Of a stretch of 64,000 bases of DNA, positions 1 through 64,000 are shown piece after piece. Position 1 is the first letter of the stretch; every line of letters begins with the position of its first letter. Under the pieces are notes generated by a model. That model saw only the letters and a program-made list of their open reading frames with translations, ran no database searches and was not told the DNA's origin. The DNA comes from Bacteroidaceae bacterium (GTDB lineage: Bacteria; Bacteroidota; Bacteroidia; Bacteroidales; Bacteroidaceae). The stretch covers positions 25,201 through 89,200 of the forward strand of contig JAFUVE010000047.1 in assembly GCA_017483765.1 (NCBI GenBank), read 5' to 3'. Position numbers and translations under genes: made by a program.

Positions 1-1
1 G

Positions 2-481
2 ACGCAAATCATGGTGGCCACCACGGTCATCGAGGTGGGAGTGAACGTGCCGAACGCCTCGGTCATGGTCATCGAGAACGCCGAGCGCTTCGGTCTCAGC
101 CAGCTACACCAGCTGCGGGGAAGAGTGGGGCGGGGAGCTGACCAGTCCTACTGCATTCTTGTCACCAAATTCCAACTCACCACAGAGACGAAGAAACGAA
201 TCCAAATCATGGTCGATTCCAACGACGGATTCGAAATCGCTGAGCAGGACCTCAAACTCCGTGGGCCGGGCGACCTCGAAGGCACGCAGCAGAGCGGAAT
301 GGCATTCGACCTACGCATCGCCAACATCGCGCGCGACGGCATCATCCTCCAGATGGCTCGCGATGCGGCCGCCGAAATTGTCGATAACGACATCGACCAG
401 CAAAACCCTGCCTATGCCATCGTCTGGAAACATCTCCGCGAACTACGGAAAACTCAGATGAACTGGGGGGCTATATCATAA
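2..481 (+). CDS. recG: ATP-dependent DNA helicase RecG, C-terminal part (5' truncated by window)
   Basis: RecG unwinds branched DNA such as stalled forks and recombination intermediates. Only the last 159 residues are here, read in the frame that begins at base 2. The segment opens with the end of helicase domain 2: [17 protein letters not shown], then the motif VI region QLRGRVGRG. It continues with [15 protein letters not shown], the conserved wedge-proximal C-terminal stretch of RecG rather than of other superfamily 2 helicases. The stop is TAA and the next gene starts about 150 bases on. The start lies outside the window, so total length cannot be judged. The family call is firm. Confidence 0.95.
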
Positions 482-527
482 TTGTCTGAGAAATTTGAGG
501 CTGATTCAAGTATTTTCGCCTGAAATA

Positions 528-559
528 TTTGCATAAGAAAAAAATTTTAGCTAACTTTG
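528..559 (+). promoter_or_regulatory. Bacteroidota-type promoter for rpmE2
   Basis: TTTG at 528-531 and TAACTTTG at 552-559 are separated by 20 bases. This matches the Bacteroidota sigma-ABfr consensus (TTTG, 19-21 bases, TAnnTTTG). It lies about 75 bases before the rpmE2 start and is the best-formed promoter in the window. Confidence 0.75.
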
Positions 560-633
560 CAACTTGAAATCCATTACACATTCAAAAATTGTTACCAGCA
601 ATTTTGTAAATTATTAAATATCAATAAAATAAA

Positions 634-888
634 ATGAAAAAAGGTATACATCCGGAAAACTACAGACCGGTTCTATTCAAGGATATGTCGAATGGCGACG
701 TATTTCTCTCTCAGTCAACTGCGAAGTCGAATGAAACTGAGGTATATGAAGGTGTGGAATATCCGCTCATCAAGCTTGAGATTTCTTCTTCTTCACACCC
801 TTTCTACACAGGTAAGGCTAAGCTCGTCGACACTGCTGGTCGTGTTGATAAGTTCTTCAACCGCTACAAGGTTGCTACCAAGAAATAA
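634..888 (+). CDS. rpmE2: 50S ribosomal protein L31, type B
   Basis: An 84-residue component of the large ribosomal subunit. The sequence begins [19 protein letters not shown] and has the C-terminal [20 protein letters not shown] typical of L31. It lacks the cysteines of the zinc-binding type A form, which makes it the type B (zinc-independent) paralogue; in many bacteria type B replaces the zinc form under zinc limitation. Length is normal. The gene stands alone, with its own consensus promoter upstream and a hairpin terminator downstream. Confidence 0.96.
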
Positions 889-912
889 GCCGTACGACAA
901 AAGACGAATCTT

Positions 913-950
913 GACTTGCTTGCCTGATTGGGTTGGCAAGTCTTTTTTTT
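913..950 (+). terminator. Rho-independent terminator after rpmE2
   Basis: Inverted repeat GACTTGC (913-919) and GCAAGTC (936-942), followed directly by eight T residues (943-950). It lies 25 bases after the rpmE2 stop. Confidence 0.8.
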
Positions 951-1085
951 ATATGTATCTGTCGTGTCAGCAGCCATTACTGCTTCCCGTCTTCTCGTCT
1001 TCATGAAATCAAACCAACTTACTTAATTTTCCACAATGAAATATAATAATCGTTAAGTTTTTTTCTGATTACCATTTTTTATACC

Positions 1086-1093
1086 TAATTTTG
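1086..1093 (+). promoter_or_regulatory. Candidate -7 element for the Ser/Thr kinase gene
   Basis: TAATTTTG fits the TAnnTTTG consensus and lies 52 bases before the kinase start. No good TTTG lies 19-21 bases upstream, so this is a partial match. Confidence 0.45.
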
Positions 1094-1145
1094 CATATCA
1101 ATTCATTCATTACATTTATAACTGCACATTTTAATTACAATTAAT

Positions 1146-2750
1146 ATGCTTCCTGTAGGATATATTTTAAAGGAGAAATATCGCATCTTGGGGCATATAG
1201 CCTCAGGAGGGTTCGGAAACACTTACCTTGCTGTCACCCTGGCAAACAATGTGAAGGTCGCGGTCAAAGAGTTCTTTATGAAGAACATCAATGCCTACGA
1301 CAACAATTTCAACGTGCTGGTCAGCAATAGGAACAACGAGGAGATCTTCCAAAAGCAGATGAGGAAATTCTTCAACGAGGCGCAGACGCAGGCCTGCATC
1401 ACAAATGCACATGTCGTACACGTCACGGAGTCTTTCCTGCTCAATCAGACAGCCTTTTATGTGATGGAGTATGTAGACGGACATACGCTGGCACAAATCA
1501 TCAAGGCCAACGCGGCGCCTCTCTCTGTCGACAGGGCCACGGATATTTTCCTTCAGGTGATCGACGCACTGTATGCCATTCATCAGAAGGGTATTCTCCA
1601 TCTCGACATCAAGCCGTCAAACATTATGGTCGACAAGATGGGGGTGGCGAAAATCATAGATTTCGGTACGGCCAAATTATTTAATGAGGGTACCGACACC
1701 ATATCCACCTATACTCCGGCATATGCGCCCATGGAAGTCCATCAGCAAAGGCCCGACGCCATCGGACAGTGGACCGACATCTACTCGCTTGGTGCTACTT
1801 TCTATTATATCATTACGGGAAAACGTCCACCGCAGGACACGGACATTGTCGACTACGGCGAAAATGCCTTCCGATTCCCGGCTGATGTTGACAACAGGAC
1901 GAGGAATCTCATCATCTGGATGATGAAGCCGGCGAGAAAGGACCGGCCTCAAAACGTGTTGCAGATTCTGAAGTTCTTGGAAAACGGGATTATACCTGGC
2001 AGCCACGACGAGGAGGAAGTCACGATTGTGGGCGACGACAACACATCTTATGCCACTGTCTATACGAAAGACGGACGTAACGGAATGGCTGACAGAGATG
2101 GTCAAGATGATGACGACGATGACGATGACTCCGGCGCTTATCGTCCAAAGAAGAAAAAGTCTTATGCCGGATGTTGGATATTCCTTTTGCTCCTGGCTTT
2201 GTTTGCCGGAGTGGGTTATTATCTGTATGCCAATGGAATGCTCGACCGGTTCCTGACGAAAGGACCCGTTGAGAATGTGGTTGAGGATGACTCCCTTCAG
2301 GAGGTCACGGACTCTCTCTACCAGCAGAGCTTGCGTCAACAGCAGGAAATCGACTACTACGACCAGCTTTATGCACTCATCGACGAGACGGGAGAGAAGG
2401 TGAAGTTGGCGACGTCCGCAGAGGAGCTGGATTCGCTTTCAGCCCTGTTTGAAAGTGATTGGACCCGTCTGAACCGCAAGTTCGACGGGGTGGAGCTCAG
2501 CGAGAAGCATGAGACCACGCTCGTCAAGCTTATAGACAAGCTGGAGACTCAAATCAAGGAAAAAACCACAGAACTGCAACAAGACGACCTGATTGACATC
2601 ATCTCATCGGTGTTGACGGGAGAGGAAGATGACACCACCACGCACGAAGACTCCTATACTGAGGACAATGACTCTGTTGCAGAAATCGGGGCTGAGTCTG
2701 AGACCGAAGAGGAATACTTCGGCTCGGACAATGTCGAGTCTCCATATTAG
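1146..2750 (+). CDS. Membrane-anchored eukaryote-like Ser/Thr protein kinase
   Basis: A 534-residue PknB-type kinase. The cytoplasmic kinase domain covers about residues 10-280. It has a glycine loop ASGGFG (19-24), the ATP-binding lysine K41 in VAVKEF, a catalytic loop HLDIKPSN (152-159, proton acceptor D154) and DFG at 172-174. The catalytic loop reads HLD instead of HRD, so activation-loop control may differ from RD kinases. An acidic Asp run (about 321-328) and a basic KKKK precede one membrane segment at about 341-361. The remaining 170 residues are predicted outside the membrane: charged, helical and without a PASTA domain. The gene converges on a large exported protein, 27 bases stop to stop. 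Substrates are unknown; the zinc-ribbon membrane protein nearby is a possible functional partner (inference from location only). Confidence 0.9.
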   Translation: MLPVGYILKEKYRILGHIASGGFGNTYLAVTLANNVKVAVKEFFMKNINAYDNNFNVLVSNRNNEEIFQKQMRKFFNEAQTQACITNAHVVHVTESFLLNQTAFYVMEYVDGHTLAQIIKANAAPLSVDRATDIFLQVIDALYAIHQKGILHLDIKPSNIMVDKMGVAKIIDFGTAKLFNEGTDTISTYTPAYAPMEVHQQRPDAIGQWTDIYSLGATFYYIITGKRPPQDTDIVDYGENAFRFPADVDNRTRNLIIWMMKPARKDRPQNVLQILKFLENGIIPGSHDEEEVTIVGDDNTSYATVYTKDGRNGMADRDGQDDDDDDDDSGAYRPKKKKSYAGCWIFLLLLALFAGVGYYLYANGMLDRFLTKGPVENVVEDDSLQEVTDSLYQQSLRQQQEIDYYDQLYALIDETGEKVKLATSAEELDSLSALFESDWTRLNRKFDGVELSEKHETTLVKLIDKLETQIKEKTTELQQDDLIDIISSVLTGEEDDTTTHEDSYTEDNDSVAEIGAESETEEEYFGSDNVESPY

Positions 2751-2777
2751 CAGACTTGCAGATGTTTCTTCCAAACC

Positions 2778-4961
2778 TCAATACTCCATCAGCCATTTCA
2801 TTTTGCGGAATCTCGTCAGAACATCGCACTTGCTCATATAGGCAGGTGCGTTTTCTTTATGATTCTCATAATAGTGGTTCAGGGCGTCAAGGCACGCATA
2901 TTTCTCTGACATCGGGTTCGGAATCATCTCCATCTGGTCTTCTTCGATATATTCGTTTTCGTCAACATCCTTTGGCTTCAGCCAGTTGTCCGTGGCGATA
3001 AAAGCCAGCGCATACAGGCATTTGCCAAGAAGCTTGTCGTCTTTCGTGTCCAGACACGAGCGGAGATACACCTCGCTGCTCTTGATAAAGTCGTTTTCCC
3101 CGGCGTGGTCATCTTCATTCACGTAGGGATTGCTGCTGTTCTTATAAGATATCAGCCACCAGCAGTCGCCTTTGTAGGAAGCCTGGAAATAGAGTGTGGC
3201 TAATTGGTAGGCTATGTGATTGCCTTTCTCTCCCATGCTGTTTTTGCTATAGGCTTTTTGGAGGTTGAGGACCTCACGGCAATAAGACAGACGGGGGTTG
3301 CTGTCAAACTTGATGTTGCGCATGCCTTCATAGCCGTAGTCGTCTTTTTTGGACTGGTGGGTCAGCCATCGTTCCTTATTGTAGTCACGGCTGTGCATAT
3401 AGTGACTTATGTTCAGGTTGCTCAGGTAGCTCAGGTCCACTTTTTCCAGAAATGGGATTGCGTCTGCAAATTTTGCTTCCGCCATGTATTTCGTGCCGAT
3501 GAAGTCGTAGAAGAAGTTTTTGTCCTTGTTCACACGTGAGCATACTAAACGGCTGAACACGTCGTCATGACTGCTCGTGATATATTTGTAGTAGGACTCG
3601 CAGGCGGATGCTGAAAGGTGGTAAAGATTGAGGTTCATGAACTCGTTCTGGTAGTCCTCGTTCCATGTGCACTCACCCCGTTCCTCATAGTCGTAGCGGG
3701 CGCTGCGGTGGTGGGAGGTGCTCTTCTGCACTTCCATCTCGTTGTACATGCCCAAAACTGCCAACGACAGGTTCTCATCGCCACGACGGCGAATCATCGG
3801 GCTCAGCGTGTTGATGACGATACGCTCATAGGCATTGGTGAAGCAATAGTCGGACTCGGTCTCCGCCTTGCATTTGCCTTCCAGCCATTGCAGCTCGCTG
3901 GTCAGCCAGGTCAGGTTGCAGCTGGTGTCGTTGCTGGCAATCAGCATGTTCACACAGCGGCAATTGTCTTTCGTGCGGATGTCACCGGGCAGGCCCAATG
4001 CCCTGTCTACCGACTTACGGGCTTCCTCCTGCTTGTTCAGCAGGTGGTACACCATCGACTGGCTCGTGCCCCACATGCATGGATTGCTCACTTTGCCTTC
4101 TTCCAGCACACTGTCGGCAAAGGCACAGAACGAAAGGGCATCGGGGCTCGGAACTTCGAAAAAGTCTTCTGCACCCAGTACGCCTGTTCCCGAATTCTGG
4201 TCTATCGTCTCCTGCACATTGTTCACGAAGTCCTGAAGCAGGTAGGGGAGACTGGGGGAGTTCGGGTTTTGGGCGTAAAACTTGCGGATGCCAGCCAGCC
4301 CGCGGTATTTACGCATGCTCCAGCGGATGCTGGCGTTGTCGCCCTGACGGGAGAAAATGGCGAAGGCAGGCTCTGCCTCACCTGTGTGGAACAGTGCGCC
4401 GGCATAGATGTTCTCCATCATGTTGCGGTAGACGCTTTGCGGCAGACGTCTGGCTGTGGACTGCCAGTAACTTTTGATGTCATCCCATTTCTTCAACAGC
4501 ATCATACAGCGCATATGCAGAAGATGGTATTGACTGCGAAGACGGGTGCCTTTGTATTTTCTGCTGCGTTCCTGAAGACTGAGAATCAGGGAGTCTCGCA
4601 TCTCCAGCTCTTCCTTGTCGGGATAGTCCCATGTCACGGTGAAGAACTCGTTGCAGATGTCCAGGTAGGCATTCAGATCTTCCACGTAGCTCAGCATCTC
4701 GGCGTCGTTCTTGTATTGGATGTAAGCACGTAGGCCGGTCACGTCGTATGTAGGGTAGCTGTCGTATTTCCCTTCTGTGTACGTGTGCCAGAATGTGTTC
4801 AACTCCTTTTGGAAGGGGGCGCTCTCCAGTTTTCGCTCCACGAAGCTCACCATATAATAATTATGTGTGGCGTGTTCGTCCAGACAGCAATATCCCTTCT
4901 GGCTGAAGAGCAGCCATACAAGCAAAGAAAGATGTAAAATATGTACTTTCCTATTTTTCAT
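2778..4961 (-). CDS. Large exported protein, possibly helical-repeat (TPR-like), function unknown
   Basis: A 727-residue protein I cannot assign to a family. The N-terminus MKNRKVHILHLSLLVWLLF is a signal peptide; a cleavage site near GYC/C is plausible, but the sequence before the cysteines is a poor lipobox. The rest is rich in Trp, Tyr, Leu and Ala in helical patterns such as AKFADAIPFLEKVDLSYL, LATLYFQASYKG and LYALAFIATDNW, which suggests tetratricopeptide-like repeats. The start is ATG (CAT at 4959-4961). It lies downstream of and in the same direction as the zinc-ribbon gene, with 255 bases between them and no clear -7 element there, so read-through from that gene is possible. Confidence 0.6.
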   Translation of the reverse strand: MKNRKVHILHLSLLVWLLFSQKGYCCLDEHATHNYYMVSFVERKLESAPFQKELNTFWHTYTEGKYDSYPTYDVTGLRAYIQYKNDAEMLSYVEDLNAYLDICNEFFTVTWDYPDKEELEMRDSLILSLQERSRKYKGTRLRSQYHLLHMRCMMLLKKWDDIKSYWQSTARRLPQSVYRNMMENIYAGALFHTGEAEPAFAIFSRQGDNASIRWSMRKYRGLAGIRKFYAQNPNSPSLPYLLQDFVNNVQETIDQNSGTGVLGAEDFFEVPSPDALSFCAFADSVLEEGKVSNPCMWGTSQSMVYHLLNKQEEARKSVDRALGLPGDIRTKDNCRCVNMLIASNDTSCNLTWLTSELQWLEGKCKAETESDYCFTNAYERIVINTLSPMIRRRGDENLSLAVLGMYNEMEVQKSTSHHRSARYDYEERGECTWNEDYQNEFMNLNLYHLSASACESYYKYITSSHDDVFSRLVCSRVNKDKNFFYDFIGTKYMAEAKFADAIPFLEKVDLSYLSNLNISHYMHSRDYNKERWLTHQSKKDDYGYEGMRNIKFDSNPRLSYCREVLNLQKAYSKNSMGEKGNHIAYQLATLYFQASYKGDCWWLISYKNSSNPYVNEDDHAGENDFIKSSEVYLRSCLDTKDDKLLGKCLYALAFIATDNWLKPKDVDENEYIEEDQMEMIPNPMSEKYACLDALNHYYENHKENAPAYMSKCDVLTRFRKMKWLMEY

Positions 4962-5055
4962 CTATGACTTTTTGTTATGTGTTTGCAATTCTCGTTGCTA
5001 TTTCTCCCTTTGCCTCAGTATAGTTTCCACCCGTATTGCCAAATTTCAAACTCTT

Positions 5056-5186
5056 TGTCCGGATGGCTAAACTTCAATTTTCGTGCAAGCGAGAGCAGAA
5101 TGAAGCTCGCTTCAATTATGCCGAGCGCAGCCGAAAATCATGTAAATAAACCTCAAACTTCAAAGAATCTGTCCGGATGGCTAAAC
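5056..5186. repeat. 17-bp direct repeat between two minus-strand genes
   Basis: TGTCCGGATGGCTAAAC occurs at 5056-5072 and again at 5170-5186. Around it are several variants of CAAACTTCAAA or CAAACCTCAAA. The stretch has no gene and looks like decayed low-complexity intergenic repeat. Confidence 0.7.
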
Positions 5187-5216
5187 CTCAAACCTCAAAT
5201 TTCAAACCTCAAATTC

Positions 5217-6062
5217 TCAGTTGTCCGAAGTAAACTCCTGGTCCATCATCTGAAGTCGCTTGTGTGGCCCGCTCACGTCAAGGCTCACATCCCATGAGTT
5301 GTTGCTGTCGTCGTAGAAGTACATCACGGCCTTGTTGCCTGAGATTTGGTTCACCTCCATCTCGTTTGTCATCGCCTCGCCGTTTTTCAGCATCACGTTG
5401 CCGTTGTCGGTGAATGTGATCACGTCGGTGCTTACGGGGTCTACGAATCGGTTGGAAAGTAGCATGTTGCGGACGGACTGCTCGGTCTTCAGCATCACCT
5501 GCGGGACAGGCTTCGGAGCGGGAGGCGCGCTGTATGCCGGCTCTGTCTCCATCTCGTCCTCTTCATCGTCTGAGGCCCAGCGGTCGTCTGGCTGGGGAGC
5601 GGGAGGTGCGGGGGTGGTCACTCTGATCTTTGGCAGTTCGGGGGACAACAAGCTGATCTCATCCTTGTATATCGTGTCGTTTTGATGAATCTGACCCAGC
5701 GAGTCGTCGAGGGTGTAGTCCAGATATTGCTGAGGACGCTCAGAGGGGAGCGACTTCATCGGCTTCTCTTCGGGCAGATTGGCTTTTTTATAAATCAGCC
5801 AAAGCATCAGACTTAGGAGAAGAGCCAGAAAAATGAAATAGCCGATATGATAGTTTTTCTTCTTTTTCTTTTTCTTCGGTTTTCGGCGGACTGCGTCGTT
5901 CGAACCGGCCGTGGCAGCTGCGGCTGCGATTCCTGTTGTGTCTGGCTGGGCAGACGGGGTGTCTGTGGATTCTGCTGTGGGCAGTTTGTGGCCGCAGTGA
6001 TAGCAGAATTTCGACTCCTCAGGTATCTGTTCCCCGCAATTAGGACAATATTTTTGTGACAT
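5217..6062 (-). CDS. Zinc-ribbon single-pass membrane protein
   Basis: A 281-residue protein that starts with a zinc ribbon: CPNCG (C6, C9) and CYHCG (C20, C23) within the first 25 residues. A low-complexity Ala/Thr linker and a run of lysines (about 63-69) lead into one membrane helix at about residues 73-90 (IGYFIFLALLLSLMLWLIY). The outer part has a Pro/Ala-rich and acidic linker, then a small C-terminal domain of about 90 residues containing ITFTDNGNVMLKNG. The layout of cytoplasmic metal-binding head, membrane helix and outer domain resembles other bacterial zinc-ribbon sensor-like proteins, but the role is not known. The nearby kinase makes a regulatory role attractive; this is inference. 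Confidence 0.7.
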   Translation of the reverse strand: MSQKYCPNCGEQIPEESKFCYHCGHKLPTAESTDTPSAQPDTTGIAAAAATAGSNDAVRRKPKKKKKKKNYHIGYFIFLALLLSLMLWLIYKKANLPEEKPMKSLPSERPQQYLDYTLDDSLGQIHQNDTIYKDEISLLSPELPKIRVTTPAPPAPQPDDRWASDDEEDEMETEPAYSAPPAPKPVPQVMLKTEQSVRNMLLSNRFVDPVSTDVITFTDNGNVMLKNGEAMTNEMEVNQISGNKAVMYFYDDSNNSWDVSLDVSGPHKRLQMMDQEFTSDN

Positions 6063-6132
6063 CTGTATGGGTGTTTGGCACTGCTTCTCATGTTTTTGGA
6101 GCTGCAGTGGAGTTGGTTTTCAAATTTCTTTG

Positions 6133-6161
6133 CAAAGATACGGCTTTTTTCCATATCTTTG
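6133..6161. promoter_or_regulatory. Back-to-back -7 elements forming an inverted repeat
   Basis: CAAAGATA at 6133-6140 and TATCTTTG at 6154-6161 are exact inverted copies. Read on the minus strand, the first is a TAnnTTTG element about 70 bases before the zinc-ribbon gene. Read on the plus strand, the second has TTTG at 6129-6132 with a 21-base spacer. The arrangement could drive divergent transcription, or could be a regulator-binding palindrome. The remainder of the 437-base gap up to rsmI holds only the tandem repeat and -7 element listed next. Confidence 0.45.
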
Positions 6162-6267
6162 AACCTAATCAACAACAATTTTCTACTATTTTTTTTCTGC
6201 GTGTTAAAAAAAATGAAAAAATAGTGGTTATTTCAATATTCTTTGGTAAATTTGCTTTCCGTTAATA

Positions 6268-6307
6268 AAGAAAATCGATTAATACAAAAGAAAATCGATT
6301 AATACAA
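6268..6307. repeat. Tandem 20-bp duplication
   Basis: The 20-base unit AAGAAAATCGATTAATACAA is present twice with no spacer (6268-6287 and 6288-6307), followed by a degenerate TAAATCGTAAATCG. Each unit contains the palindrome ATCGAT. Confidence 0.9.
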
Positions 6308-6415
6308 ATATAAATCGTAAATCGGAAAACTTTGGAGCAGCGAATACAGAGCCAAGCTTACTTGAGCTATGTTGAAATCTCCGTTTGAGCCAAATGAACA
6401 AAGCAGAACTTGTTC

Positions 6416-6423
6416 TAGCTTTG
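6416..6423 (+). promoter_or_regulatory. Candidate -7 element for rsmI
   Basis: TAGCTTTG fits TAnnTTTG and lies 76 bases before the rsmI start. The nearest TTTG upstream (6384-6387) is 28 bases away, longer than the usual spacer. Confidence 0.4.
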
Positions 6424-6499
6424 TCATGGCGTAGGAGATTCGATGTAATCAGTCGCGACAAAGTTCATGAAATAAATAGTAAAATCGTAAATAAATCTG

Positions 6500-7246
6500 A
6501 TGGGAAAACTTTTTGTTGTGCCAACGCCGGTGGGAAACCTGGAGGATATGACCTTCAGGGCTGTCAACACGCTCAAGCAGGTGAATCTGATACTTGCTGA
6601 GGACACGCGTACCTCAAGCGTGTTGCTCAAGCATTTCGACATTCACAACGAGCTGATGTCCCACCATAAGTTCAACGAGCATCAGACCATCCACCATATT
6701 GTACAACGTATGCTGACGGACGACATTGATGTCGCTCTCATCTCCGACGCCGGAACACCTGCCATCTCCGATCCGGGATTCCTCATCGTCAGGGAGTGCA
6801 TCCGTAACGACATCGAAGTATGTACGTTGCCAGGACCTACGGCATTTGTACCGGCTGTCGTCTCTTCTGGACTGCCAAACGACCGCTTCTGCTTCGAGGG
6901 GTTCCTTCCACAGAAGAAAGGACGTAACTCCAGACTCCTCGAACTCCAGGACGAAAAGCGGACCATGATATTCTACGAGTCGCCCTACAGGGTCAGGAAG
7001 ACGCTTGAGCAATTTGCCGAGATATTCGGACCGCAACGGATGGTGGCCACCTGTCGCGAAATATCCAAAATTCATGAACAGTGTGTCAGGGGTACAATCG
7101 CCGAGCTGATTGACTATTACAGTCAAACGGAGCCAAAAGGTGAGTTCGTCATTGTCGTCGCGGGTAAAGAAGAACAGACTGGCGGAAAGCAGCCCAACCA
7201 GTCTAAAAACAAATATAAAAACAACGACAAGGAAGATGATGCTTGA
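6500..7246 (+). CDS. rsmI: 16S rRNA (cytidine-1402-2'-O)-methyltransferase RsmI
   Basis: RsmI uses S-adenosylmethionine to methylate the ribose of C1402 in the decoding centre of 16S rRNA. The 248-residue sequence shows the tetrapyrrole-methylase fold motifs: N-terminal LFVVPTPVGNLEDMTFRA, LILAEDTRTS, the SAM-binding ALISDAGTPAISDPG, and LPGPTAFVPAVVSSGLP. The FEGFLPQKKGR and IFYESPYRV motifs are diagnostic of RsmI. The C-terminal 25 residues are a Lys/Asn/Asp-rich extension (KNKYKNNDKEDD) of no evident function. Length is somewhat shorter than the roughly 280 residues of the E. coli enzyme. Confidence 0.95.
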   Translation: MGKLFVVPTPVGNLEDMTFRAVNTLKQVNLILAEDTRTSSVLLKHFDIHNELMSHHKFNEHQTIHHIVQRMLTDDIDVALISDAGTPAISDPGFLIVRECIRNDIEVCTLPGPTAFVPAVVSSGLPNDRFCFEGFLPQKKGRNSRLLELQDEKRTMIFYESPYRVRKTLEQFAEIFGPQRMVATCREISKIHEQCVRGTIAELIDYYSQTEPKGEFVIVVAGKEEQTGGKQPNQSKNKYKNNDKEDDA

Positions 7247-7332
7247 TGTATCCAATTAAGATTATTCGTCAAAATTCGTCTCGATTCGTGTTCGAAAAAA
7301 TCATTATTGGTATTAATAAATCATTTGAAGAT

Positions 7333-8358
7333 ATGAAAAAAGTATTGTTCTTAACAATTTCGAGTGTTCTTTTCCTGGCTTGCATGCCTGAGAAGAACAG
7401 CAAGGAGCAAAAGACCATCGACTCTCTCACCGTGGCCAACGAACAACTAAAGCACGGATATGAGGATCTGCTTTCCGACATCAACGACATCAATGCGGGA
7501 TTCCAGCAGATGTCCGAAACGGAAGAGCGCATCAACTCCATCTCTTTCGATGAGAACGGAGAGACGAAGTCCAACGTGCCTACACAGAACATCAAGGAGA
7601 ATATGGAGTTCATCGTCCAGCTCCTTGAGGACAACAAAAGCAAAATCGCCTTGTTGGAAAGCAAGCTGGCCGACGCCACCTACAGCTCGGAGCAGCTGCA
7701 GACCATGGTGAACTCCCTCAAGCAGCAGATGGAGGAAAAACAACAGGAAATCATGTCGTTGAAGAATCTGCTTGTGGAGAAAAACGTGCAGATAGGCAAG
7801 ATGGGCACACAGATTGACAATCTCGTCAAAGAAAACACGTCTGTGAAAAATGAGAATACGCAGATTAAGCAGGAAAACGAGCAGGTGAAGACCGAAAATC
7901 AGACCGTGAAGGAGGAAAACCAGAAAGTCAAGCAGGAAAACCAGGACGTGAAAAACGAGAATGAGGCGGTCAAGTCGGAAAACCAGGCTGTCAAGTCTGA
8001 GAATGAGAAGGTGAAGAAGGAGAACAAGGAAAAAGAGACGATCCTTGCCAACCAGGACGCACAGATCAATGCGGCTTTCTATGCCATCGGCACAAAGAAG
8101 GAGCTGAAAGAAAAAAATATTCTCTCGGGAGGAGAAATCCTCACGAAGTCGAATTTCGATAAAAGTTATTTCACTAAAATCGACATCCGGAACACCACCA
8201 CCATCAAGCTGAACGCCAAGAGGGCTGAGCTCCTGTCCAATCATCCTGCCAGTTCTTATGCTCTCCTCAAGGACGCAACAGGGGACATCACTCTTAAAGT
8301 CAACTCCCCTTCTGAATTCTGGAGCCTTACGAAATATCTGGTAGTCAGAGTCAAGTAA
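7333..8358 (+). CDS. Coiled-coil lipoprotein with ten perfect-register heptads
   Basis: A 341-residue lipoprotein. I start it at ATG 7333 because it gives MKKVLFLTISSVLFLAC, a signal peptide with lipobox LFLAC (lipidated C17). The longer in-frame reading begins with TTG inside rsmI and lacks a signal at its end. Residues 25-160 are predicted helical. Residues 166-235 are ten consecutive heptads of the form xENxxVK. A compact C-terminal domain follows (FYAIGTKKELKEKNIL onward). Long coiled-coil lipoproteins with this C-terminal pattern occur in Bacteroidales; some are annotated as relatives of the collagen-binding Cbp1 of Bacteroides fragilis, which I mention only as a possibility. The coiled coil could space the C-terminal domain from the membrane. 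Confidence 0.8.
   Translation: MKKVLFLTISSVLFLACMPEKNSKEQKTIDSLTVANEQLKHGYEDLLSDINDINAGFQQMSETEERINSISFDENGETKSNVPTQNIKENMEFIVQLLEDNKSKIALLESKLADATYSSEQLQTMVNSLKQQMEEKQQEIMSLKNLLVEKNVQIGKMGTQIDNLVKENTSVKNENTQIKQENEQVKTENQTVKEENQKVKQENQDVKNENEAVKSENQAVKSENEKVKKENKEKETILANQDAQINAAFYAIGTKKELKEKNILSGGEILTKSNFDKSYFTKIDIRNTTTIKLNAKRAELLSNHPASSYALLKDATGDITLKVNSPSEFWSLTKYLVVRVK
7828..8037. repeat. 21-bp coding repeat, ten heptad units
   Basis: Within the lipoprotein gene, ten successive 21-base units encode heptads such as QENEQVK, TENQTVK, EENQKVK and SENQAVK. Units differ mainly at the first and fourth-to-fifth residues, so the repeat is diverged at the DNA level while the a/d register is kept. 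Confidence 0.9.
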
Positions 8359-8449
8359 ACTCCTGTACATGCCGGCATCTGTTTATGTATGCCCGAAATC
8401 CGGTATAAAATGCTCTTTTGTGTCTTGTAACGATTAACAATCCCTCATC

Positions 8450-9166
8450 ATGAAATCAAAATTTTTTCTTTTTGCATTTATCTTCTCTTGTTCTTTCCTC
8501 CTCACTCTGCCCATTCTGGCTCAGGACAACAACAAGGAGAATGTTACCCAGACCGACAAGGACTGGCTGCCCACGGGTGAGTGGCCTTTCGTCAACCGAC
8601 GCTTTGAGCCTGCCACGATTGTCACAGGGTTCATCAACAAGAAAAAGACGGTTTATCCATGTAATATCCATATCGGAAAGCAGACGCTTATGTATGTGCT
8701 CAACGACACGCTCATGCAGGCCAGCCCGGGCAACGTCAATTATGTGGAATTCCGTAACGGCGACAAATATGTGGCATTCGGCAACACCTTTGCCAAAGTC
8801 GTCCGTGAGGACTCTGTAGGACGGGTCCTGCGTGTGCGGCTGGTGGATTATGAGAAGCTCAAGGGCAGCGAGAAGGACGCCAGCAACATGAGCTCCTTCA
8901 CTCTTGGAGGAGACTTTGGAGAACTCAATATCGACTTCAGCGGCTCCTACATCGTTAATCCTGAGGAGGAGCCTCTCCCCACGATCGACACCTACTATCT
9001 GAATTACAACAAGGAAATCTTTGAGGTGACCGACAAGAACATCCTCCAGCGCATCCGGCAGGACCGACGCAAGGAATACCGCGGATTCACCCGCTCTGCT
9101 GAGATTATCTCCCGCAACGAGTCGTCCGTCCTCAAAATCTGGGAAACCTTCTTCGTCAACTATTAG
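8450..9166 (+). CDS. Exported protein of unknown function
   Basis: A 238-residue protein with a clear signal peptide, MKSKFFLFAFIFSCSFLL...LAQ, cleaved after about residue 25. The mature part is soluble-looking with no membrane segment, and I recognise no domain. It contains alternating beta-strand patterns (VNYVEFRNGDKYVAFGNTFAKV) and ends with a charged helix. It follows the coiled-coil lipoprotein by 91 bases in the same direction, so the two may be cotranscribed. Confidence 0.65.
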   Translation: MKSKFFLFAFIFSCSFLLTLPILAQDNNKENVTQTDKDWLPTGEWPFVNRRFEPATIVTGFINKKKTVYPCNIHIGKQTLMYVLNDTLMQASPGNVNYVEFRNGDKYVAFGNTFAKVVREDSVGRVLRVRLVDYEKLKGSEKDASNMSSFTLGGDFGELNIDFSGSYIVNPEEEPLPTIDTYYLNYNKEIFEVTDKNILQRIRQDRRKEYRGFTRSAEIISRNESSVLKIWETFFVNY

Positions 9167-9423
9167 TCTCTGTTTATTTCTCTCTGTTTATTAGTCTCTC
9201 TGTCAATTATTAGTCTCTATATTAATCAAAAATCTCCTTCTATCGTTTTTAATCCTTCTACGGCCGTAACTCCCACTCCTGCCAATAACCCCACGTCCTT
9301 CAGTGTGGCACATCTTTTCTCATCCCCGCCAACGTCCCCGGTGTCGGGTGGCCATTGCAATAACTAATCTCTCTCTAAACGCTCAACCCTCAACTCTCAA
9401 CTCTAAACACTCAACTCTTCCGA
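9167..9423. other. Gene-free stretch with simple repeats
   Basis: It contains TCTCTGTTTATT/TTAGTCTCT iterations near 9170-9225 and CAACTCTCAACTCTAAACACT-type iterations at 9381-9418. The latter resemble the stretch at 19917-19965. No RNA gene or promoter is evident. Confidence 0.6.
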
Positions 9424-10554
9424 ATGACCCGTAAAGAAATCACATTCGACCGATTCATACGTATCCTTTTCGGACTTGCCATTTGTGCTGTCGTCTATTT
9501 TCTCTTGCGTAAGCTCAGCGGGGTTCTCATGCCGTTCGTCATAGCATGGTTTATAGCATATATGCTCAACCCGTTCGTCAAGTTTGTGCAGAACAAATGT
9601 CATGTGCGTCACAGGTGGCTCGCCATCGTCATCACCTTCATCCTCTTCGTCGTACTCGTCGGAGGGCTCTGCTGGATGATCATACCGGCGGTCATCAACG
9701 AAATCGCCACGCTCAAGGATATCGTCGTCAAATACGTGAAGGACAACAACCTGCCAGACCTCTTCACGGAGTATATCATGCCTTATATTTCCTCTACAGA
9801 GGATGTGGGTGAATATTTCTCCGTAAGCGACCTTACCACCTTCCTTGACACCATGCTGCCGAAGATATTCTCCCTTATCTCATCATCTATCAGCGCGATA
9901 TGGGGAGCGGTCATGTTCTTCATCACCTTCATCTATCTCTTCTACATCCTCATGGACTACGAGAAGATGACCAACAGCTACATCAAGTTCGTACCGAAGA
10001 GCAAACGGGCGTTCGTACAGGGACTTGTCACAGACGTGGAAGAGGGCATGAACTCCTATTTCCGTGGCCAGTCTCTTGTGGCACTATGTGTCGGAATCCT
10101 CTTCTCCATCGGATTCCTCATCATCGGATTCCCTATGGCCATTCCTCTCGGACTCTTCATCGGATTCCTCAACCTCGTCCCTTACCTGCAGATCCTCGGT
10201 TTCATTCCTACCGTTATCCTCTCTCTGCTCAAGGCGTATGAGACGAACCAGAACTTCTGGGGAATCCTTGTGGCAGCACTGCTTGTCTTTGCCATCGTGC
10301 AGATCATACAGGACGGATTCCTCGTACCGAAAATCATGGGGAACGTGACTGGGCTAAACGGTGCCGTCATCCTCCTTTCCCTCTCCGTCTGGGGTGTCCT
10401 CCTCGGTTTCGTCGGACTTATCATCGCGCTGCCGCTCACCACGCTCCTCATCTCTTATTATAAAAGGTATGTCGTCGGGATCAACGATGATGATTCCGAT
10501 GTGGAGTCCCCCAAGCTTGAGAGCGTGTCCGAAATCACGGACACCGAGACGTAG
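9424..10554 (+). CDS. AI-2E/PerM (UPF0118) family inner-membrane permease
   Basis: A 376-residue polytopic membrane protein. Hydrophobic segments lie near residues 12-50, 62-85, 155-180 and several after 210. Family marks are the N-terminal LMPFVIAWFIAYMLNPFVKF, the central SYFRGQSLVALCVGILFSIGF and the C-terminal GNVTGLNGAVILLSLSVWG with LGFVGLIIALPLTTL. Members have been linked to autoinducer-2 export or Na+/H+ antiport, but the substrate cannot be read from sequence. It ends in a charged cytoplasmic tail and is followed by a strong terminator. Confidence 0.88.
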   Translation: MTRKEITFDRFIRILFGLAICAVVYFLLRKLSGVLMPFVIAWFIAYMLNPFVKFVQNKCHVRHRWLAIVITFILFVVLVGGLCWMIIPAVINEIATLKDIVVKYVKDNNLPDLFTEYIMPYISSTEDVGEYFSVSDLTTFLDTMLPKIFSLISSSISAIWGAVMFFITFIYLFYILMDYEKMTNSYIKFVPKSKRAFVQGLVTDVEEGMNSYFRGQSLVALCVGILFSIGFLIIGFPMAIPLGLFIGFLNLVPYLQILGFIPTVILSLLKAYETNQNFWGILVAALLVFAIVQIIQDGFLVPKIMGNVTGLNGAVILLSLSVWGVLLGFVGLIIALPLTTLLISYYKRYVVGINDDDSDVESPKLESVSEITDTET

Positions 10555-10576
10555 GCGCTCCTGCTTTCAGGTGCTT

Positions 10577-10600
10577 TGCCCTTTGTCTTTTTAAAGGGCA
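10577..10600 (+). other. Hairpin without T-tract after the permease gene
   Basis: TGCCCTTT (10577-10584) and AAAGGGCA (10593-10600) are inverted, with a loop of eight bases and no T-run after the stem. It could be part of a tandem terminator with the hairpin at 10646-10672. Confidence 0.5.
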
Positions 10601-10645
10601 GCATCTGAGTTGTCTTCTATGTTGCGTTATCAACGCAGCCCATCC

Positions 10646-10672
10646 ATGCCGTAGCTCTGCTGCGGCATTTTT
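10646..10672 (+). terminator. Rho-independent terminator after the permease gene
   Basis: ATGCCGTAGC (10646-10655) pairs with GCTGCGGCAT (10659-10668), with one T-G wobble, a loop TCT and five T residues closing the structure. It separates the housekeeping part from the xylan locus. Confidence 0.8.
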
Positions 10673-10740
10673 GTAACAGCCATGTTTCATTTCTGATATT
10701 TTTTGAATCATCCTAAACAGATTCCTTGCGTTTATTTTCG

Positions 10741-10748
10741 TAAATTTG
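10741..10748 (+). promoter_or_regulatory. Candidate -7 element for the GH5-GH43 gene
   Basis: TAAATTTG matches TAnnTTTG, 49 bases before the ATG. The expected upstream TTTG is not found at the normal distance. Confidence 0.5.
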
Positions 10749-10797
10749 CATCTTGAATATATATGGCATCTAAACAACTAATTAATTATACCTACTT

Positions 10798-13700
10798 ATG
10801 AACAAACAATTCTCTTCACTGTTTTGCGCGCTCATGCTTTCAACTACAGCTGCGTTCGCGCAATACGGCAGCACACCGCCGCTGCATGTCGAGGGCAAGT
10901 ACTTCGTCGACCCGCATGGCAACAAGGTGGTGCTACACGGAGTGATGGATACACCATCGCCCTATTTCAACAGCTACAGATGGGGAAATAGCTGTACGTC
11001 TACTAATATTTCGCCTTGTATCGCCTATTTCAACAAGCTTTTCACGGCCATCACCGACACTGCCAGCGGGGCATGGTGCGACCTGTTCCGACTCCACCTC
11101 GACCCATGCTGGACCAACGACCCGAACAAGCAGGCCACCAACGGGGGAGGAGAGAACGACATCAGCCGGTTTAATCCCACCCGTTTGCGCACCTATCTCC
11201 GTTCGCTCTATTTCAAGATTGCGAAAAACGCCATCAACAAAGGTCTTTATGTCATCATGCGTCCACCAGGAGTGTTCCCGGAGACCGTCAAGGTGGGCGA
11301 CGAGTACAACGACTACCTCATGACCGTTTGGGACATCGTCTCGCAGAACGACTCAGTCCGAAAATACTCAGGACAGATCATGCTGGAGCTGGGCAACGAG
11401 CCGGTCAACCTCAAGGCGGCGGACGGCAGCAGCTCTCCTGCAGCGCTCCATGATTTCTTCCAGCCGATCGTCGACAAAATCCGAGCCAACGGATTCACGG
11501 GCATCATCCTGCTGCCGGGCACCGGTTGGCAGTCGAATTACCGTGACTACGCCACCAACCCTGTCAGCGACTACAACTACGGCTATGCTGTGCACGACTA
11601 TGTGGGATGGTACAACACCAACGACAACTCCTACAGCAAATCGGTGGCGCTCAACAGTTTCAAGGAGGCAGTGCCGGTGGTGGAGGAAAAACCGATCGTC
11701 ATCACGGAGGTGGACTGGAGTCCGGAGAAAGAAGGCTCTGGCCACTACAACGAGCATGGCGACTGGGTGGTCGGCAACTACGGCACCTGGGCCACCGGCA
11801 CCACCTCGAAGTGGGGCAGTGCCTTCAAGGCTGTGCTCGACCACTTCGGAAACATCAGCATGACGCTCACAGGAACCGGCGACTTCATCGACATTGACAC
11901 CTATATCAATAACCGTAAGGTGGTGCCTGCTTTCGAGGCGGCCATGAAGGCTAACGGCTATCCTGATGCCAGTGAGGCGTGCAGCGGTGCCTGCTTCAAG
12001 TGGTACAAGGAATATGCGCAGGTGAAGAAGGCGCACCCGGACTTTGAACGGAAATACACGGCCGACAACGGATTCGGAGGATTCACCAACCCGCTTATCA
12101 ACGCCGACTTCCCGGATCCCGACGTCATCCTCGTCAACGACACCTACTACATGGCCTCCACCACCATGCACCACTTCCCAGGAGCGACCATACTCAAGTC
12201 GAAGGACCTCGTCAACTGGGAATACTGTGCCAACCCGCTTCAGCAAATCGCCGACAACGACGCATACAACCTGCTCAACAACGCCAACCGCTATGCGGGA
12301 GGACAATGGGCTCCGTCCCTGCAATACCATAACGGGAAGTTCTATCTCAACTTCATCGCCTTCGGACGCGACGGATTCGACGACGGAGGTGACTGGCTAC
12401 TCTCGGCCACCGACCCGGAAGGGGAATGGACCATGACGCGTCTCGACGGATTCTACTACGATGCGGGATTCCTCTTCGACGACAACCGCGACCAGCTCCA
12501 CGGACTCGGACCCGACGGGGAAAAGAACGGCGACGGATTCCTGTATGTGGCTGCGGGAATCGACCACATCACCGTTCATAAGCTCAATGCAAGCACGTTC
12601 AAGGAAATCAGCAGCAAGGAGGTCATCACCGTAGGCAACGGATGTGAGGGCTCTCATATGTACCATATTGGTGATTACTATTATATCTATGCCACTTACG
12701 GCGGAACGGAAGGCTCCCAGACTATTTTCCGCGCCAAGGACCCGATGGGACCCTACGAGGAGCACAACGGACGCGTCTTCGCCAACCAGAAAATCCATCA
12801 AGGCGGCATCGTGCAGACGCAGACGGGAGAGTGGTGGACCATCCTCTTCAAGGACGCTGGTACCATCGGACGCATCCCGTTCCTCGAACCGGTCAAATGG
12901 GTGGACGGATGGCCGGTTATCGGAAACAACGGCATCGACGTCACTTATGCAGGAAAAGCCTATGCAAAACCGAACGTAGGAAAGACTTACCCGAAGACGT
13001 ACCTCCCGACCAACGACACCTTTACAGATCCGAAACTGGGGCTGCAATGGCAATGGAACCACAACCCGGATGATGCGGCTTGGTCACTCTTCGAGAGCCC
13101 GGGCAACCTGCGCCTCCACACCGTCTCCATCACGGACAACCTCAAGCAGGCAAGGAATATGCTCACTCAGCGCATCTTCGGATATAACATCGCCAACACT
13201 GCTTCCGACAAATATGCTGACAGCTACGGAACTGTCTCCATCGACACGAAAGGAATGCAGGACGGCGACATCGCTGGTCTCTGTGTCTTCCAGGATCCTT
13301 ACGGCTTTATCGCCGTCAAGCAGACCGACGGAAAACGCTATATCGTGCAGTACCGCAGTGCCTACGACAGCAACCAGCCACAGGAGACTGTAAGCTCCAC
13401 TCCTATTGACTTCACCGACGGGGAGAAAGTATTCCTCCGCGCCATCGTCAACTTCGGCACGAACAAGGCGAATTTCTATTACAGCACCGACAACCAGTCG
13501 TGGACGAAGTTCGGCAACGAGATGACCATGCGATATATTCTATCTGTCTTTGTGGGTAACCGCTTCGGCATCTTCAACTACTCTACAAAGCAGCTGGGAG
13601 GATATGTCGACATCGACTGGTTCTCCACGGAGAAGGAGTTTACGGAGGACCGCTTCTACGGCGAGGGCATCCTCAAGACGTTCACAGAAGAAGACCTCAC

Positions 13701-14517
13701 CATTGAGTCGCTGACGGCTCAGAAGGAATATACTCTCATGCCGGGGGCTTCCAGATCGATCGACATGACGGCTACGTTCAAGTCGGGCATCACGTCCAAT
13801 GTGGCGTCCCAATGTATATATAATGTGGAAAATCCTAAAATCGCCACTGTCATCGGCGGAAAACTTATCGGACAAGGGGAAGGCTCCACAAAGGCGACGG
13901 CTACATACACCGATATCCTCGGAAATGAGCAGACCGTGGAGTTCAACGTCACGGTGGCGATGTTCCCGCTTACGGAGGATGCCGTCAATCCTTCTATCTA
14001 CGGAAGCGGCACGTTCAAGCAGACCACTGGTGCCCTCACCACCTCACAGTATGGATTCGGTGGATGGGAATATGGTGCGGGTGTGGACCTCAGCGCATAC
14101 GACAAGATTGTCATCAAATTGCGTCGCGCTGCCACGAATAGCGCCTCTTTCCGCCTCTTCGACGAGAACAACTACTGGTCGTCGCCATACATCTGCGAAC
14201 TCGGCAACAAGAAGACTGTGGAGATTGACCTCAAAGACCTGAAGAAAGAGGATGGAACGGCACTCAATCTCTCCCACATCTACATCGCTGGATTCTGGAC
14301 CACGGGGGGATCAGCCATCTACATCAGCGACATCCATCTCGAGCGTTCTCTTACGGGCGATGTCAACGAGGACGGACAGGTCGATATCTCCGACATCGTG
14401 GCGGTCATTAACCAGATTGCCGGAACTGCACAGTATGCCCGTGCCGATGTCAACGCCGACGATAAAGTCGATATCTCCGACATCGTGGCCATCATCAACA
14501 TCATTGCAGCGCAATAA
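10798..14517 (+). CDS. GH5-GH43 bifunctional glycoside hydrolase with Ig-like, CBM-like and dockerin-like tail
   Basis: A 1239-residue secreted enzyme with signal peptide ending TTAAFA/Q (residues 1-21). Residues about 25-410 form a GH5 barrel: acid/base E201 in LELGNEPVN and nucleophile E304 in VITEVDWSPE. Residues about 430-760 form a GH43 propeller: base D440 in DFPDPDV, modulator D555 in YDAGFLFDD and acid E617 in GCEGSHMY. A concanavalin-like GH43 C-terminal domain (about 765-960) follows, then a Big_2-like Ig domain (about 975-1060), a jelly-roll module with VDLSAYDKIVIKL (about 1065-1185), and two dockerin-like repeats (1187-1239). Unlike the other large enzymes here it has no KGIYIVNGKK-type end. 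Its GH5 closely resembles that of the gene at 24169. A role in cleaving xylan backbone plus arabinose/xylose side groups fits the locus; the exact GH5 specificity is not readable. Confidence 0.9.
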   Translation: MNKQFSSLFCALMLSTTAAFAQYGSTPPLHVEGKYFVDPHGNKVVLHGVMDTPSPYFNSYRWGNSCTSTNISPCIAYFNKLFTAITDTASGAWCDLFRLHLDPCWTNDPNKQATNGGGENDISRFNPTRLRTYLRSLYFKIAKNAINKGLYVIMRPPGVFPETVKVGDEYNDYLMTVWDIVSQNDSVRKYSGQIMLELGNEPVNLKAADGSSSPAALHDFFQPIVDKIRANGFTGIILLPGTGWQSNYRDYATNPVSDYNYGYAVHDYVGWYNTNDNSYSKSVALNSFKEAVPVVEEKPIVITEVDWSPEKEGSGHYNEHGDWVVGNYGTWATGTTSKWGSAFKAVLDHFGNISMTLTGTGDFIDIDTYINNRKVVPAFEAAMKANGYPDASEACSGACFKWYKEYAQVKKAHPDFERKYTADNGFGGFTNPLINADFPDPDVILVNDTYYMASTTMHHFPGATILKSKDLVNWEYCANPLQQIADNDAYNLLNNANRYAGGQWAPSLQYHNGKFYLNFIAFGRDGFDDGGDWLLSATDPEGEWTMTRLDGFYYDAGFLFDDNRDQLHGLGPDGEKNGDGFLYVAAGIDHITVHKLNASTFKEISSKEVITVGNGCEGSHMYHIGDYYYIYATYGGTEGSQTIFRAKDPMGPYEEHNGRVFANQKIHQGGIVQTQTGEWWTILFKDAGTIGRIPFLEPVKWVDGWPVIGNNGIDVTYAGKAYAKPNVGKTYPKTYLPTNDTFTDPKLGLQWQWNHNPDDAAWSLFESPGNLRLHTVSITDNLKQARNMLTQRIFGYNIANTASDKYADSYGTVSIDTKGMQDGDIAGLCVFQDPYGFIAVKQTDGKRYIVQYRSAYDSNQPQETVSSTPIDFTDGEKVFLRAIVNFGTNKANFYYSTDNQSWTKFGNEMTMRYILSVFVGNRFGIFNYSTKQLGGYVDIDWFSTEKEFTEDRFYGEGILKTFTEEDLTIESLTAQKEYTLMPGASRSIDMTATFKSGITSNVASQCIYNVENPKIATVIGGKLIGQGEGSTKATATYTDILGNEQTVEFNVTVAMFPLTEDAVNPSIYGSGTFKQTTGALTTSQYGFGGWEYGAGVDLSAYDKIVIKLRRAATNSASFRLFDENNYWSSPYICELGNKKTVEIDLKDLKKEDGTALNLSHIYIAGFWTTGGSAIYISDIHLERSLTGDVNEDGQVDISDIVAVINQIAGTAQYARADVNADDKVDISDIVAIINIIAAQ
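14356..14514 (+). other. Dockerin-like Ca-binding repeat pair (protein C-terminus)
   Basis: Two 23-24-residue units, GDVNEDGQVDISDIVAVI and ADVNADDKVDISDIVAII, joined by NQIAGTAQYAR. Each has the dockerin/EF-hand loop order D-x-N-x-D-x-x-V-D-x-x-D. The pair closely matches that at 60460-60618. Confidence 0.85.
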
Positions 14518-14549
14518 TATCACATCTCACATAAGCTTTAGTATTATCA

Positions 14550-14582
14550 GGATGCAGCCTCTTTAGTTGCATCCTTTTTTTT
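14550..14582 (+). terminator. Rho-independent terminator after the GH5-GH43 gene
   Basis: GGATGCA (14550-14556) and TGCATCC (14568-14574), followed by eight T residues (14575-14582). Confidence 0.85.
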
Positions 14583-15277
14583 GAGTCCTCGTTCTATATT
14601 CTGCAGTACGTATCAGGAGCGTCTTACGTGTAAAAACGGATTTCATTTCATAGGATTCTGTCGCGACTCGGCCATTTAAAAGCAAGCTTTTATGGCTCTC
14701 GCTGCTCCAGAATCTGTCACCTCCTACGACGCCGTTGCACCAGTAGTCTGGCCCGTCCTACGTGTAGGAACGAAAATATCTGATTTTTGCGCAAAAACGC
14801 TCCTGATACATACCAAGCCCAACACACACAGCATTCTTTTTCAGCCGTACGTACCTCACACGTCCTACGTGTAAAACAGATTTTTCACCTCCTACAACAT
14901 TTCTATTTCACACGTCCATCTCGTGAAAAAACCGTTTTTACGCATTTACACATCATTGCGTAAATCCCTGTTTGCCGGCATTATCCATACCCACCACGCA
15001 TTTCCTGTTTTTTATCATTTTCTGATACTTTTATTATTACATTTGAAACATTGTAGCATTGACACTTTTGCTAAAACGCTGAAAACTAACGATATAATGT
15101 TTTGTAACAAAATGAAAAATCGGTGTTACCTATAATAAATTATGTTTATAAATTACTTTGTAACTTTGCATCGAAATTAAAAACTAACAACGTTTTAGGA
15201 TAAATTGACAAATAGGCAACTCACAATTTTTATTATAATATTTTAATCAACAAACAATTTTTAACTTAACAAAACAA
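14583..15277. other. Long gene-free region with a 13-bp repeat and a -7 element
   Basis: CGTCyTACGTGTA occurs three times (14620-14632, 14754-14766, 14861-14873), each with a different flank; the middle copy forms TCCTA-CGTG-TAGGA. Short open frames here have no initiation context or family likeness. TAACTTTG at 15161-15168 is a likely -7 element for the following gene and leaves a leader of about 105 bases. Confidence 0.65.
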
Positions 15278-18200
15278 ATGAAAAAGTATTTGCTTTTTAT
15301 CATGGCGCTATGTGCAGGTTGCTCTGCATTCGCACAGATGGCCACGACCTACAAAAAAGGGACACATGGTGAGCAACGTCTTGTTTCGGCAGATGAACGT
15401 AACATCTGTTTTAGAACAACGGCGCAGAGGCTCGAGGCAGACCTGAACCCATCAACACATAGTGGTGGAATGTCTGTTGTTACGTCATCTAATTTCAATG
15501 GATTTACTGAGGTTACCAGTGTGGAGTATTCTAATGAAACGGTGCTTAACACGCTTCAGTATTATAATATGAATGGATCAACAGCAACCGCCACATGGAA
15601 TGTCGGGGAAGATACTGACACATATTATGGTTCGGGCAGCAGTACTGCATCCAATTATGTCGATCTCACTGGATTTGACGAGTTGCGTATTTACCGGGAT
15701 TCAGAACTGGGATTCCGCGCATTTTTCATCAATGCGGCTGGTACCGGTACAAACAAAATTGACATTAATTCTACTAATGTCACTTGGAATGGTAGCTATT
15801 TTGCCATCGATTTATCAAAAGTTGAAAAATATAATGACAAGATTTATCTTAACACAATAAAGTCTGAATCTTACGGGATCAATAATGTTGTCAACAACGT
15901 TACTGTATGTAACGTCACCAACACAACTGCCAGTCGTCCAGCTAAATGTACTTATACATATGATTCGGAACGTAAGGTTGGAACTTTCTCTTATTCAAAC
16001 GTTCGAACTGGCAATGCGGCGGTTAACCTGATGAATAATCTGAAAAACGTTATTTCCAATTATGAGAATTTCGTTATCAGGACATTGAATGTGTCAACAC
16101 CCCTTGAAGGACAAACTGTGAAAATCCACAATTATGACGGAAATGTTGTGACAAGGAATCAGACCCACCGTTATTGTCTGCAGTTCTGCGATGAGAATAA
16201 TAATGTGTTGCATCAGGCATATATCTACAGTGAGGACATAAAAATCATTCCGCTTCATGAGTTCTTCAGTGATGAGGATTTTGCTAAAATCAATTCGGTT
16301 TGGCTTTCCACTGCTGGTGGAGATACAGACCTTAGCGCCACAATACAAGTGGCAGAGGCGTACCTCATATCCGCATACGACCTGAACAGAGGTACTGACA
16401 CAAATAATTATGCCAAGGGTGAGTATTTCTATGATATGGATGACAAGTATATCGGTAATGCATATATCCATCCTTCTTATTTTATGATGAGCAATGGTGT
16501 TCTTTTTGATGATCAGACAGGGCAGGTTTCTATGGATATGAATGTGTATTCTTATGTGGACCTCAACAAGACAATGTACAATGATGATAATTGCGCTTTT
16601 CTGGTGGGGACGGATGTCACGGTTCCTTCAGGACAGAACGAGGTTATTGTCTATGGAGGGTTGTTCTGGAACGACATCAAAAAATATGCTGATCTTTCGG
16701 AATACGACAAGATGTATGTGAAATACGATGCCACAAAGACTGCACCGGCACTTGTATTTAATATGACCCAGTTCACTACCGACCCGCAGTATTTCAATGA
16801 GATTAACGGGACAAACTATCAGGATTATGTTAATAATGGAGTCCTTACCATTGCATCTGACGGATGGGTTATCGACCTTAATGCGATGAGGAATCTTTAC
16901 AGCAATTCTAATTTGCATTTCATCAAGGCCACAGATGCTACTCTCGTTACTTCAATTCTTCTAGAGAAAGTGGAGGAGCGTGGACCTGCTTCTGCTGGAA
17001 AAAATGATAAGACAGGCCGAATCCAGCTTAGTGTTCCTTTCTCAGGATTTGACATGAGCGAGGTGACTGTTGTGTCTATGGACAATGCCGAGGATGGTGA
17101 TGTGATTGGACGATGGATTTGCGGATATCTCGATTACTACCGTCATTATAATGTGCCGGAAAGCCATTGGAACTATGACGACAAACATAATAAAGACATT
17201 TACCTGGCAACAGAAAATGAAAATCCACATGACATACGTACCCTTTATGTAAGCAGATATAATGGTGAGTTCGAGCCACCGGTAGATGATAAAACATACC
17301 CGGCATATCAGGAATACAAGACTAAGGTGAACAACATTTATTGGGACACCAAGAACGATGAGACCTATTCCATGACCATCTACGACATTTGTATCACTAA
17401 GAACCATGTCATCACACGTAATGGAGGAAACCACTCGTTGCTGTCGAAGAAACAGTATAATAACGAAGGTGCTTGTGCTCCTGTTGGTACAGAAGGAACC
17501 ACTTTATATGGCGATGGTTCTGTTGCGGGTGTCAACTATGCAGACCTTTCAAAATTCTACAAGTTGCAAATTAAGGGTAAACCAAGTGATGAGGTAAGAC
17601 TCTTAGTCAACCGTCAGGGAGATGGAACAACCGAGCCAATTCGTCAAATTTTTGTTCGCCTTGATGCTAATGGATTAGCTAATGTCGATATCGCTCCAAT
17701 CACTAAAGAAGATGGTAAATTCTATCTCCATGCAATTAAGACTCCTGCTTGGGATAGCCCTGCTACAAAAATCGATTATGTTAAACTCTATGGTGAGGAA
17801 GACGGTATCGTTGAACTCAACTCTGAATTGTTCCATTCCTGGATTCGTGACGAGAATACAACTGTAACTCGTGAAATCGGTAAAGGTTGGACTAATGCTG
17901 ATAGCTATGGTATTTTTACGAATCAAATCGGAACAGGCAATACGATTGAACAAGGGGGAACCATTTATGGACCTGACTATGTGATATTGAAAGAGAACTA
18001 TGCTGAGCTTACTGGATATAAGACTCTTAGGGTATATGGTACAGACGGAATGGATATTCGGCTCGTGTTTAACCGTACTAAAAATGATGCTGATCTTGAG
18101 GATGGTGAAAATGCGGCTGACTTCCAGCAGGATGTAAGAAAAGTGATTTCCAATGGATATGCTGACTTCGACCTTCGTCCTTATGTTTATTTCCATCTTA

Positions 18201-19450
18201 ATTCAATCAAGAACTATTATGGTGGAACTGGAACAATATCAAAGGTTGAATTAATCAGCGACGAGCGAGTGGATTATGTCCTTGAGGGTAACGGAACACT
18301 TAGCAAGACAGCAGATGAGGCAAAGTCGCTTCGTGAGGGCGGTACCAATGCAATTCCTTGGGGAGGATGTGCTATGGATGCCATCAATGATGTGGGTGCA
18401 CGTGTAATCGACGGACGAACAAGGGTGAATATCTCAAGAACCAGCCTGGCATATCCTGAGAACCCGAACCTCCTTTTCCTTATGCGTAAGAGCCTGACAA
18501 AGAAACAGAATGAGCGGTATCAGTTCGACACCCCTTCTACAACTACTCTTCATGGAGCCACAACCGATGCACCTATCTATGCCAACATGGTGGCTGTCGA
18601 TGGTATCTTGGCAAGCGACTATAAAATCGGAGATGACGGATTCTCTTCCGACAACATCCACCTCTTCGACGGATATCCTTTCTCTGCTCCACGAGACATC
18701 AAATACTCTACTGCACGTCTCACACGTAAGACCACTGGCGGCAAGATCGGTACACTCATCCTGCCATTTGAATCTTCTTATGTCAAGGGTGACGCATACG
18801 AGACCACTTACGCTGAATATGCGGAGACCGCTTCCAAGGTGGGCAAGGGCATTCTTGGCGACATCATGATCGATGCCAACGACCACGTACTGCTCTACCA
18901 GCTCCATGAAGGAAACACCGAGGCCTACATGCCTTACCTCTATGTGGCTGATGAGTCCAGCGACAATACGGAAATATTCGCCGTGGCCAATGGAACCATC
19001 GCCCAGACACCGGAAGTGGGACCTGAGGATGCACCGGCTGAGTACATGACCAACAACCGCACTGATGCTTCCGACCGCCACTACCTGCGTGGATTCATGG
19101 AATCTACCCATGTGGAGAACATGTACGGATATAATTCTGCTGGTGAGCTCAAACGTGCAACCAAGGCTACGATGACTCCGTTCCGCGTGATGATTCAGGC
19201 ACCGATCGACGTGAATCAGGATGCTGCACAGCAGGCTGCTGCTGGAGGTGTGAAGATCCTCCTTGCCAAATACGACGAGAACGACGAGCCTACCGAAATC
19301 AAGGTGATCGACGCGGCTGAACTCGAAGGAATCGTGGATGTCTATAGCGTGAACGGTGCACTCATCAAGAAGAACGTCAAAGCAGCCGATGCTGTCAACT
19401 CGCTGCCGAAGGGCGTATATGTAATTGGTGGTAAGAAAATTGTTAAATAA
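15278..19450 (+). CDS. Giant secreted multi-jelly-roll protein without catalytic domain
   Basis: A 1390-residue protein, signal peptide MKKYLLFIMALCAGCSAFA/Q. I see four copies of a beta-sandwich module marked by (A/V)(D/E)LxxYxxLRVYG...RxxFNR: VDLTGFDELRIYR near residue 127, ADLSEYDKMYVKY near 471, ADLSKFYKLQIKG near 755 and AELTGYKTLRVYG near 909. Single copies of the same module sit in the four large enzymes downstream. The last 370 residues contain SSDNIHLFDGYPFSAPRDIKY and TLILPFESS, a distant version of the enzymes' tail, and end PKGVYVIGGKKIVK, a type 9 sorting-like terminus. No hydrolase motif is visible, so a glycan-binding or scaffold role is inferred. The first three quarters are distinctly more A+T-rich than the end. 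A 65-residue gene follows 19 bases later. Confidence 0.75.
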   Translation: MKKYLLFIMALCAGCSAFAQMATTYKKGTHGEQRLVSADERNICFRTTAQRLEADLNPSTHSGGMSVVTSSNFNGFTEVTSVEYSNETVLNTLQYYNMNGSTATATWNVGEDTDTYYGSGSSTASNYVDLTGFDELRIYRDSELGFRAFFINAAGTGTNKIDINSTNVTWNGSYFAIDLSKVEKYNDKIYLNTIKSESYGINNVVNNVTVCNVTNTTASRPAKCTYTYDSERKVGTFSYSNVRTGNAAVNLMNNLKNVISNYENFVIRTLNVSTPLEGQTVKIHNYDGNVVTRNQTHRYCLQFCDENNNVLHQAYIYSEDIKIIPLHEFFSDEDFAKINSVWLSTAGGDTDLSATIQVAEAYLISAYDLNRGTDTNNYAKGEYFYDMDDKYIGNAYIHPSYFMMSNGVLFDDQTGQVSMDMNVYSYVDLNKTMYNDDNCAFLVGTDVTVPSGQNEVIVYGGLFWNDIKKYADLSEYDKMYVKYDATKTAPALVFNMTQFTTDPQYFNEINGTNYQDYVNNGVLTIASDGWVIDLNAMRNLYSNSNLHFIKATDATLVTSILLEKVEERGPASAGKNDKTGRIQLSVPFSGFDMSEVTVVSMDNAEDGDVIGRWICGYLDYYRHYNVPESHWNYDDKHNKDIYLATENENPHDIRTLYVSRYNGEFEPPVDDKTYPAYQEYKTKVNNIYWDTKNDETYSMTIYDICITKNHVITRNGGNHSLLSKKQYNNEGACAPVGTEGTTLYGDGSVAGVNYADLSKFYKLQIKGKPSDEVRLLVNRQGDGTTEPIRQIFVRLDANGLANVDIAPITKEDGKFYLHAIKTPAWDSPATKIDYVKLYGEEDGIVELNSELFHSWIRDENTTVTREIGKGWTNADSYGIFTNQIGTGNTIEQGGTIYGPDYVILKENYAELTGYKTLRVYGTDGMDIRLVFNRTKNDADLEDGENAADFQQDVRKVISNGYADFDLRPYVYFHLNSIKNYYGGTGTISKVELISDERVDYVLEGNGTLSKTADEAKSLREGGTNAIPWGGCAMDAINDVGARVIDGRTRVNISRTSLAYPENPNLLFLMRKSLTKKQNERYQFDTPSTTTLHGATTDAPIYANMVAVDGILASDYKIGDDGFSSDNIHLFDGYPFSAPRDIKYSTARLTRKTTGGKIGTLILPFESSYVKGDAYETTYAEYAETASKVGKGILGDIMIDANDHVLLYQLHEGNTEAYMPYLYVADESSDNTEIFAVANGTIAQTPEVGPEDAPAEYMTNNRTDASDRHYLRGFMESTHVENMYGYNSAGELKRATKATMTPFRVMIQAPIDVNQDAAQQAAAGGVKILLAKYDENDEPTEIKVIDAAELEGIVDVYSVNGALIKKNVKAADAVNSLPKGVYVIGGKKIVK

Positions 19451-19469
19451 TTAAACTCACACAGAAACA

Positions 19470-19667
19470 ATGAAAAAGATATATATTGCCCCGAAGACCC
19501 GCATCGACGATATCAAAATCGATGACCAGATTATGGTCACTTCACCCGAGGGTATCGACCTCACAAAATCTGAAGAAGACCAAGACAACCCAAGTGACGA
19601 CTGGGGCGCGAAAGAACAGTCTGACGACCTCTTTGCAGAAACGAAAGAATGGGGTAGTCTATGGTAA
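19470..19667 (+). CDS. Small acidic protein ending in LW, cotranscribed with the multi-jelly-roll gene
   Basis: A 65-residue protein starting MKKIYIAPKTRIDDIKI and ending KEWGSLW. There is no signal peptide or membrane segment; it is rich in Asp, Glu and Lys. It lies 19 bases after the 1390-residue protein and is followed by a long hairpin, so it is probably the last gene of that transcript. The gene at 23796 encodes a similar-sized protein with matching ends (MKKFYSAPQTKTI...KPLW). Small MKKxYxxPxxx proteins are frequent in Prevotella genomes and have no known function. The paired ends and the hairpins argue that it is translated. Confidence 0.65.
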   Translation: MKKIYIAPKTRIDDIKIDDQIMVTSPEGIDLTKSEEDQDNPSDDWGAKEQSDDLFAETKEWGSLW

Positions 19668-19708
19668 TTACTGACGAACCCTGTTTATAGCAACTACTTT
19701 TTTTGACG

Positions 19709-19761
19709 CTGATTTTCATGTGTCGGCGGCTTCAAAAACCGCCGCACATGAAATCAGTTTT
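19709..19761 (+). terminator. Long hairpin terminator after the small gene
   Basis: The left arm (19709-19729, starting CTGATTTTCATGTG) pairs with the right arm (19739-19757, CCGCCGCACATGAAATCAG) over 19 base pairs with two single-base bulges. TTTTC follows. Confidence 0.75.
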
Positions 19762-19820
19762 CAAAACCACCACACATTACCTCTCTTTCCGTCTACGGAC
19801 TTTCTATGAAATCGAATCCT

Positions 19821-19846
19821 GTAGGGACTTACTTTATGTATGTCCG
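19821..19846. repeat. Palindromic intergenic repeat, copy 1
   Basis: A 26-base element with core GGGACTTACTTTATGTATG followed by TCCG. Arms GGACTTAC and GTATGTCC surround TTTAT. Matching copies are at 23664, 23701, 39945 and 39993. The rest of the gap up to 20133 holds CAACTCTAA-type simple repeats (19917-19965) and no consensus -7 element. Confidence 0.9.
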
Positions 19847-20133
19847 CAATCCTCTAACATTATTCTTCCCAGTGGTTCTACTTTATGTATAACGATATAC
19901 AAAGGTAACTTCACTCTAAACTCCAAACTCTCAACTCTAAGTTCTCAACTCTAAACTCTAAAAATCTCTTTTTCTCTGTTCCTGATTGATTTTAGTGGGC
20001 GACGTGATGGGACAAGGGAAAAAATGATTTTATCAACCCTGCCATGCATTCATGCGTGGTCAAAACTTCTCTTCCATGACAACACCCAAATATAATAACC
20101 AGTTTAATAACCAACTTTTTAACTCTTAATTGC

Positions 20134-23100
20134 ATGAATCGCCTGCTAAATCACCTAACTTTGCTTATTGCTCTGTTCGCGATTTCGCTCACGGATGCGG
20201 AAGCTTTCCAGAAGGACAGCCTCTACATCAACGTGAACGGCTCACAGCGCAATATGATTGTGTTTACGCCTAACAACGTAAGCAACGGACTACCTCTGAT
20301 GATTGTCACACACGGCATGAATCAGAATGCAACTTACCAGTACCAGGGCGACCGCCTCTGGGAACTCATCGACTCCGAACGCTTCATCATCGCTTACCTC
20401 AACAGCAATGGAGGTACATGGGACATCGGGGGAAGCGGTGACCTTAACTTCATCGATGCAGCTATCAACTATGTGGACAACCGCTATTCCATCAACCGCA
20501 ACCGCCTCTATTGGTCGGGATTCTCCATGGGATCCATGCTTATCTACCATGGCATCAGAAGCGAAATCGGTAAGAAATTCGCAGCCTTCGCTCCGTGCAG
20601 CGGTGTGCTTTTCTCTGCACAGCCCTGGAACGAACGCTCCACTCCGGTCAACCTCATTCATTGCCATGCATATGGCGACGATGTCTTCAACTACAACCAA
20701 TATGGCATTCGGGATTACGTCACGCACTTCGCCACCCTCGACAATGCCAACAACTACACGAAAGTGCAGAATTATTATCCCAACCAGGCTCAATTCGGAT
20801 GGATCGATGCGGATAAGGAAACATGGACTGGAGGAACTAACGGGTCGGAGGTGGAACTTCTCTCTGCAAACAGCGGAGGACACTGGCCTACAGGGGCTTA
20901 CAAATATGAGATATGGAACTTCTGTAAGCGCTTCTCACTCGACGGCAGCAGCAGCCAAACTACTACTGTCGCCAATTTCAACTACGATTCTTATTCAGGA
21001 CGATATAGGGTCGATTTCAACGACCTCACTACGGGTGGAGACCTTTCCTTCGACAGTTCTACGGGGGTGCTCTCACTTCCGGCAGGAAAAAGCGGAACAC
21101 TCACACTCACCTTCAACGGAGCTGATTTCTCCAACGTTTCAAAAGTGAAGATGTTCCGTTCGGGTGACGACCTCTTCAATACGTTGACCATCACCAACGC
21201 CGCAGGCAATTCGGTCAATCCGGGTGGTGCGTTCTACACAAGCAGATATGAATTGAACTATGCCGGATATCAGGCAAACAGCTCGGCTGTCAACACGCTG
21301 GTATGGCATGGAAACAACGATACGTCGGCTGCCAAGACCATGACACTGCAGGAAATCCTTATCAGCGTGGATGTCATGAGGGCAACGAAAAAACATGAAA
21401 AACAGCTTGCTCAGTCTGAGTTCGGAACATGGAACGGCGTTGGGGCATCTGCCGCCAGGACGGGCGACGATGCAGGCATGGAATACAACATCGACCAGTT
21501 CATTGCCGGTTACGGCACCATCTACGGAAACGGCAACGTGTATGCCAACTCTTATGCCGACCTCTCAAAATATGGTACGCTGCGTGTCTATGGCGACAAT
21601 GGCATCCATATCAGGGCCCTTTTCAACCGGCCGACCGACTCATCATCCGATTTCATACTCAAAGAGGGAGACATCACCGACGGAGTATTTGAGGTTGACC
21701 TCGCTTCAGTCGGACAGTATGCTCATCTCAATGCGCTCAAGGTGGGTGGGGGCAGCGGAACCGCATGGAGCGTCACCGTCACCGACGACACCACTCCCAT
21801 GGATTATTATATCTCAGGCAAACTATATGTGGCAGACAACCTCTCTGCCGCGCTCAACGACCTCTCTGCCACCAACTACGACGCAACAGGGCTGACCAAC
21901 ACATCAGCTGTTGCGCTCAACACGGCAAACAAGAACGCGCTGATTTACGTCACCGACGCAGCAAAACTATCCAACAGTGCCAATGTCGTGGAGAAGAACG
22001 GCGACAGCTATTCATCTGACAATATCGAGCTTATCGACGGTGTCTCTGCTTCTCAAGGACAAATTGCCTATGCTGCCCTCGGAGGCGGAACCACAGGTAA
22101 CAGTACCTGGTCCGAGACTGGTGGAAACTACTCCTTTGAGTGGACATCAGGAACATCAGGGGCATGGGTGGAACTTATGCATTATGTGAATTATAAGGAG
22201 AGTCTGGATGGCTGTCAATATAAATATTTCTTGGTTGACACTCAGGAATTCACCAACACATGGGGAGTACAGTTCCTCGATGGTGATGCCAATGTCTTGG
22301 TGCAGCAGGAATACTGGGTTGCCATGAACGACGGCAACAAGACCAAAATCATCGATGTCGAGAAATTGTTTGCTGATGCCGGTAAAACGGCTGACCGTAG
22401 CAAACTGACGAAAATCCGACTTTTCAACATCGACTCATCTAATGGTGGTAAGGTGGTGGTAAAGCAGGCTTATCTTTACAATGATGAGGCCGATAACGTA
22501 TATCCTTTCTACGCACCTTACGACATCACGGCGGCAAGTGCCAAACTCACGACTTCCGTCAGCGACGGATTCACGCTGCTTACCACCCCGTTCGCTGCTT
22601 CCATGCCATCGGGATTCACTTCCTATGCACTGCTTGAGGACAATGTACTTCCGTTCGACCGTATCGATCCTAATGCGCCTATGCTTGTCAAGGGTAACGG
22701 CGAACTTGTCCTCAGTGCCTCGAACGTTACGGTGAAGGCTACGGACGGACTGGTGGCTGGCGTGCTCAAGGGCACATACAAGCCGACGGTTGTGCCTGCT
22801 GGCAATTATGTGCAGAAGGAAGCCACCAGGGCTGACTCTTTCTCTCCTGTAGAGGGAGCGACGCTCTATGCCGTGACCCAAGGACAGGAACCGACTGTCT
22901 ATCCCTTCCATGCGTATGCCACTCAGGAAGTTGTTCTCAACAACGATGACCCGGATACCCCGGACAATCCGAATAATCCGGAAATTCCAGACAATCCGGA
23001 CAATCCCGAAAACCAGTCTTACACCCTCACTGTCACCAGTGCCGGCGTGTCCACGATGTATCTCGGATTCGATGCGCTTATTCCTGAAGATGCCGACTTC

Positions 23101-23613
23101 CTGCTTGTGGCAGCGGTGAAGAAAGTACAGGGTACGACTGCCTATCTCAAGCGAATCAAAAACGGAATCATACCTGCCAACACCGGTGTCATGATCTTCG
23201 CCAACCCAGGTACTTATACCTTCAACGAGTCGCAGACAGCACCCACCGAAGTGGTGGAGAGCGCACTGCATGGCGTGCTCAAGAACACCTCTGTCGCAGC
23301 CCTCTCTCAGCTTGAGGGCGGAGCGTCCATCTACGTGCTCAGCAGAGGAATCTCTGAATACACCGGATTCAAACTCGCGGGTGGAACCGTCAAGTCCGTG
23401 CCAGCAAACAAGGCATACCTGCCGGTTGACCAGTCCGTTCTCACGAAGTTCATCAACTTCTCGTTCGACGACAGCCAGACTACTGACATTCAAACTATCG
23501 ACCAGGAAGATGTCAACAGCAACGCTGACGTGTTCGACCTCAGCGGGCGAAAAGTCAACAAGCCGGAGAAGGGCATCTACATCGTCAACGGAAAGAAAAT
23601 ACTCATCAAATAA
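20134..23613 (+). CDS. CE1-type carbohydrate esterase on a multi-modular surface tail
   Basis: A 1159-residue secreted esterase. After a signal peptide (cleavage near TDAEA/F, residue 24) comes an alpha/beta-hydrolase domain to about residue 272: oxyanion region IVTHGMNQN, nucleophile S131 in SGFSMGSM and probable catalytic H250 in SGGHWP. This is the PHB-depolymerase/feruloyl-acetylxylan esterase group of CE1. The first domain of the gene at 40110 is a clear paralogue. From residue 278 the tail has a GADFSNVSKVKM module, the jelly-roll module with ADLSKYGTLRVYG, a WGVQFLDGDANVLVQ module, an Asp-Pro-Asn linker (NNDDPDTPDNPNNP...), a TLTVTSAGVS module and a sorting-like terminus KGIYIVNGKKILIK. 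The tail closely matches those of the next three enzymes. Likely role: removing ferulate or acetate from xylan at the cell surface. Confidence 0.85.
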   Translation: MNRLLNHLTLLIALFAISLTDAEAFQKDSLYINVNGSQRNMIVFTPNNVSNGLPLMIVTHGMNQNATYQYQGDRLWELIDSERFIIAYLNSNGGTWDIGGSGDLNFIDAAINYVDNRYSINRNRLYWSGFSMGSMLIYHGIRSEIGKKFAAFAPCSGVLFSAQPWNERSTPVNLIHCHAYGDDVFNYNQYGIRDYVTHFATLDNANNYTKVQNYYPNQAQFGWIDADKETWTGGTNGSEVELLSANSGGHWPTGAYKYEIWNFCKRFSLDGSSSQTTTVANFNYDSYSGRYRVDFNDLTTGGDLSFDSSTGVLSLPAGKSGTLTLTFNGADFSNVSKVKMFRSGDDLFNTLTITNAAGNSVNPGGAFYTSRYELNYAGYQANSSAVNTLVWHGNNDTSAAKTMTLQEILISVDVMRATKKHEKQLAQSEFGTWNGVGASAARTGDDAGMEYNIDQFIAGYGTIYGNGNVYANSYADLSKYGTLRVYGDNGIHIRALFNRPTDSSSDFILKEGDITDGVFEVDLASVGQYAHLNALKVGGGSGTAWSVTVTDDTTPMDYYISGKLYVADNLSAALNDLSATNYDATGLTNTSAVALNTANKNALIYVTDAAKLSNSANVVEKNGDSYSSDNIELIDGVSASQGQIAYAALGGGTTGNSTWSETGGNYSFEWTSGTSGAWVELMHYVNYKESLDGCQYKYFLVDTQEFTNTWGVQFLDGDANVLVQQEYWVAMNDGNKTKIIDVEKLFADAGKTADRSKLTKIRLFNIDSSNGGKVVVKQAYLYNDEADNVYPFYAPYDITAASAKLTTSVSDGFTLLTTPFAASMPSGFTSYALLEDNVLPFDRIDPNAPMLVKGNGELVLSASNVTVKATDGLVAGVLKGTYKPTVVPAGNYVQKEATRADSFSPVEGATLYAVTQGQEPTVYPFHAYATQEVVLNNDDPDTPDNPNNPEIPDNPDNPENQSYTLTVTSAGVSTMYLGFDALIPEDADFLLVAAVKKVQGTTAYLKRIKNGIIPANTGVMIFANPGTYTFNESQTAPTEVVESALHGVLKNTSVAALSQLEGGASIYVLSRGISEYTGFKLAGGTVKSVPANKAYLPVDQSVLTKFINFSFDDSQTTDIQTIDQEDVNSNADVFDLSGRKVNKPEKGIYIVNGKKILIK
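20965..23610 (+). repeat. Shared enzyme tail, copy 1 (on the CE1 head)
   Basis: About 880 residues running from VANFNYDSYSGRY to the end. Order: GADFSNVSKVKM module, YxDLSKYxxLRVYG module, WGVQFLDGD module, PFYAPYDITAA module, Pro/Asp linker, SAGVxTxYL module, C-terminal motif. Confidence 0.85.
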
Positions 23614-23630
23614 TTTATCCAGTTGCTGGT

Positions 23631-23653
23631 AGAGACGCGCCGTGGTGCGTCTC
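23631..23653. repeat. GAGACGC/GCGTCTC hairpin repeat
   Basis: GAGACGC (23632-23638) and GCGTCTC (23647-23653) flank GCCGTGGT. It resembles the short AGAGACGCG...GCGTCTC intergenic repeat that I recall as widespread in some bacterial genomes; recall only. Confidence 0.6.
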
Positions 23654-23663
23654 CCCCGGCACT

Positions 23664-23689
23664 GTAGGGACTTACTTTCTTTATGTCCG
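23664..23689. repeat. Palindromic intergenic repeat, copy 2
   Basis: Same 26-base element as at 19821, with CTTTCTTTATG in place of CTTTATGTATG in the loop region, which weakens the right arm. Confidence 0.85.
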
Positions 23690-23700
23690 ATTTCAATTCA

Positions 23701-23726
23701 GTAGGGACTTACTTTATGTATGTCCG
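23701..23726. repeat. Palindromic intergenic repeat, copy 3
   Basis: An exact 26-base copy of the element at 19821, 11 bases after copy 2. Confidence 0.9.
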
Positions 23727-23795
23727 TTTACACAACAAACATATAACAAATCTATCGCTTTTTATTAATAACTATCAATAATTTTAACCAACAAA

Positions 23796-23981
23796 ATGAA
23801 AAAGTTTTATTCAGCTCCACAGACGAAGACAATTAGTTTTCAGGTAAGATACAGTTTGATGGAAGAGACAGCTCAGGAGGTTTTGGCTAAGCAACGTAAG
23901 GAAGAAGAGGCGGAACAGATGGAAGAAGAGGAGTTTTTGGAATTCGTTGCAAGTATGGAGGAGCGAAAACCACTTTGGTAA
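23796..23981 (+). CDS. Small Glu-rich protein ending in LW
   Basis: A 61-residue protein, MKKFYSAPQTKTISFQV at the start and MEERKPLW at the end, with a strongly charged central helix (KQRKEEEAEQMEEEE). It shares start pattern, length and C-terminal LW with the protein at 19470. No signal peptide. It follows the CE1 giant by 182 bases containing three repeat elements and precedes a strong hairpin terminator. Function unknown. A role tied to the large surface enzymes is suggested only by two occurrences in the same position relative to them. Confidence 0.6.
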   Translation: MKKFYSAPQTKTISFQVRYSLMEETAQEVLAKQRKEEEAEQMEEEEFLEFVASMEERKPLW

Positions 23982-23997
23982 TCAAATGAGAGATTCT

Positions 23998-24036
23998 GGG
24001 GAAAAGACAGCAAGACTGTCTGTTCCCCGCTTCTCT
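23998..24036 (+). terminator. Terminator after the second small gene
   Basis: GGGGAA-A-AGACAG (23998-24010) pairs with CTGTCT-G-TTCCCC (24016-24028) around CAAGA, then GCTTCTCTTT. Confidence 0.7.
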
Positions 24037-24168
24037 TTGTTAAAATGAATAAGACTATTCAATTCAAAACAGTATGAAAAACTCATCGGAAGACCATCGT
24101 CTCGTATGCTTGACTTCTTGTCTTCTTGACTTCTTTGAATAAACAACCAACTAAAAACTCACTTTAAT

Positions 24169-27100
24169 ATGACCAAACACATTTTCAAATCAATCCTATG
24201 TCTTGCGCTGATGGCTCTTTCTCTCAACGCCAAGGCGCAAAGCTATGTCTTTGGCACCACACCGGCACTCCATGTCGATGGCAATAAGCTCAAAGACCCC
24301 AACGGCGGAACGGTCACCCTGCATGGTGTGATGGATACGCCGTCACCCTATTTCAACAGCTACAGATGGGGTACGTATTGGAGCGGACCGACCGACGAGG
24401 CGGTCACCAGAGCCAAGGACTATTTCGACAAAATCACAACGGCTATCACGCAGCCGTCGAGAGGCACTTACTGCAACCTTTTCAGACTCCACCTTGAGCC
24501 ATGGTGGTCGAACACCGGAAGCACAACGGGTGAGGACGACATCAGCAAGTTTTCTGCTGACAGACTCAGAACCTATCTTAATTCCCTCTTTATCCCGATC
24601 GCACTCAATGCGATCAGCAAAGGTTTATACGTCATTATTCGTCCGCCGGGAGTGTTTCCTAACACAGTCAATGTGGGAGACAACTACAACAACTACCTCA
24701 TGACGGTATGGGACATCGTCTCCAGTAACTCCACAATCAAGCAGTATAGCGGACAGATTTCACTTGAGTTGGGTAATGAGCCGGTGAATGTGAAAATCAA
24801 CGGACAGGATAATGCGGCTGCGCTGCATAATTACTTCCAGCCTATCGTCAATAAAATCCGGCAGAACGGATTCAACGGCATTCTCTGGATTCCGGGTTCA
24901 GGATGGCAGAGCCAGTATGCCACTTATGTGAACAATCCTATTTCCGATCCTCAAAACAACTATGGATATGCCGTTCACGACTATGTGGGATGGTACAACG
25001 GAGATAACTCCGCTTATGCCGACTGGAGACTCAACAACTATATCAACCAGTTCCACACACAGGTGCCGGTCATCGACAACTATCCTATCGTCATTACGGA
25101 GGTGGACTGGAGCCCGGAAAACGGATCAAGCGGACACTACGACGAACACGGAAACTGGGTTGTCGGTAATTTCGGTACATGGGCTACGGGTACCACGTCC
25201 AACTGGGGAAGACTCTATAAGGGACTGCTCGACCGATATCCGGAGAACATCTCCATGACGCTTTCTGGCACAGACACTTATATCGATGTGGAGGCTTATC
25301 TCAACAACGGAACAATACGACCGGCTTACACTACGGCCATGCAACAAAATGGATTTGCCAATGCATGGGAGGCGTGTAGCGGTGCGTGCTTCGAATGGTA
25401 CAAGATATGGGGACAGGCACAGATGAACGGAAGCGGCGGTGGCATCGCCACATTCTCACCCGATCAGCAGACAGGACGTTATTATGCCAGCTTCAACGAC
25501 CTCTCTGTCAGTGGAGACCTTTCGTTCGACAGAAACACGGGAGTCCTCTCTCTGCCAGCCGGAAAGAGCGGAAAGCTGACGCTCACCTTCAGCGGAGCGG
25601 ACTTCTCCAATGTCTCAACAATCAAGATGTCGCACACAGGGGATGACCTCTTCAACACGCTCATGATCAAAAACTCGGCCGGTAATTCTGTAAACACCGA
25701 CGGAGGGGCGTTCTATTCCAGCAGATACCAGCTCAACTACACGAACTATCAGGGCAACAGCTCAGCGGTCAATACCCTTGAATGGGAAGGCCACAATGAT
25801 GGGTCGGCCACCAAGACAATGACGCTGCAGCAAATCCTGATTCAGGAGGATGTGATGTGGGCCTCAAAGAAGCATGAGATAGCTCTTGCACAGGCTGAGT
25901 TCGGCACATGGAACAGTATTGACGCCAATGCCGCTAAGACCGGTGACGACGCTGACATGGAATACAACCTCAACCAGTTTATCGCCGGCTACGGCACGGT
26001 ATATGGAAATGGAAGTGTATTGTCACACAACTATGCCGATCTGACGAAATACACCAAACTGCGTGTTTATGGCGACAACGGACTGCTTGTCAGGGCGTTG
26101 TTCAACAGGACATCTGATGAGCAGGCCACAGGAAACGGTTCGTTACAGCCTTACATCGAATACAACAACCCAGCTAACCTGGCAGGAAAGACCTTTGCCA
26201 TCGTACGCGACAGTAAGGCTTTGTATGGAACGGATATGCAGAATCTCGCTTTCGACTCCTACACCAGTGCATTCTCAAGTGCTAACTCGGGGTATCTCTT
26301 CAAGGCTGAGAGCATCACAGTCAACGGACAGGACTATTTCCTCCTGAGACTGATGACGCCGGCGGGGGAGGAGTACAGTGTCTATGGAGGGACTGCCTAC
26401 CTCAATTCTCAGCCAACTGACGGATGGTGCAGCTTCGTGCTCGGACTGAACAACCAGAACGGACAGGACATCGAGAACGGTGCGGTATGGGATATCAAAT
26501 ATGTGGACGGACAAGGCATGACCATCCGTAATGTCGGTACGGGTCTTTATCTCGCCAACGCAGGACCGGCCAACAGCGAGTCGCCTGTCTATTGGACCTT
26601 ATGCACACTCAAGGAGCAGACAAACACCAACCTCATCGAAAAAGCAGGAGAAATCGCCGACGGTGTCTTCGAGGTGGATCTTAAGACTTTAGGTGACTTC
26701 GCACATCTCAACGCACTCAAAGTGGGCGGTGGAAGTGGATCCGTCTGGAGAGTCATGGTGGTGGACGATGAATCTCCTATGGACTACTATGTGTATGGAA
26801 AGAAATATGTGGAAGACAACCTTGCTGTTGCTCTCAACGACCGAAACGCCACGAATTATGACGCCACAGGACTGACTAACAGAACGGCTGTGGCACTCAA
26901 CACAGTGAACAAGAATGCGCTTATCTATGTGGATAACGCATCCAGGCTTTCTAATTCCGCCAACGTCGTGGTGAAGAACGGTAACAACTATTCGGCATCA
27001 AACATCGTGCTTACTGACGGGGTTTCCGCAGCACAGGGACAGAGGGCGTATGCAGCTCTCACAGGAGGTACCCCAGAGAATGCCACATGGACAGAGAACA

Positions 27101-28569
27101 ACGGAAACTACACATTCGAATGGGCTTCAGGCGCATCAGGACAGTATGTGGAAATCATGCACTGGGTTTATCTGACAGAACAGAACAACGGATGCCAGTA
27201 CAAGTACATGTTGATTGACACAGAGGAATATACCAGCAAATGGGGTGTCCAGTTCCTCGACGGAGATGGACGAGAGTTGGCTAAACAGGAATATTGGGTT
27301 TCCATGGCTGATGGAGGAGCAACAACGAAAATACTGAATATCGATGCTCTGTTCGCCGTTGCGGGTAATTCGTCGAAACGGGCAAACCTCACGAAAATCC
27401 GTCTGTATAACTTCGATTCCAACAGTGGTGGTAAAGTTGTTGTGAAGGAGGCATATCTCTACAACGAACCTACAGAAAACGTGTATCCGTTCTATGCGCC
27501 TTATGACATCACGGCTGCTAATGCCAAGCTGACAACGAAAATCGGTGATGACGGATTCACATTGCTCACCACACCGTTTGCTGCCTCATTGCCTTCGGGA
27601 TTCACTTCTTATGCTCTCCTGGAAGACCAGGTGCTTGAGTTCGACCGCATCAATGCCAACGCACCGATGCTCGTCAAAGGCAACGGAGAACTGGTGCTTA
27701 CGGCATCGGGTACCACCATTCCGGCTACGGACGGACTTAATGCGGGTGTGCTTCAAGGCACATATAAGCCGACGGCTGTTGCAGCAGGTAACTACGTACA
27801 GAAAGAAGCCACACGTGACGACTCTTTCTCGCCCGTGGAGGGAACAACGCTCTATATCGTATCTGAAGGACAGGAGCCGACCATATATCCGTTCCATGCT
27901 TATGCAACCGCTGAGGTGCAGACCGGAAACAATGACGACCCGGATCCGGACGATCCCGACCCGACATACGAGCCTTTCGAACTCACTGTATCCAGTGCTG
28001 GAGTGGCTACTGTGTATCTTCCCTTCGATGCGGTCATCCCGGATGCGGACTTCTTCGCGGCTGCTGGTGTGACATCCATCTCTGGAAGCACTGCTTACCT
28101 CAAGGAGGTCAAAGGCGGAATCATACCGGCTAACACGGGTGTCATGATATTTGCCAACCCGGGCAAGTATCTGCTCTATCCATCATCCACACCGGCTACA
28201 ACAACCGTTCAGAGCATCATGCATGGAGTTCTCGTCGATACGCCAATCAATCAGGTGAAGGCGAACGAGGGTGGAGCCAACATCTATGTGCTCAGCCGCG
28301 GAATTGAGGAATACACTGGATTCAAGATTGTGGGAAGCACGGTCAAGAGCATCACGGCCAACAAGGCTTACATCGCACTGCCTGCCGACAGCAATGTCAA
28401 GGAAATCCGAATCTCATTCGGTGGCGAAACGCCTACGGGTATTGACGATGTCAAGGCTATCCTCAATGGCTGCGGAGCTGACATGATATACGACCTCAGC
28501 GGACGCAGAGTAAACAACCCGACAAAGGGTATTTACATCATCAACGGAAAGAAAGTGCTTATAAAATGA
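24169..28569 (+). CDS. GH5 glycoside hydrolase on a multi-modular surface tail with a nested domain
   Basis: A 1466-residue secreted enzyme, signal peptide ending NAKA/Q (residue 23). The GH5 barrel spans about residues 30-418: acid/base E204 in LELGNEPVN and nucleophile E311 in VITEVDWSPE. It closely parallels the GH5 of the gene at 10798, with many identical stretches such as HGVMDTPSPYFNSYRWG. A short Gly-rich linker (MNGSGGG) leads to the shared tail from about residue 425, which ends in KGIYIINGKKVLIK. Inside the jelly-roll module of this tail, between RALFNRTSDEQ and LIEKAGEIADGVFEVDL, there is an extra domain of about 170 residues absent from the other three enzymes. GH5 specificity is not readable; endo-xylanase or a related backbone activity fits the locus. 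Confidence 0.88.
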   Translation: MTKHIFKSILCLALMALSLNAKAQSYVFGTTPALHVDGNKLKDPNGGTVTLHGVMDTPSPYFNSYRWGTYWSGPTDEAVTRAKDYFDKITTAITQPSRGTYCNLFRLHLEPWWSNTGSTTGEDDISKFSADRLRTYLNSLFIPIALNAISKGLYVIIRPPGVFPNTVNVGDNYNNYLMTVWDIVSSNSTIKQYSGQISLELGNEPVNVKINGQDNAAALHNYFQPIVNKIRQNGFNGILWIPGSGWQSQYATYVNNPISDPQNNYGYAVHDYVGWYNGDNSAYADWRLNNYINQFHTQVPVIDNYPIVITEVDWSPENGSSGHYDEHGNWVVGNFGTWATGTTSNWGRLYKGLLDRYPENISMTLSGTDTYIDVEAYLNNGTIRPAYTTAMQQNGFANAWEACSGACFEWYKIWGQAQMNGSGGGIATFSPDQQTGRYYASFNDLSVSGDLSFDRNTGVLSLPAGKSGKLTLTFSGADFSNVSTIKMSHTGDDLFNTLMIKNSAGNSVNTDGGAFYSSRYQLNYTNYQGNSSAVNTLEWEGHNDGSATKTMTLQQILIQEDVMWASKKHEIALAQAEFGTWNSIDANAAKTGDDADMEYNLNQFIAGYGTVYGNGSVLSHNYADLTKYTKLRVYGDNGLLVRALFNRTSDEQATGNGSLQPYIEYNNPANLAGKTFAIVRDSKALYGTDMQNLAFDSYTSAFSSANSGYLFKAESITVNGQDYFLLRLMTPAGEEYSVYGGTAYLNSQPTDGWCSFVLGLNNQNGQDIENGAVWDIKYVDGQGMTIRNVGTGLYLANAGPANSESPVYWTLCTLKEQTNTNLIEKAGEIADGVFEVDLKTLGDFAHLNALKVGGGSGSVWRVMVVDDESPMDYYVYGKKYVEDNLAVALNDRNATNYDATGLTNRTAVALNTVNKNALIYVDNASRLSNSANVVVKNGNNYSASNIVLTDGVSAAQGQRAYAALTGGTPENATWTENNGNYTFEWASGASGQYVEIMHWVYLTEQNNGCQYKYMLIDTEEYTSKWGVQFLDGDGRELAKQEYWVSMADGGATTKILNIDALFAVAGNSSKRANLTKIRLYNFDSNSGGKVVVKEAYLYNEPTENVYPFYAPYDITAANAKLTTKIGDDGFTLLTTPFAASLPSGFTSYALLEDQVLEFDRINANAPMLVKGNGELVLTASGTTIPATDGLNAGVLQGTYKPTAVAAGNYVQKEATRDDSFSPVEGTTLYIVSEGQEPTIYPFHAYATAEVQTGNNDDPDPDDPDPTYEPFELTVSSAGVATVYLPFDAVIPDADFFAAAGVTSISGSTAYLKEVKGGIIPANTGVMIFANPGKYLLYPSSTPATTTVQSIMHGVLVDTPINQVKANEGGANIYVLSRGIEEYTGFKIVGSTVKSITANKAYIALPADSNVKEIRISFGGETPTGIDDVKAILNGCGADMIYDLSGRRVNNPTKGIYIINGKKVLIK
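25441..28566 (+). repeat. Shared enzyme tail, copy 2 (on the GH5 head)
   Basis: Same module order as copy 1, enlarged by the nested domain at about 26117-26634. It runs from IATFSPDQQTGRYY to the C-terminus. Confidence 0.85.
26117..26634 (+). other. Domain nested inside the jelly-roll module of the GH5 protein
   Basis: About 170 residues, from around QATGNGSLQPYIEYNN to LCTLKEQTNTN. They interrupt a module that is continuous in three paralogues (RALFNRPTD...ITDGVFEVDL). The insert has Trp-rich beta patterns (GWCSFVLGLNNQNGQ, GAVWDIKYVDGQG, GTGLYLANAG) suggesting a trefoil- or lectin-like fold; this is inference. Confidence 0.7.
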
Positions 28570-28581
28570 TTTTTTGACAGT

Positions 28582-28629
28582 CTCAGGGGGGGAGCTGATT
28601 ATCAACACTCCCCCTGAGCAGTTTTTTTT
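28582..28629 (+). terminator. Terminator after the GH5 giant
   Basis: CTCAGGGGGGGAG (28582-28594) pairs with CTCCCCCTGAG (28608-28618), followed by CAG and eight T residues. A small second hairpin, CCGCAG-TTTT-CTGCGG, lies at 28653-28668. Confidence 0.85.
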
Positions 28630-28707
28630 AGTACCTCTTGCTTTCCTGTACGCCGCAGTTTTCTGCGGCCATTCCCAGCAAAACAACAACCAAAATACTA
28701 TAACCCA

Positions 28708-31700
28708 ATGAAAAAATTACTTTTATCATTAACCTTACTACTCGTCTGCGTCATGGCCAACGCGCAGAGCAGACGGCCTATCGACCCACAGCATCCCATG
28801 TGGATCATACACGTCGATGCGTGGAACTATCCCGACCCACAGGCTATTATCGACCTCATTCCGGACGACATCAAGCCATATGTCTGCATCAACCTCTCGC
28901 TTTCTTGTGCCTACAACACGTCGACCGGATACCACCAGAAACCGGAGAACGCAGTACTCACATTCAAGTCGTGGGCTACCGTCTGCTGTCAGAACAACGT
29001 GTGGTTCATGTGCCAGCATGCATCGGGTGGGCACTGTCATATCAAGGATGACGACCTCGACACGTTCGAGTATTTCTTCACCCATTACAAGAACTTCCTG
29101 GGATGGAACTACGCAGAGCAGTTCTGGGGGTTCGGAGAAAGCGGAGACGAGTATTCCATGACCGACGAATCGAGGATTGCTCTCTTTGCCAAACTCGTGC
29201 CTATGTCACACAAATACGGTGGTGTACTCGTCGTCAGCTTCTGCGGAAACATCTATTCCCACCCTCTCAACCCCATGGCGATGATGAAGCGTAACAGTGC
29301 GTTGCTTGAAGCATGCCGACAGTACCCGGAGGCTATTCTCTGGTGCTATAAATATACAACAGCGGCTTGTTGGTACAACAACGAGAGCGTCTGTCTCGGA
29401 CCATTTGTCTCCGGACTCGCCAAGAACTATGGCCTGCGCTACGACAACTGCGGATGGGACGGAGGTACGGAAGGATATGAAAAAGCCAAATACGGAAGTG
29501 CTCGCTCCAATCGCACCTATCCTGAATCCGTCGGCATCGGACCCATCCTCGACCAGATTGTCAACAACGGAGCGTGTGTCTTCGACGGACCGGAGCTCAT
29601 CTGGACTCAGTGCTTCAAGGAGAACTGGACCAGTACTGTTGACGGATACTCACACCGTAGCTGGTCAACATATACGCAGTTCGACAACATCTGGATTGAC
29701 ATGTTCCGGAAAATGCTCGACGGCACCATCCATATTGCATCACGTGATGAAGTGGTTGACAGGACTAAAATCGCCGTGGTACAGAACTTTCCCATCAATC
29801 AGGATGATGCAAGATGGGAGAAATGGAAGGCGTATGCCACAAAAGATGATATGTACAATGGGCTTTACAGACAAAACGACCCGATGAATTATGGGGCTGG
29901 AAAGGACCAAAACTGGCTTTTCTTCAAGAAAACCGGACGATACCAGGCCATTCCCGTGGTCAACGGCATGTACGACTCCAAAGCCAATAGCATTCCTGTG
30001 AAAGTGAACCAGACGGACATCGTCAGTGGCTCGGTATGGGGAAATGAGACGGCGAAGGTCAATCAGTTCAACCAGTATTACCCGCAGGAATACACTGGCG
30101 ACCTCTTCGCATCACGCCATAAGAACGAATGGGTGGTGTATTACCCCTTCTCCTATTATTACAGTTACGAGAAGACGGCATCGGCATCCATGGACCTCAA
30201 ATACAACACATGCGCGAAGATGGACATCACCATGCAGAAATTCGATGCCGGAATCATCAAGGAAGCTTCTAACTATCTTGACATCTACCTCAACAACTTT
30301 CGTTCCGACACAACGACCGTCAAGACGGCAACGATCAAAATCACTGGGGCGTCTTCCAAACCGTCGTACACATACACCAACAGGTCGAACAACAGCTCCA
30401 TCAGCGGGGGACTTGACATTTCTGAAAACTGGGCAAACAACACTTATACCCTTACGGTCAAACACATGGGACCGGTGGATATCCGGTTGAACTGCGCAGG
30501 GACATCTACTGGCAAAAGCTCTGACTACCTTTCCAACAGCATCTATACACCGGTTCAGCCGGAATCCACATACGACGGACCGGTCATCACTGAGGCTGAG
30601 GTGTTCGACAGGAAAAACATTCAGCAGGCTGTGACCGATGCCTATGCGCAGCAGAACAGCATACACAATCACGCTGGGCTTGGCTTCATCATGATGGGTA
30701 CCAATTCTGCGGCAGCCATCAAGTCATCTCAAAAAATCGGAAGGACAACGGACTATTACATCAAGTTCCGCTATTCGGCTCCTAACGGAGGTATGACGAA
30801 CTACAGAATATGTGTGGACAGCGAGAGCAACGAAGTGGCTACCGTCACCTTCAACAATACAGGGAGTTACAGTACCTGGCAAGAGACTTCCAATACCGTC
30901 AGTCTCACACAGGGAACACACAATATCTTCCTCAAGGCTGTGTCCGCGGGCAACAATCTTGCCATCGACCAGATGACCATTGTACCGACCGACTACCAGG
31001 AGGAAATCATCTCATCCGACGGAGCACCGTTCAACTACGACGCTGAGTCCGGACGTTATATGGCCGACTTCAATTATTTCACTGCGGGAGGCGACCTGCA
31101 GTTCGACAAATCTACAGGACTTGTAACGCTCCCGGCTGGAAAGACTGGGTCGTTGACATACAAGTTCTCGGGGGCAAACTTCTCAAATGTGTCGAAAGTC
31201 AAACTCGACCACTCGGGAGATGACAACTTGTTCTCTACACTTACAATCACTTCCAACGGATCGGTCATCAATAACGGAGGGTCTTTCTGGTCAAGCAAAT
31301 ACCTGCTCAACTTCACGAACTATCAGCAGGAGAGTGCTAATGTGACGACGCTGGTGTGGAATGGAAGCAACAGTGGCAACACCGATATGACCATGACCAT
31401 CAACCAACTCCTCGTGCAGGTTGACGTTCTCAGGGCCGACCAGAAACATGAGGTTCCTATGACGGCCGACCTCTATAAGGCTTGGAGCGGAGCGGAAGCG
31501 GATGCAACGGAAACGGGGACTGCCGAACCAGAATACAACACCGACATCGTGCTCGGTGCCTATGGCGTCATTTACGGATCTTCAAGTGTGGCGGCCAACC
31601 TCTATGCCGACCTCTCGAAATACAGCAAGCTGCGTGTCTATGGTGATAATGGGCTGGGTGTCAGGGCTCTCTTCAACAGACCGACTGACACTTCGTCTGA

Positions 31701-33609
31701 CTATGTGGAGAAAGCTGCCACCATCACTGATAATGTCTTTGAGATCGACCTGAAGGAAATTGGTGACTTTGCGCATCTCAATTCCATCAAGGTCAGCTCC
31801 AACAACAACAGGGGCATGGTGTGGAGAGTCATGCTGGTGGACGACGAAAGTCCGATGGACTACTATATCCATGGCAAGAGCCCGAGAACCATCAGCGTGG
31901 ACAATGCGCTTGAGGATGCCGAAGCTACCAACTTCGACGCAACGGACCTTACCAATGTATCAGACCTCAATCTCACGACTAAGAACTTGAACGCGTTGCT
32001 CTATGTCACCGACCAAAGCAAGGTGGCGAACGACCACAACGTGGTGGTGAAGAGCGGAAACAGCTATACAGCACAGAATATTGTCCTCACCGATGCAGCT
32101 AATGTGGCAAATGTCGTGGCCGATGCCTATCTGCCGGGGGCTTCTGCCGTGAACTGCACGTGGACTGAGGCCAATGGTAAATACACGTTTGAGTGGGCTG
32201 CCGGAGCTTCCGGTGCTTACGTGGAGATCATGCATTATGTCAACACAAGCGAGAGCCAGAAGGGATGTCAGTTCAGATATTTGCTGGTTGACACGGAGGA
32301 GTTCACCAACACGTGGGGAGTTCAGTTCCTCGACGGTGATGCAAACGTGCTTGTGTCACAGGGCTACTGGAATCCGATGAATGACGGCAACAAGATGAAG
32401 GTCATCGATATCACCGCCCTCTTTGAGACGGCTGGAAAAATGTCACAAAGGAGCAGCCTGACGAAGATAAGACTCTATAACATCGACTCTGCAAATGGTG
32501 GCAAGGTGACAGTCAACAAGGCTTATCTCTACAATTCCCAGGCCGATTACGCATATCCGTTCTTTGCTCCGTACGACATCACGGCGGCATCGGCTCAGCT
32601 GACTACCGCGGTTGACCAGCAGAAGGGGTCAACCATCTGTATTCCTTTCAATGCGGATATACCATCGGGATTCAACGCATTCAGCGTGTCTGATGCCGGT
32701 GTCACATCAACAAATGTGGCGGAGGCAAATCGCCCATTGCTTCTTTCCGGCTCAGGCAACGCTGATTTCACAGCACAGAACGTGGTCGTGAAGGCGACGG
32801 ACAACCTGCAGAGCGGATTGCTACAGGGTGTGTACAAGACGACTCCGGTGCCGTCTGGATACTATGCACAGTACGAAAATGCCACTGGTACGCCTTACGA
32901 GCCTGTACAGGGAGTCATGCTCTATGAGGTCGCTGGCAGCGAGGCTGTTCAGATTTATCCCTTCAGGGCATATCTCACACAGCAAATCGATACACCAGAG
33001 CCGGCTGAACCGTATGAGCTTACGGTGACGTCGGCGGGAGTGGCCACCCTTTATCTCGATTATGATGCGCTTGTTCCCGATGAGGACTTCTTCCTCGTTA
33101 CGGCGGTCAAGGAGCTCGACGGGACGACGGCTTACCTCAAGGAAGTGAAAGGTGGTATCATTCCGGCTAATACCGGCGTGATGATTTTTGCCAATCCAGG
33201 CACTTACCTGATCTATCCTTCAAACGTGCAGGCCACAGAGAATGTGCAGAGCCTCCTGCATGGAGTGCTTGTCGATACACCCGTCAGCACGGTCAAGGCA
33301 AATGAGGACGGGGCGGCCATTTTCGTGCTCAGCCGTGGGATTCAGGAATACACCGGATTCAAAATCGTGGGAAGCACAGTCAAGACCATTACAGCGAACA
33401 AGGCTTATCTTCCAGTTAGCCAGACCGTCGAGGTCAAGGAAATCTACATCTCATTCTGGGGACAGGTCATCACTGGCATCGACGATGTCAAGGCTGCAGT
33501 CGAAAACAGCAAAAAGAACGAAGCGATTTACGACCTCAGCGGACGACGTGTCAGCAAGATGAACAAGGGCATCTACATTGTCAATGGCAAGAAGGTACTC
33601 ATCAAGTGA
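28708..33609 (+). CDS. GH98 endo-acting glycoside hydrolase on a multi-modular surface tail
   Basis: The largest protein in the window, 1633 residues, signal peptide ending VMANA/Q (residue 19). Residues about 22-420 match the GH98 catalytic domain: HPMWIIHVDAWNYPDPQAI, LSLSCAYN, NYAEQFWGFGE (134-144), YDNCGWDGG (245-253) and DGPELIWTQ (293-301). A beta-rich GH98 accessory region follows to about 620. A CBM6/35-like module (about 626-763) begins ITEAEVFDRKN and ends LAIDQMTIVP. The shared tail runs from about 770 and ends KGIYIVNGKKVLIK. GH98 enzymes include blood-group endo-galactosidases and, in Bacteroides ovatus, an endo-xylanase specific for highly decorated corn glucuronoarabinoxylan; the neighbours here favour the xylan activity. 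It is followed by GH30 on the same strand. Confidence 0.87.
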   Translation: MKKLLLSLTLLLVCVMANAQSRRPIDPQHPMWIIHVDAWNYPDPQAIIDLIPDDIKPYVCINLSLSCAYNTSTGYHQKPENAVLTFKSWATVCCQNNVWFMCQHASGGHCHIKDDDLDTFEYFFTHYKNFLGWNYAEQFWGFGESGDEYSMTDESRIALFAKLVPMSHKYGGVLVVSFCGNIYSHPLNPMAMMKRNSALLEACRQYPEAILWCYKYTTAACWYNNESVCLGPFVSGLAKNYGLRYDNCGWDGGTEGYEKAKYGSARSNRTYPESVGIGPILDQIVNNGACVFDGPELIWTQCFKENWTSTVDGYSHRSWSTYTQFDNIWIDMFRKMLDGTIHIASRDEVVDRTKIAVVQNFPINQDDARWEKWKAYATKDDMYNGLYRQNDPMNYGAGKDQNWLFFKKTGRYQAIPVVNGMYDSKANSIPVKVNQTDIVSGSVWGNETAKVNQFNQYYPQEYTGDLFASRHKNEWVVYYPFSYYYSYEKTASASMDLKYNTCAKMDITMQKFDAGIIKEASNYLDIYLNNFRSDTTTVKTATIKITGASSKPSYTYTNRSNNSSISGGLDISENWANNTYTLTVKHMGPVDIRLNCAGTSTGKSSDYLSNSIYTPVQPESTYDGPVITEAEVFDRKNIQQAVTDAYAQQNSIHNHAGLGFIMMGTNSAAAIKSSQKIGRTTDYYIKFRYSAPNGGMTNYRICVDSESNEVATVTFNNTGSYSTWQETSNTVSLTQGTHNIFLKAVSAGNNLAIDQMTIVPTDYQEEIISSDGAPFNYDAESGRYMADFNYFTAGGDLQFDKSTGLVTLPAGKTGSLTYKFSGANFSNVSKVKLDHSGDDNLFSTLTITSNGSVINNGGSFWSSKYLLNFTNYQQESANVTTLVWNGSNSGNTDMTMTINQLLVQVDVLRADQKHEVPMTADLYKAWSGAEADATETGTAEPEYNTDIVLGAYGVIYGSSSVAANLYADLSKYSKLRVYGDNGLGVRALFNRPTDTSSDYVEKAATITDNVFEIDLKEIGDFAHLNSIKVSSNNNRGMVWRVMLVDDESPMDYYIHGKSPRTISVDNALEDAEATNFDATDLTNVSDLNLTTKNLNALLYVTDQSKVANDHNVVVKSGNSYTAQNIVLTDAANVANVVADAYLPGASAVNCTWTEANGKYTFEWAAGASGAYVEIMHYVNTSESQKGCQFRYLLVDTEEFTNTWGVQFLDGDANVLVSQGYWNPMNDGNKMKVIDITALFETAGKMSQRSSLTKIRLYNIDSANGGKVTVNKAYLYNSQADYAYPFFAPYDITAASAQLTTAVDQQKGSTICIPFNADIPSGFNAFSVSDAGVTSTNVAEANRPLLLSGSGNADFTAQNVVVKATDNLQSGLLQGVYKTTPVPSGYYAQYENATGTPYEPVQGVMLYEVAGSEAVQIYPFRAYLTQQIDTPEPAEPYELTVTSAGVATLYLDYDALVPDEDFFLVTAVKELDGTTAYLKEVKGGIIPANTGVMIFANPGTYLIYPSNVQATENVQSLLHGVLVDTPVSTVKANEDGAAIFVLSRGIQEYTGFKIVGSTVKTITANKAYLPVSQTVEVKEIYISFWGQVITGIDDVKAAVENSKKNEAIYDLSGRRVSKMNKGIYIVNGKKVLIK
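31021..33606 (+). repeat. Shared enzyme tail, copy 3 (on the GH98 head)
   Basis: From GAPFNYDAESGRYM to the C-terminus, same module order, with GANFSNVSKVKLDHSG and YADLSKYSKLRVYGDNG. It is the most diverged copy in the PFFAPYDITAA region, which has an extra STICIPFNAD. Confidence 0.85.
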
Positions 33610-33620
33610 TTGAGACAGGA

Positions 33621-33678
33621 AAGGTGTCGGTATGGAAGTGTTTCTGACACACTCAATTGCCGACACCTTATCCTCTTT
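33621..33678 (+). terminator. Terminator-like hairpin after the GH98 gene
   Basis: AAGGTGTCGG (33621-33630) and CCGACACCTT (33660-33669) are perfectly inverted around 29 bases. Only a weak TCCTCTTTT follows, so termination may be partial. Confidence 0.6.
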
Positions 33679-33721
33679 TATAAAAAATAGTCTGTAAATG
33701 ATTTTATATATTGTCGAAAAT

Positions 33722-36700
33722 ATGAGAACTAAATTGATGACTTTATTGTTGATGTGTGTGCTGTCTGTTGCCCAGGCGGCTAATGTCACGATGACGGTCA
33801 ACAACACAAAATACCAATACATAAAAGGGTTCGGTGCATTCGTCTGCAGCCCGCAGTTCACCTACAATCATATGTCGGAATCGGAAATCAGACAAGTGTG
33901 GGGACCGAACAGCACGCTCAAGTGCAACATCATGAGACTCTATCTGCCGATTGGAGAAAACAGTTTTTCTCAGTCGCTCAGTACTGCCAGACTCGGCAAA
34001 AACCTGGGACTGTATGTCTTCGCTTCACCGTGGTCCATGCCAGCACAGTGGAAGACCATCAACTCCGTCAATGCAAAAGTGAACAACAGCCAGAATTACC
34101 TTCAGGAACAATATTATGGCACATACGCTGATTATCTCAATAACTATGTGACCTATCTGAGAAATAATGGCGTGAGTCTCGATGCAATCTCCATTCAGAA
34201 TGAGCCGGACTGGCCTTGCGAATATGCGGGATGTATTTTCACGACTTCGCAGATTGTCAATTTTCTGGCCAACTATGCAGGAAGGATCAACTGTAAGGTC
34301 ATTGCGCCTGAGACTATCGGTATGTCGGATAACTATGCCAATGCATTGCTTAACTCATCTGCGGCGTTAGCCAACTTTGAAATTTATGGAGGACATCAGT
34401 ATGCCGGCGTCGGGTCGGCCTTCAAGAACCTCGCAAACAGAGGTAAGGAGCTATGGATGACGGAATATCTTATCAACTGGACGGAAGGTGATAACAAGCA
34501 GGACAGAAATGTCAGCTGGGCCTCGGATGCCTTTAACTTTGCCAATGCCATCAACACGTGCATGCTCAACAATGTCAACGCGTGGGTACACTACACCGCC
34601 AAACGCTTCTATGCACTTATGGGAGACGGACAGAGGGGGACCACTTCTGGGCAAATAACAAAACGTGGATATATTCTCGGACAGTTCTCTAAGTACATCA
34701 CCGGAAGCACTCGTGTCGGATCTTCTTTCTCATCATCCGACCTCTCTGGATCGGCCTACCTCTCCCAGACGGGAGACACTATCTTTGCCGTTGTCATCAA
34801 CTCCAGCTCCAACTCTCATTACCTCACAGTATCACTGCCGTTCTATACAAACGGAGGAAAACGGGCCGTCACCACGAATTCAAAGAACCTACAGGAGGAC
34901 AATCTCTCTTTCGCCTCGGCTACCAACCGGCCGGCGGTCACTGTGGAAGCGTCAAGCGTCACGACTCTTGTCTTTGTCAATAACTCTGCTGTCAAGGTGT
35001 CCGACTTCAATTATGATATGGCGACTGGACGATTCATCGCCGACCCGAACAACCTCACGGCAGGGGGGGACTTGCAATTCAACCCTTCTACAGGGGAAAT
35101 CACACTGCCTGCAGGAAAGACGGGAACACTTACCCTTGCGTTCGGAGGAGCGGACTTCTCCAATGTCTCGAAAGTGAAGATGTCGCGCGATGGAGACGAC
35201 CTGTTCAACACACTTATGATCCGCAATACGGCTGGCAATTCCGTCAATACCGATGGAGGAGCGTTTTATAGCAGCAAATATGAACTCAATTACGCTAACT
35301 ACCAGGCTAACAGCGAGGCGGTGGCTACATTGGTATGGACTGGAACAAACGACGGAACGAGTGCGAAAACGATGAATCTCAGGCAAATTCTCGTGCAGGT
35401 CGATGTCACAAGGGCTGACAAACTGCATGAAATCCCACTCGACCGCTGGGCTTTTGGTATCTGGGACGGAATCGGAGCCAATGCCACGAAAACTGCAAAT
35501 GACGATGACATGGAATACAATATTGACCAATGTATTGCCGGATATGGAACTATTTACGGTAATGGTAATGTCAAGGCTCTTAACTACGTTGACCTGACCA
35601 AATACAGCAAGTTGAGGGTTTATGGTGACAATGGAATTCGTGTCAGGGCTCTTTTCAACCGTTCTACAGACACTTCGACAGATTTCGTGGAAATGGCTGG
35701 AGAAATCACTGACGGTGTGTTTGAGGTGGATCTCAGTTCCGTTGGCGAATATGCGCACATGAATGCACTTAAAGTCGGCGGTGGTACCGGTGCTGCATGG
35801 CGCGTCATGGTCGTGGACGACAACAATCCTATGGACTACCGTATCTATGGCAAACAATATGTGGCTGATAATCTCGCTGAAGCTTTGGACGATGCCAGTG
35901 CCACCAACTACGATGCCACTGGACTGACAAACTCTTCTGCAATCACGCTCAATGCTGTTAACAAAAACGCGTTGATTAATGTTGATAACTCGACCAGGCT
36001 TTCTAATACGGCTAACGTGGTCGTGAAAAACGGAAACAGCTATACGGCTCAGAATATTCTTCTTTATGATGTCTCCTCTGCAGTGGCCGACAGACCGGCG
36101 GCATGGTTCCCGAGCGGTTCGGTCATCGGAAGCGGGGCCACATGGACTGATTCCGGAAATGGTACGTACACCTATCATTGGGATGCGGGCTCTACAAGCA
36201 CGGAAGTGCAGATTTTCAACTATATCATCGAACGGCAAGACTACAAATATGTGGTGGTGGAGACGGCTTCCTTCACTGAACAGTGGGGAATTCGTTTCTA
36301 CGACGATGCAGACAACCTTATCACTGAGCAGGGATATTGGGCTGCACAACATGGCGGAAACCTCATCAAGGAAATCAATATCGACTCCCTCTTTGCTGTA
36401 AAGAATGTAAGCAACAAACGTGCCGTGCTCACAAAAGTCCGTCTCTACGGATTCAATGCAGATGGTGGTGATGTCGTGGTGAAGTCGGCATATCTGTGCA
36501 ATAAGGCGACTGACAGAATCTATCCGTTCTACGCACCATACGATATTGAGGCAGCCACCGCTTCCATCAGTACCACAATCGAGAATGATGGATTCAAGAC
36601 GTTCTGCATTCCGTTCAACGTGGCTGTGCCCGAGAATTTCACGGCTTATGTTCTCTCTGAGGAGAAGGCTACTCAAATCACACAGATTCAGGCTAACATG

Positions 36701-37576
36701 CCGGTTATTCTCAAAGGAAGCGGAACTGCTGGGTTCAGTGCGACGAATGTGACAGTGAAGGCAACTGATGGGCTGGAGAATGGTATTATGAAGGGTACGT
36801 ACAAGACAACGGTGGTGACGGCTGGAAACTATGTGCAAAGAGAGGCAGTCAGGGCTGATTCTTTCTCTCCTGTTGAAGGTGTCACGCTATATCTCGTCAG
36901 CGAAGGTGGGGAAACTACCATATACCCCTTCCAGGCTTACGCAACACAGGAAATGCAGTCTCAGGAACCGGATGACCCGGCTCAGCCCTACGAGCTGACT
37001 GTCACATCGGCTGGTGTGGCTACACTTTATCTCGATTTCGATGCTGTTATTCCCGATGAGGACTTCTTTGCAGCTTGTGCGGTCACCTCCGTGTCTGGCT
37101 CTACGGCTTATCTGAAGAAAATCAAGGGAAGCATTATTCCGGCTTATACGGGGGTCATGATTTTTGCAAATCCAGGGACTTACACTTTACAACCCTCTGA
37201 GGTTGAACCCACTGAAAATGTGCAGAGCATTCTCCATGGTGTGCTTGAGAATACACCAATCAACACGGTAAAGGCGAATGAGGGAGGTGCAGACATCTAT
37301 GTCCTCAGCAGAGGTATTGAGGAATACACAGGATTCAAAATCGTAGGTTCCACGGTCAAGACCATTACTGCAAACAAGGCTTATCTCGCTGTCAGCAGCG
37401 GTGGACAAGTCAAGGAAATCAATCTCTCATTCGGTAATGGGCAGACTACGGACATCACAGACATCAAGAATTTACTTGATCATTCCGATGTGTACTATGA
37501 CCTCTCAGGAAGGGTGGTGAAAAATCCCCAAAAAGGAATTTACATCTTGAACGGACGTAAGATTTATATCAAATAA
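33722..37576 (+). CDS. GH30 (subfamily 8-like) glucuronoxylanase on a multi-modular surface tail
   Basis: A secreted enzyme of 1284 residues. I start it at ATG 33722 because MRTKLMTLLLMCVLSVAQA is a clean signal peptide; an in-frame ATG eight codons upstream would spoil it. The GH30 domain spans about residues 20-420: IKGFGAF at the start, acid/base E161 in SIQNEPDW, nucleophile E248 in LWMTEYL and an Arg (R295) in YTAKRFYALMGDG. That loop is the region where GH30_8 enzymes hold the methylglucuronate carboxylate. A beta domain to about 420 and the shared tail follow, ending KGIYILNGRKIYIK. Predicted action: endo-cleavage of xylan next to glucuronosyl branches, complementing GH115 and GH98. 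Confidence 0.88.
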   Translation: MRTKLMTLLLMCVLSVAQAANVTMTVNNTKYQYIKGFGAFVCSPQFTYNHMSESEIRQVWGPNSTLKCNIMRLYLPIGENSFSQSLSTARLGKNLGLYVFASPWSMPAQWKTINSVNAKVNNSQNYLQEQYYGTYADYLNNYVTYLRNNGVSLDAISIQNEPDWPCEYAGCIFTTSQIVNFLANYAGRINCKVIAPETIGMSDNYANALLNSSAALANFEIYGGHQYAGVGSAFKNLANRGKELWMTEYLINWTEGDNKQDRNVSWASDAFNFANAINTCMLNNVNAWVHYTAKRFYALMGDGQRGTTSGQITKRGYILGQFSKYITGSTRVGSSFSSSDLSGSAYLSQTGDTIFAVVINSSSNSHYLTVSLPFYTNGGKRAVTTNSKNLQEDNLSFASATNRPAVTVEASSVTTLVFVNNSAVKVSDFNYDMATGRFIADPNNLTAGGDLQFNPSTGEITLPAGKTGTLTLAFGGADFSNVSKVKMSRDGDDLFNTLMIRNTAGNSVNTDGGAFYSSKYELNYANYQANSEAVATLVWTGTNDGTSAKTMNLRQILVQVDVTRADKLHEIPLDRWAFGIWDGIGANATKTANDDDMEYNIDQCIAGYGTIYGNGNVKALNYVDLTKYSKLRVYGDNGIRVRALFNRSTDTSTDFVEMAGEITDGVFEVDLSSVGEYAHMNALKVGGGTGAAWRVMVVDDNNPMDYRIYGKQYVADNLAEALDDASATNYDATGLTNSSAITLNAVNKNALINVDNSTRLSNTANVVVKNGNSYTAQNILLYDVSSAVADRPAAWFPSGSVIGSGATWTDSGNGTYTYHWDAGSTSTEVQIFNYIIERQDYKYVVVETASFTEQWGIRFYDDADNLITEQGYWAAQHGGNLIKEINIDSLFAVKNVSNKRAVLTKVRLYGFNADGGDVVVKSAYLCNKATDRIYPFYAPYDIEAATASISTTIENDGFKTFCIPFNVAVPENFTAYVLSEEKATQITQIQANMPVILKGSGTAGFSATNVTVKATDGLENGIMKGTYKTTVVTAGNYVQREAVRADSFSPVEGVTLYLVSEGGETTIYPFQAYATQEMQSQEPDDPAQPYELTVTSAGVATLYLDFDAVIPDEDFFAACAVTSVSGSTAYLKKIKGSIIPAYTGVMIFANPGTYTLQPSEVEPTENVQSILHGVLENTPINTVKANEGGADIYVLSRGIEEYTGFKIVGSTVKTITANKAYLAVSSGGQVKEINLSFGNGQTTDITDIKNLLDHSDVYYDLSGRVVKNPQKGIYILNGRKIYIK
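34990..37573 (+). repeat. Shared enzyme tail, copy 4 (on the GH30 head)
   Basis: From VKVSDFNYDMATGRF to the end: GADFSNVSKVKMSRDG, VDLTKYSKLRVYGDNG, WGIRFYDDADNL in place of WGVQFLDGD, PFYAPYDIEAA, SAGVATLYLDF and the C-terminal motif. Confidence 0.85.
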
Positions 37577-37637
37577 TCGCCTTTTGGCTTTAATTTATTA
37601 CAATTTTTCACTGATTGTAACATTTCTTATACAATTT

Positions 37638-37673
37638 GCAACGTTTGTGTACATACAGACGTTGCTTTTTTTT
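37638..37673 (+). terminator. Terminator after the GH30 gene
   Basis: GCAACGT (37638-37644) pairs with ACGTTGC (37659-37665), followed by eight T residues. Confidence 0.85.
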
Positions 37674-37674
37674 C

Positions 37675-37682
37675 TAATTTTG
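37675..37682 (+). promoter_or_regulatory. Candidate -7 element for the GH10-CE1 gene
   Basis: TAATTTTG lies immediately after the terminator T-tract and 65 bases before the ATG. TTTG at 37644-37647 is 27 bases upstream, a long spacer. Confidence 0.5.
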
Positions 37683-37729
37683 TAAACCGAAAGGAAACAC
37701 TCATCGCAACACCCAATTTTTGTGTCTAA

Positions 37730-39904
<2,175 letters not shown>

Positions 39905-39917
39905 AACGACTGCATAA

Positions 39918-39960
39918 TAAAGTAGGTCCCTTCTCGTTTTAGATGTAGGGACTTACTTTA
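39918..39960. repeat. Hairpin formed by an inverted half of the intergenic repeat
   Basis: TAAAGTAGGTCCC (39918-39930) pairs with GGGACTTACTTTA (39948-39960) over 13 base pairs with one G-T wobble. The right arm is the core of repeat copy 4. It sits just after the GH10-CE1 stop and may act as its terminator, but there is no T-tract. Confidence 0.7.
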
Positions 39961-39970
39961 TGTATGTCCG
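39945..39970. repeat. Palindromic intergenic repeat, copy 4
   Basis: Exact 26-base match to the element at 19821. Confidence 0.9.
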
Positions 39971-39992
39971 CATAGGATAATAATCATCAACT

Positions 39993-40018
39993 GTAGGGAC
40001 TTACTTTATGTATGTCCG
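39993..40018. repeat. Palindromic intergenic repeat, copy 5
   Basis: Exact 26-base match, 22 bases after copy 4. As at 23664-23726, copies occur in pairs in the same orientation. Confidence 0.9.
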
Positions 40019-40109
40019 AATCAATTCTCCCATTCCGGTACACTGCAGTTTTCTATGACACAATAATGCCGGCGAAAGACGGCAAATCCCTTCCTAAATA
40101 CCAACTAAA

Positions 40110-41729
40110 ATGAAAAAAATCCTCCTATCACTCATAGCTTTATGCTCTGTCCTCTCCGCTTCTGCGTTCAAGAAGGACAGCCTTTTCGTTGATGTCGACG
40201 GACAAAACCGCAACATCATCGTCTTCACTCCCAAAAAACTGAAGAAGAACTTCCCGCTTATGATTGTCACTCACGGCATGAACCAGAATCCTGAATACCA
40301 ATACGAGCACGATAAATTCTATCAGATGGTCGACACCGCCAAGTTTGTCGTTGCATACCTCAGAAGCGACGGAAACACTTGGGACACAAGAACGAATAAG
40401 GACAAGAACTTCGTGCTCAAGTCCATCGACTTCCTTTCTGAGAAGTACAAGACCGACCCTAAGCGGGTCTATTGGTCTGGATTCTCCATGGGATCCATGC
40501 TTATGTATCATTGTATGGGTGAGGTGCAGGACAAGGTCGCAGTTTTTGCACCAACAAGCGGCATTCAGTTTATGGAGCAGCCATGGAACAAATGCTCCAA
40601 ACCGGTCAACCTCATTCAGTGCCATCAGTTAGGGGATGATGTCTTCGCCTACGAACGATATCGCATCCACGACTATGTGGAGCACATGGCGAAGATGAAC
40701 GATGCCTCTACTTATATCAAACTCGACGACTATTCACCTTACGGTGATATAAAAGGTTCTAAAGAAGTGTGGACCAACATATCCTCAGGATGTGTGGTTG
40801 AGTTTTTTCTGGCTCAAGGTGGTGGACATATCCCAAGAATGGAGAACAGCGTTGAAATATGGAATTTCTGCAAACGCTTCAATCTTGACGACACGCAGAA
40901 CGCTGGTGGGGTGAAGAAGGTTGTGCTCAAGACAGGAGAGATGGAACAGCCCACAACATTCGACCCTAATTTCCATATCTATCTCTGCTTCGGACAGTCA
41001 AACATGGAGGGCAATGCCCCAATTGAGATTGAGGACTGCGAGAATGTCAACCCAAGGTTCAGAATGATGGCTGCTGTGGATATGCAGCAGGACAACCGCT
41101 CGAAGTTCAACTGGTATGTGGCTTATCCGCCGCTTTGCAGGGGAAACAACGGGCTCACTCCGGCTGACTATTTCGGAAGAACACTCGTCGAGAAATTACC
41201 TGAAAACATCAAAGTCGGAGTCATCAACGTGGCGGTAGGAGGATGCAGCATCAACCTCTTCGATGAGGACAAGTGTGCTGATTACATTTCTCATGCGGCT
41301 AACTGGCTCCAGGGCTTCTGCCGTCAGTACGACAATAACCCGTACCGCCGCCTCGTGGATTGCGCTAAGCAGGCGCAGAAAGTTGGAGTCATCAAAGGCA
41401 TTCTCATCCACCAGGGATGTACGGACAACACGCAGCCCGACTGGCCAGACCGTGTCAACCTCGTCTACACCCGACTGCTTAAGGAGCTCGGACTCAATGC
41501 CGAAGACGTGCCTCTGCTCATCGGAGAGCTCATGCATAAGGAGAATGGTGGTATCTGCCATGCCCACAATGAGGTCATCGCACGCACTCCACAAGTCATA
41601 CCGACAGCTCATGTCGTTTCCTCGGCTGGTTGCCCGGGTGCTCCCGACGGTCTGCACTTCACTGCAGAAGGCTACCGTATGCTCGGACGAAACTATGCTG
41701 AAGTCATGCTGAAACTCTTAAAGAAATAA
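40110..41729 (+). CDS. CE1-CE6 bifunctional carbohydrate esterase
   Basis: A 539-residue secreted esterase, signal peptide ending LSASA/F (residue 19). The first domain (about 20-260) is CE1: IVTHGMNQN, nucleophile S126 in SGFSMGSM and H240 in GGGHIP. It is a paralogue of the head of the protein at 20134. The second domain (about 285-539) is an SGNH hydrolase of the CE6/sialate O-acetylesterase-like group: S297 in CFGQSNMEG, a central NVAVGGCSI, and D513/H516 in PDGLHFTAEG. CE1-CE6 fusions are known acetylxylan esterases of xylanolytic Prevotella. Likely role: removing acetyl (and possibly feruloyl) groups so the xylanases can act. No surface tail is present. Confidence 0.92.
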   Translation: MKKILLSLIALCSVLSASAFKKDSLFVDVDGQNRNIIVFTPKKLKKNFPLMIVTHGMNQNPEYQYEHDKFYQMVDTAKFVVAYLRSDGNTWDTRTNKDKNFVLKSIDFLSEKYKTDPKRVYWSGFSMGSMLMYHCMGEVQDKVAVFAPTSGIQFMEQPWNKCSKPVNLIQCHQLGDDVFAYERYRIHDYVEHMAKMNDASTYIKLDDYSPYGDIKGSKEVWTNISSGCVVEFFLAQGGGHIPRMENSVEIWNFCKRFNLDDTQNAGGVKKVVLKTGEMEQPTTFDPNFHIYLCFGQSNMEGNAPIEIEDCENVNPRFRMMAAVDMQQDNRSKFNWYVAYPPLCRGNNGLTPADYFGRTLVEKLPENIKVGVINVAVGGCSINLFDEDKCADYISHAANWLQGFCRQYDNNPYRRLVDCAKQAQKVGVIKGILIHQGCTDNTQPDWPDRVNLVYTRLLKELGLNAEDVPLLIGELMHKENGGICHAHNEVIARTPQVIPTAHVVSSAGCPGAPDGLHFTAEGYRMLGRNYAEVMLKLLKK

Positions 41730-41740
41730 ATCCTGTTCAT

Positions 41741-41788
41741 GGACATAGTGAGCCTGCCATGGGCTCATTATGTCCATCCTCTTTTTTT
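41741..41788 (+). terminator. Terminator after the CE1-CE6 gene
   Basis: GGACATAGTGAGCC (41741-41754) pairs with GGGCTCATTATGTCC (41761-41775), followed by ATCCTCTTTTTTT. Confidence 0.85.
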
Positions 41789-41789
41789 C

Positions 41790-41880
41790 ATAATTCCCAT
41801 AATTCCCATAGTTCCCATAATTCCCATAGTTCCCATAATTCCCATAACTCCCATAACTCCTATAATTCCCATAACTCCCA
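41790..41880. repeat. About nine tandem copies of a 10-bp unit
   Basis: Degenerate decamers of the form ATAATTCCC(A) or ATAGTTCCC/ATAACTCCC run from the terminator to 30 bases before the GH115 start. Confidence 0.9.
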
Positions 41881-41910
41881 TTCTTCTTCATTCAAACTAA
41901 CGCACACACA

Positions 41911-44301
41911 ATGAGAAAACTATTCATTCTATTACTCATCATCGCCACTACTGCTGCACGCGCCGTCAATCTGGCCAAGGTGACTGTTGTAGTCGACAAA
42001 AACGACTGCCCGCTCGCGCTCAAACTGGCTGAGGTCATCGCGGACGACATCCAGCGGGTCTGTGGTGTCCGCCCTCCAGTTGCCAATGTCAAGACCAACG
42101 GACAAAATCTTATCATCGGAGTCTGCAATAAAAGCCGGTTCACCAACTTTCAGGAAGCTAAATCCCTGAACGGCGGATGGGAGCGTTTCGCTGTTAAGAC
42201 GGATAAGAAAAATGTGTATGTAGCGGGCAGCGACCCAAGAGGACTGGCATACGGCATTTTTTATATCAGCGAGAAAATCGGGGTCAATCCATGGTACTGG
42301 TGGGCTGACATTCCGGTGAGCCGACAGGCTGATGTCGATTTCAATGAGAACATGGTCTCCAAGTCTCCCTCTGTGAAATACCGGGGCATCTTCATCAATG
42401 ATGAGGACTGGGGACTCAAGACTTGGGCTGCTGAAAACTTTGAGAAAGAACTCGGAGATATCGGACCGAAAACTTACGACAAAGTATGCGAACTCATTCT
42501 CCGGCTGAAAGGTAATATGCTTGCGCCGGCCATGCATACTTGCACCGGGGCTTTCTACAGCCATCCCGAAAGCCAGAAGGTGGCGGACGAGTGGGGGATT
42601 ATGATTACGACCAGCCATTGCGAGCCTCTACTATTCAACAACGCTGCTCCGTCGGAATGGACAAAAGAACGCGACGGCGAATGGAACTACCTGACGAATA
42701 AGGAGACGATCTATAACAAACTCGACAACAGAATTCGGGAGACTGCGCAATACGACAATATCTACACGATGGGAATGCGTGGACTCCACGACGAGGCAAT
42801 GAAAGGATCCACCGACCCTGCTGTCAGGGCCAGGACACTCGAGAAGGTGTTCCAGGACCAAAGGGAAATCCTCACAAAATATAAAAAGAAGGATATCACG
42901 GACATTCCTCAGATTTTTGTACCTTACAAAGAGACACTCGACATCTATAATGCTGGACTTAATGTCCCCGAGGACATCACGATTGTATGGCCTGACGACA
43001 ACTATGGATACATGAAGCGCGTGAGCAATGAGGCTGAGAGAAACAGAAAAGGCGGTAGCGGAGTATATTATCATCTCAGTTATCTCGGCACACCTCACGA
43101 CTATCTTTGGATAAACACCACACCGCCCGTTCTTATGTACGAGGAGCTGATGAAGGCATACGAGACGGGAGCTGACCGCTACTGGCTGCTCAATGTCGGT
43201 GACATCAAGCCGATGGAACTGGGCATGCAGACATTCTTCGATTTGGCATGGGATGTGTCTGCATTCAATATCGAGAATGTCAATACGTATCAGGCTAAAT
43301 GGCTGGCGTCTGTTTTCGGAACGAAATACCAGGAACGTCTGCAACATGTACTTGACGAATATTATAGACTGGCATGGCAGCGTAAACCCGAATACATGGG
43401 ATTTGAGTTTGAATGGGACTCTGAGGAGAATAACAGACTGCATGATTCCGATTTCTCCTTCCAGGATGGATCGGCACAGCAACGGCTGAAGCTCTATTCG
43501 GAGATTTCTGAAGAGACACAGCGGATCATGGAGGAACTTCCACAGGATGAGCAACTGGCGTTTTTCCAAATTCTGCATTTCTCGGTCAAGGCGGCCGACC
43601 TCATGAACCGAAAATTCCTCTATGCTCAGCATAACCATGAGACGGGGAACACCGGAGATGCCATTCGCTCAAAGAAGGCATTCGATGACATCAATGCGCT
43701 GATGGCTTACTATAACTCGATGAACAACGGAAAATGGAATCAGATGATGTCGCAGGTGCCGCCGGGATTCGTGGCTAAATACCAACAGATGCCTGAGCTT
43801 ACTGGACATCCTACGGACAGATTCAAGTTGCCTGAAAGCCAACTGTATACACATTATGCTAATCAAGTCAATCTGGCTGATATGAAGCAGGACGGTCATT
43901 TCCGCTTAATCAGTGGTATTGGTACGGATTGGGTCGCTTTGCAAATGGGAAAACCATTCGACAAGTCGGCTGACCCGCTCTCGCTTTCCTCGCCAAAATT
44001 CGATATCCTGCTGGATAAGCCGATACAAGGGGACTCTGTCCGGATTCAGATATCAACGATTCCCATGTGGCCTGTGGATGATTCAAGAAGCAACCGCTTC
44101 GGAGTTTCTGTGGACGGACAAAAGCCGGTGATGTGTGAGAACAAAATCATCGAGTGGGCCTATGAATGGAAGATGCAGGTGTTTGAAAACAGAAAGGACT
44201 ACCTGATTTCCTTCCCTTTGGACAAATCTAAATCTCAACATACCTTGTCTTTGATTATCGGAGATCCGGGACAATTTATCCAAAAAATCACATATCAATG
44301 A
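41911..44301 (+). CDS. GH115 alpha-glucuronidase
   Basis: A 796-residue secreted enzyme, signal peptide MRKLFILLLIIATTAARA. GH115 removes (4-O-methyl)-D-glucuronic acid from internal and terminal xylose of xylan. The N-terminal domain (about 20-150) contains LIIGVCNKS and GSDPRGLAYGIFYISEKIG, followed by NPWYWWADIPV. The catalytic barrel starts near residue 155 with KYRGIFINDEDWGL and continues with TTSHCEPLL, GMRGLHDEAM and IVWPDDNYGYM, all typical of the family. A helical region and a C-terminal beta domain close the protein. It is at the short end for GH115, where extra C-terminal domains are common. Its stop codon overlaps the start of the GH95 gene (ATGA), so the two are translationally coupled. 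Confidence 0.94.
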   Translation: MRKLFILLLIIATTAARAVNLAKVTVVVDKNDCPLALKLAEVIADDIQRVCGVRPPVANVKTNGQNLIIGVCNKSRFTNFQEAKSLNGGWERFAVKTDKKNVYVAGSDPRGLAYGIFYISEKIGVNPWYWWADIPVSRQADVDFNENMVSKSPSVKYRGIFINDEDWGLKTWAAENFEKELGDIGPKTYDKVCELILRLKGNMLAPAMHTCTGAFYSHPESQKVADEWGIMITTSHCEPLLFNNAAPSEWTKERDGEWNYLTNKETIYNKLDNRIRETAQYDNIYTMGMRGLHDEAMKGSTDPAVRARTLEKVFQDQREILTKYKKKDITDIPQIFVPYKETLDIYNAGLNVPEDITIVWPDDNYGYMKRVSNEAERNRKGGSGVYYHLSYLGTPHDYLWINTTPPVLMYEELMKAYETGADRYWLLNVGDIKPMELGMQTFFDLAWDVSAFNIENVNTYQAKWLASVFGTKYQERLQHVLDEYYRLAWQRKPEYMGFEFEWDSEENNRLHDSDFSFQDGSAQQRLKLYSEISEETQRIMEELPQDEQLAFFQILHFSVKAADLMNRKFLYAQHNHETGNTGDAIRSKKAFDDINALMAYYNSMNNGKWNQMMSQVPPGFVAKYQQMPELTGHPTDRFKLPESQLYTHYANQVNLADMKQDGHFRLISGIGTDWVALQMGKPFDKSADPLSLSSPKFDILLDKPIQGDSVRIQISTIPMWPVDDSRSNRFGVSVDGQKPVMCENKIIEWAYEWKMQVFENRKDYLISFPLDKSKSQHTLSLIIGDPGQFIQKITYQ

Positions 44302-46706
44302 AAAAGTTTTTTTCTTTAGTCTTTTGCCTGCTCATCGCGGGTAATATCTGTGCACAGCAAAAGCAAAAGTGGCAAAACCTGTTATGGTACGACAAGCCGG
44401 CTCAAGTCTGGCTTGAGGCACTGCCTATTGGCAACTCCAAGCTGGGGGCCATGGTATATGGCGGTACTGAAAAAGAGGAAATCCAACTGAATGAGGAGAC
44501 TTTCTGGAGTGGAGGACCTCATAACAATAACTCCACCACTTCCCTTCAGCATCTGCAAGAGGTCAGAGACCTTATTTTCGAAGGTAAAGAGAAAGAGGCG
44601 GAAGGTATTCTCAACAGGGAGTTCGTGAAAGGACCTCATGGAATGAGATTCCTGTCGGCTGGGTCGTTGATAATCAATCTGAATCATCAGAATGTCAGCA
44701 ACTACAGACGCGAACTAAATCTCGACAACGCTACTGCTGTCACTTCCTATTCTTGCGATGGCGTGAGCTACACACGTACGGTCTTTGCGTCTATGCAGGA
44801 TAATGTCATAGTGGTGAATCTAAAGGCGGACAATAAAGGAAAACTCAACTTTGCTCTCGGCTATCAGTCGCAGATGCCGTTTAAGGTCAGCACTTCCAGA
44901 CAGGAACTTATCGCATGGATTGAAGGAGTGGAGCAGGAGGGAATACCAGCTGCGCTTAAGGCACAAACCATCACGAAGGTTATTACCGATGGGACAGTCT
45001 CTTCCCAAAGTGAGTCAATTAAAGTTGACAATGCGGCGGAAGCTACTCTGATTATCTCTGCGGCTACGAATTTTGTCAACTACCACGATGTTTCCGGAAA
45101 CCAACAGGCTAAAAATGATGCCTGTATCAAGGCCGCTGGTCAATTCAACTTTAAGCAGCTACTCAAGCGGCATACCGCTAAATATCAGCAGCAATATGAA
45201 AGGGTGCACCTCAGGTTGAGTGCGCTCCCTTCGGCTAAATCTGGCAAAGGAAATTCATCACCAAACGAATTGCTGCCTACTGACCAACGTCTTGACAAGT
45301 TCTATGGAAGCGACGACATGGGAATGGTGGCGCTGCTTTTCAATTTCGGACGGTATCTACTGATTTCATCTTCTCAGCCAGGAGGACAACCGGCCAACTT
45401 GCAAGGGGTGTGGAATGACAAGAAGAACGCGCCGTGGGACAGCAAATACACCATCAACATCAATGCGGAGATGAACTACTGGCCGGCTGAGGTGTGCAAC
45501 CTCTCTGAAACGGCCGAACCGCTTTTCTCTATGATTAAGGACCTCAGTGTCACCGGGGCTGAGACGGCTAAGACGATGTATGACTGCAGCGGATGGGTGG
45601 CGCATCATAACACGGACCTCTGGCGAATTGCAGGACCGGTGGACGGTGCACCATGGGGTATGTTTCCGAATGGGGGCGCCTGGCTTTGCACTCATCTTTG
45701 GGAACATTATCAGTTCACGCTCGACAAGAATTTCCTACGGGAATACTATCCTGTCATGAAGGGGGCGGCTGACTTCTACCTTGATTATATGGTGGAGAAA
45801 GACGGAGAATTGCTTGTCGTGCCCAGTGTCTCACCTGAACATGGGGGAAAAGGAAAGTCCACTCCGGTCTGCGCCGCATGCACCATGGACAATCAGATTG
45901 CCAGGGACATTCTCTCGCAGACATTGCAGGCTGCGCAAATTTTAAATCTTGATGCTGATTACCAGCAGAAACTGAAATCGGCTATCGCTAAAATTCCACC
46001 AATGAAGGTGGGACAGTATGGACAGCTGCAGGAATGGCGTGAAGACCTTGACGACCCTAACGACCAGCACCGCCACATCTCGCATCTCTACGGTCTGCAT
46101 CCGTCCAACCAAATTTCTCCCTACAAGACACCGGATCTTTGGAAAGCGGCTGGCGTAACACTCAACCAGAGGGGAGACCAAGCCACGGGATGGAGCCTGG
46201 GATGGAAAACGAATTTCTGGGCGCGTATGCTCGACGGCAACCATGCGTTCAAAATCATTTCCAACATGCTCAGACTTCTGCCTAACGAAGGAAAGGAACG
46301 GCAATATCCTGATGGCAGAACATTCCCGAATCTATTTGATGCGCATCCCCCGTTCCAAATCGACGGAAACTTCGGAGTTACGGCCGGTATCGCGGAAATG
46401 TTGCTGCAGAGTCAGGAGGGATTCGTTCATCTGCTGCCTGCTTTGCCTGACAAGTGGGTGTCGGGTGAGGTGCAAGGACTCAAGGCCCGTGGAGGATTCG
46501 AAGTGGCGATTGCATGGGACAACAACCACCTGACTGCTGCCACTGTCATTCCGGCTGTGGATGGTGTGCTCAAACTCAGATGCGCTGACCAGACTCAGGT
46601 AAAGAATTGCAGACTCATCAACTCGCACGACGGGGTATATGACTACGAAATCAACGTCAGAAAAGGTGAGAAAGTCAACATTCGTGTACCCAACATTTTA
46701 CATTAA
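44298..46706 (+). CDS. GH95 alpha-L-fucosidase or alpha-L-galactosidase
   Basis: An 802-residue secreted enzyme, signal peptide ending GNICA/Q (residue 19). The N-terminal beta domain begins WYDKPAQVWLEALPIGNSKLGAMVYGG, the standard GH95 opening. In the (alpha/alpha)6 barrel, NINAEMNYWPAE (about 385-396) carries the paired Asn, VSPEHG (about 512-517) carries the proposed acid Glu, and PPFQIDGNFG (about 683-692) carries the Asp that positions Asn. GH95 covers alpha-1,2-L-fucosidases and alpha-L-galactosidases. In a corn-xylan locus of Bacteroides ovatus a GH95 enzyme removes L-galactose, which suits this context better than fucose. The start overlaps the GH115 stop, and a strong terminator follows. 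Confidence 0.93.
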   Translation: MKKFFSLVFCLLIAGNICAQQKQKWQNLLWYDKPAQVWLEALPIGNSKLGAMVYGGTEKEEIQLNEETFWSGGPHNNNSTTSLQHLQEVRDLIFEGKEKEAEGILNREFVKGPHGMRFLSAGSLIINLNHQNVSNYRRELNLDNATAVTSYSCDGVSYTRTVFASMQDNVIVVNLKADNKGKLNFALGYQSQMPFKVSTSRQELIAWIEGVEQEGIPAALKAQTITKVITDGTVSSQSESIKVDNAAEATLIISAATNFVNYHDVSGNQQAKNDACIKAAGQFNFKQLLKRHTAKYQQQYERVHLRLSALPSAKSGKGNSSPNELLPTDQRLDKFYGSDDMGMVALLFNFGRYLLISSSQPGGQPANLQGVWNDKKNAPWDSKYTININAEMNYWPAEVCNLSETAEPLFSMIKDLSVTGAETAKTMYDCSGWVAHHNTDLWRIAGPVDGAPWGMFPNGGAWLCTHLWEHYQFTLDKNFLREYYPVMKGAADFYLDYMVEKDGELLVVPSVSPEHGGKGKSTPVCAACTMDNQIARDILSQTLQAAQILNLDADYQQKLKSAIAKIPPMKVGQYGQLQEWREDLDDPNDQHRHISHLYGLHPSNQISPYKTPDLWKAAGVTLNQRGDQATGWSLGWKTNFWARMLDGNHAFKIISNMLRLLPNEGKERQYPDGRTFPNLFDAHPPFQIDGNFGVTAGIAEMLLQSQEGFVHLLPALPDKWVSGEVQGLKARGGFEVAIAWDNNHLTAATVIPAVDGVLKLRCADQTQVKNCRLINSHDGVYDYEINVRKGEKVNIRVPNILH

Positions 46707-46747
46707 ACTTTAATCTTTAAACTTTCAACTCTGAAAGTAACATAGTG

Positions 46748-46781
46748 AAAAGTATCGGAAACATATTTCCGATACTTTTTT
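46748..46781 (+). terminator. Terminator after the GH115-GH95 pair
   Basis: A perfect 14-bp stem: AAAAGTATCGGAAA (46748-46761) and TTTCCGATACTTTT (46766-46779), loop CATA, with A-rich and T-rich flanks. Confidence 0.9.
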
Positions 46782-46794
46782 CTTAAATTTATGC

Positions 46795-46802
46795 TAACTT
46801 TG
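46795..46802 (+). promoter_or_regulatory. Candidate -7 element for the GH43 pair
   Basis: TAACTTTG lies 25 bases before the ATG of the first GH43 gene and 13 bases after the upstream terminator. A matching TTTG is not seen. Confidence 0.55.
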
Positions 46803-46827
46803 CAAAAACATCAAATTGTATATAATC

Positions 46828-48891
46828 ATGAATAAGTTCCTTTTCAGAATTTCACTGTTTTTTGCTGTGTTCTCTACGGCAATGAGTGCCAACGCGCAAA
46901 ACCCTTATCTCCCGCTTTGGGAACATATCCCTGACGGAGAGCCTCGTGTGTTTGAGGATCCCGACAAGCCTGGAAGTTACCGGGCATATATCATCGGGTC
47001 TCATGACGTTCACTACACTTCTTACTGTGGTAACGATATCCGTATGTGGTCGGCACCCGTGGAGGACCTCACCAACTGGAGGGACGAGGGACCGATTTTC
47101 TCCTACTTTGTCAATGGAAAATGGGATACGATGTATGCGCCTGATTTGGTCGAAGTCAAGGACAAGCAGACTGGTAGGAAAACATACTGGCTATATCCGC
47201 ATTCCCGTGGATGGCGTCGTGTGGCTACAGTCTGCAAGGGCGACCGACCGGACGGACCGTTCACTCCTGTCAACATCAATGAGGACGGCACGCAGTGTGT
47301 CGAAGGTTCCATTATCGACTTCGACCCCTCTGTTTTTGTTGAGAATATCACTGACAAGAAGGACCCGGACTTCGACAAGGGATTCCGTGCATACGTTTTC
47401 TATGGATTCCGCCATTCCACTGCCTTCGAGCTCGACCAGGATAATATGTATGCTGTAAGGCCGGGAACCAAAATCCATGATTATTTCATTCCCGCAAGCG
47501 AACGCTACGGAGAGGTGAGAGACCCCAAAGGTACAGAATATCCGGCTCTTTACAAAGGACAGAACCCTGGCGACTTCAACTTCTTCGAGGCATCGAGTAT
47601 CCGACAGGTGGGCAACAAGTATGTGATGGTTTTCTCTGGCTACTCCGGACCGGATTACGGACTCGGATCAACGAACTCTGCACTTCGTTACGCTTACGGT
47701 GACTCGCCGCTCGGACCTTGGCGCTCGGGAGGTGTGCTCGTCGATTCTCGTGGAGTCGTGCCGAATGAGGACGGAACCCATCTCACAACAACTAATTTCG
47801 GACACAACACGCACGGTTCTTTGCAGGAAATCAACGGTCAATGGTATGTATTCTATCACCGCCCGCCACGTGGATTCGGCAACGCACGTCAGGCCATGGT
47901 CGCTCCCGTGAAAATCGAATGGGACAAAAAGGCGGTGGCTGATGGAGGCAAGGTGAGAATCGTGGGATTCGACCCCTATGCCAAGAACAACGAATGGACA
48001 GCAAAAGCATCTGACGGAACTGAATACACTGGTGCTGAGGTCACGTCTGAAGGATTCCAGATCTTTGGTCTGCCGCCTTATCAGTATTATTCTGCCGGTA
48101 TTGCCGCTTATGTCAACGGAAACAACTGGATGCAGGATAACTACGACGTGTGGAACAACCATATGGACCTGGCTGGTATCACCAACAGGGGAATCATCGG
48201 ATTCAAATACTTTGGCTTCGGTGGTCTCGACAAGGCACAGAACGGACTGAAACCATTCGAACCGACAAAGAATGGTGATGGAACCACAATAAACATCAAT
48301 CTCACGCCTTCGGGAAAGTGGGCATTCAAGATTCATGTGCTTGTCGACGGACCTTATGCCAACACCGTATGGAACGGAAAAGAAATCGCTGTCATCAATG
48401 TGCCCGAGAACGCCGAAAAGAAAGCACAGACTTTCCAGGCTAAGGTGCCTGCTGTGGAAGGACTCAAAGGAAAACATGCCATCTATCTCGTGGTCGAAGG
48501 ACCTGAGGTTGAGCAACCACAGAACAACAACGGACAATGGGGAGGCAGACCGAGAAACCAGCAGCCGCAGCGCCCGCAAGGACTTTTCGACCTCCATGGC
48601 ATCGGATTCTCTAAAGGCGAAATGCTGAATCCGCCGGTTGTGCCAACCCTGAAAATCCTTGTTGACGGGAAAGAGCTCTTTATACCGGAAAACCCGATGT
48701 TTGTGACTTCCGAGAACGGATATATGGATGCTACCAACTATCAGCTGTACGCTCCAATGAACGACAACTCTAATATTAATGTCATACCGTCTTCTGCTGA
48801 TGTGAAGTATGATATCAGCAAGATTTCAAGCCGAAGGGCGGTTGTGAAAGCTACATACCAGGGTTATACGAAGACTTTCCTCATCAATTAG
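46828..48891 (+). CDS. GH43-like glycosidase with C-terminal carbohydrate-binding region
   Basis: A 687-residue secreted protein. I start it at ATG 46828 (MNKFLFRISLFFAVFSTAMSA signal); a TTG four codons upstream is a poorer start. The five-bladed propeller covers about residues 25-380. Likely GH43 catalytic residues are D44 in VFEDPDKPG, D106 in MYAPDLVEV and E254 in FFEASSIRQ. After it come a beta-sandwich with YYSAGIAAYVNGNNW (about 410-560), a Gln/Asn/Pro-rich stretch (QPQNNNGQWGG, RNQQPQRPQG; about 560-590) and a short final domain. Family membership is firm; the substrate (arabinose or xylose side groups) is inferred from the locus. The second GH43 gene follows after 15 bases. Confidence 0.85.
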   Translation: MNKFLFRISLFFAVFSTAMSANAQNPYLPLWEHIPDGEPRVFEDPDKPGSYRAYIIGSHDVHYTSYCGNDIRMWSAPVEDLTNWRDEGPIFSYFVNGKWDTMYAPDLVEVKDKQTGRKTYWLYPHSRGWRRVATVCKGDRPDGPFTPVNINEDGTQCVEGSIIDFDPSVFVENITDKKDPDFDKGFRAYVFYGFRHSTAFELDQDNMYAVRPGTKIHDYFIPASERYGEVRDPKGTEYPALYKGQNPGDFNFFEASSIRQVGNKYVMVFSGYSGPDYGLGSTNSALRYAYGDSPLGPWRSGGVLVDSRGVVPNEDGTHLTTTNFGHNTHGSLQEINGQWYVFYHRPPRGFGNARQAMVAPVKIEWDKKAVADGGKVRIVGFDPYAKNNEWTAKASDGTEYTGAEVTSEGFQIFGLPPYQYYSAGIAAYVNGNNWMQDNYDVWNNHMDLAGITNRGIIGFKYFGFGGLDKAQNGLKPFEPTKNGDGTTININLTPSGKWAFKIHVLVDGPYANTVWNGKEIAVINVPENAEKKAQTFQAKVPAVEGLKGKHAIYLVVEGPEVEQPQNNNGQWGGRPRNQQPQRPQGLFDLHGIGFSKGEMLNPPVVPTLKILVDGKELFIPENPMFVTSENGYMDATNYQLYAPMNDNSNINVIPSSADVKYDISKISSRRAVVKATYQGYTKTFLIN

Positions 48892-48906
48892 TTCAATTTC
48901 AGAATA

Positions 48907-50466
48907 ATGAAAAAAATCATTTTCTCTTTTTGCCTTTTGATGACTGCCATAGCATCATCTGCGCAGATTCAAGTGAAGAATCCCTTTATCTGGGCTGATT
49001 GCCCGGATCCGGATATCATCCGTGTTGGCGAATATTATTACCTGGTCACCACGACTATGCACCTTTTCCCAGGCGGACCTATTATGCGAAGCAAGGACCT
49101 GGCGCATTGGGAGACCGTGTCTTATCTTTTCGATGAAATCAAGGACACGCCTCGATATGACCTTAAGGAGGGTACTGTCTATGGAAGGGGACAGTGGGCC
49201 ACGTCCCTTCGCTACAACAACGGAACGTTCTGGGCTTTGTTTGTAGCTAACGACGATCCTCACAAGTCCATGGTCTTCAAGACGGACGACCCTGCGAATG
49301 GATGGAAATTGCATAGCAGACTTCCGGCTTTCCACGACGCTTCCCTTTTCTTCGACGACGACGGAAGGGTATATGTCTTCTCGGGTAGCGGAAACATTCG
49401 ACTCGTAGAGCTGGAGCCCGATCTCTCAGATGTGAAGAAGGGTGGGGTGAATAAGACACTTGAACTCAAAGGGAAACCGGACGGACTTCATGAAGGAAGC
49501 CGTGTCATCAAGCACGATGGAATGTATTACTTGCTCTGCATCTCATGGCCAAGGACAGGACGTCAGGAAATTGCATACAGAAGCAAGAACATCGAAGGTC
49601 CGTACGACTCGAAGGTTATTTTGAAGAGCAAGTTCGGCGGATTCAACTATGCTGGACAGGGTACTATTGTCGACGGAAAACATGGGGAATGGTACGGCGT
49701 CATCTTCCAGGACAGGGGCGGATGCGGACGTATTCTTACTATCGAGCCTTGCTCCTGGATTGACGGATGGCCTATGCTTGGCACGAACGGAGACGGTATT
49801 ATTCCGGAAACCGTCTCACTCGACGGGGATTGTGAGTGCCATAAGCAGCCGCAACTTGCCGTGATTGAGAAGGACTATCAGGTCAACCATAACTATATCA
49901 AGCAGGACATCACTACGGAGACAGGATCTATATCTAAACCGGGAAACTCAATAACGCTTACGACATCAACGCTTGCCAACAACATCTACGACGCACGCAA
50001 CACCTTCACATGGAGAACCTGGGGACCTACGTGCGCTGACACGGTCTCTATCGATGCTTCTGCTTTGAAGGACGGCGACTGCACCGGACTGGCGGCTTTC
50101 AACGGCGACTCGGGTGTGATGACCATCAAGAAGGAAGGTAAAAAGACATTCCTCATTTTCTCGGAGGAAAGTGTCAGCCTCTCAAACGACACAAAAACCA
50201 TCACAAATGTTGAGTCCAAGGAAGTCCAAAGGGTGGAGATCCCAAAGGCAAAACTCAAGCAGATTTCTCTCGTTATGACCGGGGATTTCAACCCTGGACG
50301 CGATATCGCCAATTTCTTCTACTCTTTTGGTGATGGCCAGTTTCAGCAGATAGGGGGCGACTACAAGATGATATTTGATTACCGGCGCCTTTTCATGGGA
50401 ACCAGATACGCTCTTTTCTATTATGCAACCAAAAACATTGGGGGGAAAGTCTGCGTGAAACTATAA
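48907..50466 (+). CDS. GH43 (subfamily 12-like) beta-xylosidase / alpha-L-arabinofuranosidase
   Basis: A 519-residue secreted enzyme, signal peptide ending AIASSA/Q (residue 19). The propeller contains base D34 in DCPDPDIIRV, modulator D144 in FHDASLFFDDDG and acid E196 in LHEGSRVIK. WIDGWPMLGTNGDG closes it, and a concanavalin-like C-terminal domain (about 320-519) follows, as in GH43_12 enzymes. It resembles the GH43 half of the protein at 10798, including TTTMHLFPGG against TTMHHFPGA. The intergenic gap to the preceding GH43 is only 15 bases, so they form an operon ending at the terminator after this gene. Confidence 0.92.
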   Translation: MKKIIFSFCLLMTAIASSAQIQVKNPFIWADCPDPDIIRVGEYYYLVTTTMHLFPGGPIMRSKDLAHWETVSYLFDEIKDTPRYDLKEGTVYGRGQWATSLRYNNGTFWALFVANDDPHKSMVFKTDDPANGWKLHSRLPAFHDASLFFDDDGRVYVFSGSGNIRLVELEPDLSDVKKGGVNKTLELKGKPDGLHEGSRVIKHDGMYYLLCISWPRTGRQEIAYRSKNIEGPYDSKVILKSKFGGFNYAGQGTIVDGKHGEWYGVIFQDRGGCGRILTIEPCSWIDGWPMLGTNGDGIIPETVSLDGDCECHKQPQLAVIEKDYQVNHNYIKQDITTETGSISKPGNSITLTTSTLANNIYDARNTFTWRTWGPTCADTVSIDASALKDGDCTGLAAFNGDSGVMTIKKEGKKTFLIFSEESVSLSNDTKTITNVESKEVQRVEIPKAKLKQISLVMTGDFNPGRDIANFFYSFGDGQFQQIGGDYKMIFDYRRLFMGTRYALFYYATKNIGGKVCVKL

Positions 50467-50496
50467 TATTTGTGACAAATCATTTTGATTTTTGAT

Positions 50497-50545
50497 ATAA
50501 TCGGATTTTTTTCAGTTTTTTCTGAATCGAATCCGATTATTTTGG
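50497..50545 (+). terminator. Terminator-like hairpin after the GH43 pair
   Basis: ATAATCGGAT (50497-50506) and ATCCGATTAT (50531-50540) are exact inverted copies around a T-rich 24-base loop; TTTGG follows. Confidence 0.6.
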
Positions 50546-50546
50546 C

Positions 50547-50554
50547 TAAATTTG
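50547..50554 (+). promoter_or_regulatory. Candidate -7 element for the FAS1 lipoprotein gene
   Basis: TAAATTTG is 27 bases before the ATG. TCTG at 50521-50524, 22 bases upstream, is a weak -33 match. Confidence 0.5.
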
Positions 50555-50580
50555 CATGTCTTTAGTAAATTTAATTGACT

Positions 50581-52653
50581 ATGGCTAAATACACCAATTT
50601 ATTAATTCTGGCTGTTGCACTGTCTGGTGTCATGGCTCTAATTTCATGTGATGACGATCCCGACGAAGAATATCTTTATGTCTTGAAGACGGAGTATGCG
50701 TCGGATTTTATCAAAAACCGAGAGAAATTCAGTGAGTTTGCTGAAATCGTTCAAAGAGCCAATATGATGGACTTGCTTGGAACATACGGCTCTTACACGG
50801 TATTTGCTCCTACTAACGACGCTATCGACGAATACTTGCACGGCAGGGGGCTTACGGATGTCAGCCAGTTGTCCAAGGAAGACTGCGACACCATTACTTT
50901 TACGCATATCATTGAGCAGGAGTATTTCACTACCGATTATAACGACGGCACGTATCCTGTGATGAATATGCTTGACAGGCCGCTCACCATCACCTGCGAT
51001 TCCGACACGCTGTCTGTGCCGGGAGAGGTGAGACTGGCTGTCTACATCAACAAGACATCAAGGATGCTGCAAATGGATGACTCCGTGAAGAATGGGGTGG
51101 TGCATACCATGAACAAGGTGATTGGCACGAACAACTTCATGCTGCCCGACATCATCGGACAGGACAAGGAGGCGACCCTGTTCTACGACGCACTCATCAT
51201 AACTCACATGGCGGACTCTTTGCAGAAATATGTAGACGAAAGTTACACTGTGGGTAATGATTCTGTGGACTGGACCAACGACCGTCTTGTCGTGCATACT
51301 GGAAACGAGTACGACAATGTCGCTTATATGGAACACAGATATTATAAGTTCACTGCCTTTGTGCCCACAAATAAGGTGTTGAGCGAAAAATATGGTGTCA
51401 CGGACATCGAGGGATTGAAGAAGCTGGCAAAAGAGTGCTACGACCCAGTATATCCTGAGGATGCCGATATTTCTGACCCCACCGACAGGAGGAACTCACT
51501 CAACAGGTTCATCTCTTATCATCTCCTTCCTTTCCAGGGGACATACTACAGGCTTACTGCCGTCGACGGACCGAACAGTGTGCTGGCGTCTGCTCTCTTC
51601 TTCAGAAGAATTTGGGACATTTCATGCTGGTATGAGACGATGATGCCGTATTCCATCATGAAATTCTCATTCCCAAGCGGCTCGGATGCCGGATTGTATA
51701 TCAACAGGCGTGGAATTCAGTCCAGACCAGACCAAAGAGGATATAAAATCAGAGGAACGCTTGTCATTCCGGCCAGTGAGTCTAAGGTCGACCAGGCTTC
51801 GCTGAATGGCGTTTATCATTACATCGACGATATCCTTAGCTATGGAGTTCATCCTGGACTCAATGTCAAAACTCAGGATGATGTCATGAGCGAACGCATG
51901 AGGATTGACTGCTCGGCGCTGTCTCCTGATTTTATGACCAGTGGCGCAAGAGGACACAACACGAAAATCAATAACTCCACCAACCCGGGACTTTACGGGC
52001 AGCAGTCATTCAGCACGCAGGCGGCCACTAACCCGAACACTTGTCTCGGATTCAAGGCGGGATCTGCCAAGAACTTCTACTTCACTGATGCCACGCATGT
52101 GCATATAAGACCGCGATATCTTCCTTTCGCCTCTTATGAGGGGGACGAAATCGTTGTCAAGGGCAGATACGATCTTACAGTCAAACTGCCGCCTGTGCCG
52201 GAAGGTGACTGGGAAGTCAGGTTCCTCACCTGTATCGGACTGCCAAGCCGAGGAATCGTGCAGTTCTTTATCGACAACATACCGCAAGGCATTCCTTTCG
52301 ACATGCGACCCAGCGGAAACAGTGCAAACATTGGATATCGTTCGGATGAGGCACTGGGCGATGAAGACCAGATTCGGGCTTTCGACAAGCAGTTCAGGTA
52401 CAGGGGATGGATGAAAGGACCAAAATCTTCTGGATTCAGCACAAACAACACCAGCATCACCACAATTTTCCGTAATTATCCTGAAAACCTCAGAAAAATC
52501 ATAGGAATCTTCCATTCCGACGGAAAGTCTGACCATTATCTGCGTATGCAGCAGAAAATGGAGAGTGAGAACAACGAGTGTTCTTTCGACATGATTGAGC
52601 TTGTGCCCAGCACTGTCTACAACAACCCGGATATCGCGGAAGACCAACTTTAA
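50581..52653 (+). CDS. FAS1 (fasciclin)-domain outer-membrane lipoprotein
   Basis: A 691-residue lipoprotein. ATG 50581 gives MAKYTNLLILAVALSGVMALISC with lipidation at C23 followed by acidic residues (DDDPDEE), a typical Bacteroidota surface-export signal. A first FAS1 domain (about 40-175) shows MMDLLGTYGSYTVFAPTNDAIDEYL and ITFTHIIEQEYF. A second, more diverged one (about 195-430) shows FTAFVPTNKVLSEKYG and NRFISYHLLPFQG. The last 230 residues are a beta-rich domain of unknown type. FAS1 lipoproteins often accompany SusC/SusD-type glycan uptake systems, but no such pair is next to it. Binding of polysaccharide or of surface partners is plausible; no enzyme motif is seen. Confidence 0.85.
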   Translation: MAKYTNLLILAVALSGVMALISCDDDPDEEYLYVLKTEYASDFIKNREKFSEFAEIVQRANMMDLLGTYGSYTVFAPTNDAIDEYLHGRGLTDVSQLSKEDCDTITFTHIIEQEYFTTDYNDGTYPVMNMLDRPLTITCDSDTLSVPGEVRLAVYINKTSRMLQMDDSVKNGVVHTMNKVIGTNNFMLPDIIGQDKEATLFYDALIITHMADSLQKYVDESYTVGNDSVDWTNDRLVVHTGNEYDNVAYMEHRYYKFTAFVPTNKVLSEKYGVTDIEGLKKLAKECYDPVYPEDADISDPTDRRNSLNRFISYHLLPFQGTYYRLTAVDGPNSVLASALFFRRIWDISCWYETMMPYSIMKFSFPSGSDAGLYINRRGIQSRPDQRGYKIRGTLVIPASESKVDQASLNGVYHYIDDILSYGVHPGLNVKTQDDVMSERMRIDCSALSPDFMTSGARGHNTKINNSTNPGLYGQQSFSTQAATNPNTCLGFKAGSAKNFYFTDATHVHIRPRYLPFASYEGDEIVVKGRYDLTVKLPPVPEGDWEVRFLTCIGLPSRGIVQFFIDNIPQGIPFDMRPSGNSANIGYRSDEALGDEDQIRAFDKQFRYRGWMKGPKSSGFSTNNTSITTIFRNYPENLRKIIGIFHSDGKSDHYLRMQQKMESENNECSFDMIELVPSTVYNNPDIAEDQL

Positions 52654-52684
52654 CCGCCTTTTATCGTAAGAACCTACATACAGA

Positions 52685-52772
52685 ACAAGGAACCGACAAC
52701 AATCATACAGACAAAGGACCGACAACAACCATAAAGAAAAAGGACCGACAGCAATCACGTCGGTCCTTTTTT
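52685..52772. terminator. Bidirectional terminator embedded in a tandem triplication
   Basis: AAAAAGGACCGAC (52737-52749) pairs with GTCGGTCCTTTTT (52759-52771). A-run before and T-run after allow use from both strands, serving the FAS1 gene and the convergent regulator. The left arm is the third copy of a unit of about 26-30 bases (ACAAGGAACCGACAACAATC, ACAAAGGACCGACAACAACC, AAAAAGGACCGACAGCAATC). Confidence 0.85.
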
Positions 52773-52828
52773 CTGAATTTTTGTTTATTCGAGTTCACAC
52801 GTTTTCGGCTTATTTCATTGCTCTTTCC

Positions 52829-55800
52829 TTATTCCAGCAGTTTCTGTAAGGTCTCGTCATTCAGGTTGTCGGCATATGTTGCCACAAATTCTTTAGGGCT
52901 CATGCCAAAGAAGTCGTGGAATATGCTCGTGAAATAGCTGTGGGAGGAGAAGCCGACGCGGTAGGCCACTTCGGAGATGTTCACCTTGTTGTTCACAAGC
53001 AGATAGGCGGCCTGCTTCAATCTGATACTTCGGATATAGGCGATAGGAGATATACCGAAATGCTCTTTCAGCTTGCGGTTCAGGTGAACACGGCTCATTC
53101 CGATCTCCTTGCTCAGCTCGTTGACGTTGAAATTCGTGTCGTCGATATGGGCAAGCACCAGGTCGCGGACTTGATGGATGAACTGGTCCTCATAGGACGA
53201 AACCTCTATGCTGCCATAATTGTTGCCGATTTCGGTTCGGCGCATCTTGTTGCGGATATTTTCACGCACGCGGAGCACTTGCGAGATGGCGCTGAGCAAC
53301 AGCGACAGATTGAAGGGCTTCGGAAGGAAGTGGTCGGCCTGGAGATTCATCGTGCGGAGCTGGCTGTCCTCGGTCGACTCGCTGGTCAGGACGATCACGG
53401 CTATGTGGTCGGTCTCTGGATTGGCCTTGATCCGACGGCACAGGTCGTAGCCATCGCCGTCGGGCATCATCAAGTCGGTCACTACAATTGTCGGACGACT
53501 GGTCAGAATCTGCTGCCAGGCGGAGTTTCCGCTATGTGCTGTCTGAACCTTGTATTCCTTTCCTATCTCACTGGCGACATAGCTGCACAACTCCTTATCG
53601 TCATCCACGATTAATATGGTCACCTGGTCGTTTAACACACCTGGATCTGACGGCTTTTGGTTAGTTTGTGCGTCTTCGTCCTTTTCTGATTCCGCGTCGG
53701 ATGGGCTGACAGGCAACTCTGACGTCTCTTTCTGCTCAACTTCTTCTTCTTCGTACGAATCGAGGGCTGTAGGACTTTCTACTGGACTTTCAACGGGCGG
53801 AAGGATGGATGCCTCATTGTCTTTCTGTACACGGGGAGAGGTCTCTTCTGTACTCAAATGGACATTTCCCATCGGTATGCGAACGGTGAATTCTACTCCG
53901 TCTTCACCGATGTTGTGGGCTTCGATCACGCCGTGATGCAGACGAACCAACTCGTAAGCCAGGTTCAAGCCTATGCCGCTGCCTTCTTGTTGGGGCTGAC
54001 TGCTGCTCTGATAGAACCGTTCCCAGATGTGACGCAAATCCTCTGCATTTAAATGGCTACCGCTGTTGTACACGCGGATCTCCGCATATTCTATCACCCT
54101 GTAATCGTCTATCATCCGATGGCTTTCTGTGTCGGGGTTGTTCAGCTGACAGCTTGTACGCACGATGATTCGCCCATTGGAAGGGGTGTATTTGAACGCG
54201 TTCGACAAGAGGTTGAACAGCACCTTTTCAAAATGAACCGTGTCTATCCATACGGGTATCGATTCTTCCTTTGACTCATGCGTGAAGGTCAAGGCTTTGG
54301 CGGCTGCCACTCCTTTAAACGATTCCATCACCTCTCGCGTGTATGTGTTCAGCTCTGTCTCGCTGAAGTGAAGATGGAATTGTCCGTTCTCGATTTTCCT
54401 TACGTCAAGCATCTGGTTCACGATGCGAAGCAGACGGTTGCAGTTTCGTTGCATAATCGAGTAATTGCCCTGACGCTCCAAATTGCGGTCGCTGGTGGCA
54501 AGCTGACGAAGGGGGGACATGATCATGGTCAGAGGAGAACGCAATTCGTGGGCGATGCTTGTGAACAGACGAAGCTTGTCTTCTTTCACGCGCTCCTTCG
54601 CTTCTGCCTCTCGTAGCATCTTGCGGGCATGACGGCGTTCTTGGATGTTCTGATAGATGATGTAGCCTATATACCATAGTATGCCGGCATAAAGTAAATA
54701 GGCCCACCAAGTGGCATACCAGGGATAGGGTACGTGTATTTCCAGTGTCTGCTCCGTAAACTTGTCCGGGGTGTCACGGAAATAGGCTTGAACATGGAAG
54801 GTATAGCTGCCGGAGGGAAGACTTGCATAGTAGGCTTCTGGAGTTGAAGAGTCTGTGACATGCCAGTTTTTCTCGTAACCCTCGAGCTTGTAGCGATAGC
54901 ACACCCTGTCTTTCATCGATAGTTCGGGCACACTGAATGATATATGATAGGAATTGCTTCCATCCAGTTGCTTGCCCAGCCATATCGGGGAGAAATACAC
55001 CTGCTTGATGTTTGTGCCCAGACTCATGAGCTGGCTGGGGTGAAAACTCAAGTATCCATTGTCGCCACCGAAGCATATGCTGCCGTCTGAACGAAGAATG
55101 CTGGCATTACGATGGAATTCACCGATATAATAGCCACTGAAACTTTCGTATTCTGTTGTCCGCCCGCTTTCTTTATCAACGCAGATGATTTTGTTGCTGG
55201 CTGATATCCAGATATATTTTTTGTCTACAACGATGTTCTTTATCGGTATATTTGACTGAACTTCTGAAAGATAGTCTGGTGTTACCACCTTCTTCTCTTT
55301 CCTGTCGTAGCAAATCAGACCGTCATCAGTTCCCAAAAGCAGGTGGGTGCCGTTCTCGCCGAAACCGTGTATCAGGTTGATGTCTTTGTCGTTGAGACGT
55401 ATTTGGACATATTGGTCGCTTATCGGGTGGTATTGAAACAGGTTGATGGGGTCGCCTATCCATAGGTCACCATCTTTGTCAAGGTATAACTTGTTGATCC
55501 AACGGTACACGTCGCTGCCGTTTATCTTTTTCACATTGTTGCTCGACAAGTCTATACAGAGTACGCCCTCGCCGTTTGTGCCTGCGTAGAGTTTGTGGCT
55601 TGCGCTGTCATAAGCCATGTCCATGATATTGCTGTTGGTGTATCCGGACAGGAACTCGGGGACAAAAAAGTGATTGCCGTCTTTGCTGCAGCAGATGCCA
55701 CCACGCCATGAACCACACCATATCGTGCCTTCTTTGTCGCATACCACCGACTGGATCAGAAGTGACTGAAGGCCATCTTTCCGGTTCTCGCCGTTCACAA

Positions 55801-56947
55801 ACAGGCCTGAGCCGTCTGTGCCGACCCACAGATTGCCGGAACGGTCTGTACAGAAGGATGTTACGCAAGAACTGTTCTTTCCGTTGGAATTCAGCGACAA
55901 TGCGGTGTACTTGAAATAACCATTTGGCTTGGTGATCACCATGACGCCTCTCTGATAAATGCCTATAATCAGATTTTCGTCTTTGTCTACGGCTAATGAG
56001 TGAATTTTGGCCTTCTGAAGGTCTATGTCTTCTATTTGGTTGTTCAGAGAATGGATGCTTTCGTCCGAACAGTCTATCTGATAGATGCCGGCATTGTCTG
56101 TGCCTAAAAACAAATCGCCTGAAGGGGTTTGTACCAGGCAGTTGCCATATAGGCTGTGGTCGTTGTTTTTCAACTCTCGTATCGTGTTGCTCTTTCCGTC
56201 AAACACCAACACGCCGTTGTGAGACATCGACATGTAAATTTTATTGTTTTTATTGTCCTCACAAAAACTGGTCACATAGCTGTTCGACATAATCTTCCGC
56301 GCGGATTCACTCACTTCAAGCTGAAGTTTCTGATCGTTCGACAGGTTTATTACTGTTATTTCGTTTCGCAAATCGGAAACCCATAGGCGCTTCTTCTTGT
56401 CTATCAGTATATTCCATATGTATGACTCGCCTACAAGGCCGTTCAGCTTCATCGACAGTACACTGTCCACCTGATGGGTGGCGTTTTCTATGACAAACAA
56501 GCCGAATCCTTCACTGGAGAACAAAGTTTTCTTTCCGCCCGGGTAGGGCACGCTGTGATTCAGCGAACCTTTGTTCACCAAGTCTTCTTCTGTTTCTGAT
56601 AATTGCACTTTCTCGTAGCTGTTGTCTTCGAGGTCATACACAAACAGTCCGATATTGCTTTGTATCCAATAGTGGGTCTTGTCTATCTGGCGGACACTGC
56701 TCACCTTATTAAATAATCGTTTACCGCTTTTCTTGTCAGTAAAACTGATGTCTTCAAAACGGTAGCCGTCGAACACTTCAAGGGAGTTTGTTGTGCATAC
56801 CCACACAAAATTTGCACTGTCAACGTATAAATTATCAATATACGAACTTTTCAGCCCTTGTTGCATGGTGTACAAATGTGGTGGCTGGCATTCCGCAATG
56901 TTACAAATGTGGAAAATTAATAGAAGAATAATTAGTTTTTTTGCCAT
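52829..56947 (-). CDS. Hybrid two-component system regulator (HTCS), XylR-like
   Basis: A one-protein two-component system of 1372 residues. I start at ATG 56947 (MAKKLIILLLIFHICNIAEC signal) rather than a TTG ten codons upstream, which overlaps a -7 element. The periplasmic part has repeated propeller blades with DxxGNLWVGTDGSGL-like units, then a Y_Y_Y domain (ELSMKDRVCYRYKLEGYEKNW). One membrane helix (WWAYLLYAGILWYIGYIIY) is followed by a histidine kinase with phospho-acceptor H800 in SIAHELRSPL, an ATPase domain with GSGIGLNLAYEL, a Glu/Pro/Ser-rich linker, a receiver with D1158 in VVTDLMMPDGDG, and an AraC-type DNA-binding domain at the C-terminus (EVAYRVGFSSHSYFTSIF). HTCS proteins bind a sugar or oligosaccharide outside and switch on the local enzyme genes; in xylanolytic Prevotella this is the XylR role. 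It converges on the FAS1 gene. Confidence 0.95.
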   Translation of the reverse strand: MAKKLIILLLIFHICNIAECQPPHLYTMQQGLKSSYIDNLYVDSANFVWVCTTNSLEVFDGYRFEDISFTDKKSGKRLFNKVSSVRQIDKTHYWIQSNIGLFVYDLEDNSYEKVQLSETEEDLVNKGSLNHSVPYPGGKKTLFSSEGFGLFVIENATHQVDSVLSMKLNGLVGESYIWNILIDKKKRLWVSDLRNEITVINLSNDQKLQLEVSESARKIMSNSYVTSFCEDNKNNKIYMSMSHNGVLVFDGKSNTIRELKNNDHSLYGNCLVQTPSGDLFLGTDNAGIYQIDCSDESIHSLNNQIEDIDLQKAKIHSLAVDKDENLIIGIYQRGVMVITKPNGYFKYTALSLNSNGKNSSCVTSFCTDRSGNLWVGTDGSGLFVNGENRKDGLQSLLIQSVVCDKEGTIWCGSWRGGICCSKDGNHFFVPEFLSGYTNSNIMDMAYDSASHKLYAGTNGEGVLCIDLSSNNVKKINGSDVYRWINKLYLDKDGDLWIGDPINLFQYHPISDQYVQIRLNDKDINLIHGFGENGTHLLLGTDDGLICYDRKEKKVVTPDYLSEVQSNIPIKNIVVDKKYIWISASNKIICVDKESGRTTEYESFSGYYIGEFHRNASILRSDGSICFGGDNGYLSFHPSQLMSLGTNIKQVYFSPIWLGKQLDGSNSYHISFSVPELSMKDRVCYRYKLEGYEKNWHVTDSSTPEAYYASLPSGSYTFHVQAYFRDTPDKFTEQTLEIHVPYPWYATWWAYLLYAGILWYIGYIIYQNIQERRHARKMLREAEAKERVKEDKLRLFTSIAHELRSPLTMIMSPLRQLATSDRNLERQGNYSIMQRNCNRLLRIVNQMLDVRKIENGQFHLHFSETELNTYTREVMESFKGVAAAKALTFTHESKEESIPVWIDTVHFEKVLFNLLSNAFKYTPSNGRIIVRTSCQLNNPDTESHRMIDDYRVIEYAEIRVYNSGSHLNAEDLRHIWERFYQSSSQPQQEGSGIGLNLAYELVRLHHGVIEAHNIGEDGVEFTVRIPMGNVHLSTEETSPRVQKDNEASILPPVESPVESPTALDSYEEEEVEQKETSELPVSPSDAESEKDEDAQTNQKPSDPGVLNDQVTILIVDDDKELCSYVASEIGKEYKVQTAHSGNSAWQQILTSRPTIVVTDLMMPDGDGYDLCRRIKANPETDHIAVIVLTSESTEDSQLRTMNLQADHFLPKPFNLSLLLSAISQVLRVRENIRNKMRRTEIGNNYGSIEVSSYEDQFIHQVRDLVLAHIDDTNFNVNELSKEIGMSRVHLNRKLKEHFGISPIAYIRSIRLKQAAYLLVNNKVNISEVAYRVGFSSHSYFTSIFHDFFGMSPKEFVATYADNLNDETLQKLLE

Positions 56948-56974
56948 TTTTCGGTAGTTTGGTTTATTTTTATG

Positions 56975-56982
56975 CAAATTTA
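56975..56982 (-). promoter_or_regulatory. Candidate -7 element for the HTCS gene
   Basis: Read on the minus strand this is TAAATTTG, 27 bases before the chosen ATG. That would place the transcript start between it and the ATG, and it supports the ATG over the upstream TTG. Confidence 0.55.
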
Positions 56983-57131
56983 GAGATTTTTTTTATTCTT
57001 TGAACATGGAATTAGCATAAAAAAATGTTAGATTTGATACATTTATTTTAGATTTTGTCGTTTTGCAACATTTGGTTTCAAAATCTGCATTTCAAGAATC
57101 ATTTCATATAGCTTTTTTAAGTTTATCATGC

Positions 57132-57139
57132 TAACTTTG
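57132..57139 (+). promoter_or_regulatory. Candidate -7 element for the divergent secreted protein
   Basis: TAACTTTG in the regulator/secreted-protein gap gives a leader of about 185 bases before ATG 57334. The 386-base gap is otherwise A+T-rich with no gene seen; a binding site for the regulator would be expected here or before the enzyme genes, but I cannot identify one. Confidence 0.5.
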
Positions 57140-57333
57140 CAACATCAAAATCGAACGTTAGTAGTTTTTTTATAATTGTGTTAGTTAGTTTGGTTTGGGA
57201 CGGGAGAAGGCGTTCTTCCGTCCATCAAACAAATAAATTGAATAATACAACTTATTTGTGAACTACTTACGCTTTTTTTTTATAAGGACAATACACATCT
57301 TAATTAATTATTAACTAATTTATAATTTTTCCT

Positions 57334-60300
57334 ATGAAAAAACTGTTTACTTCTGTTGCATTGATGAGTTTTTTCTTTACTGCATCTTTCGCTCAGCAGT
57401 GGAATCCAGGACAAGATGTCACCGACGAACTTGAATGGGTTGGATATGACTGCGCAGAACGGTCTGATGCATGGAAGACAAAAGACATTAGTGCTGGTTT
57501 CGATTTCCAAGAGTACGAGATGTTTAATGCTCCTGCTGATGCGGAATTCTATCAGGTTTTCTTCTTACCTGCTGGTTATTATGAATTCTCTGTTCAAGGT
57601 TTTTATCGTGGAGATTATCAAAATCCGTATTGGAATAAAAACGAGAAAATTAATGCTGTTCTTTTTGGCGAGTCAGTTAATGTTGATGATGATTTAAATG
57701 TTACTGAAATAACCAGAAAGGCATCGCAACCTTTGTTAAGTATTGCTTCCAGTGAAAGAACTGAAGGCAGGCTTTTTGTACACACTGATTGGCCTAATGA
57801 CGTTGAATACATGCATGATGGGGTTACTTATTATGTTCCGAACAGCATGGAAGGTACTCGTCAGTGGTTTAATGCTGGATATTACAAAAATAATATTCTC
57901 AAGGTTATTCAGACAGAGGATGGTTATTTCAAGTTTGGTATCAGAAAAACCGCTACTTTAGCATGGGACTGGGTTATTTTCACTGATTTTAAAGCCACTT
58001 ATATTAGTGACGCAGGTGAAGGAGTACAACTCGAAATTGCAAGAGAGCAACTGCAGAATCAGATGAATCTCGTTGATGAGTTCCGTGAGACACTTGCAGA
58101 GGCTGGTTACTCTTCATTATTATATTATTATGAAGATAAATTCGCACAGATTGATGAGGCTTCTGAGAATTATGCTACTGTCGATGAATTCGAAAATGCC
58201 ATAAAGGAACTTGATCAACTTGTTTCTGATTTTAAAGGGTATTTGAATGATGCAAAAGCACTTTCTGCTCTTATCGCATCTTGTGAGGAATTGGCTAATT
58301 CTACCGATTACCCTGGACTTTCTGCTTTCAGGCAAGCTATCAATGAGGCAAGTCTTGTAGAAAGTGATGAGTTTGGTGATAACGGTACCGGTGTTTATAC
58401 CAAGTCAGGTGCTGATTATTCTGATGCACTTAAGAAACTGCAAGAAGCAAGAACTGCTTACCTTGTTACTAAACCGAATGAAGATGGTGTTTTGGATCTT
58501 TCTAATCTTATTGCATATCCTTTCTTCTGTCAGCCGGAATACAACCCGATTTGGGATGAAGTTGAAAACAGATGGGTGCCACAGGAGAGAGTGCTCAATG
58601 GTGAAAACGGACTGCTTGGATGGTCTGACCTCGGTGAGTCTGGAGACGGTGATAATAAAACCTATCAGACTACAACCCGTATTCCTATTGGTAAAGGTGT
58701 GACTATCGGAACGGACGAGACTGTCACCAATGCTTGGTATCAAGTGAATACCGGAGGATATGAGCCTTACTGGAACCACAAGCTCTCAAGTGCTAAACAG
58801 TGGAGCATGCCTGGTGAAGATCGTGAAATTGCCCAGAATCTTACTGGTCTTCAGGACGGATTCTACAGCATCAAGGGTTGTGGTATCACTTGGTCTAACG
58901 ACTGGAACGGAAACTGCAAGATGGGTATCAGAATTCAGTCGGGCGACAACTTCGCTCAGTCTCAGGAGGAAACCAGACTCTCGGGTTGGTGGAACTACAG
59001 CCTCGACGACTGGACTTACTATTCTACAGACATGATTCAGGTAACGAACGGTACTGCACGTGTTGCTTTCTTCGCCAACGGATTCAGCTCTTTCACGGGT
59101 ATGCAGCTTCTCTATTATGGTGAGAATCCTGATTTCTCAAAACTCACTCAGAAGAAACTTGATGAAATCACCATCAAACTCGATGAACTCATGCTGCAGG
59201 GCGACCGTGACGCAGTACAGAAGATGCTTGAGAACGTGAAAATGCCGGTTCAGGGATATGATGCCTATGCCGCTGCACTATCTTCTATCGAAGAGGCTCA
59301 GAACTATATCAATGAGGCGAACGGATACCTTAACAGCCATGACGTGACTGCTATGTTCTCAGAACTCCAGGCCAAGTATGAGCCCGATACAAACCAAAGC
59401 CAGTATCTCGACACAGCTGTGGGTTACACATTCGAACTCTACAACCAGGAGACGGCCACTTATAAGGATATCATGGACTGTGTGAACGACTACAACGAAT
59501 ACGTGAAATATGTGGGAATCGTCGAGTCTTATTCATCAGTCAACAACGAAGAGCTGCAGGCCAAGATTCAGGAGCAGGCACAGGCTCTCATCGCTGGATT
59601 TGCCAAGGCAGACAAGTTGGTTGAGTACGAAAAGGAACTTGCTGTGTACTACAACCAGACCATCATGGCTGAACTCGGTATGGACAAGGCGTCGGAGGAC
59701 AATCCGGTTGACATCACCGCTCTCATCGTCAACCCGTCGTTCACTGAGGGACAGAAGGGATGGACCGGTAATTTCAATACCGACAACGGCCTTCAGAATT
59801 CTGAGGCTTACAACACGAACTTCAGAATCGAACAGACTCTGTATTCTCTCCCGGCTGGTCTGTACACTGTAAAAGTGAAATCGTTCTATCGTGACGGCAG
59901 CTTCAATGCAGCTTATGAGCACGTTTGGTTCGATGCCAACTTCACGCCGAATGTGAAGTTCTTCGCAAACAGCAACGAGAAAGATGTGGTTTCTCTCTGC
60001 AACGAGGATGCTATCTTCACTGAGCGTTCATACACGCAGTACACATTCGATGCTGTCAACCCGGCTGCTGAGCTGGGTGAGGAAAACCAGACTCTCAATG
60101 CATGGCTTGAAGAAACGGAGAATGTAGACGAAGACGGAAACGTTACTTACACGGCTGTTTCGTACAAAGAACAGTTTGACACTGACGGAAACATCTCAGC
60201 TGTAGATGCTAACGATGCATGGATATACGATTCTTGGTTCGACGATGGAAGCGAGCGCTATTTCTATCCTAACTCCATGAGAGGTGCAGCTGCTCGTTTC

Positions 60301-60621
60301 GCCAACGACAACAATGCCTATCTCAACGAGGTCAGCACTGTAATCAAGGAAGGTGGAAGCATCAACTTCGGTCTTTACAAGAACACGACTATCGGAGACG
60401 ACTGGTGTATGTTCGACGACTTCCAGCTCTTCTATCTCGGACCGGTGAAGAATATTGCTGGCGACGTCAACGAGGACACCAAGGTGGACATTTCTGACAT
60501 CGTGGCTGTCATCAACCAGATTGCAGGTACTGCCGAGTATCGCTTCGCTGATGTGAACGGTGACACTAAGGTAGACATCTCCGACATTGTGGCCATCATC
60601 AACATCATTGCAGGACAATAA
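57334..60621 (+). CDS. Secreted protein with three jelly-roll domains, helical spacers and a dockerin-like tail
   Basis: A 1095-residue protein, signal peptide ending FTASFA/Q (residue 20). I recognise no catalytic domain. A first beta-sandwich (about 35-225) contains LPAGYYEFSVQGFYRG and YVPNSMEGTRQWFN; a third (about 795-1040) repeats the pattern with LPAGLYTVKVKSFYRDG and FYPNSMRGAAARFAN; a middle one (about 400-600) has LTGLQDGFYSIKGCGITWSN. Between them are helical segments of FIVAR-like character (YEDKFAQIDEASENYATVDEF). The end is two dockerin-like repeats nearly identical to those of the GH5-GH43 enzyme. It diverges from the HTCS gene, so it may respond to the same signal. Glycan binding is the most likely role, by inference. 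The first third is markedly more A+T-rich than the rest. Confidence 0.7.
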   Translation: MKKLFTSVALMSFFFTASFAQQWNPGQDVTDELEWVGYDCAERSDAWKTKDISAGFDFQEYEMFNAPADAEFYQVFFLPAGYYEFSVQGFYRGDYQNPYWNKNEKINAVLFGESVNVDDDLNVTEITRKASQPLLSIASSERTEGRLFVHTDWPNDVEYMHDGVTYYVPNSMEGTRQWFNAGYYKNNILKVIQTEDGYFKFGIRKTATLAWDWVIFTDFKATYISDAGEGVQLEIAREQLQNQMNLVDEFRETLAEAGYSSLLYYYEDKFAQIDEASENYATVDEFENAIKELDQLVSDFKGYLNDAKALSALIASCEELANSTDYPGLSAFRQAINEASLVESDEFGDNGTGVYTKSGADYSDALKKLQEARTAYLVTKPNEDGVLDLSNLIAYPFFCQPEYNPIWDEVENRWVPQERVLNGENGLLGWSDLGESGDGDNKTYQTTTRIPIGKGVTIGTDETVTNAWYQVNTGGYEPYWNHKLSSAKQWSMPGEDREIAQNLTGLQDGFYSIKGCGITWSNDWNGNCKMGIRIQSGDNFAQSQEETRLSGWWNYSLDDWTYYSTDMIQVTNGTARVAFFANGFSSFTGMQLLYYGENPDFSKLTQKKLDEITIKLDELMLQGDRDAVQKMLENVKMPVQGYDAYAAALSSIEEAQNYINEANGYLNSHDVTAMFSELQAKYEPDTNQSQYLDTAVGYTFELYNQETATYKDIMDCVNDYNEYVKYVGIVESYSSVNNEELQAKIQEQAQALIAGFAKADKLVEYEKELAVYYNQTIMAELGMDKASEDNPVDITALIVNPSFTEGQKGWTGNFNTDNGLQNSEAYNTNFRIEQTLYSLPAGLYTVKVKSFYRDGSFNAAYEHVWFDANFTPNVKFFANSNEKDVVSLCNEDAIFTERSYTQYTFDAVNPAAELGEENQTLNAWLEETENVDEDGNVTYTAVSYKEQFDTDGNISAVDANDAWIYDSWFDDGSERYFYPNSMRGAAARFANDNNAYLNEVSTVIKEGGSINFGLYKNTTIGDDWCMFDDFQLFYLGPVKNIAGDVNEDTKVDISDIVAVINQIAGTAEYRFADVNGDTKVDISDIVAIINIIAGQ
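60460..60618 (+). other. Dockerin-like Ca-binding repeat pair (protein C-terminus)
   Basis: GDVNEDTKVDISDIVAVI, a linker NQIAGTAEYRF, and ADVNGDTKVDISDIVAII. Same spacing and nearly the same residues as at 14356-14514. Confidence 0.85.
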
Positions 60622-60654
60622 CCCATTGTACCACTAATCTACTAATAACTATCA

Positions 60655-60727
60655 GTCAGTCAGCAGAATCGATTCTGCTGACTGACAAAAAAAACAGACA
60701 GGAGCTTATGCTGCTGTCTGTTTTTTT
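60655..60727. terminator. 32-bp perfect palindrome plus bidirectional terminator
   Basis: GTCAGTCAGCAGAATC (60655-60670) is followed at once by its exact reverse complement (60671-60686). Next, AAAAAAACAGACAG (60688-60701) pairs with CTGTCTGTTTTTTT (60714-60727), a hairpin with A-run and T-run that can stop transcription from both strands. Confidence 0.85.
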
Positions 60728-60737
60728 GAATAGTATG

Positions 60738-60850
60738 ATGTCTTATCGTCTTATCGTCTTCTTGCTTTCCTGTCTTATCGTCTTCTTGCTTTCCTGTCTT
60801 CCTGTCTTCTCGTCTTCTTGTCTTCTTGTCTTCCAGTCTTCTCTAATCTT
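60738..60850. repeat. Low-complexity tandem repeat of about 10 bp
   Basis: Iterations of GTCTTCTTG, GTCTTATC and CTTTCCT, including a longer duplicated block (TTATCGTCTTCTTGCTTTCC twice). It runs up to the stop codon of the peptidase gene and may include its last few codons. Confidence 0.85.
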
Positions 60851-62240
60851 CCTTGCTGAAATCCGGCAATCCGTAGCCATATACATTGTCGGGATGCTCA
60901 TAGCGGTCGCCAAGACGATGAATGGCTTCTATCACTTCTTTAGCCGTCAGGGTGGGGTGGGCTTGCCAGTAGCATGCCACCATCCCGCACAGGATTGGAG
61001 AAGCGAACGAGGTGCCGTTGGCTACGGTCAGGTTTCCATAGTTACCCATCAGCGAGCAATTCTCTCCCTGGGCGCATACGTCTGGTTTCACTCGTCCGTC
61101 GGCACTGTGACCTACCGACGAGAAATTCGTGTTTTTACCCTTTGGGGTCAGGGCTCCTACGGCGAGGATGTCAGATGCGTCTGCTGGTACACCTATCCGC
61201 TTCCATGAGTTGTTGCCGGAGTTCCCGGCACTGTTGCACACAATCATGCCCTTGGAGGCTGCCATCGAGGCGGAGCGGGAGTTTATGTGGGTCTTTCCGT
61301 CTTGTTCCCAGTATTCCACATTGTCGAGCGGATTGTCGAACACGGTATAGCCCAGAGAGGAATTTACCAGGTCAACGCCTACGCTGTCGGCATATTCCAA
61401 GGCGGCACACCAATTGTCTTCCTCAACCAGTTGCTCCGTGTCGCTGTCCTCACTGCGAAGCAGGTAAAACGAGGCTTCGGGAGCGGTGCCTACCATGTAG
61501 TAGGGTTGATTCATTCCTATGCAAGACAAGACCATCAGTCCGTGGCGTTCCAGTTCGTACACATTTTCGTCATTACCGCCAAAGTCCTTTGTTCCCAGTA
61601 TCTTCACGTTCTGAAGCATCGGGATGATGTCGGCGTTGTGGAAGCCGCCGTCTATAACCGCTATGGTCATGCCCGCGCCGCGATAGCCTTGGGAATGCAG
61701 TACGTCGCCATGAAGCTGCTTGATCTGATTCTCTGCTTTCCCATAATAACCTAAACCTTGCAGGGTGTCGCCGGGAACAGCTGCTTTGCTCACCATCTCT
61801 TTACGGTCTGTCTTTCGTTTTTGGGGAGCACGTGTGTAAGCGGCTACCTTGCGTACGTCTGCCACGAACGGCAAATCTGCCACTTTGGTCATCTCAAGCG
61901 TGTCTTCGGTCTGAACAAGCACGGTGTTGTTCCATTTGCTCATGTGAACGATTCGGACACCGCATTTACGAATCTTTTCCAGATATTTCTTGCTCACGGG
62001 AAGGTCGCTTTCGTCAACACTCAGACCTTGACGACGACGCCGCTCAAGTGATTTCGATGATAGGAATTTCTCCGGATGATTGACGGAATAGCCGTTTCCT
62101 GACTTATCTTTCAGACTTACGCGATATTTATAGTACGGTCTGAATATTATACTGTCTTCACCCGAGACCTTTTGCTCTTGACCTGCCATGGAAATTGGGG
62201 CAGACAAGATTGCCATGCAAACCAACAACCGTTTTATCAT
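60843..62240 (-). CDS. Subtilisin-family (S8) serine peptidase
   Basis: A 465-residue secreted peptidase, signal peptide MIKRLLVCMAILSAPISMAG. A propeptide-like region precedes the catalytic domain from about residue 185. The triad is D197 in IAVIDGGF, H233 in ERHGLMVLS and S411 in NGTSFASP; the oxyanion Asn is N340 in CNSAGNSG. The histidine motif reads RHGLMV rather than the usual HGTHV, a variant seen in some Bacteroidota S8 proteins. No sorting-like C-terminus is present. The TolC-family gene lies 78 bases upstream in the same direction, so they are probably cotranscribed. Processing of envelope proteins is possible; substrate unknown. Confidence 0.92.
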   Translation of the reverse strand: MIKRLLVCMAILSAPISMAGQEQKVSGEDSIIFRPYYKYRVSLKDKSGNGYSVNHPEKFLSSKSLERRRRQGLSVDESDLPVSKKYLEKIRKCGVRIVHMSKWNNTVLVQTEDTLEMTKVADLPFVADVRKVAAYTRAPQKRKTDRKEMVSKAAVPGDTLQGLGYYGKAENQIKQLHGDVLHSQGYRGAGMTIAVIDGGFHNADIIPMLQNVKILGTKDFGGNDENVYELERHGLMVLSCIGMNQPYYMVGTAPEASFYLLRSEDSDTEQLVEEDNWCAALEYADSVGVDLVNSSLGYTVFDNPLDNVEYWEQDGKTHINSRSASMAASKGMIVCNSAGNSGNNSWKRIGVPADASDILAVGALTPKGKNTNFSSVGHSADGRVKPDVCAQGENCSLMGNYGNLTVANGTSFASPILCGMVACYWQAHPTLTAKEVIEAIHRLGDRYEHPDNVYGYGLPDFSKED

Positions 62241-62318
62241 TATTCTTTTTGTTTTTTTAAGTGCTTAAATCCTGAATTCTTAAAATATTTGAATATAAAA
62301 CTAAATCGTAAATCTTTT

Positions 62319-63734
62319 TCATCTCAGCTGGCCTGTGGCTTTCAGCAATTTTGTGTAGGCCAGGTACAGCTGGCATCGGGCTTCCACCAGTGTGGCGGCT
62401 GCTTCACGCCACAGGGCCTGGGCGTCGAAATAGTCGGAAAGCAATTCAACACCGTTGTCATAGGCCGATTTCGATATGCGAAGGTTTTCGCTCGCTTGGT
62501 CATAGCTCTTGCGGGCTATCTCCACCTCTTTCTCGCATTCTTCCAGATTCGTGCGACACAGGGCGATTTCCAGTTCCATCAATTCGGATTTCTCCTGAAG
62601 CTCAAGGGCGGCCATCTGGGCTTTTGCCTTGGAGGAGCGCACTTTGTTGCTGCCTTCACCGAAATTATATAGCGGAACCTTCACCATCACGCCGATTGTG
62701 CCGCTGCCGTTGTCAAGCAGTTTTTTTCCGGCCAACTCGCCGCCGTTGGCATACATCACGCTTCCAAACAATGCGACATTGGGCAAATACTCGCTGCGGT
62801 CCAGTTTCACCTGCTGCTCGGCCAGTTCTGCGCGTTTCTCAAGCAGGGTGTACTCAGGACGGTATTCCACACCGCCTTTGTGCTTGGGGGCCATGCGGTC
62901 CTGATTGGCGGTGTTTGTCTCTACCTCAAGTTTCGAAGCTTCTGTCAGAGGAACGCCCATCAGATGGCATAGGCTCATACGGGCCAGCAAATAGCCGTTC
63001 TCGGCTTTTTGATGACCTAATTCGGCCTCATTCTTCTTGACTTGAACCTTCATCAGGTCGTTACGAAGACGTAAGCCGTGACGGACTGCGCTCTCAACGG
63101 TTCGTTCCAATTCTTTCAACATGTCGTAGTAGCTGTCGGAGACCACCTCCAGCTCCTTCGCCCGAACGGCCTTCATATAGGCTTCGTCCACTTTCACTAT
63201 CACTTCGTCCTCGGATAAGCGGATGTTCACACTGGCCATCTGTTGGCCTATCTCGGCCATGGATATCGCTGCGCTGATCTTCCCGCCGGTGTATATTGGC
63301 TGGGTCACCTGCAAACCTCCGATGAAGATATTCTTCAGTTTCAGTTTCATGTTGATGTCCGGGAAATAGGCATATTGGCTCAGCGTGTGACTGCCGTCGG
63401 CATTCATGATTACGTTCGGTACGTAGCTTCCGGCTGTTTCGTTATAGCTGAATATCGGAAGATTGCCTCCCTTTATGCTGAGATTGCTGCTGGCTGTTGA
63501 GTAGAAGTCGGTGGCGATTAAGTTCAAACGCGGAAAATTATGGCTCTTATACATCGACAGGTCATAGCCGGCCTGCTCAAATTGTAATTTTGAGTGTGCG
63601 ATGCTTTTATTATAGTTCAGGGCCAGTTCCTGGGCTTTCTGGAGGGAGAGCGTGCTTCCTGGGGGCAAGGTCTGCTGACAGAAAGCTTCAACGAATGCGA
63701 TTATGCTGATTAGTAATACGGCTGTTCGTTTCAT
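62319..63734 (-). CDS. TolC-family outer-membrane efflux/secretion channel
   Basis: A 471-residue outer-membrane factor, signal peptide ending VEAFC/Q. It shows the two-fold OEP repeat: LSLQKAQELALNYNKSIAHSK opens the first half and EYRPEYTLLEKRAELAEQQVKLDRS opens the second, with beta-barrel strands around FIGGLQVTQPIYTGGK and GVMVKVPLYNFGEG. Long helices with heptads (MLKELERTVESAVRHGLRLRN shortened here to its first residues MLKELERTV) form the periplasmic tunnel. Such channels work with an inner-membrane pump and an adaptor; those partners would lie beyond the window end or elsewhere. Confidence 0.92.
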   Translation of the reverse strand: MKRTAVLLISIIAFVEAFCQQTLPPGSTLSLQKAQELALNYNKSIAHSKLQFEQAGYDLSMYKSHNFPRLNLIATDFYSTASSNLSIKGGNLPIFSYNETAGSYVPNVIMNADGSHTLSQYAYFPDINMKLKLKNIFIGGLQVTQPIYTGGKISAAISMAEIGQQMASVNIRLSEDEVIVKVDEAYMKAVRAKELEVVSDSYYDMLKELERTVESAVRHGLRLRNDLMKVQVKKNEAELGHQKAENGYLLARMSLCHLMGVPLTEASKLEVETNTANQDRMAPKHKGGVEYRPEYTLLEKRAELAEQQVKLDRSEYLPNVALFGSVMYANGGELAGKKLLDNGSGTIGVMVKVPLYNFGEGSNKVRSSKAKAQMAALELQEKSELMELEIALCRTNLEECEKEVEIARKSYDQASENLRISKSAYDNGVELLSDYFDAQALWREAAATLVEARCQLYLAYTKLLKATGQLR

Positions 63735-64000
63735 GTCTTGTGGTTTTTGAATTTGCTGATACTGTTCGGCGGATATTTTACTTTATGTGTGCCTGTTTGC
63801 TGACACGAGCTAAGATGTGGCCTGGCAAATTTGAATGTGGACGATTTCGCTTTTATTTTAGGCAGGTTCTAAAAATTAGCTTTAGGCTGTGTTTAGACTA
63901 TTTTTGAGCAGATTTGCTCGCAAACTCGCAGAAGCGTAGCGAGCTACGGTTCAAGAGGTTAAGAGCAAAGATGCCAAAAAGAGACAAACACAGGCAAAGA
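63735..64000. other. Gene-free end region with inverted repeats
   Basis: TTTACTTTATGTGTGCCTG near 63778 recalls a decayed copy of the palindromic repeat. CTGTGTTT (63887-63894) and AAACACAG (63986-63993) are inverted, and CGTAGC-GA-GCTACG (63935-63948) forms a hairpin between them. No gene or clear promoter is seen. Confidence 0.5.

Follow-up and report, generated by a model that had tools for sequence, protein, structure and literature searches.

One ordered C-terminal tail on four neighbouring enzymes of probable xylan breakdown in a Bacteroidaceae genome

Accessory tails common to several proteins of one bacterium are already known, for example FPm-1 in Fibrobacter succinogenes and the C-terminal regions of the gingipains. 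In the rumen organism F. succinogenes, nearby hemicellulase genes (GH10, GH43, CE1, CE6) carry common accessory modules, and the basic terminal domain FPm-1 is found C-terminally in 24 genes, according to the accessible part of that report (PMC3079729). The gingipains RgpA and Kgp and the protein HagA of Porphyromonas gingivalis are described, in the available text, as cargo of the type IX secretion system (T9SS) that joins different heads to mosaic C-terminal adhesin modules (PMC5266723). Among rumen Bacteroidota, the accessible account of 'Candidatus Paraporphyromonas polyenzymogenes' presents multimodular carbohydrate-active enzymes with T9SS C-terminal domains (CTDs), and a C-terminal hypothetical domain that binds Avicel and has homologues on other cellulases (PMC5831590). 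Bacteroides ovatus PUL-XylL (GH98, GH30, GH115, GH95, GH10 and GH43) uses the same kinds of enzyme family against complex xylan as the present locus, and its GH98 and GH30 endo-xylanases are placed at the cell surface in the part of the source consulted (PMC4491172). What appears new here is the history by which a tail of this kind was attached or replaced.

The window, a stretch of 64,000 nucleotides from a metagenome-assembled genome (MAG) of a Bacteroidaceae bacterium, contains four adjacent forward-strand open reading frames (ORFs) whose products carry different catalytic heads. The contig (C103) ends where the window ends. The CE1-like esterase (20134-23613, 1159 aa) has its head at residues 1 to ~275 and the GH5 protein (24169-28569, 1466 aa) at residues 1 to ~420; in the GH98 protein (28708-33609, 1633 aa) the head is followed by a CBM6 (30691-30981); and the GH30 protein (33698-37576, 1292 aa) probably has its true start at the ATG at 33722, because orthologues align from residue 9. 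All four N-termini look signal-peptide-like by eye. Of the head families named in the initial annotation, Pfam recognized GH98 (GH98M, GH98C and CBM6 all above cut-off) and GH30 (26.7 bits against a cut-off of 23; 190 bits against NCBIfam XynC, under that model's 650). The GH5 head itself gave no GH5 match at E<=1 in the Pfam search, but it is 57.8% identical to the N-terminal part of the window ORF at 10798-14517, which matches PF00150 (E 3.9e-13). The CE1 label reflects esterase matches below threshold, and the head is best called CE1-like. On these four proteins Pfam recognized no dockerin and, at E<=1, no gingipain-type adhesin domain.

The CE1-like, GH5, GH98 and GH30 proteins have in common the tail order A-B-C-D-E-linker-F-CTD. 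Module HMMs built from the four window tails, which distant relatives may escape, returned A-B-C-D-E-F-CTD in the same order in every protein and bore out the single ordered tail first proposed. Module A lies at 20974-21381 (CE1), 25450-25860 (GH5), 31027-31434 (GH98) and 35003-35413 (GH30). Module B, marked by LRVYG, follows at 21382-21798 (CE1), 31435-31854 (GH98) and 35414-35830 (GH30), and in the GH5 protein it is split into 25861-26124 and 26614-26778 by an insert T of 167 aa (26119-26619), to which the greater length of the GH5 tail is due. Modules C (21799-22041, 26779-27021, 31855-32097 and 35831-36073, in gene order), D (22042-22494, 27022-27477, 32101-32547 and 36074-36514) and E (22495-22932, 27478-27918, 32548-32988 and 36515-36955) come next; D sits between C and E, and where D is lacking E directly follows C. 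Module F (SAGVxTxYL) occupies 23014-23466, 27970-28419, 33007-33456 and 36983-37432. Of two sequence features given for the whole set, the acidic proline linker is, by eye, long only in the CE1 and GH5 proteins, and WGVQFLDGD describes one subtype of D, the GH30 copy reading WGIRFYDDA.

Pairwise protein and DNA alignments, proposed with the initial annotation, gave 53.6-66.8% amino acid identity over 856-883 aligned residues of the tails, and the best BLASTP segment had an E value of 0.0 in all six pairs. Module D falls into two types about 40% alike, the GH30 copy being 37-44% identical to the other three. At the DNA level the tails are 59.7-67.2% identical, with 40-46% at third codon positions, and the codon alignment contains no exact runs of at least 25 bases between tails. 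Between the CE1 and GH5 tails, identity at four-fold sites is 22-52% per alignment segment. The suggestion that long stretches are close enough for gene conversion did not survive these values, and a recent conversion event between any of these tails was rejected on DNA and third-position identity and, for CE1-GH5, on four-fold sites.

Structure models indicate that module D is a jelly roll like those of CBM11, CBM86 and CBM30, a carbohydrate-binding-type fold, and that module A is probably a CBM-like beta-sandwich; module B contains strands in the model. Judged from fold, the tail modules may bind glycan. Foldseek searches with two multi-domain models returned mostly low-TM matches, among which only that to CBM86 was used. 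A search for hidden homology among A, B and D found none, and searches of PDB sequences with the A2, D and B profiles gave nothing useful; profile A3 matched the CTD in 4kca (E 7.6e-7) along with two weak rows. None of the tail modules encoded in the window matched a known CBM family above the Pfam cut-off; as modules unnamed in Pfam, they are candidates for new xylan-binding families.

Each tail closes with a putative T9SS signal (23467-23610 in CE1, 28420-28566 in GH5, 33457-33606 in GH98 and 37433-37573 in GH30). Over these final ~47 residues, and no further, the tail sequences match the short T9SS signals known from Prevotella intermedia. As described in the available text, the common features are shortness, a PT/GI cut site, a glycine within motif B, either GxY or GxN within motif D and a basic motif E (PMC11969387). 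The distance from the T site to the protein end is 41-44 aa in the four by hand count; short P. intermedia CTDs measure 40-51 aa in the seed set and 43-55 aa in the full set, according to the same portion of that source. In a CTD alignment of 13 sequences of this genome, T6, I8, G27, G36, K44 and K48 are invariant, and the CE1 and GH30 proteins read T-D-I, not T-G-I. Nothing reached the curated cut-off of TIGR04183, the T9SS type A sorting domain: the window proteins gave no hit at E<=1, and in a set of 21 sequences the best value was E 0.38, in one of them. SprA/Sov and a PorU-type sortase are encoded in the genome, both above cut-off. T9SS-type export differs from the export route of Fibrobacter. 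Matches to this signal lie at 50 places in the genome, so the last ~47 residues would be a general T9SS-type export tag; the surface-display role first ascribed to the tail is thus suggested for this end but not for the rest. The same division applies to presence on most secreted proteins, the outcome counted beforehand against a special tail: it holds for the CTD end and not for A-E, which, among the matches found in the genome, is complete on only four proteins. The MAG is 69.9% complete, so further copies could be missing.

The A-E part is rare in the family: module D was found in 6 of 399 family genomes, with at most 10 candidates scored per genome, as in one further survey; another survey scored 2 candidates per genome. 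A second genus (g21) carries B-E on CE1, GH5, GH98 and GH30 heads, and the junctions differ, with GH5-A in g1 against GH5-GH43-B in g21, and CE1-A against CE1-B; the available loci of the GH5-GH43 proteins end too soon for any tail beyond GH43 to be visible. In close relatives the CE1 and GH5 heads share another tail. A tail X-F is found in genomes G017 and G065 and on the CE1 protein of G129. Tails of the two genera cluster by genus, not by head, and within the window's genus A+B+C agree with the heads. In quick-method head trees (30 loci each for CE1 and GH5, and 30 of 39 GH30 matches), neither the CE1 nor the GH5 heads with tails form a clade, and the tail-bearing GH30 heads of both genera form one clade; L217 was left out because it aligned over too short a stretch, the BCDE label of L208 was assigned by hand after a fuller ORF in L127, and L200, L202, L171 and L207 are truncated at contig ends. 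In AU tests, module E did not reject a CE1 clade (p 0.38) or a GH5 clade (p 0.10), nor did module D reject a GH98 clade (p 0.175) or a GH30 clade (p 0.055); module F weakly rejected a CE1+GH5 clade (p 0.035). The heads, 80-90% alike and syntenic between three species, are the stable part; module D differs between CE1 orthologues. Two genera, overlapping heads and conflicting trees agree with the plug-in architecture originally envisaged, but in the reverse sense: heads appear to stay, and tails appear to have been attached or replaced, more than once in related bacteria.

We regard it as moderately probable that these proteins are T9SS-exported surface xylan enzymes on a lineage-private, exchangeable common platform. 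Each would combine a catalytic head with two or three beta-sandwiches resembling carbohydrate-binding modules (D, probably A and perhaps also B), with C/E and F as the adaptor domains that carry them; PorU would cut off the short CTD as the enzyme is attached to the cell surface. A-E would form a common substrate-holding platform that keeps GH98, GH30 and GH5 endo-xylanases and the CE1 esterase on the same xylan strands, xylan being the presumed ligand of the tail modules and co-localisation the likely benefit of a common tail. The platform would be an accessory cassette that is for the most part private to one lineage. It would have been joined to the same head families separately in two genera, by independent attachment rather than repeated loss, or replaced beneath them, and its pieces (D, T, a CE6 domain) would have been inserted, lost or swapped over time. 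The tail could instead descend from one old fusion per head, followed by ordinary duplication and losses, with concerted evolution through gene conversion producing the clustering by genus. The single clade of tail-bearing GH30 heads would fit such descent, and two adjacent genes of G017, for CE1 and GH43, agree at 128 of 138 bases in their X parts, so copying between neighbours can happen. We nevertheless consider it doubtful, given the low third-position and CE1-GH5 four-fold identities, the CE1 and GH5 heads that do not form clades, the differing junctions and the many losses implied by D in so few family genomes.

It is unlikely, and slightly more so, that the tail is a protein-protein assembly region like that of the gingipains and HagA, through which like-tailed enzymes form a cell-surface complex with each other or with a common surface partner, selection for matching interfaces keeping the tails of a lineage alike. 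The CBM-type fold predicted for D, and probably for A, argues against this, and tails only 54-67% identical in one genome, with two D types ~40% alike, seem loose for a common interface; yet tails (not heads) are alike within a genus and different between genera, neighbouring genes of close relatives share another tail, and RgpA, Kgp and HagA are T9SS cargo with common adhesin domains in mosaic order, as the accessible text has it (PMC5266723). The least probable reading, in our judgement, takes the tail for a general-purpose secretion or stalk segment that is irrelevant to substrate and was made alike among the four genes by local copying. Such a region would be consistent with the 50 CTD-type ends, with a few weak F-like modules elsewhere in the genome and with B modules on ORFs without a recognized catalytic Pfam domain. 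Among the proteins examined, however, complete A-E or B-E blocks were on enzyme-like heads, the one headless ORF of the same genome (702 aa) carries such a block only in part, and the four heads are mutually unrelated, so the likeness is not due to whole-gene duplication.

Extended beyond this genome, the platform reading would have Bacteroidota xylan enzymes combine fixed heads with exchangeable tails that are mostly private to a lineage (A-F in the window's genus, B-E in g21, X-F), each lineage spreading its own tail over one common set of heads, as a T9SS-borne functional analogue of the cellulosome, a generalization that we offer very tentatively. If it were true, a tail would identify the organism and a head the reaction catalysed, and a private tail would make the enzymes of one organism a single co-localised surface unit. 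The statement that no comparable locus was known proved too strong, since neighbouring Fibrobacter hemicellulases share accessory modules; that organism belongs to another phylum and, in the accessible text, combines CBM6 with one basic domain, against a nested composite of ~850 aa here (PMC3079729). The same arrangement was not found in the literature searched, which comprised titles and the beginnings of abstracts among the matches listed, with subscription papers largely outside. The available description of the gingipains differs in concerning proteases, identical repeats within and between genes, and other domain families (PMC5266723), and that of 'Candidatus Paraporphyromonas polyenzymogenes' concerns cellulases and, in the part seen, reports no one ordered tail on four neighbouring heads (PMC5831590). 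PUL-XylL implies surface lipoproteins, as far as its source was accessible, in contrast to the T9SS-type ends and the contig without a SusD match here (PMC4491172). SusD (PF07980) matched at 10 places in the genome (MAG 70% complete) and at none on the 89-kb contig. The locus can be used to examine whether rumen-type Bacteroidota without a nearby SusD organise surface xylan digestion through T9SS cargo, and the same GH30, CE1 and GH5 heads on different common tails provide a natural experiment on the gain of accessory regions. The ORF preceding the four (15278-19450) carries weak B-like repeats without the tail. Insert T is modelled at pLDDT <50 over much of its length, and it matched RicinB_lectin_2 only at E 0.2, in 2 of 17 sequences, and DUF4165 in 4 of 17 (best E 0.00099).

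Four consecutive open reading frames at 20134-37576 encode enzymes with unrelated catalytic heads, namely CE1-like (20134-23613), GH5 (24169-28569), GH98 (28708-33609) and GH30 (33698-37576), each continued by one common ordered tail. The tail was divided into modules A to F and a C-terminal domain (CTD, the last ~47 residues), and one HMM for each was built from the four window proteins. Module order was identical in all four, with an extra 167-residue piece (T) within B of GH5, and no tail module of these proteins reached a Pfam or NCBIfam cut-off. Over 856-883 aligned residues, pairwise amino acid identity was 66.8% for the CE1-GH5 tails, 60.9% for GH5-GH30, 58.7% for CE1-GH30, 55.3% for GH5-GH98, 54.4% for CE1-GH98 and 53.6% for GH98-GH30. 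The initial annotation had proposed four neighbouring enzymes with different heads on one ordered tail, and this was borne out.

Its further suggestion, that the tails are close enough for gene conversion, did not hold. In a codon alignment, DNA identity was 59.7-67.2% and third-position identity 40.4-45.6%, no exact run of at least 25 bases was found among the window tails, and in the CE1-GH5 tail pair identity at four-fold sites was 22-52% per alignment segment. These low values indicate that the four tails are old copies rather than products of recent conversion. Comparisons between species gave four-fold identities of ~13-71% per alignment segment in the pairs shown, heads included, so the tail-bearing genes parted long ago.

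The same four genes occur in the same order in two relatives, G157 and G171. Heads were 80-90% identical across three species, and tail modules 44-89%. Trees of A+B+C gave one clade per head type, which places the copying of the tails before the three species parted. For module D a CE1 clade was rejected (p 0.0004); the D of G157 CE1 was 84% identical to that of G157 GH30 and 44% to that of window CE1, and the D of GH5 in a further relative, G129, fell outside the other GH5 D modules (p 3e-5). The CE1 enzymes of G157 and G171 contain T, which is absent from window CE1, and a CE6-like esterase domain between E and F. The tests did not reject CE1 or GH5 clades for E, or GH98 or GH30 clades for D, which speaks against frequent exchange. 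Between its GH98 and GH30 genes, G157 encodes an additional 905-residue lyase-like protein (labelled by eye; locus L069, 4542-7259) with only F and the CTD of the tail.

In two genomes of a second genus (G047 and G159), B-C-D-E was found on GH30, CE1, GH98, GH5-GH43, GH10 and GH43-CBM6 heads, and on a GH27-like and a lyase-like head (both labels by eye); A was on GH98 only and F on none. Identity to the window heads was 73% for GH30, 54% for CE1, 53% for GH5 and 49% for GH98. A B+C+E tree of 24 tails separated the genera at 100/100 and rejected head clades for GH30 (3e-6), CE1 (1e-82) and GH98 (3e-4), the G047 GH98 row being a long branch. In head trees made by a quick method (30 GH30, 31 CE1 and 31 GH5 rows), tail-bearing GH30 heads formed a single clade (100); tail-bearing CE1 and GH5 heads did not (5.5e-6 and 7.6e-57). 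An E-like piece was the sole one of modules A-F at 25 of the 30 GH30 loci. We read these sequence comparisons as separate attachment of the tail to CE1 and GH5 and its replacement under GH30; the main rival would instead have many losses together with concerted evolution.

Attachment and replacement are also part of our overall reading, in which heads are stable and tails are attached, replaced and rebuilt. A different domain, X, followed by F and the CTD, stands behind the CE1 head of G129 and the GH43 head of G017, another relative; in G017 the CE1 and GH5 genes, and in G065 the GH5 gene, continue into X until their contigs end. The X-bearing CE1 and GH5 heads were 72-78% identical to those of the window. 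Because G129 GH5 carries the A-F tail and G129 CE1 carries X, both platforms are possible in one genome. The X parts of the adjacent G017 CE1 and GH43 genes share 128/138 bases and 39/46 third positions, a short stretch that suggests recent copying between neighbouring genes. The likeliest, putative function of the tail is to serve several enzymes together by holding xylan at the cell surface. Shared accessory tails are already known from passages on Fibrobacter (PMC3079729), gingipains (PMC5266723) and Ca. Paraporphyromonas (PMC5831590), so the window tails extend a known phenomenon and are not a wholly new one.

Among 28 matches in the window's own genome (69.9% complete), only the four window genes had the full tail; the remaining matches that were read were B-like, weakly F-like or CTD alone. 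On its contig C94, a 702-residue reading frame comprises a partial D followed by A, B, C and E, without a known head. A CTD profile made from 13 ends of this same genome matched 50 places in it at E<=1e-3. The whole-tail query matched 7 of 399 family genomes at E<=1e-40, one of them (G017) via F/CTD only, and module D was found in 6 of the 399. Tail matches were present in 4 of the 13 genomes of the genus, counting the window's own; module D matched 2 of 393 order genomes, own included, the other at just 28 bits. Two of 14 loci in a genome-contig scan were close, in MAG Tb.RUG.277 and Prevotellaceae MAG SRR873607_bin.20.

The tail ends show a T/G-I site (T-D-I in CE1 and GH30), a conserved Gly, GxY and a terminal Lys, and fit the description of the short type IX secretion system (T9SS) CTD of P. 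intermedia in a section of PMC11969387. Genes for SprA/Sov and a PorU-type sortase are present in the genome. In the second genus, of 12 proteins that carry the B-E block and are complete at the C-terminus, 11 finish in the G-x-N form, a subgroup of short T9SS CTDs in the same section (PMC11969387). By eye, the window N-termini resemble signal peptides; cysteines lie within the N-terminal hydrophobic stretch of GH5, GH98 and GH30, so that a lipoprotein signal is conceivable there. The same type of C-terminal signal was seen in the sequence of an endo-arabinanase, PDB 4kca (chain residues 634-681, E 7.6e-7).

Neighbouring genes encode GH10-CE1 (37748-39904), CE1-CE6-like (40110-41729), GH115, GH95 and GH43 proteins and a hybrid two-component regulator. 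The families are the same as those of the B. ovatus complex-xylan locus as excerpted from PMC4491172; no SusD match was found on the 89-kb contig. The GH10-CE1 gene and its G171 counterpart share 98.2% DNA identity (third positions 95%), whereas for the adjacent GH30 genes third-position identity is just 28-68% per alignment segment. Identity of the block (~37650-39960) jumps abruptly upstream inside a terminator-like hairpin and fades downstream within a second hairpin right behind the stop; both hairpins were recognised by eye. The pattern resembles a cassette exchange between species, or may be a MAG artefact. The proteins at 10798-14517 and 57334-60621 have dockerin-type repeat ends (79% identical over 57 residues) in place of a T9SS-type end, so two kinds of C-terminal tag are used in the region. 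A 1390-residue protein at 15278-19450, for which Pfam gave no match at E<=1, has several weak B-like repeats and the C-terminal end KGVYVIGGKKIVK; in G157 and G171 its relatives immediately precede the CE1 gene. A 628-residue antisense open frame at 34952-36838 (minus strand), over the end of the GH30 head and the tail, is probably a by-product of codon usage.
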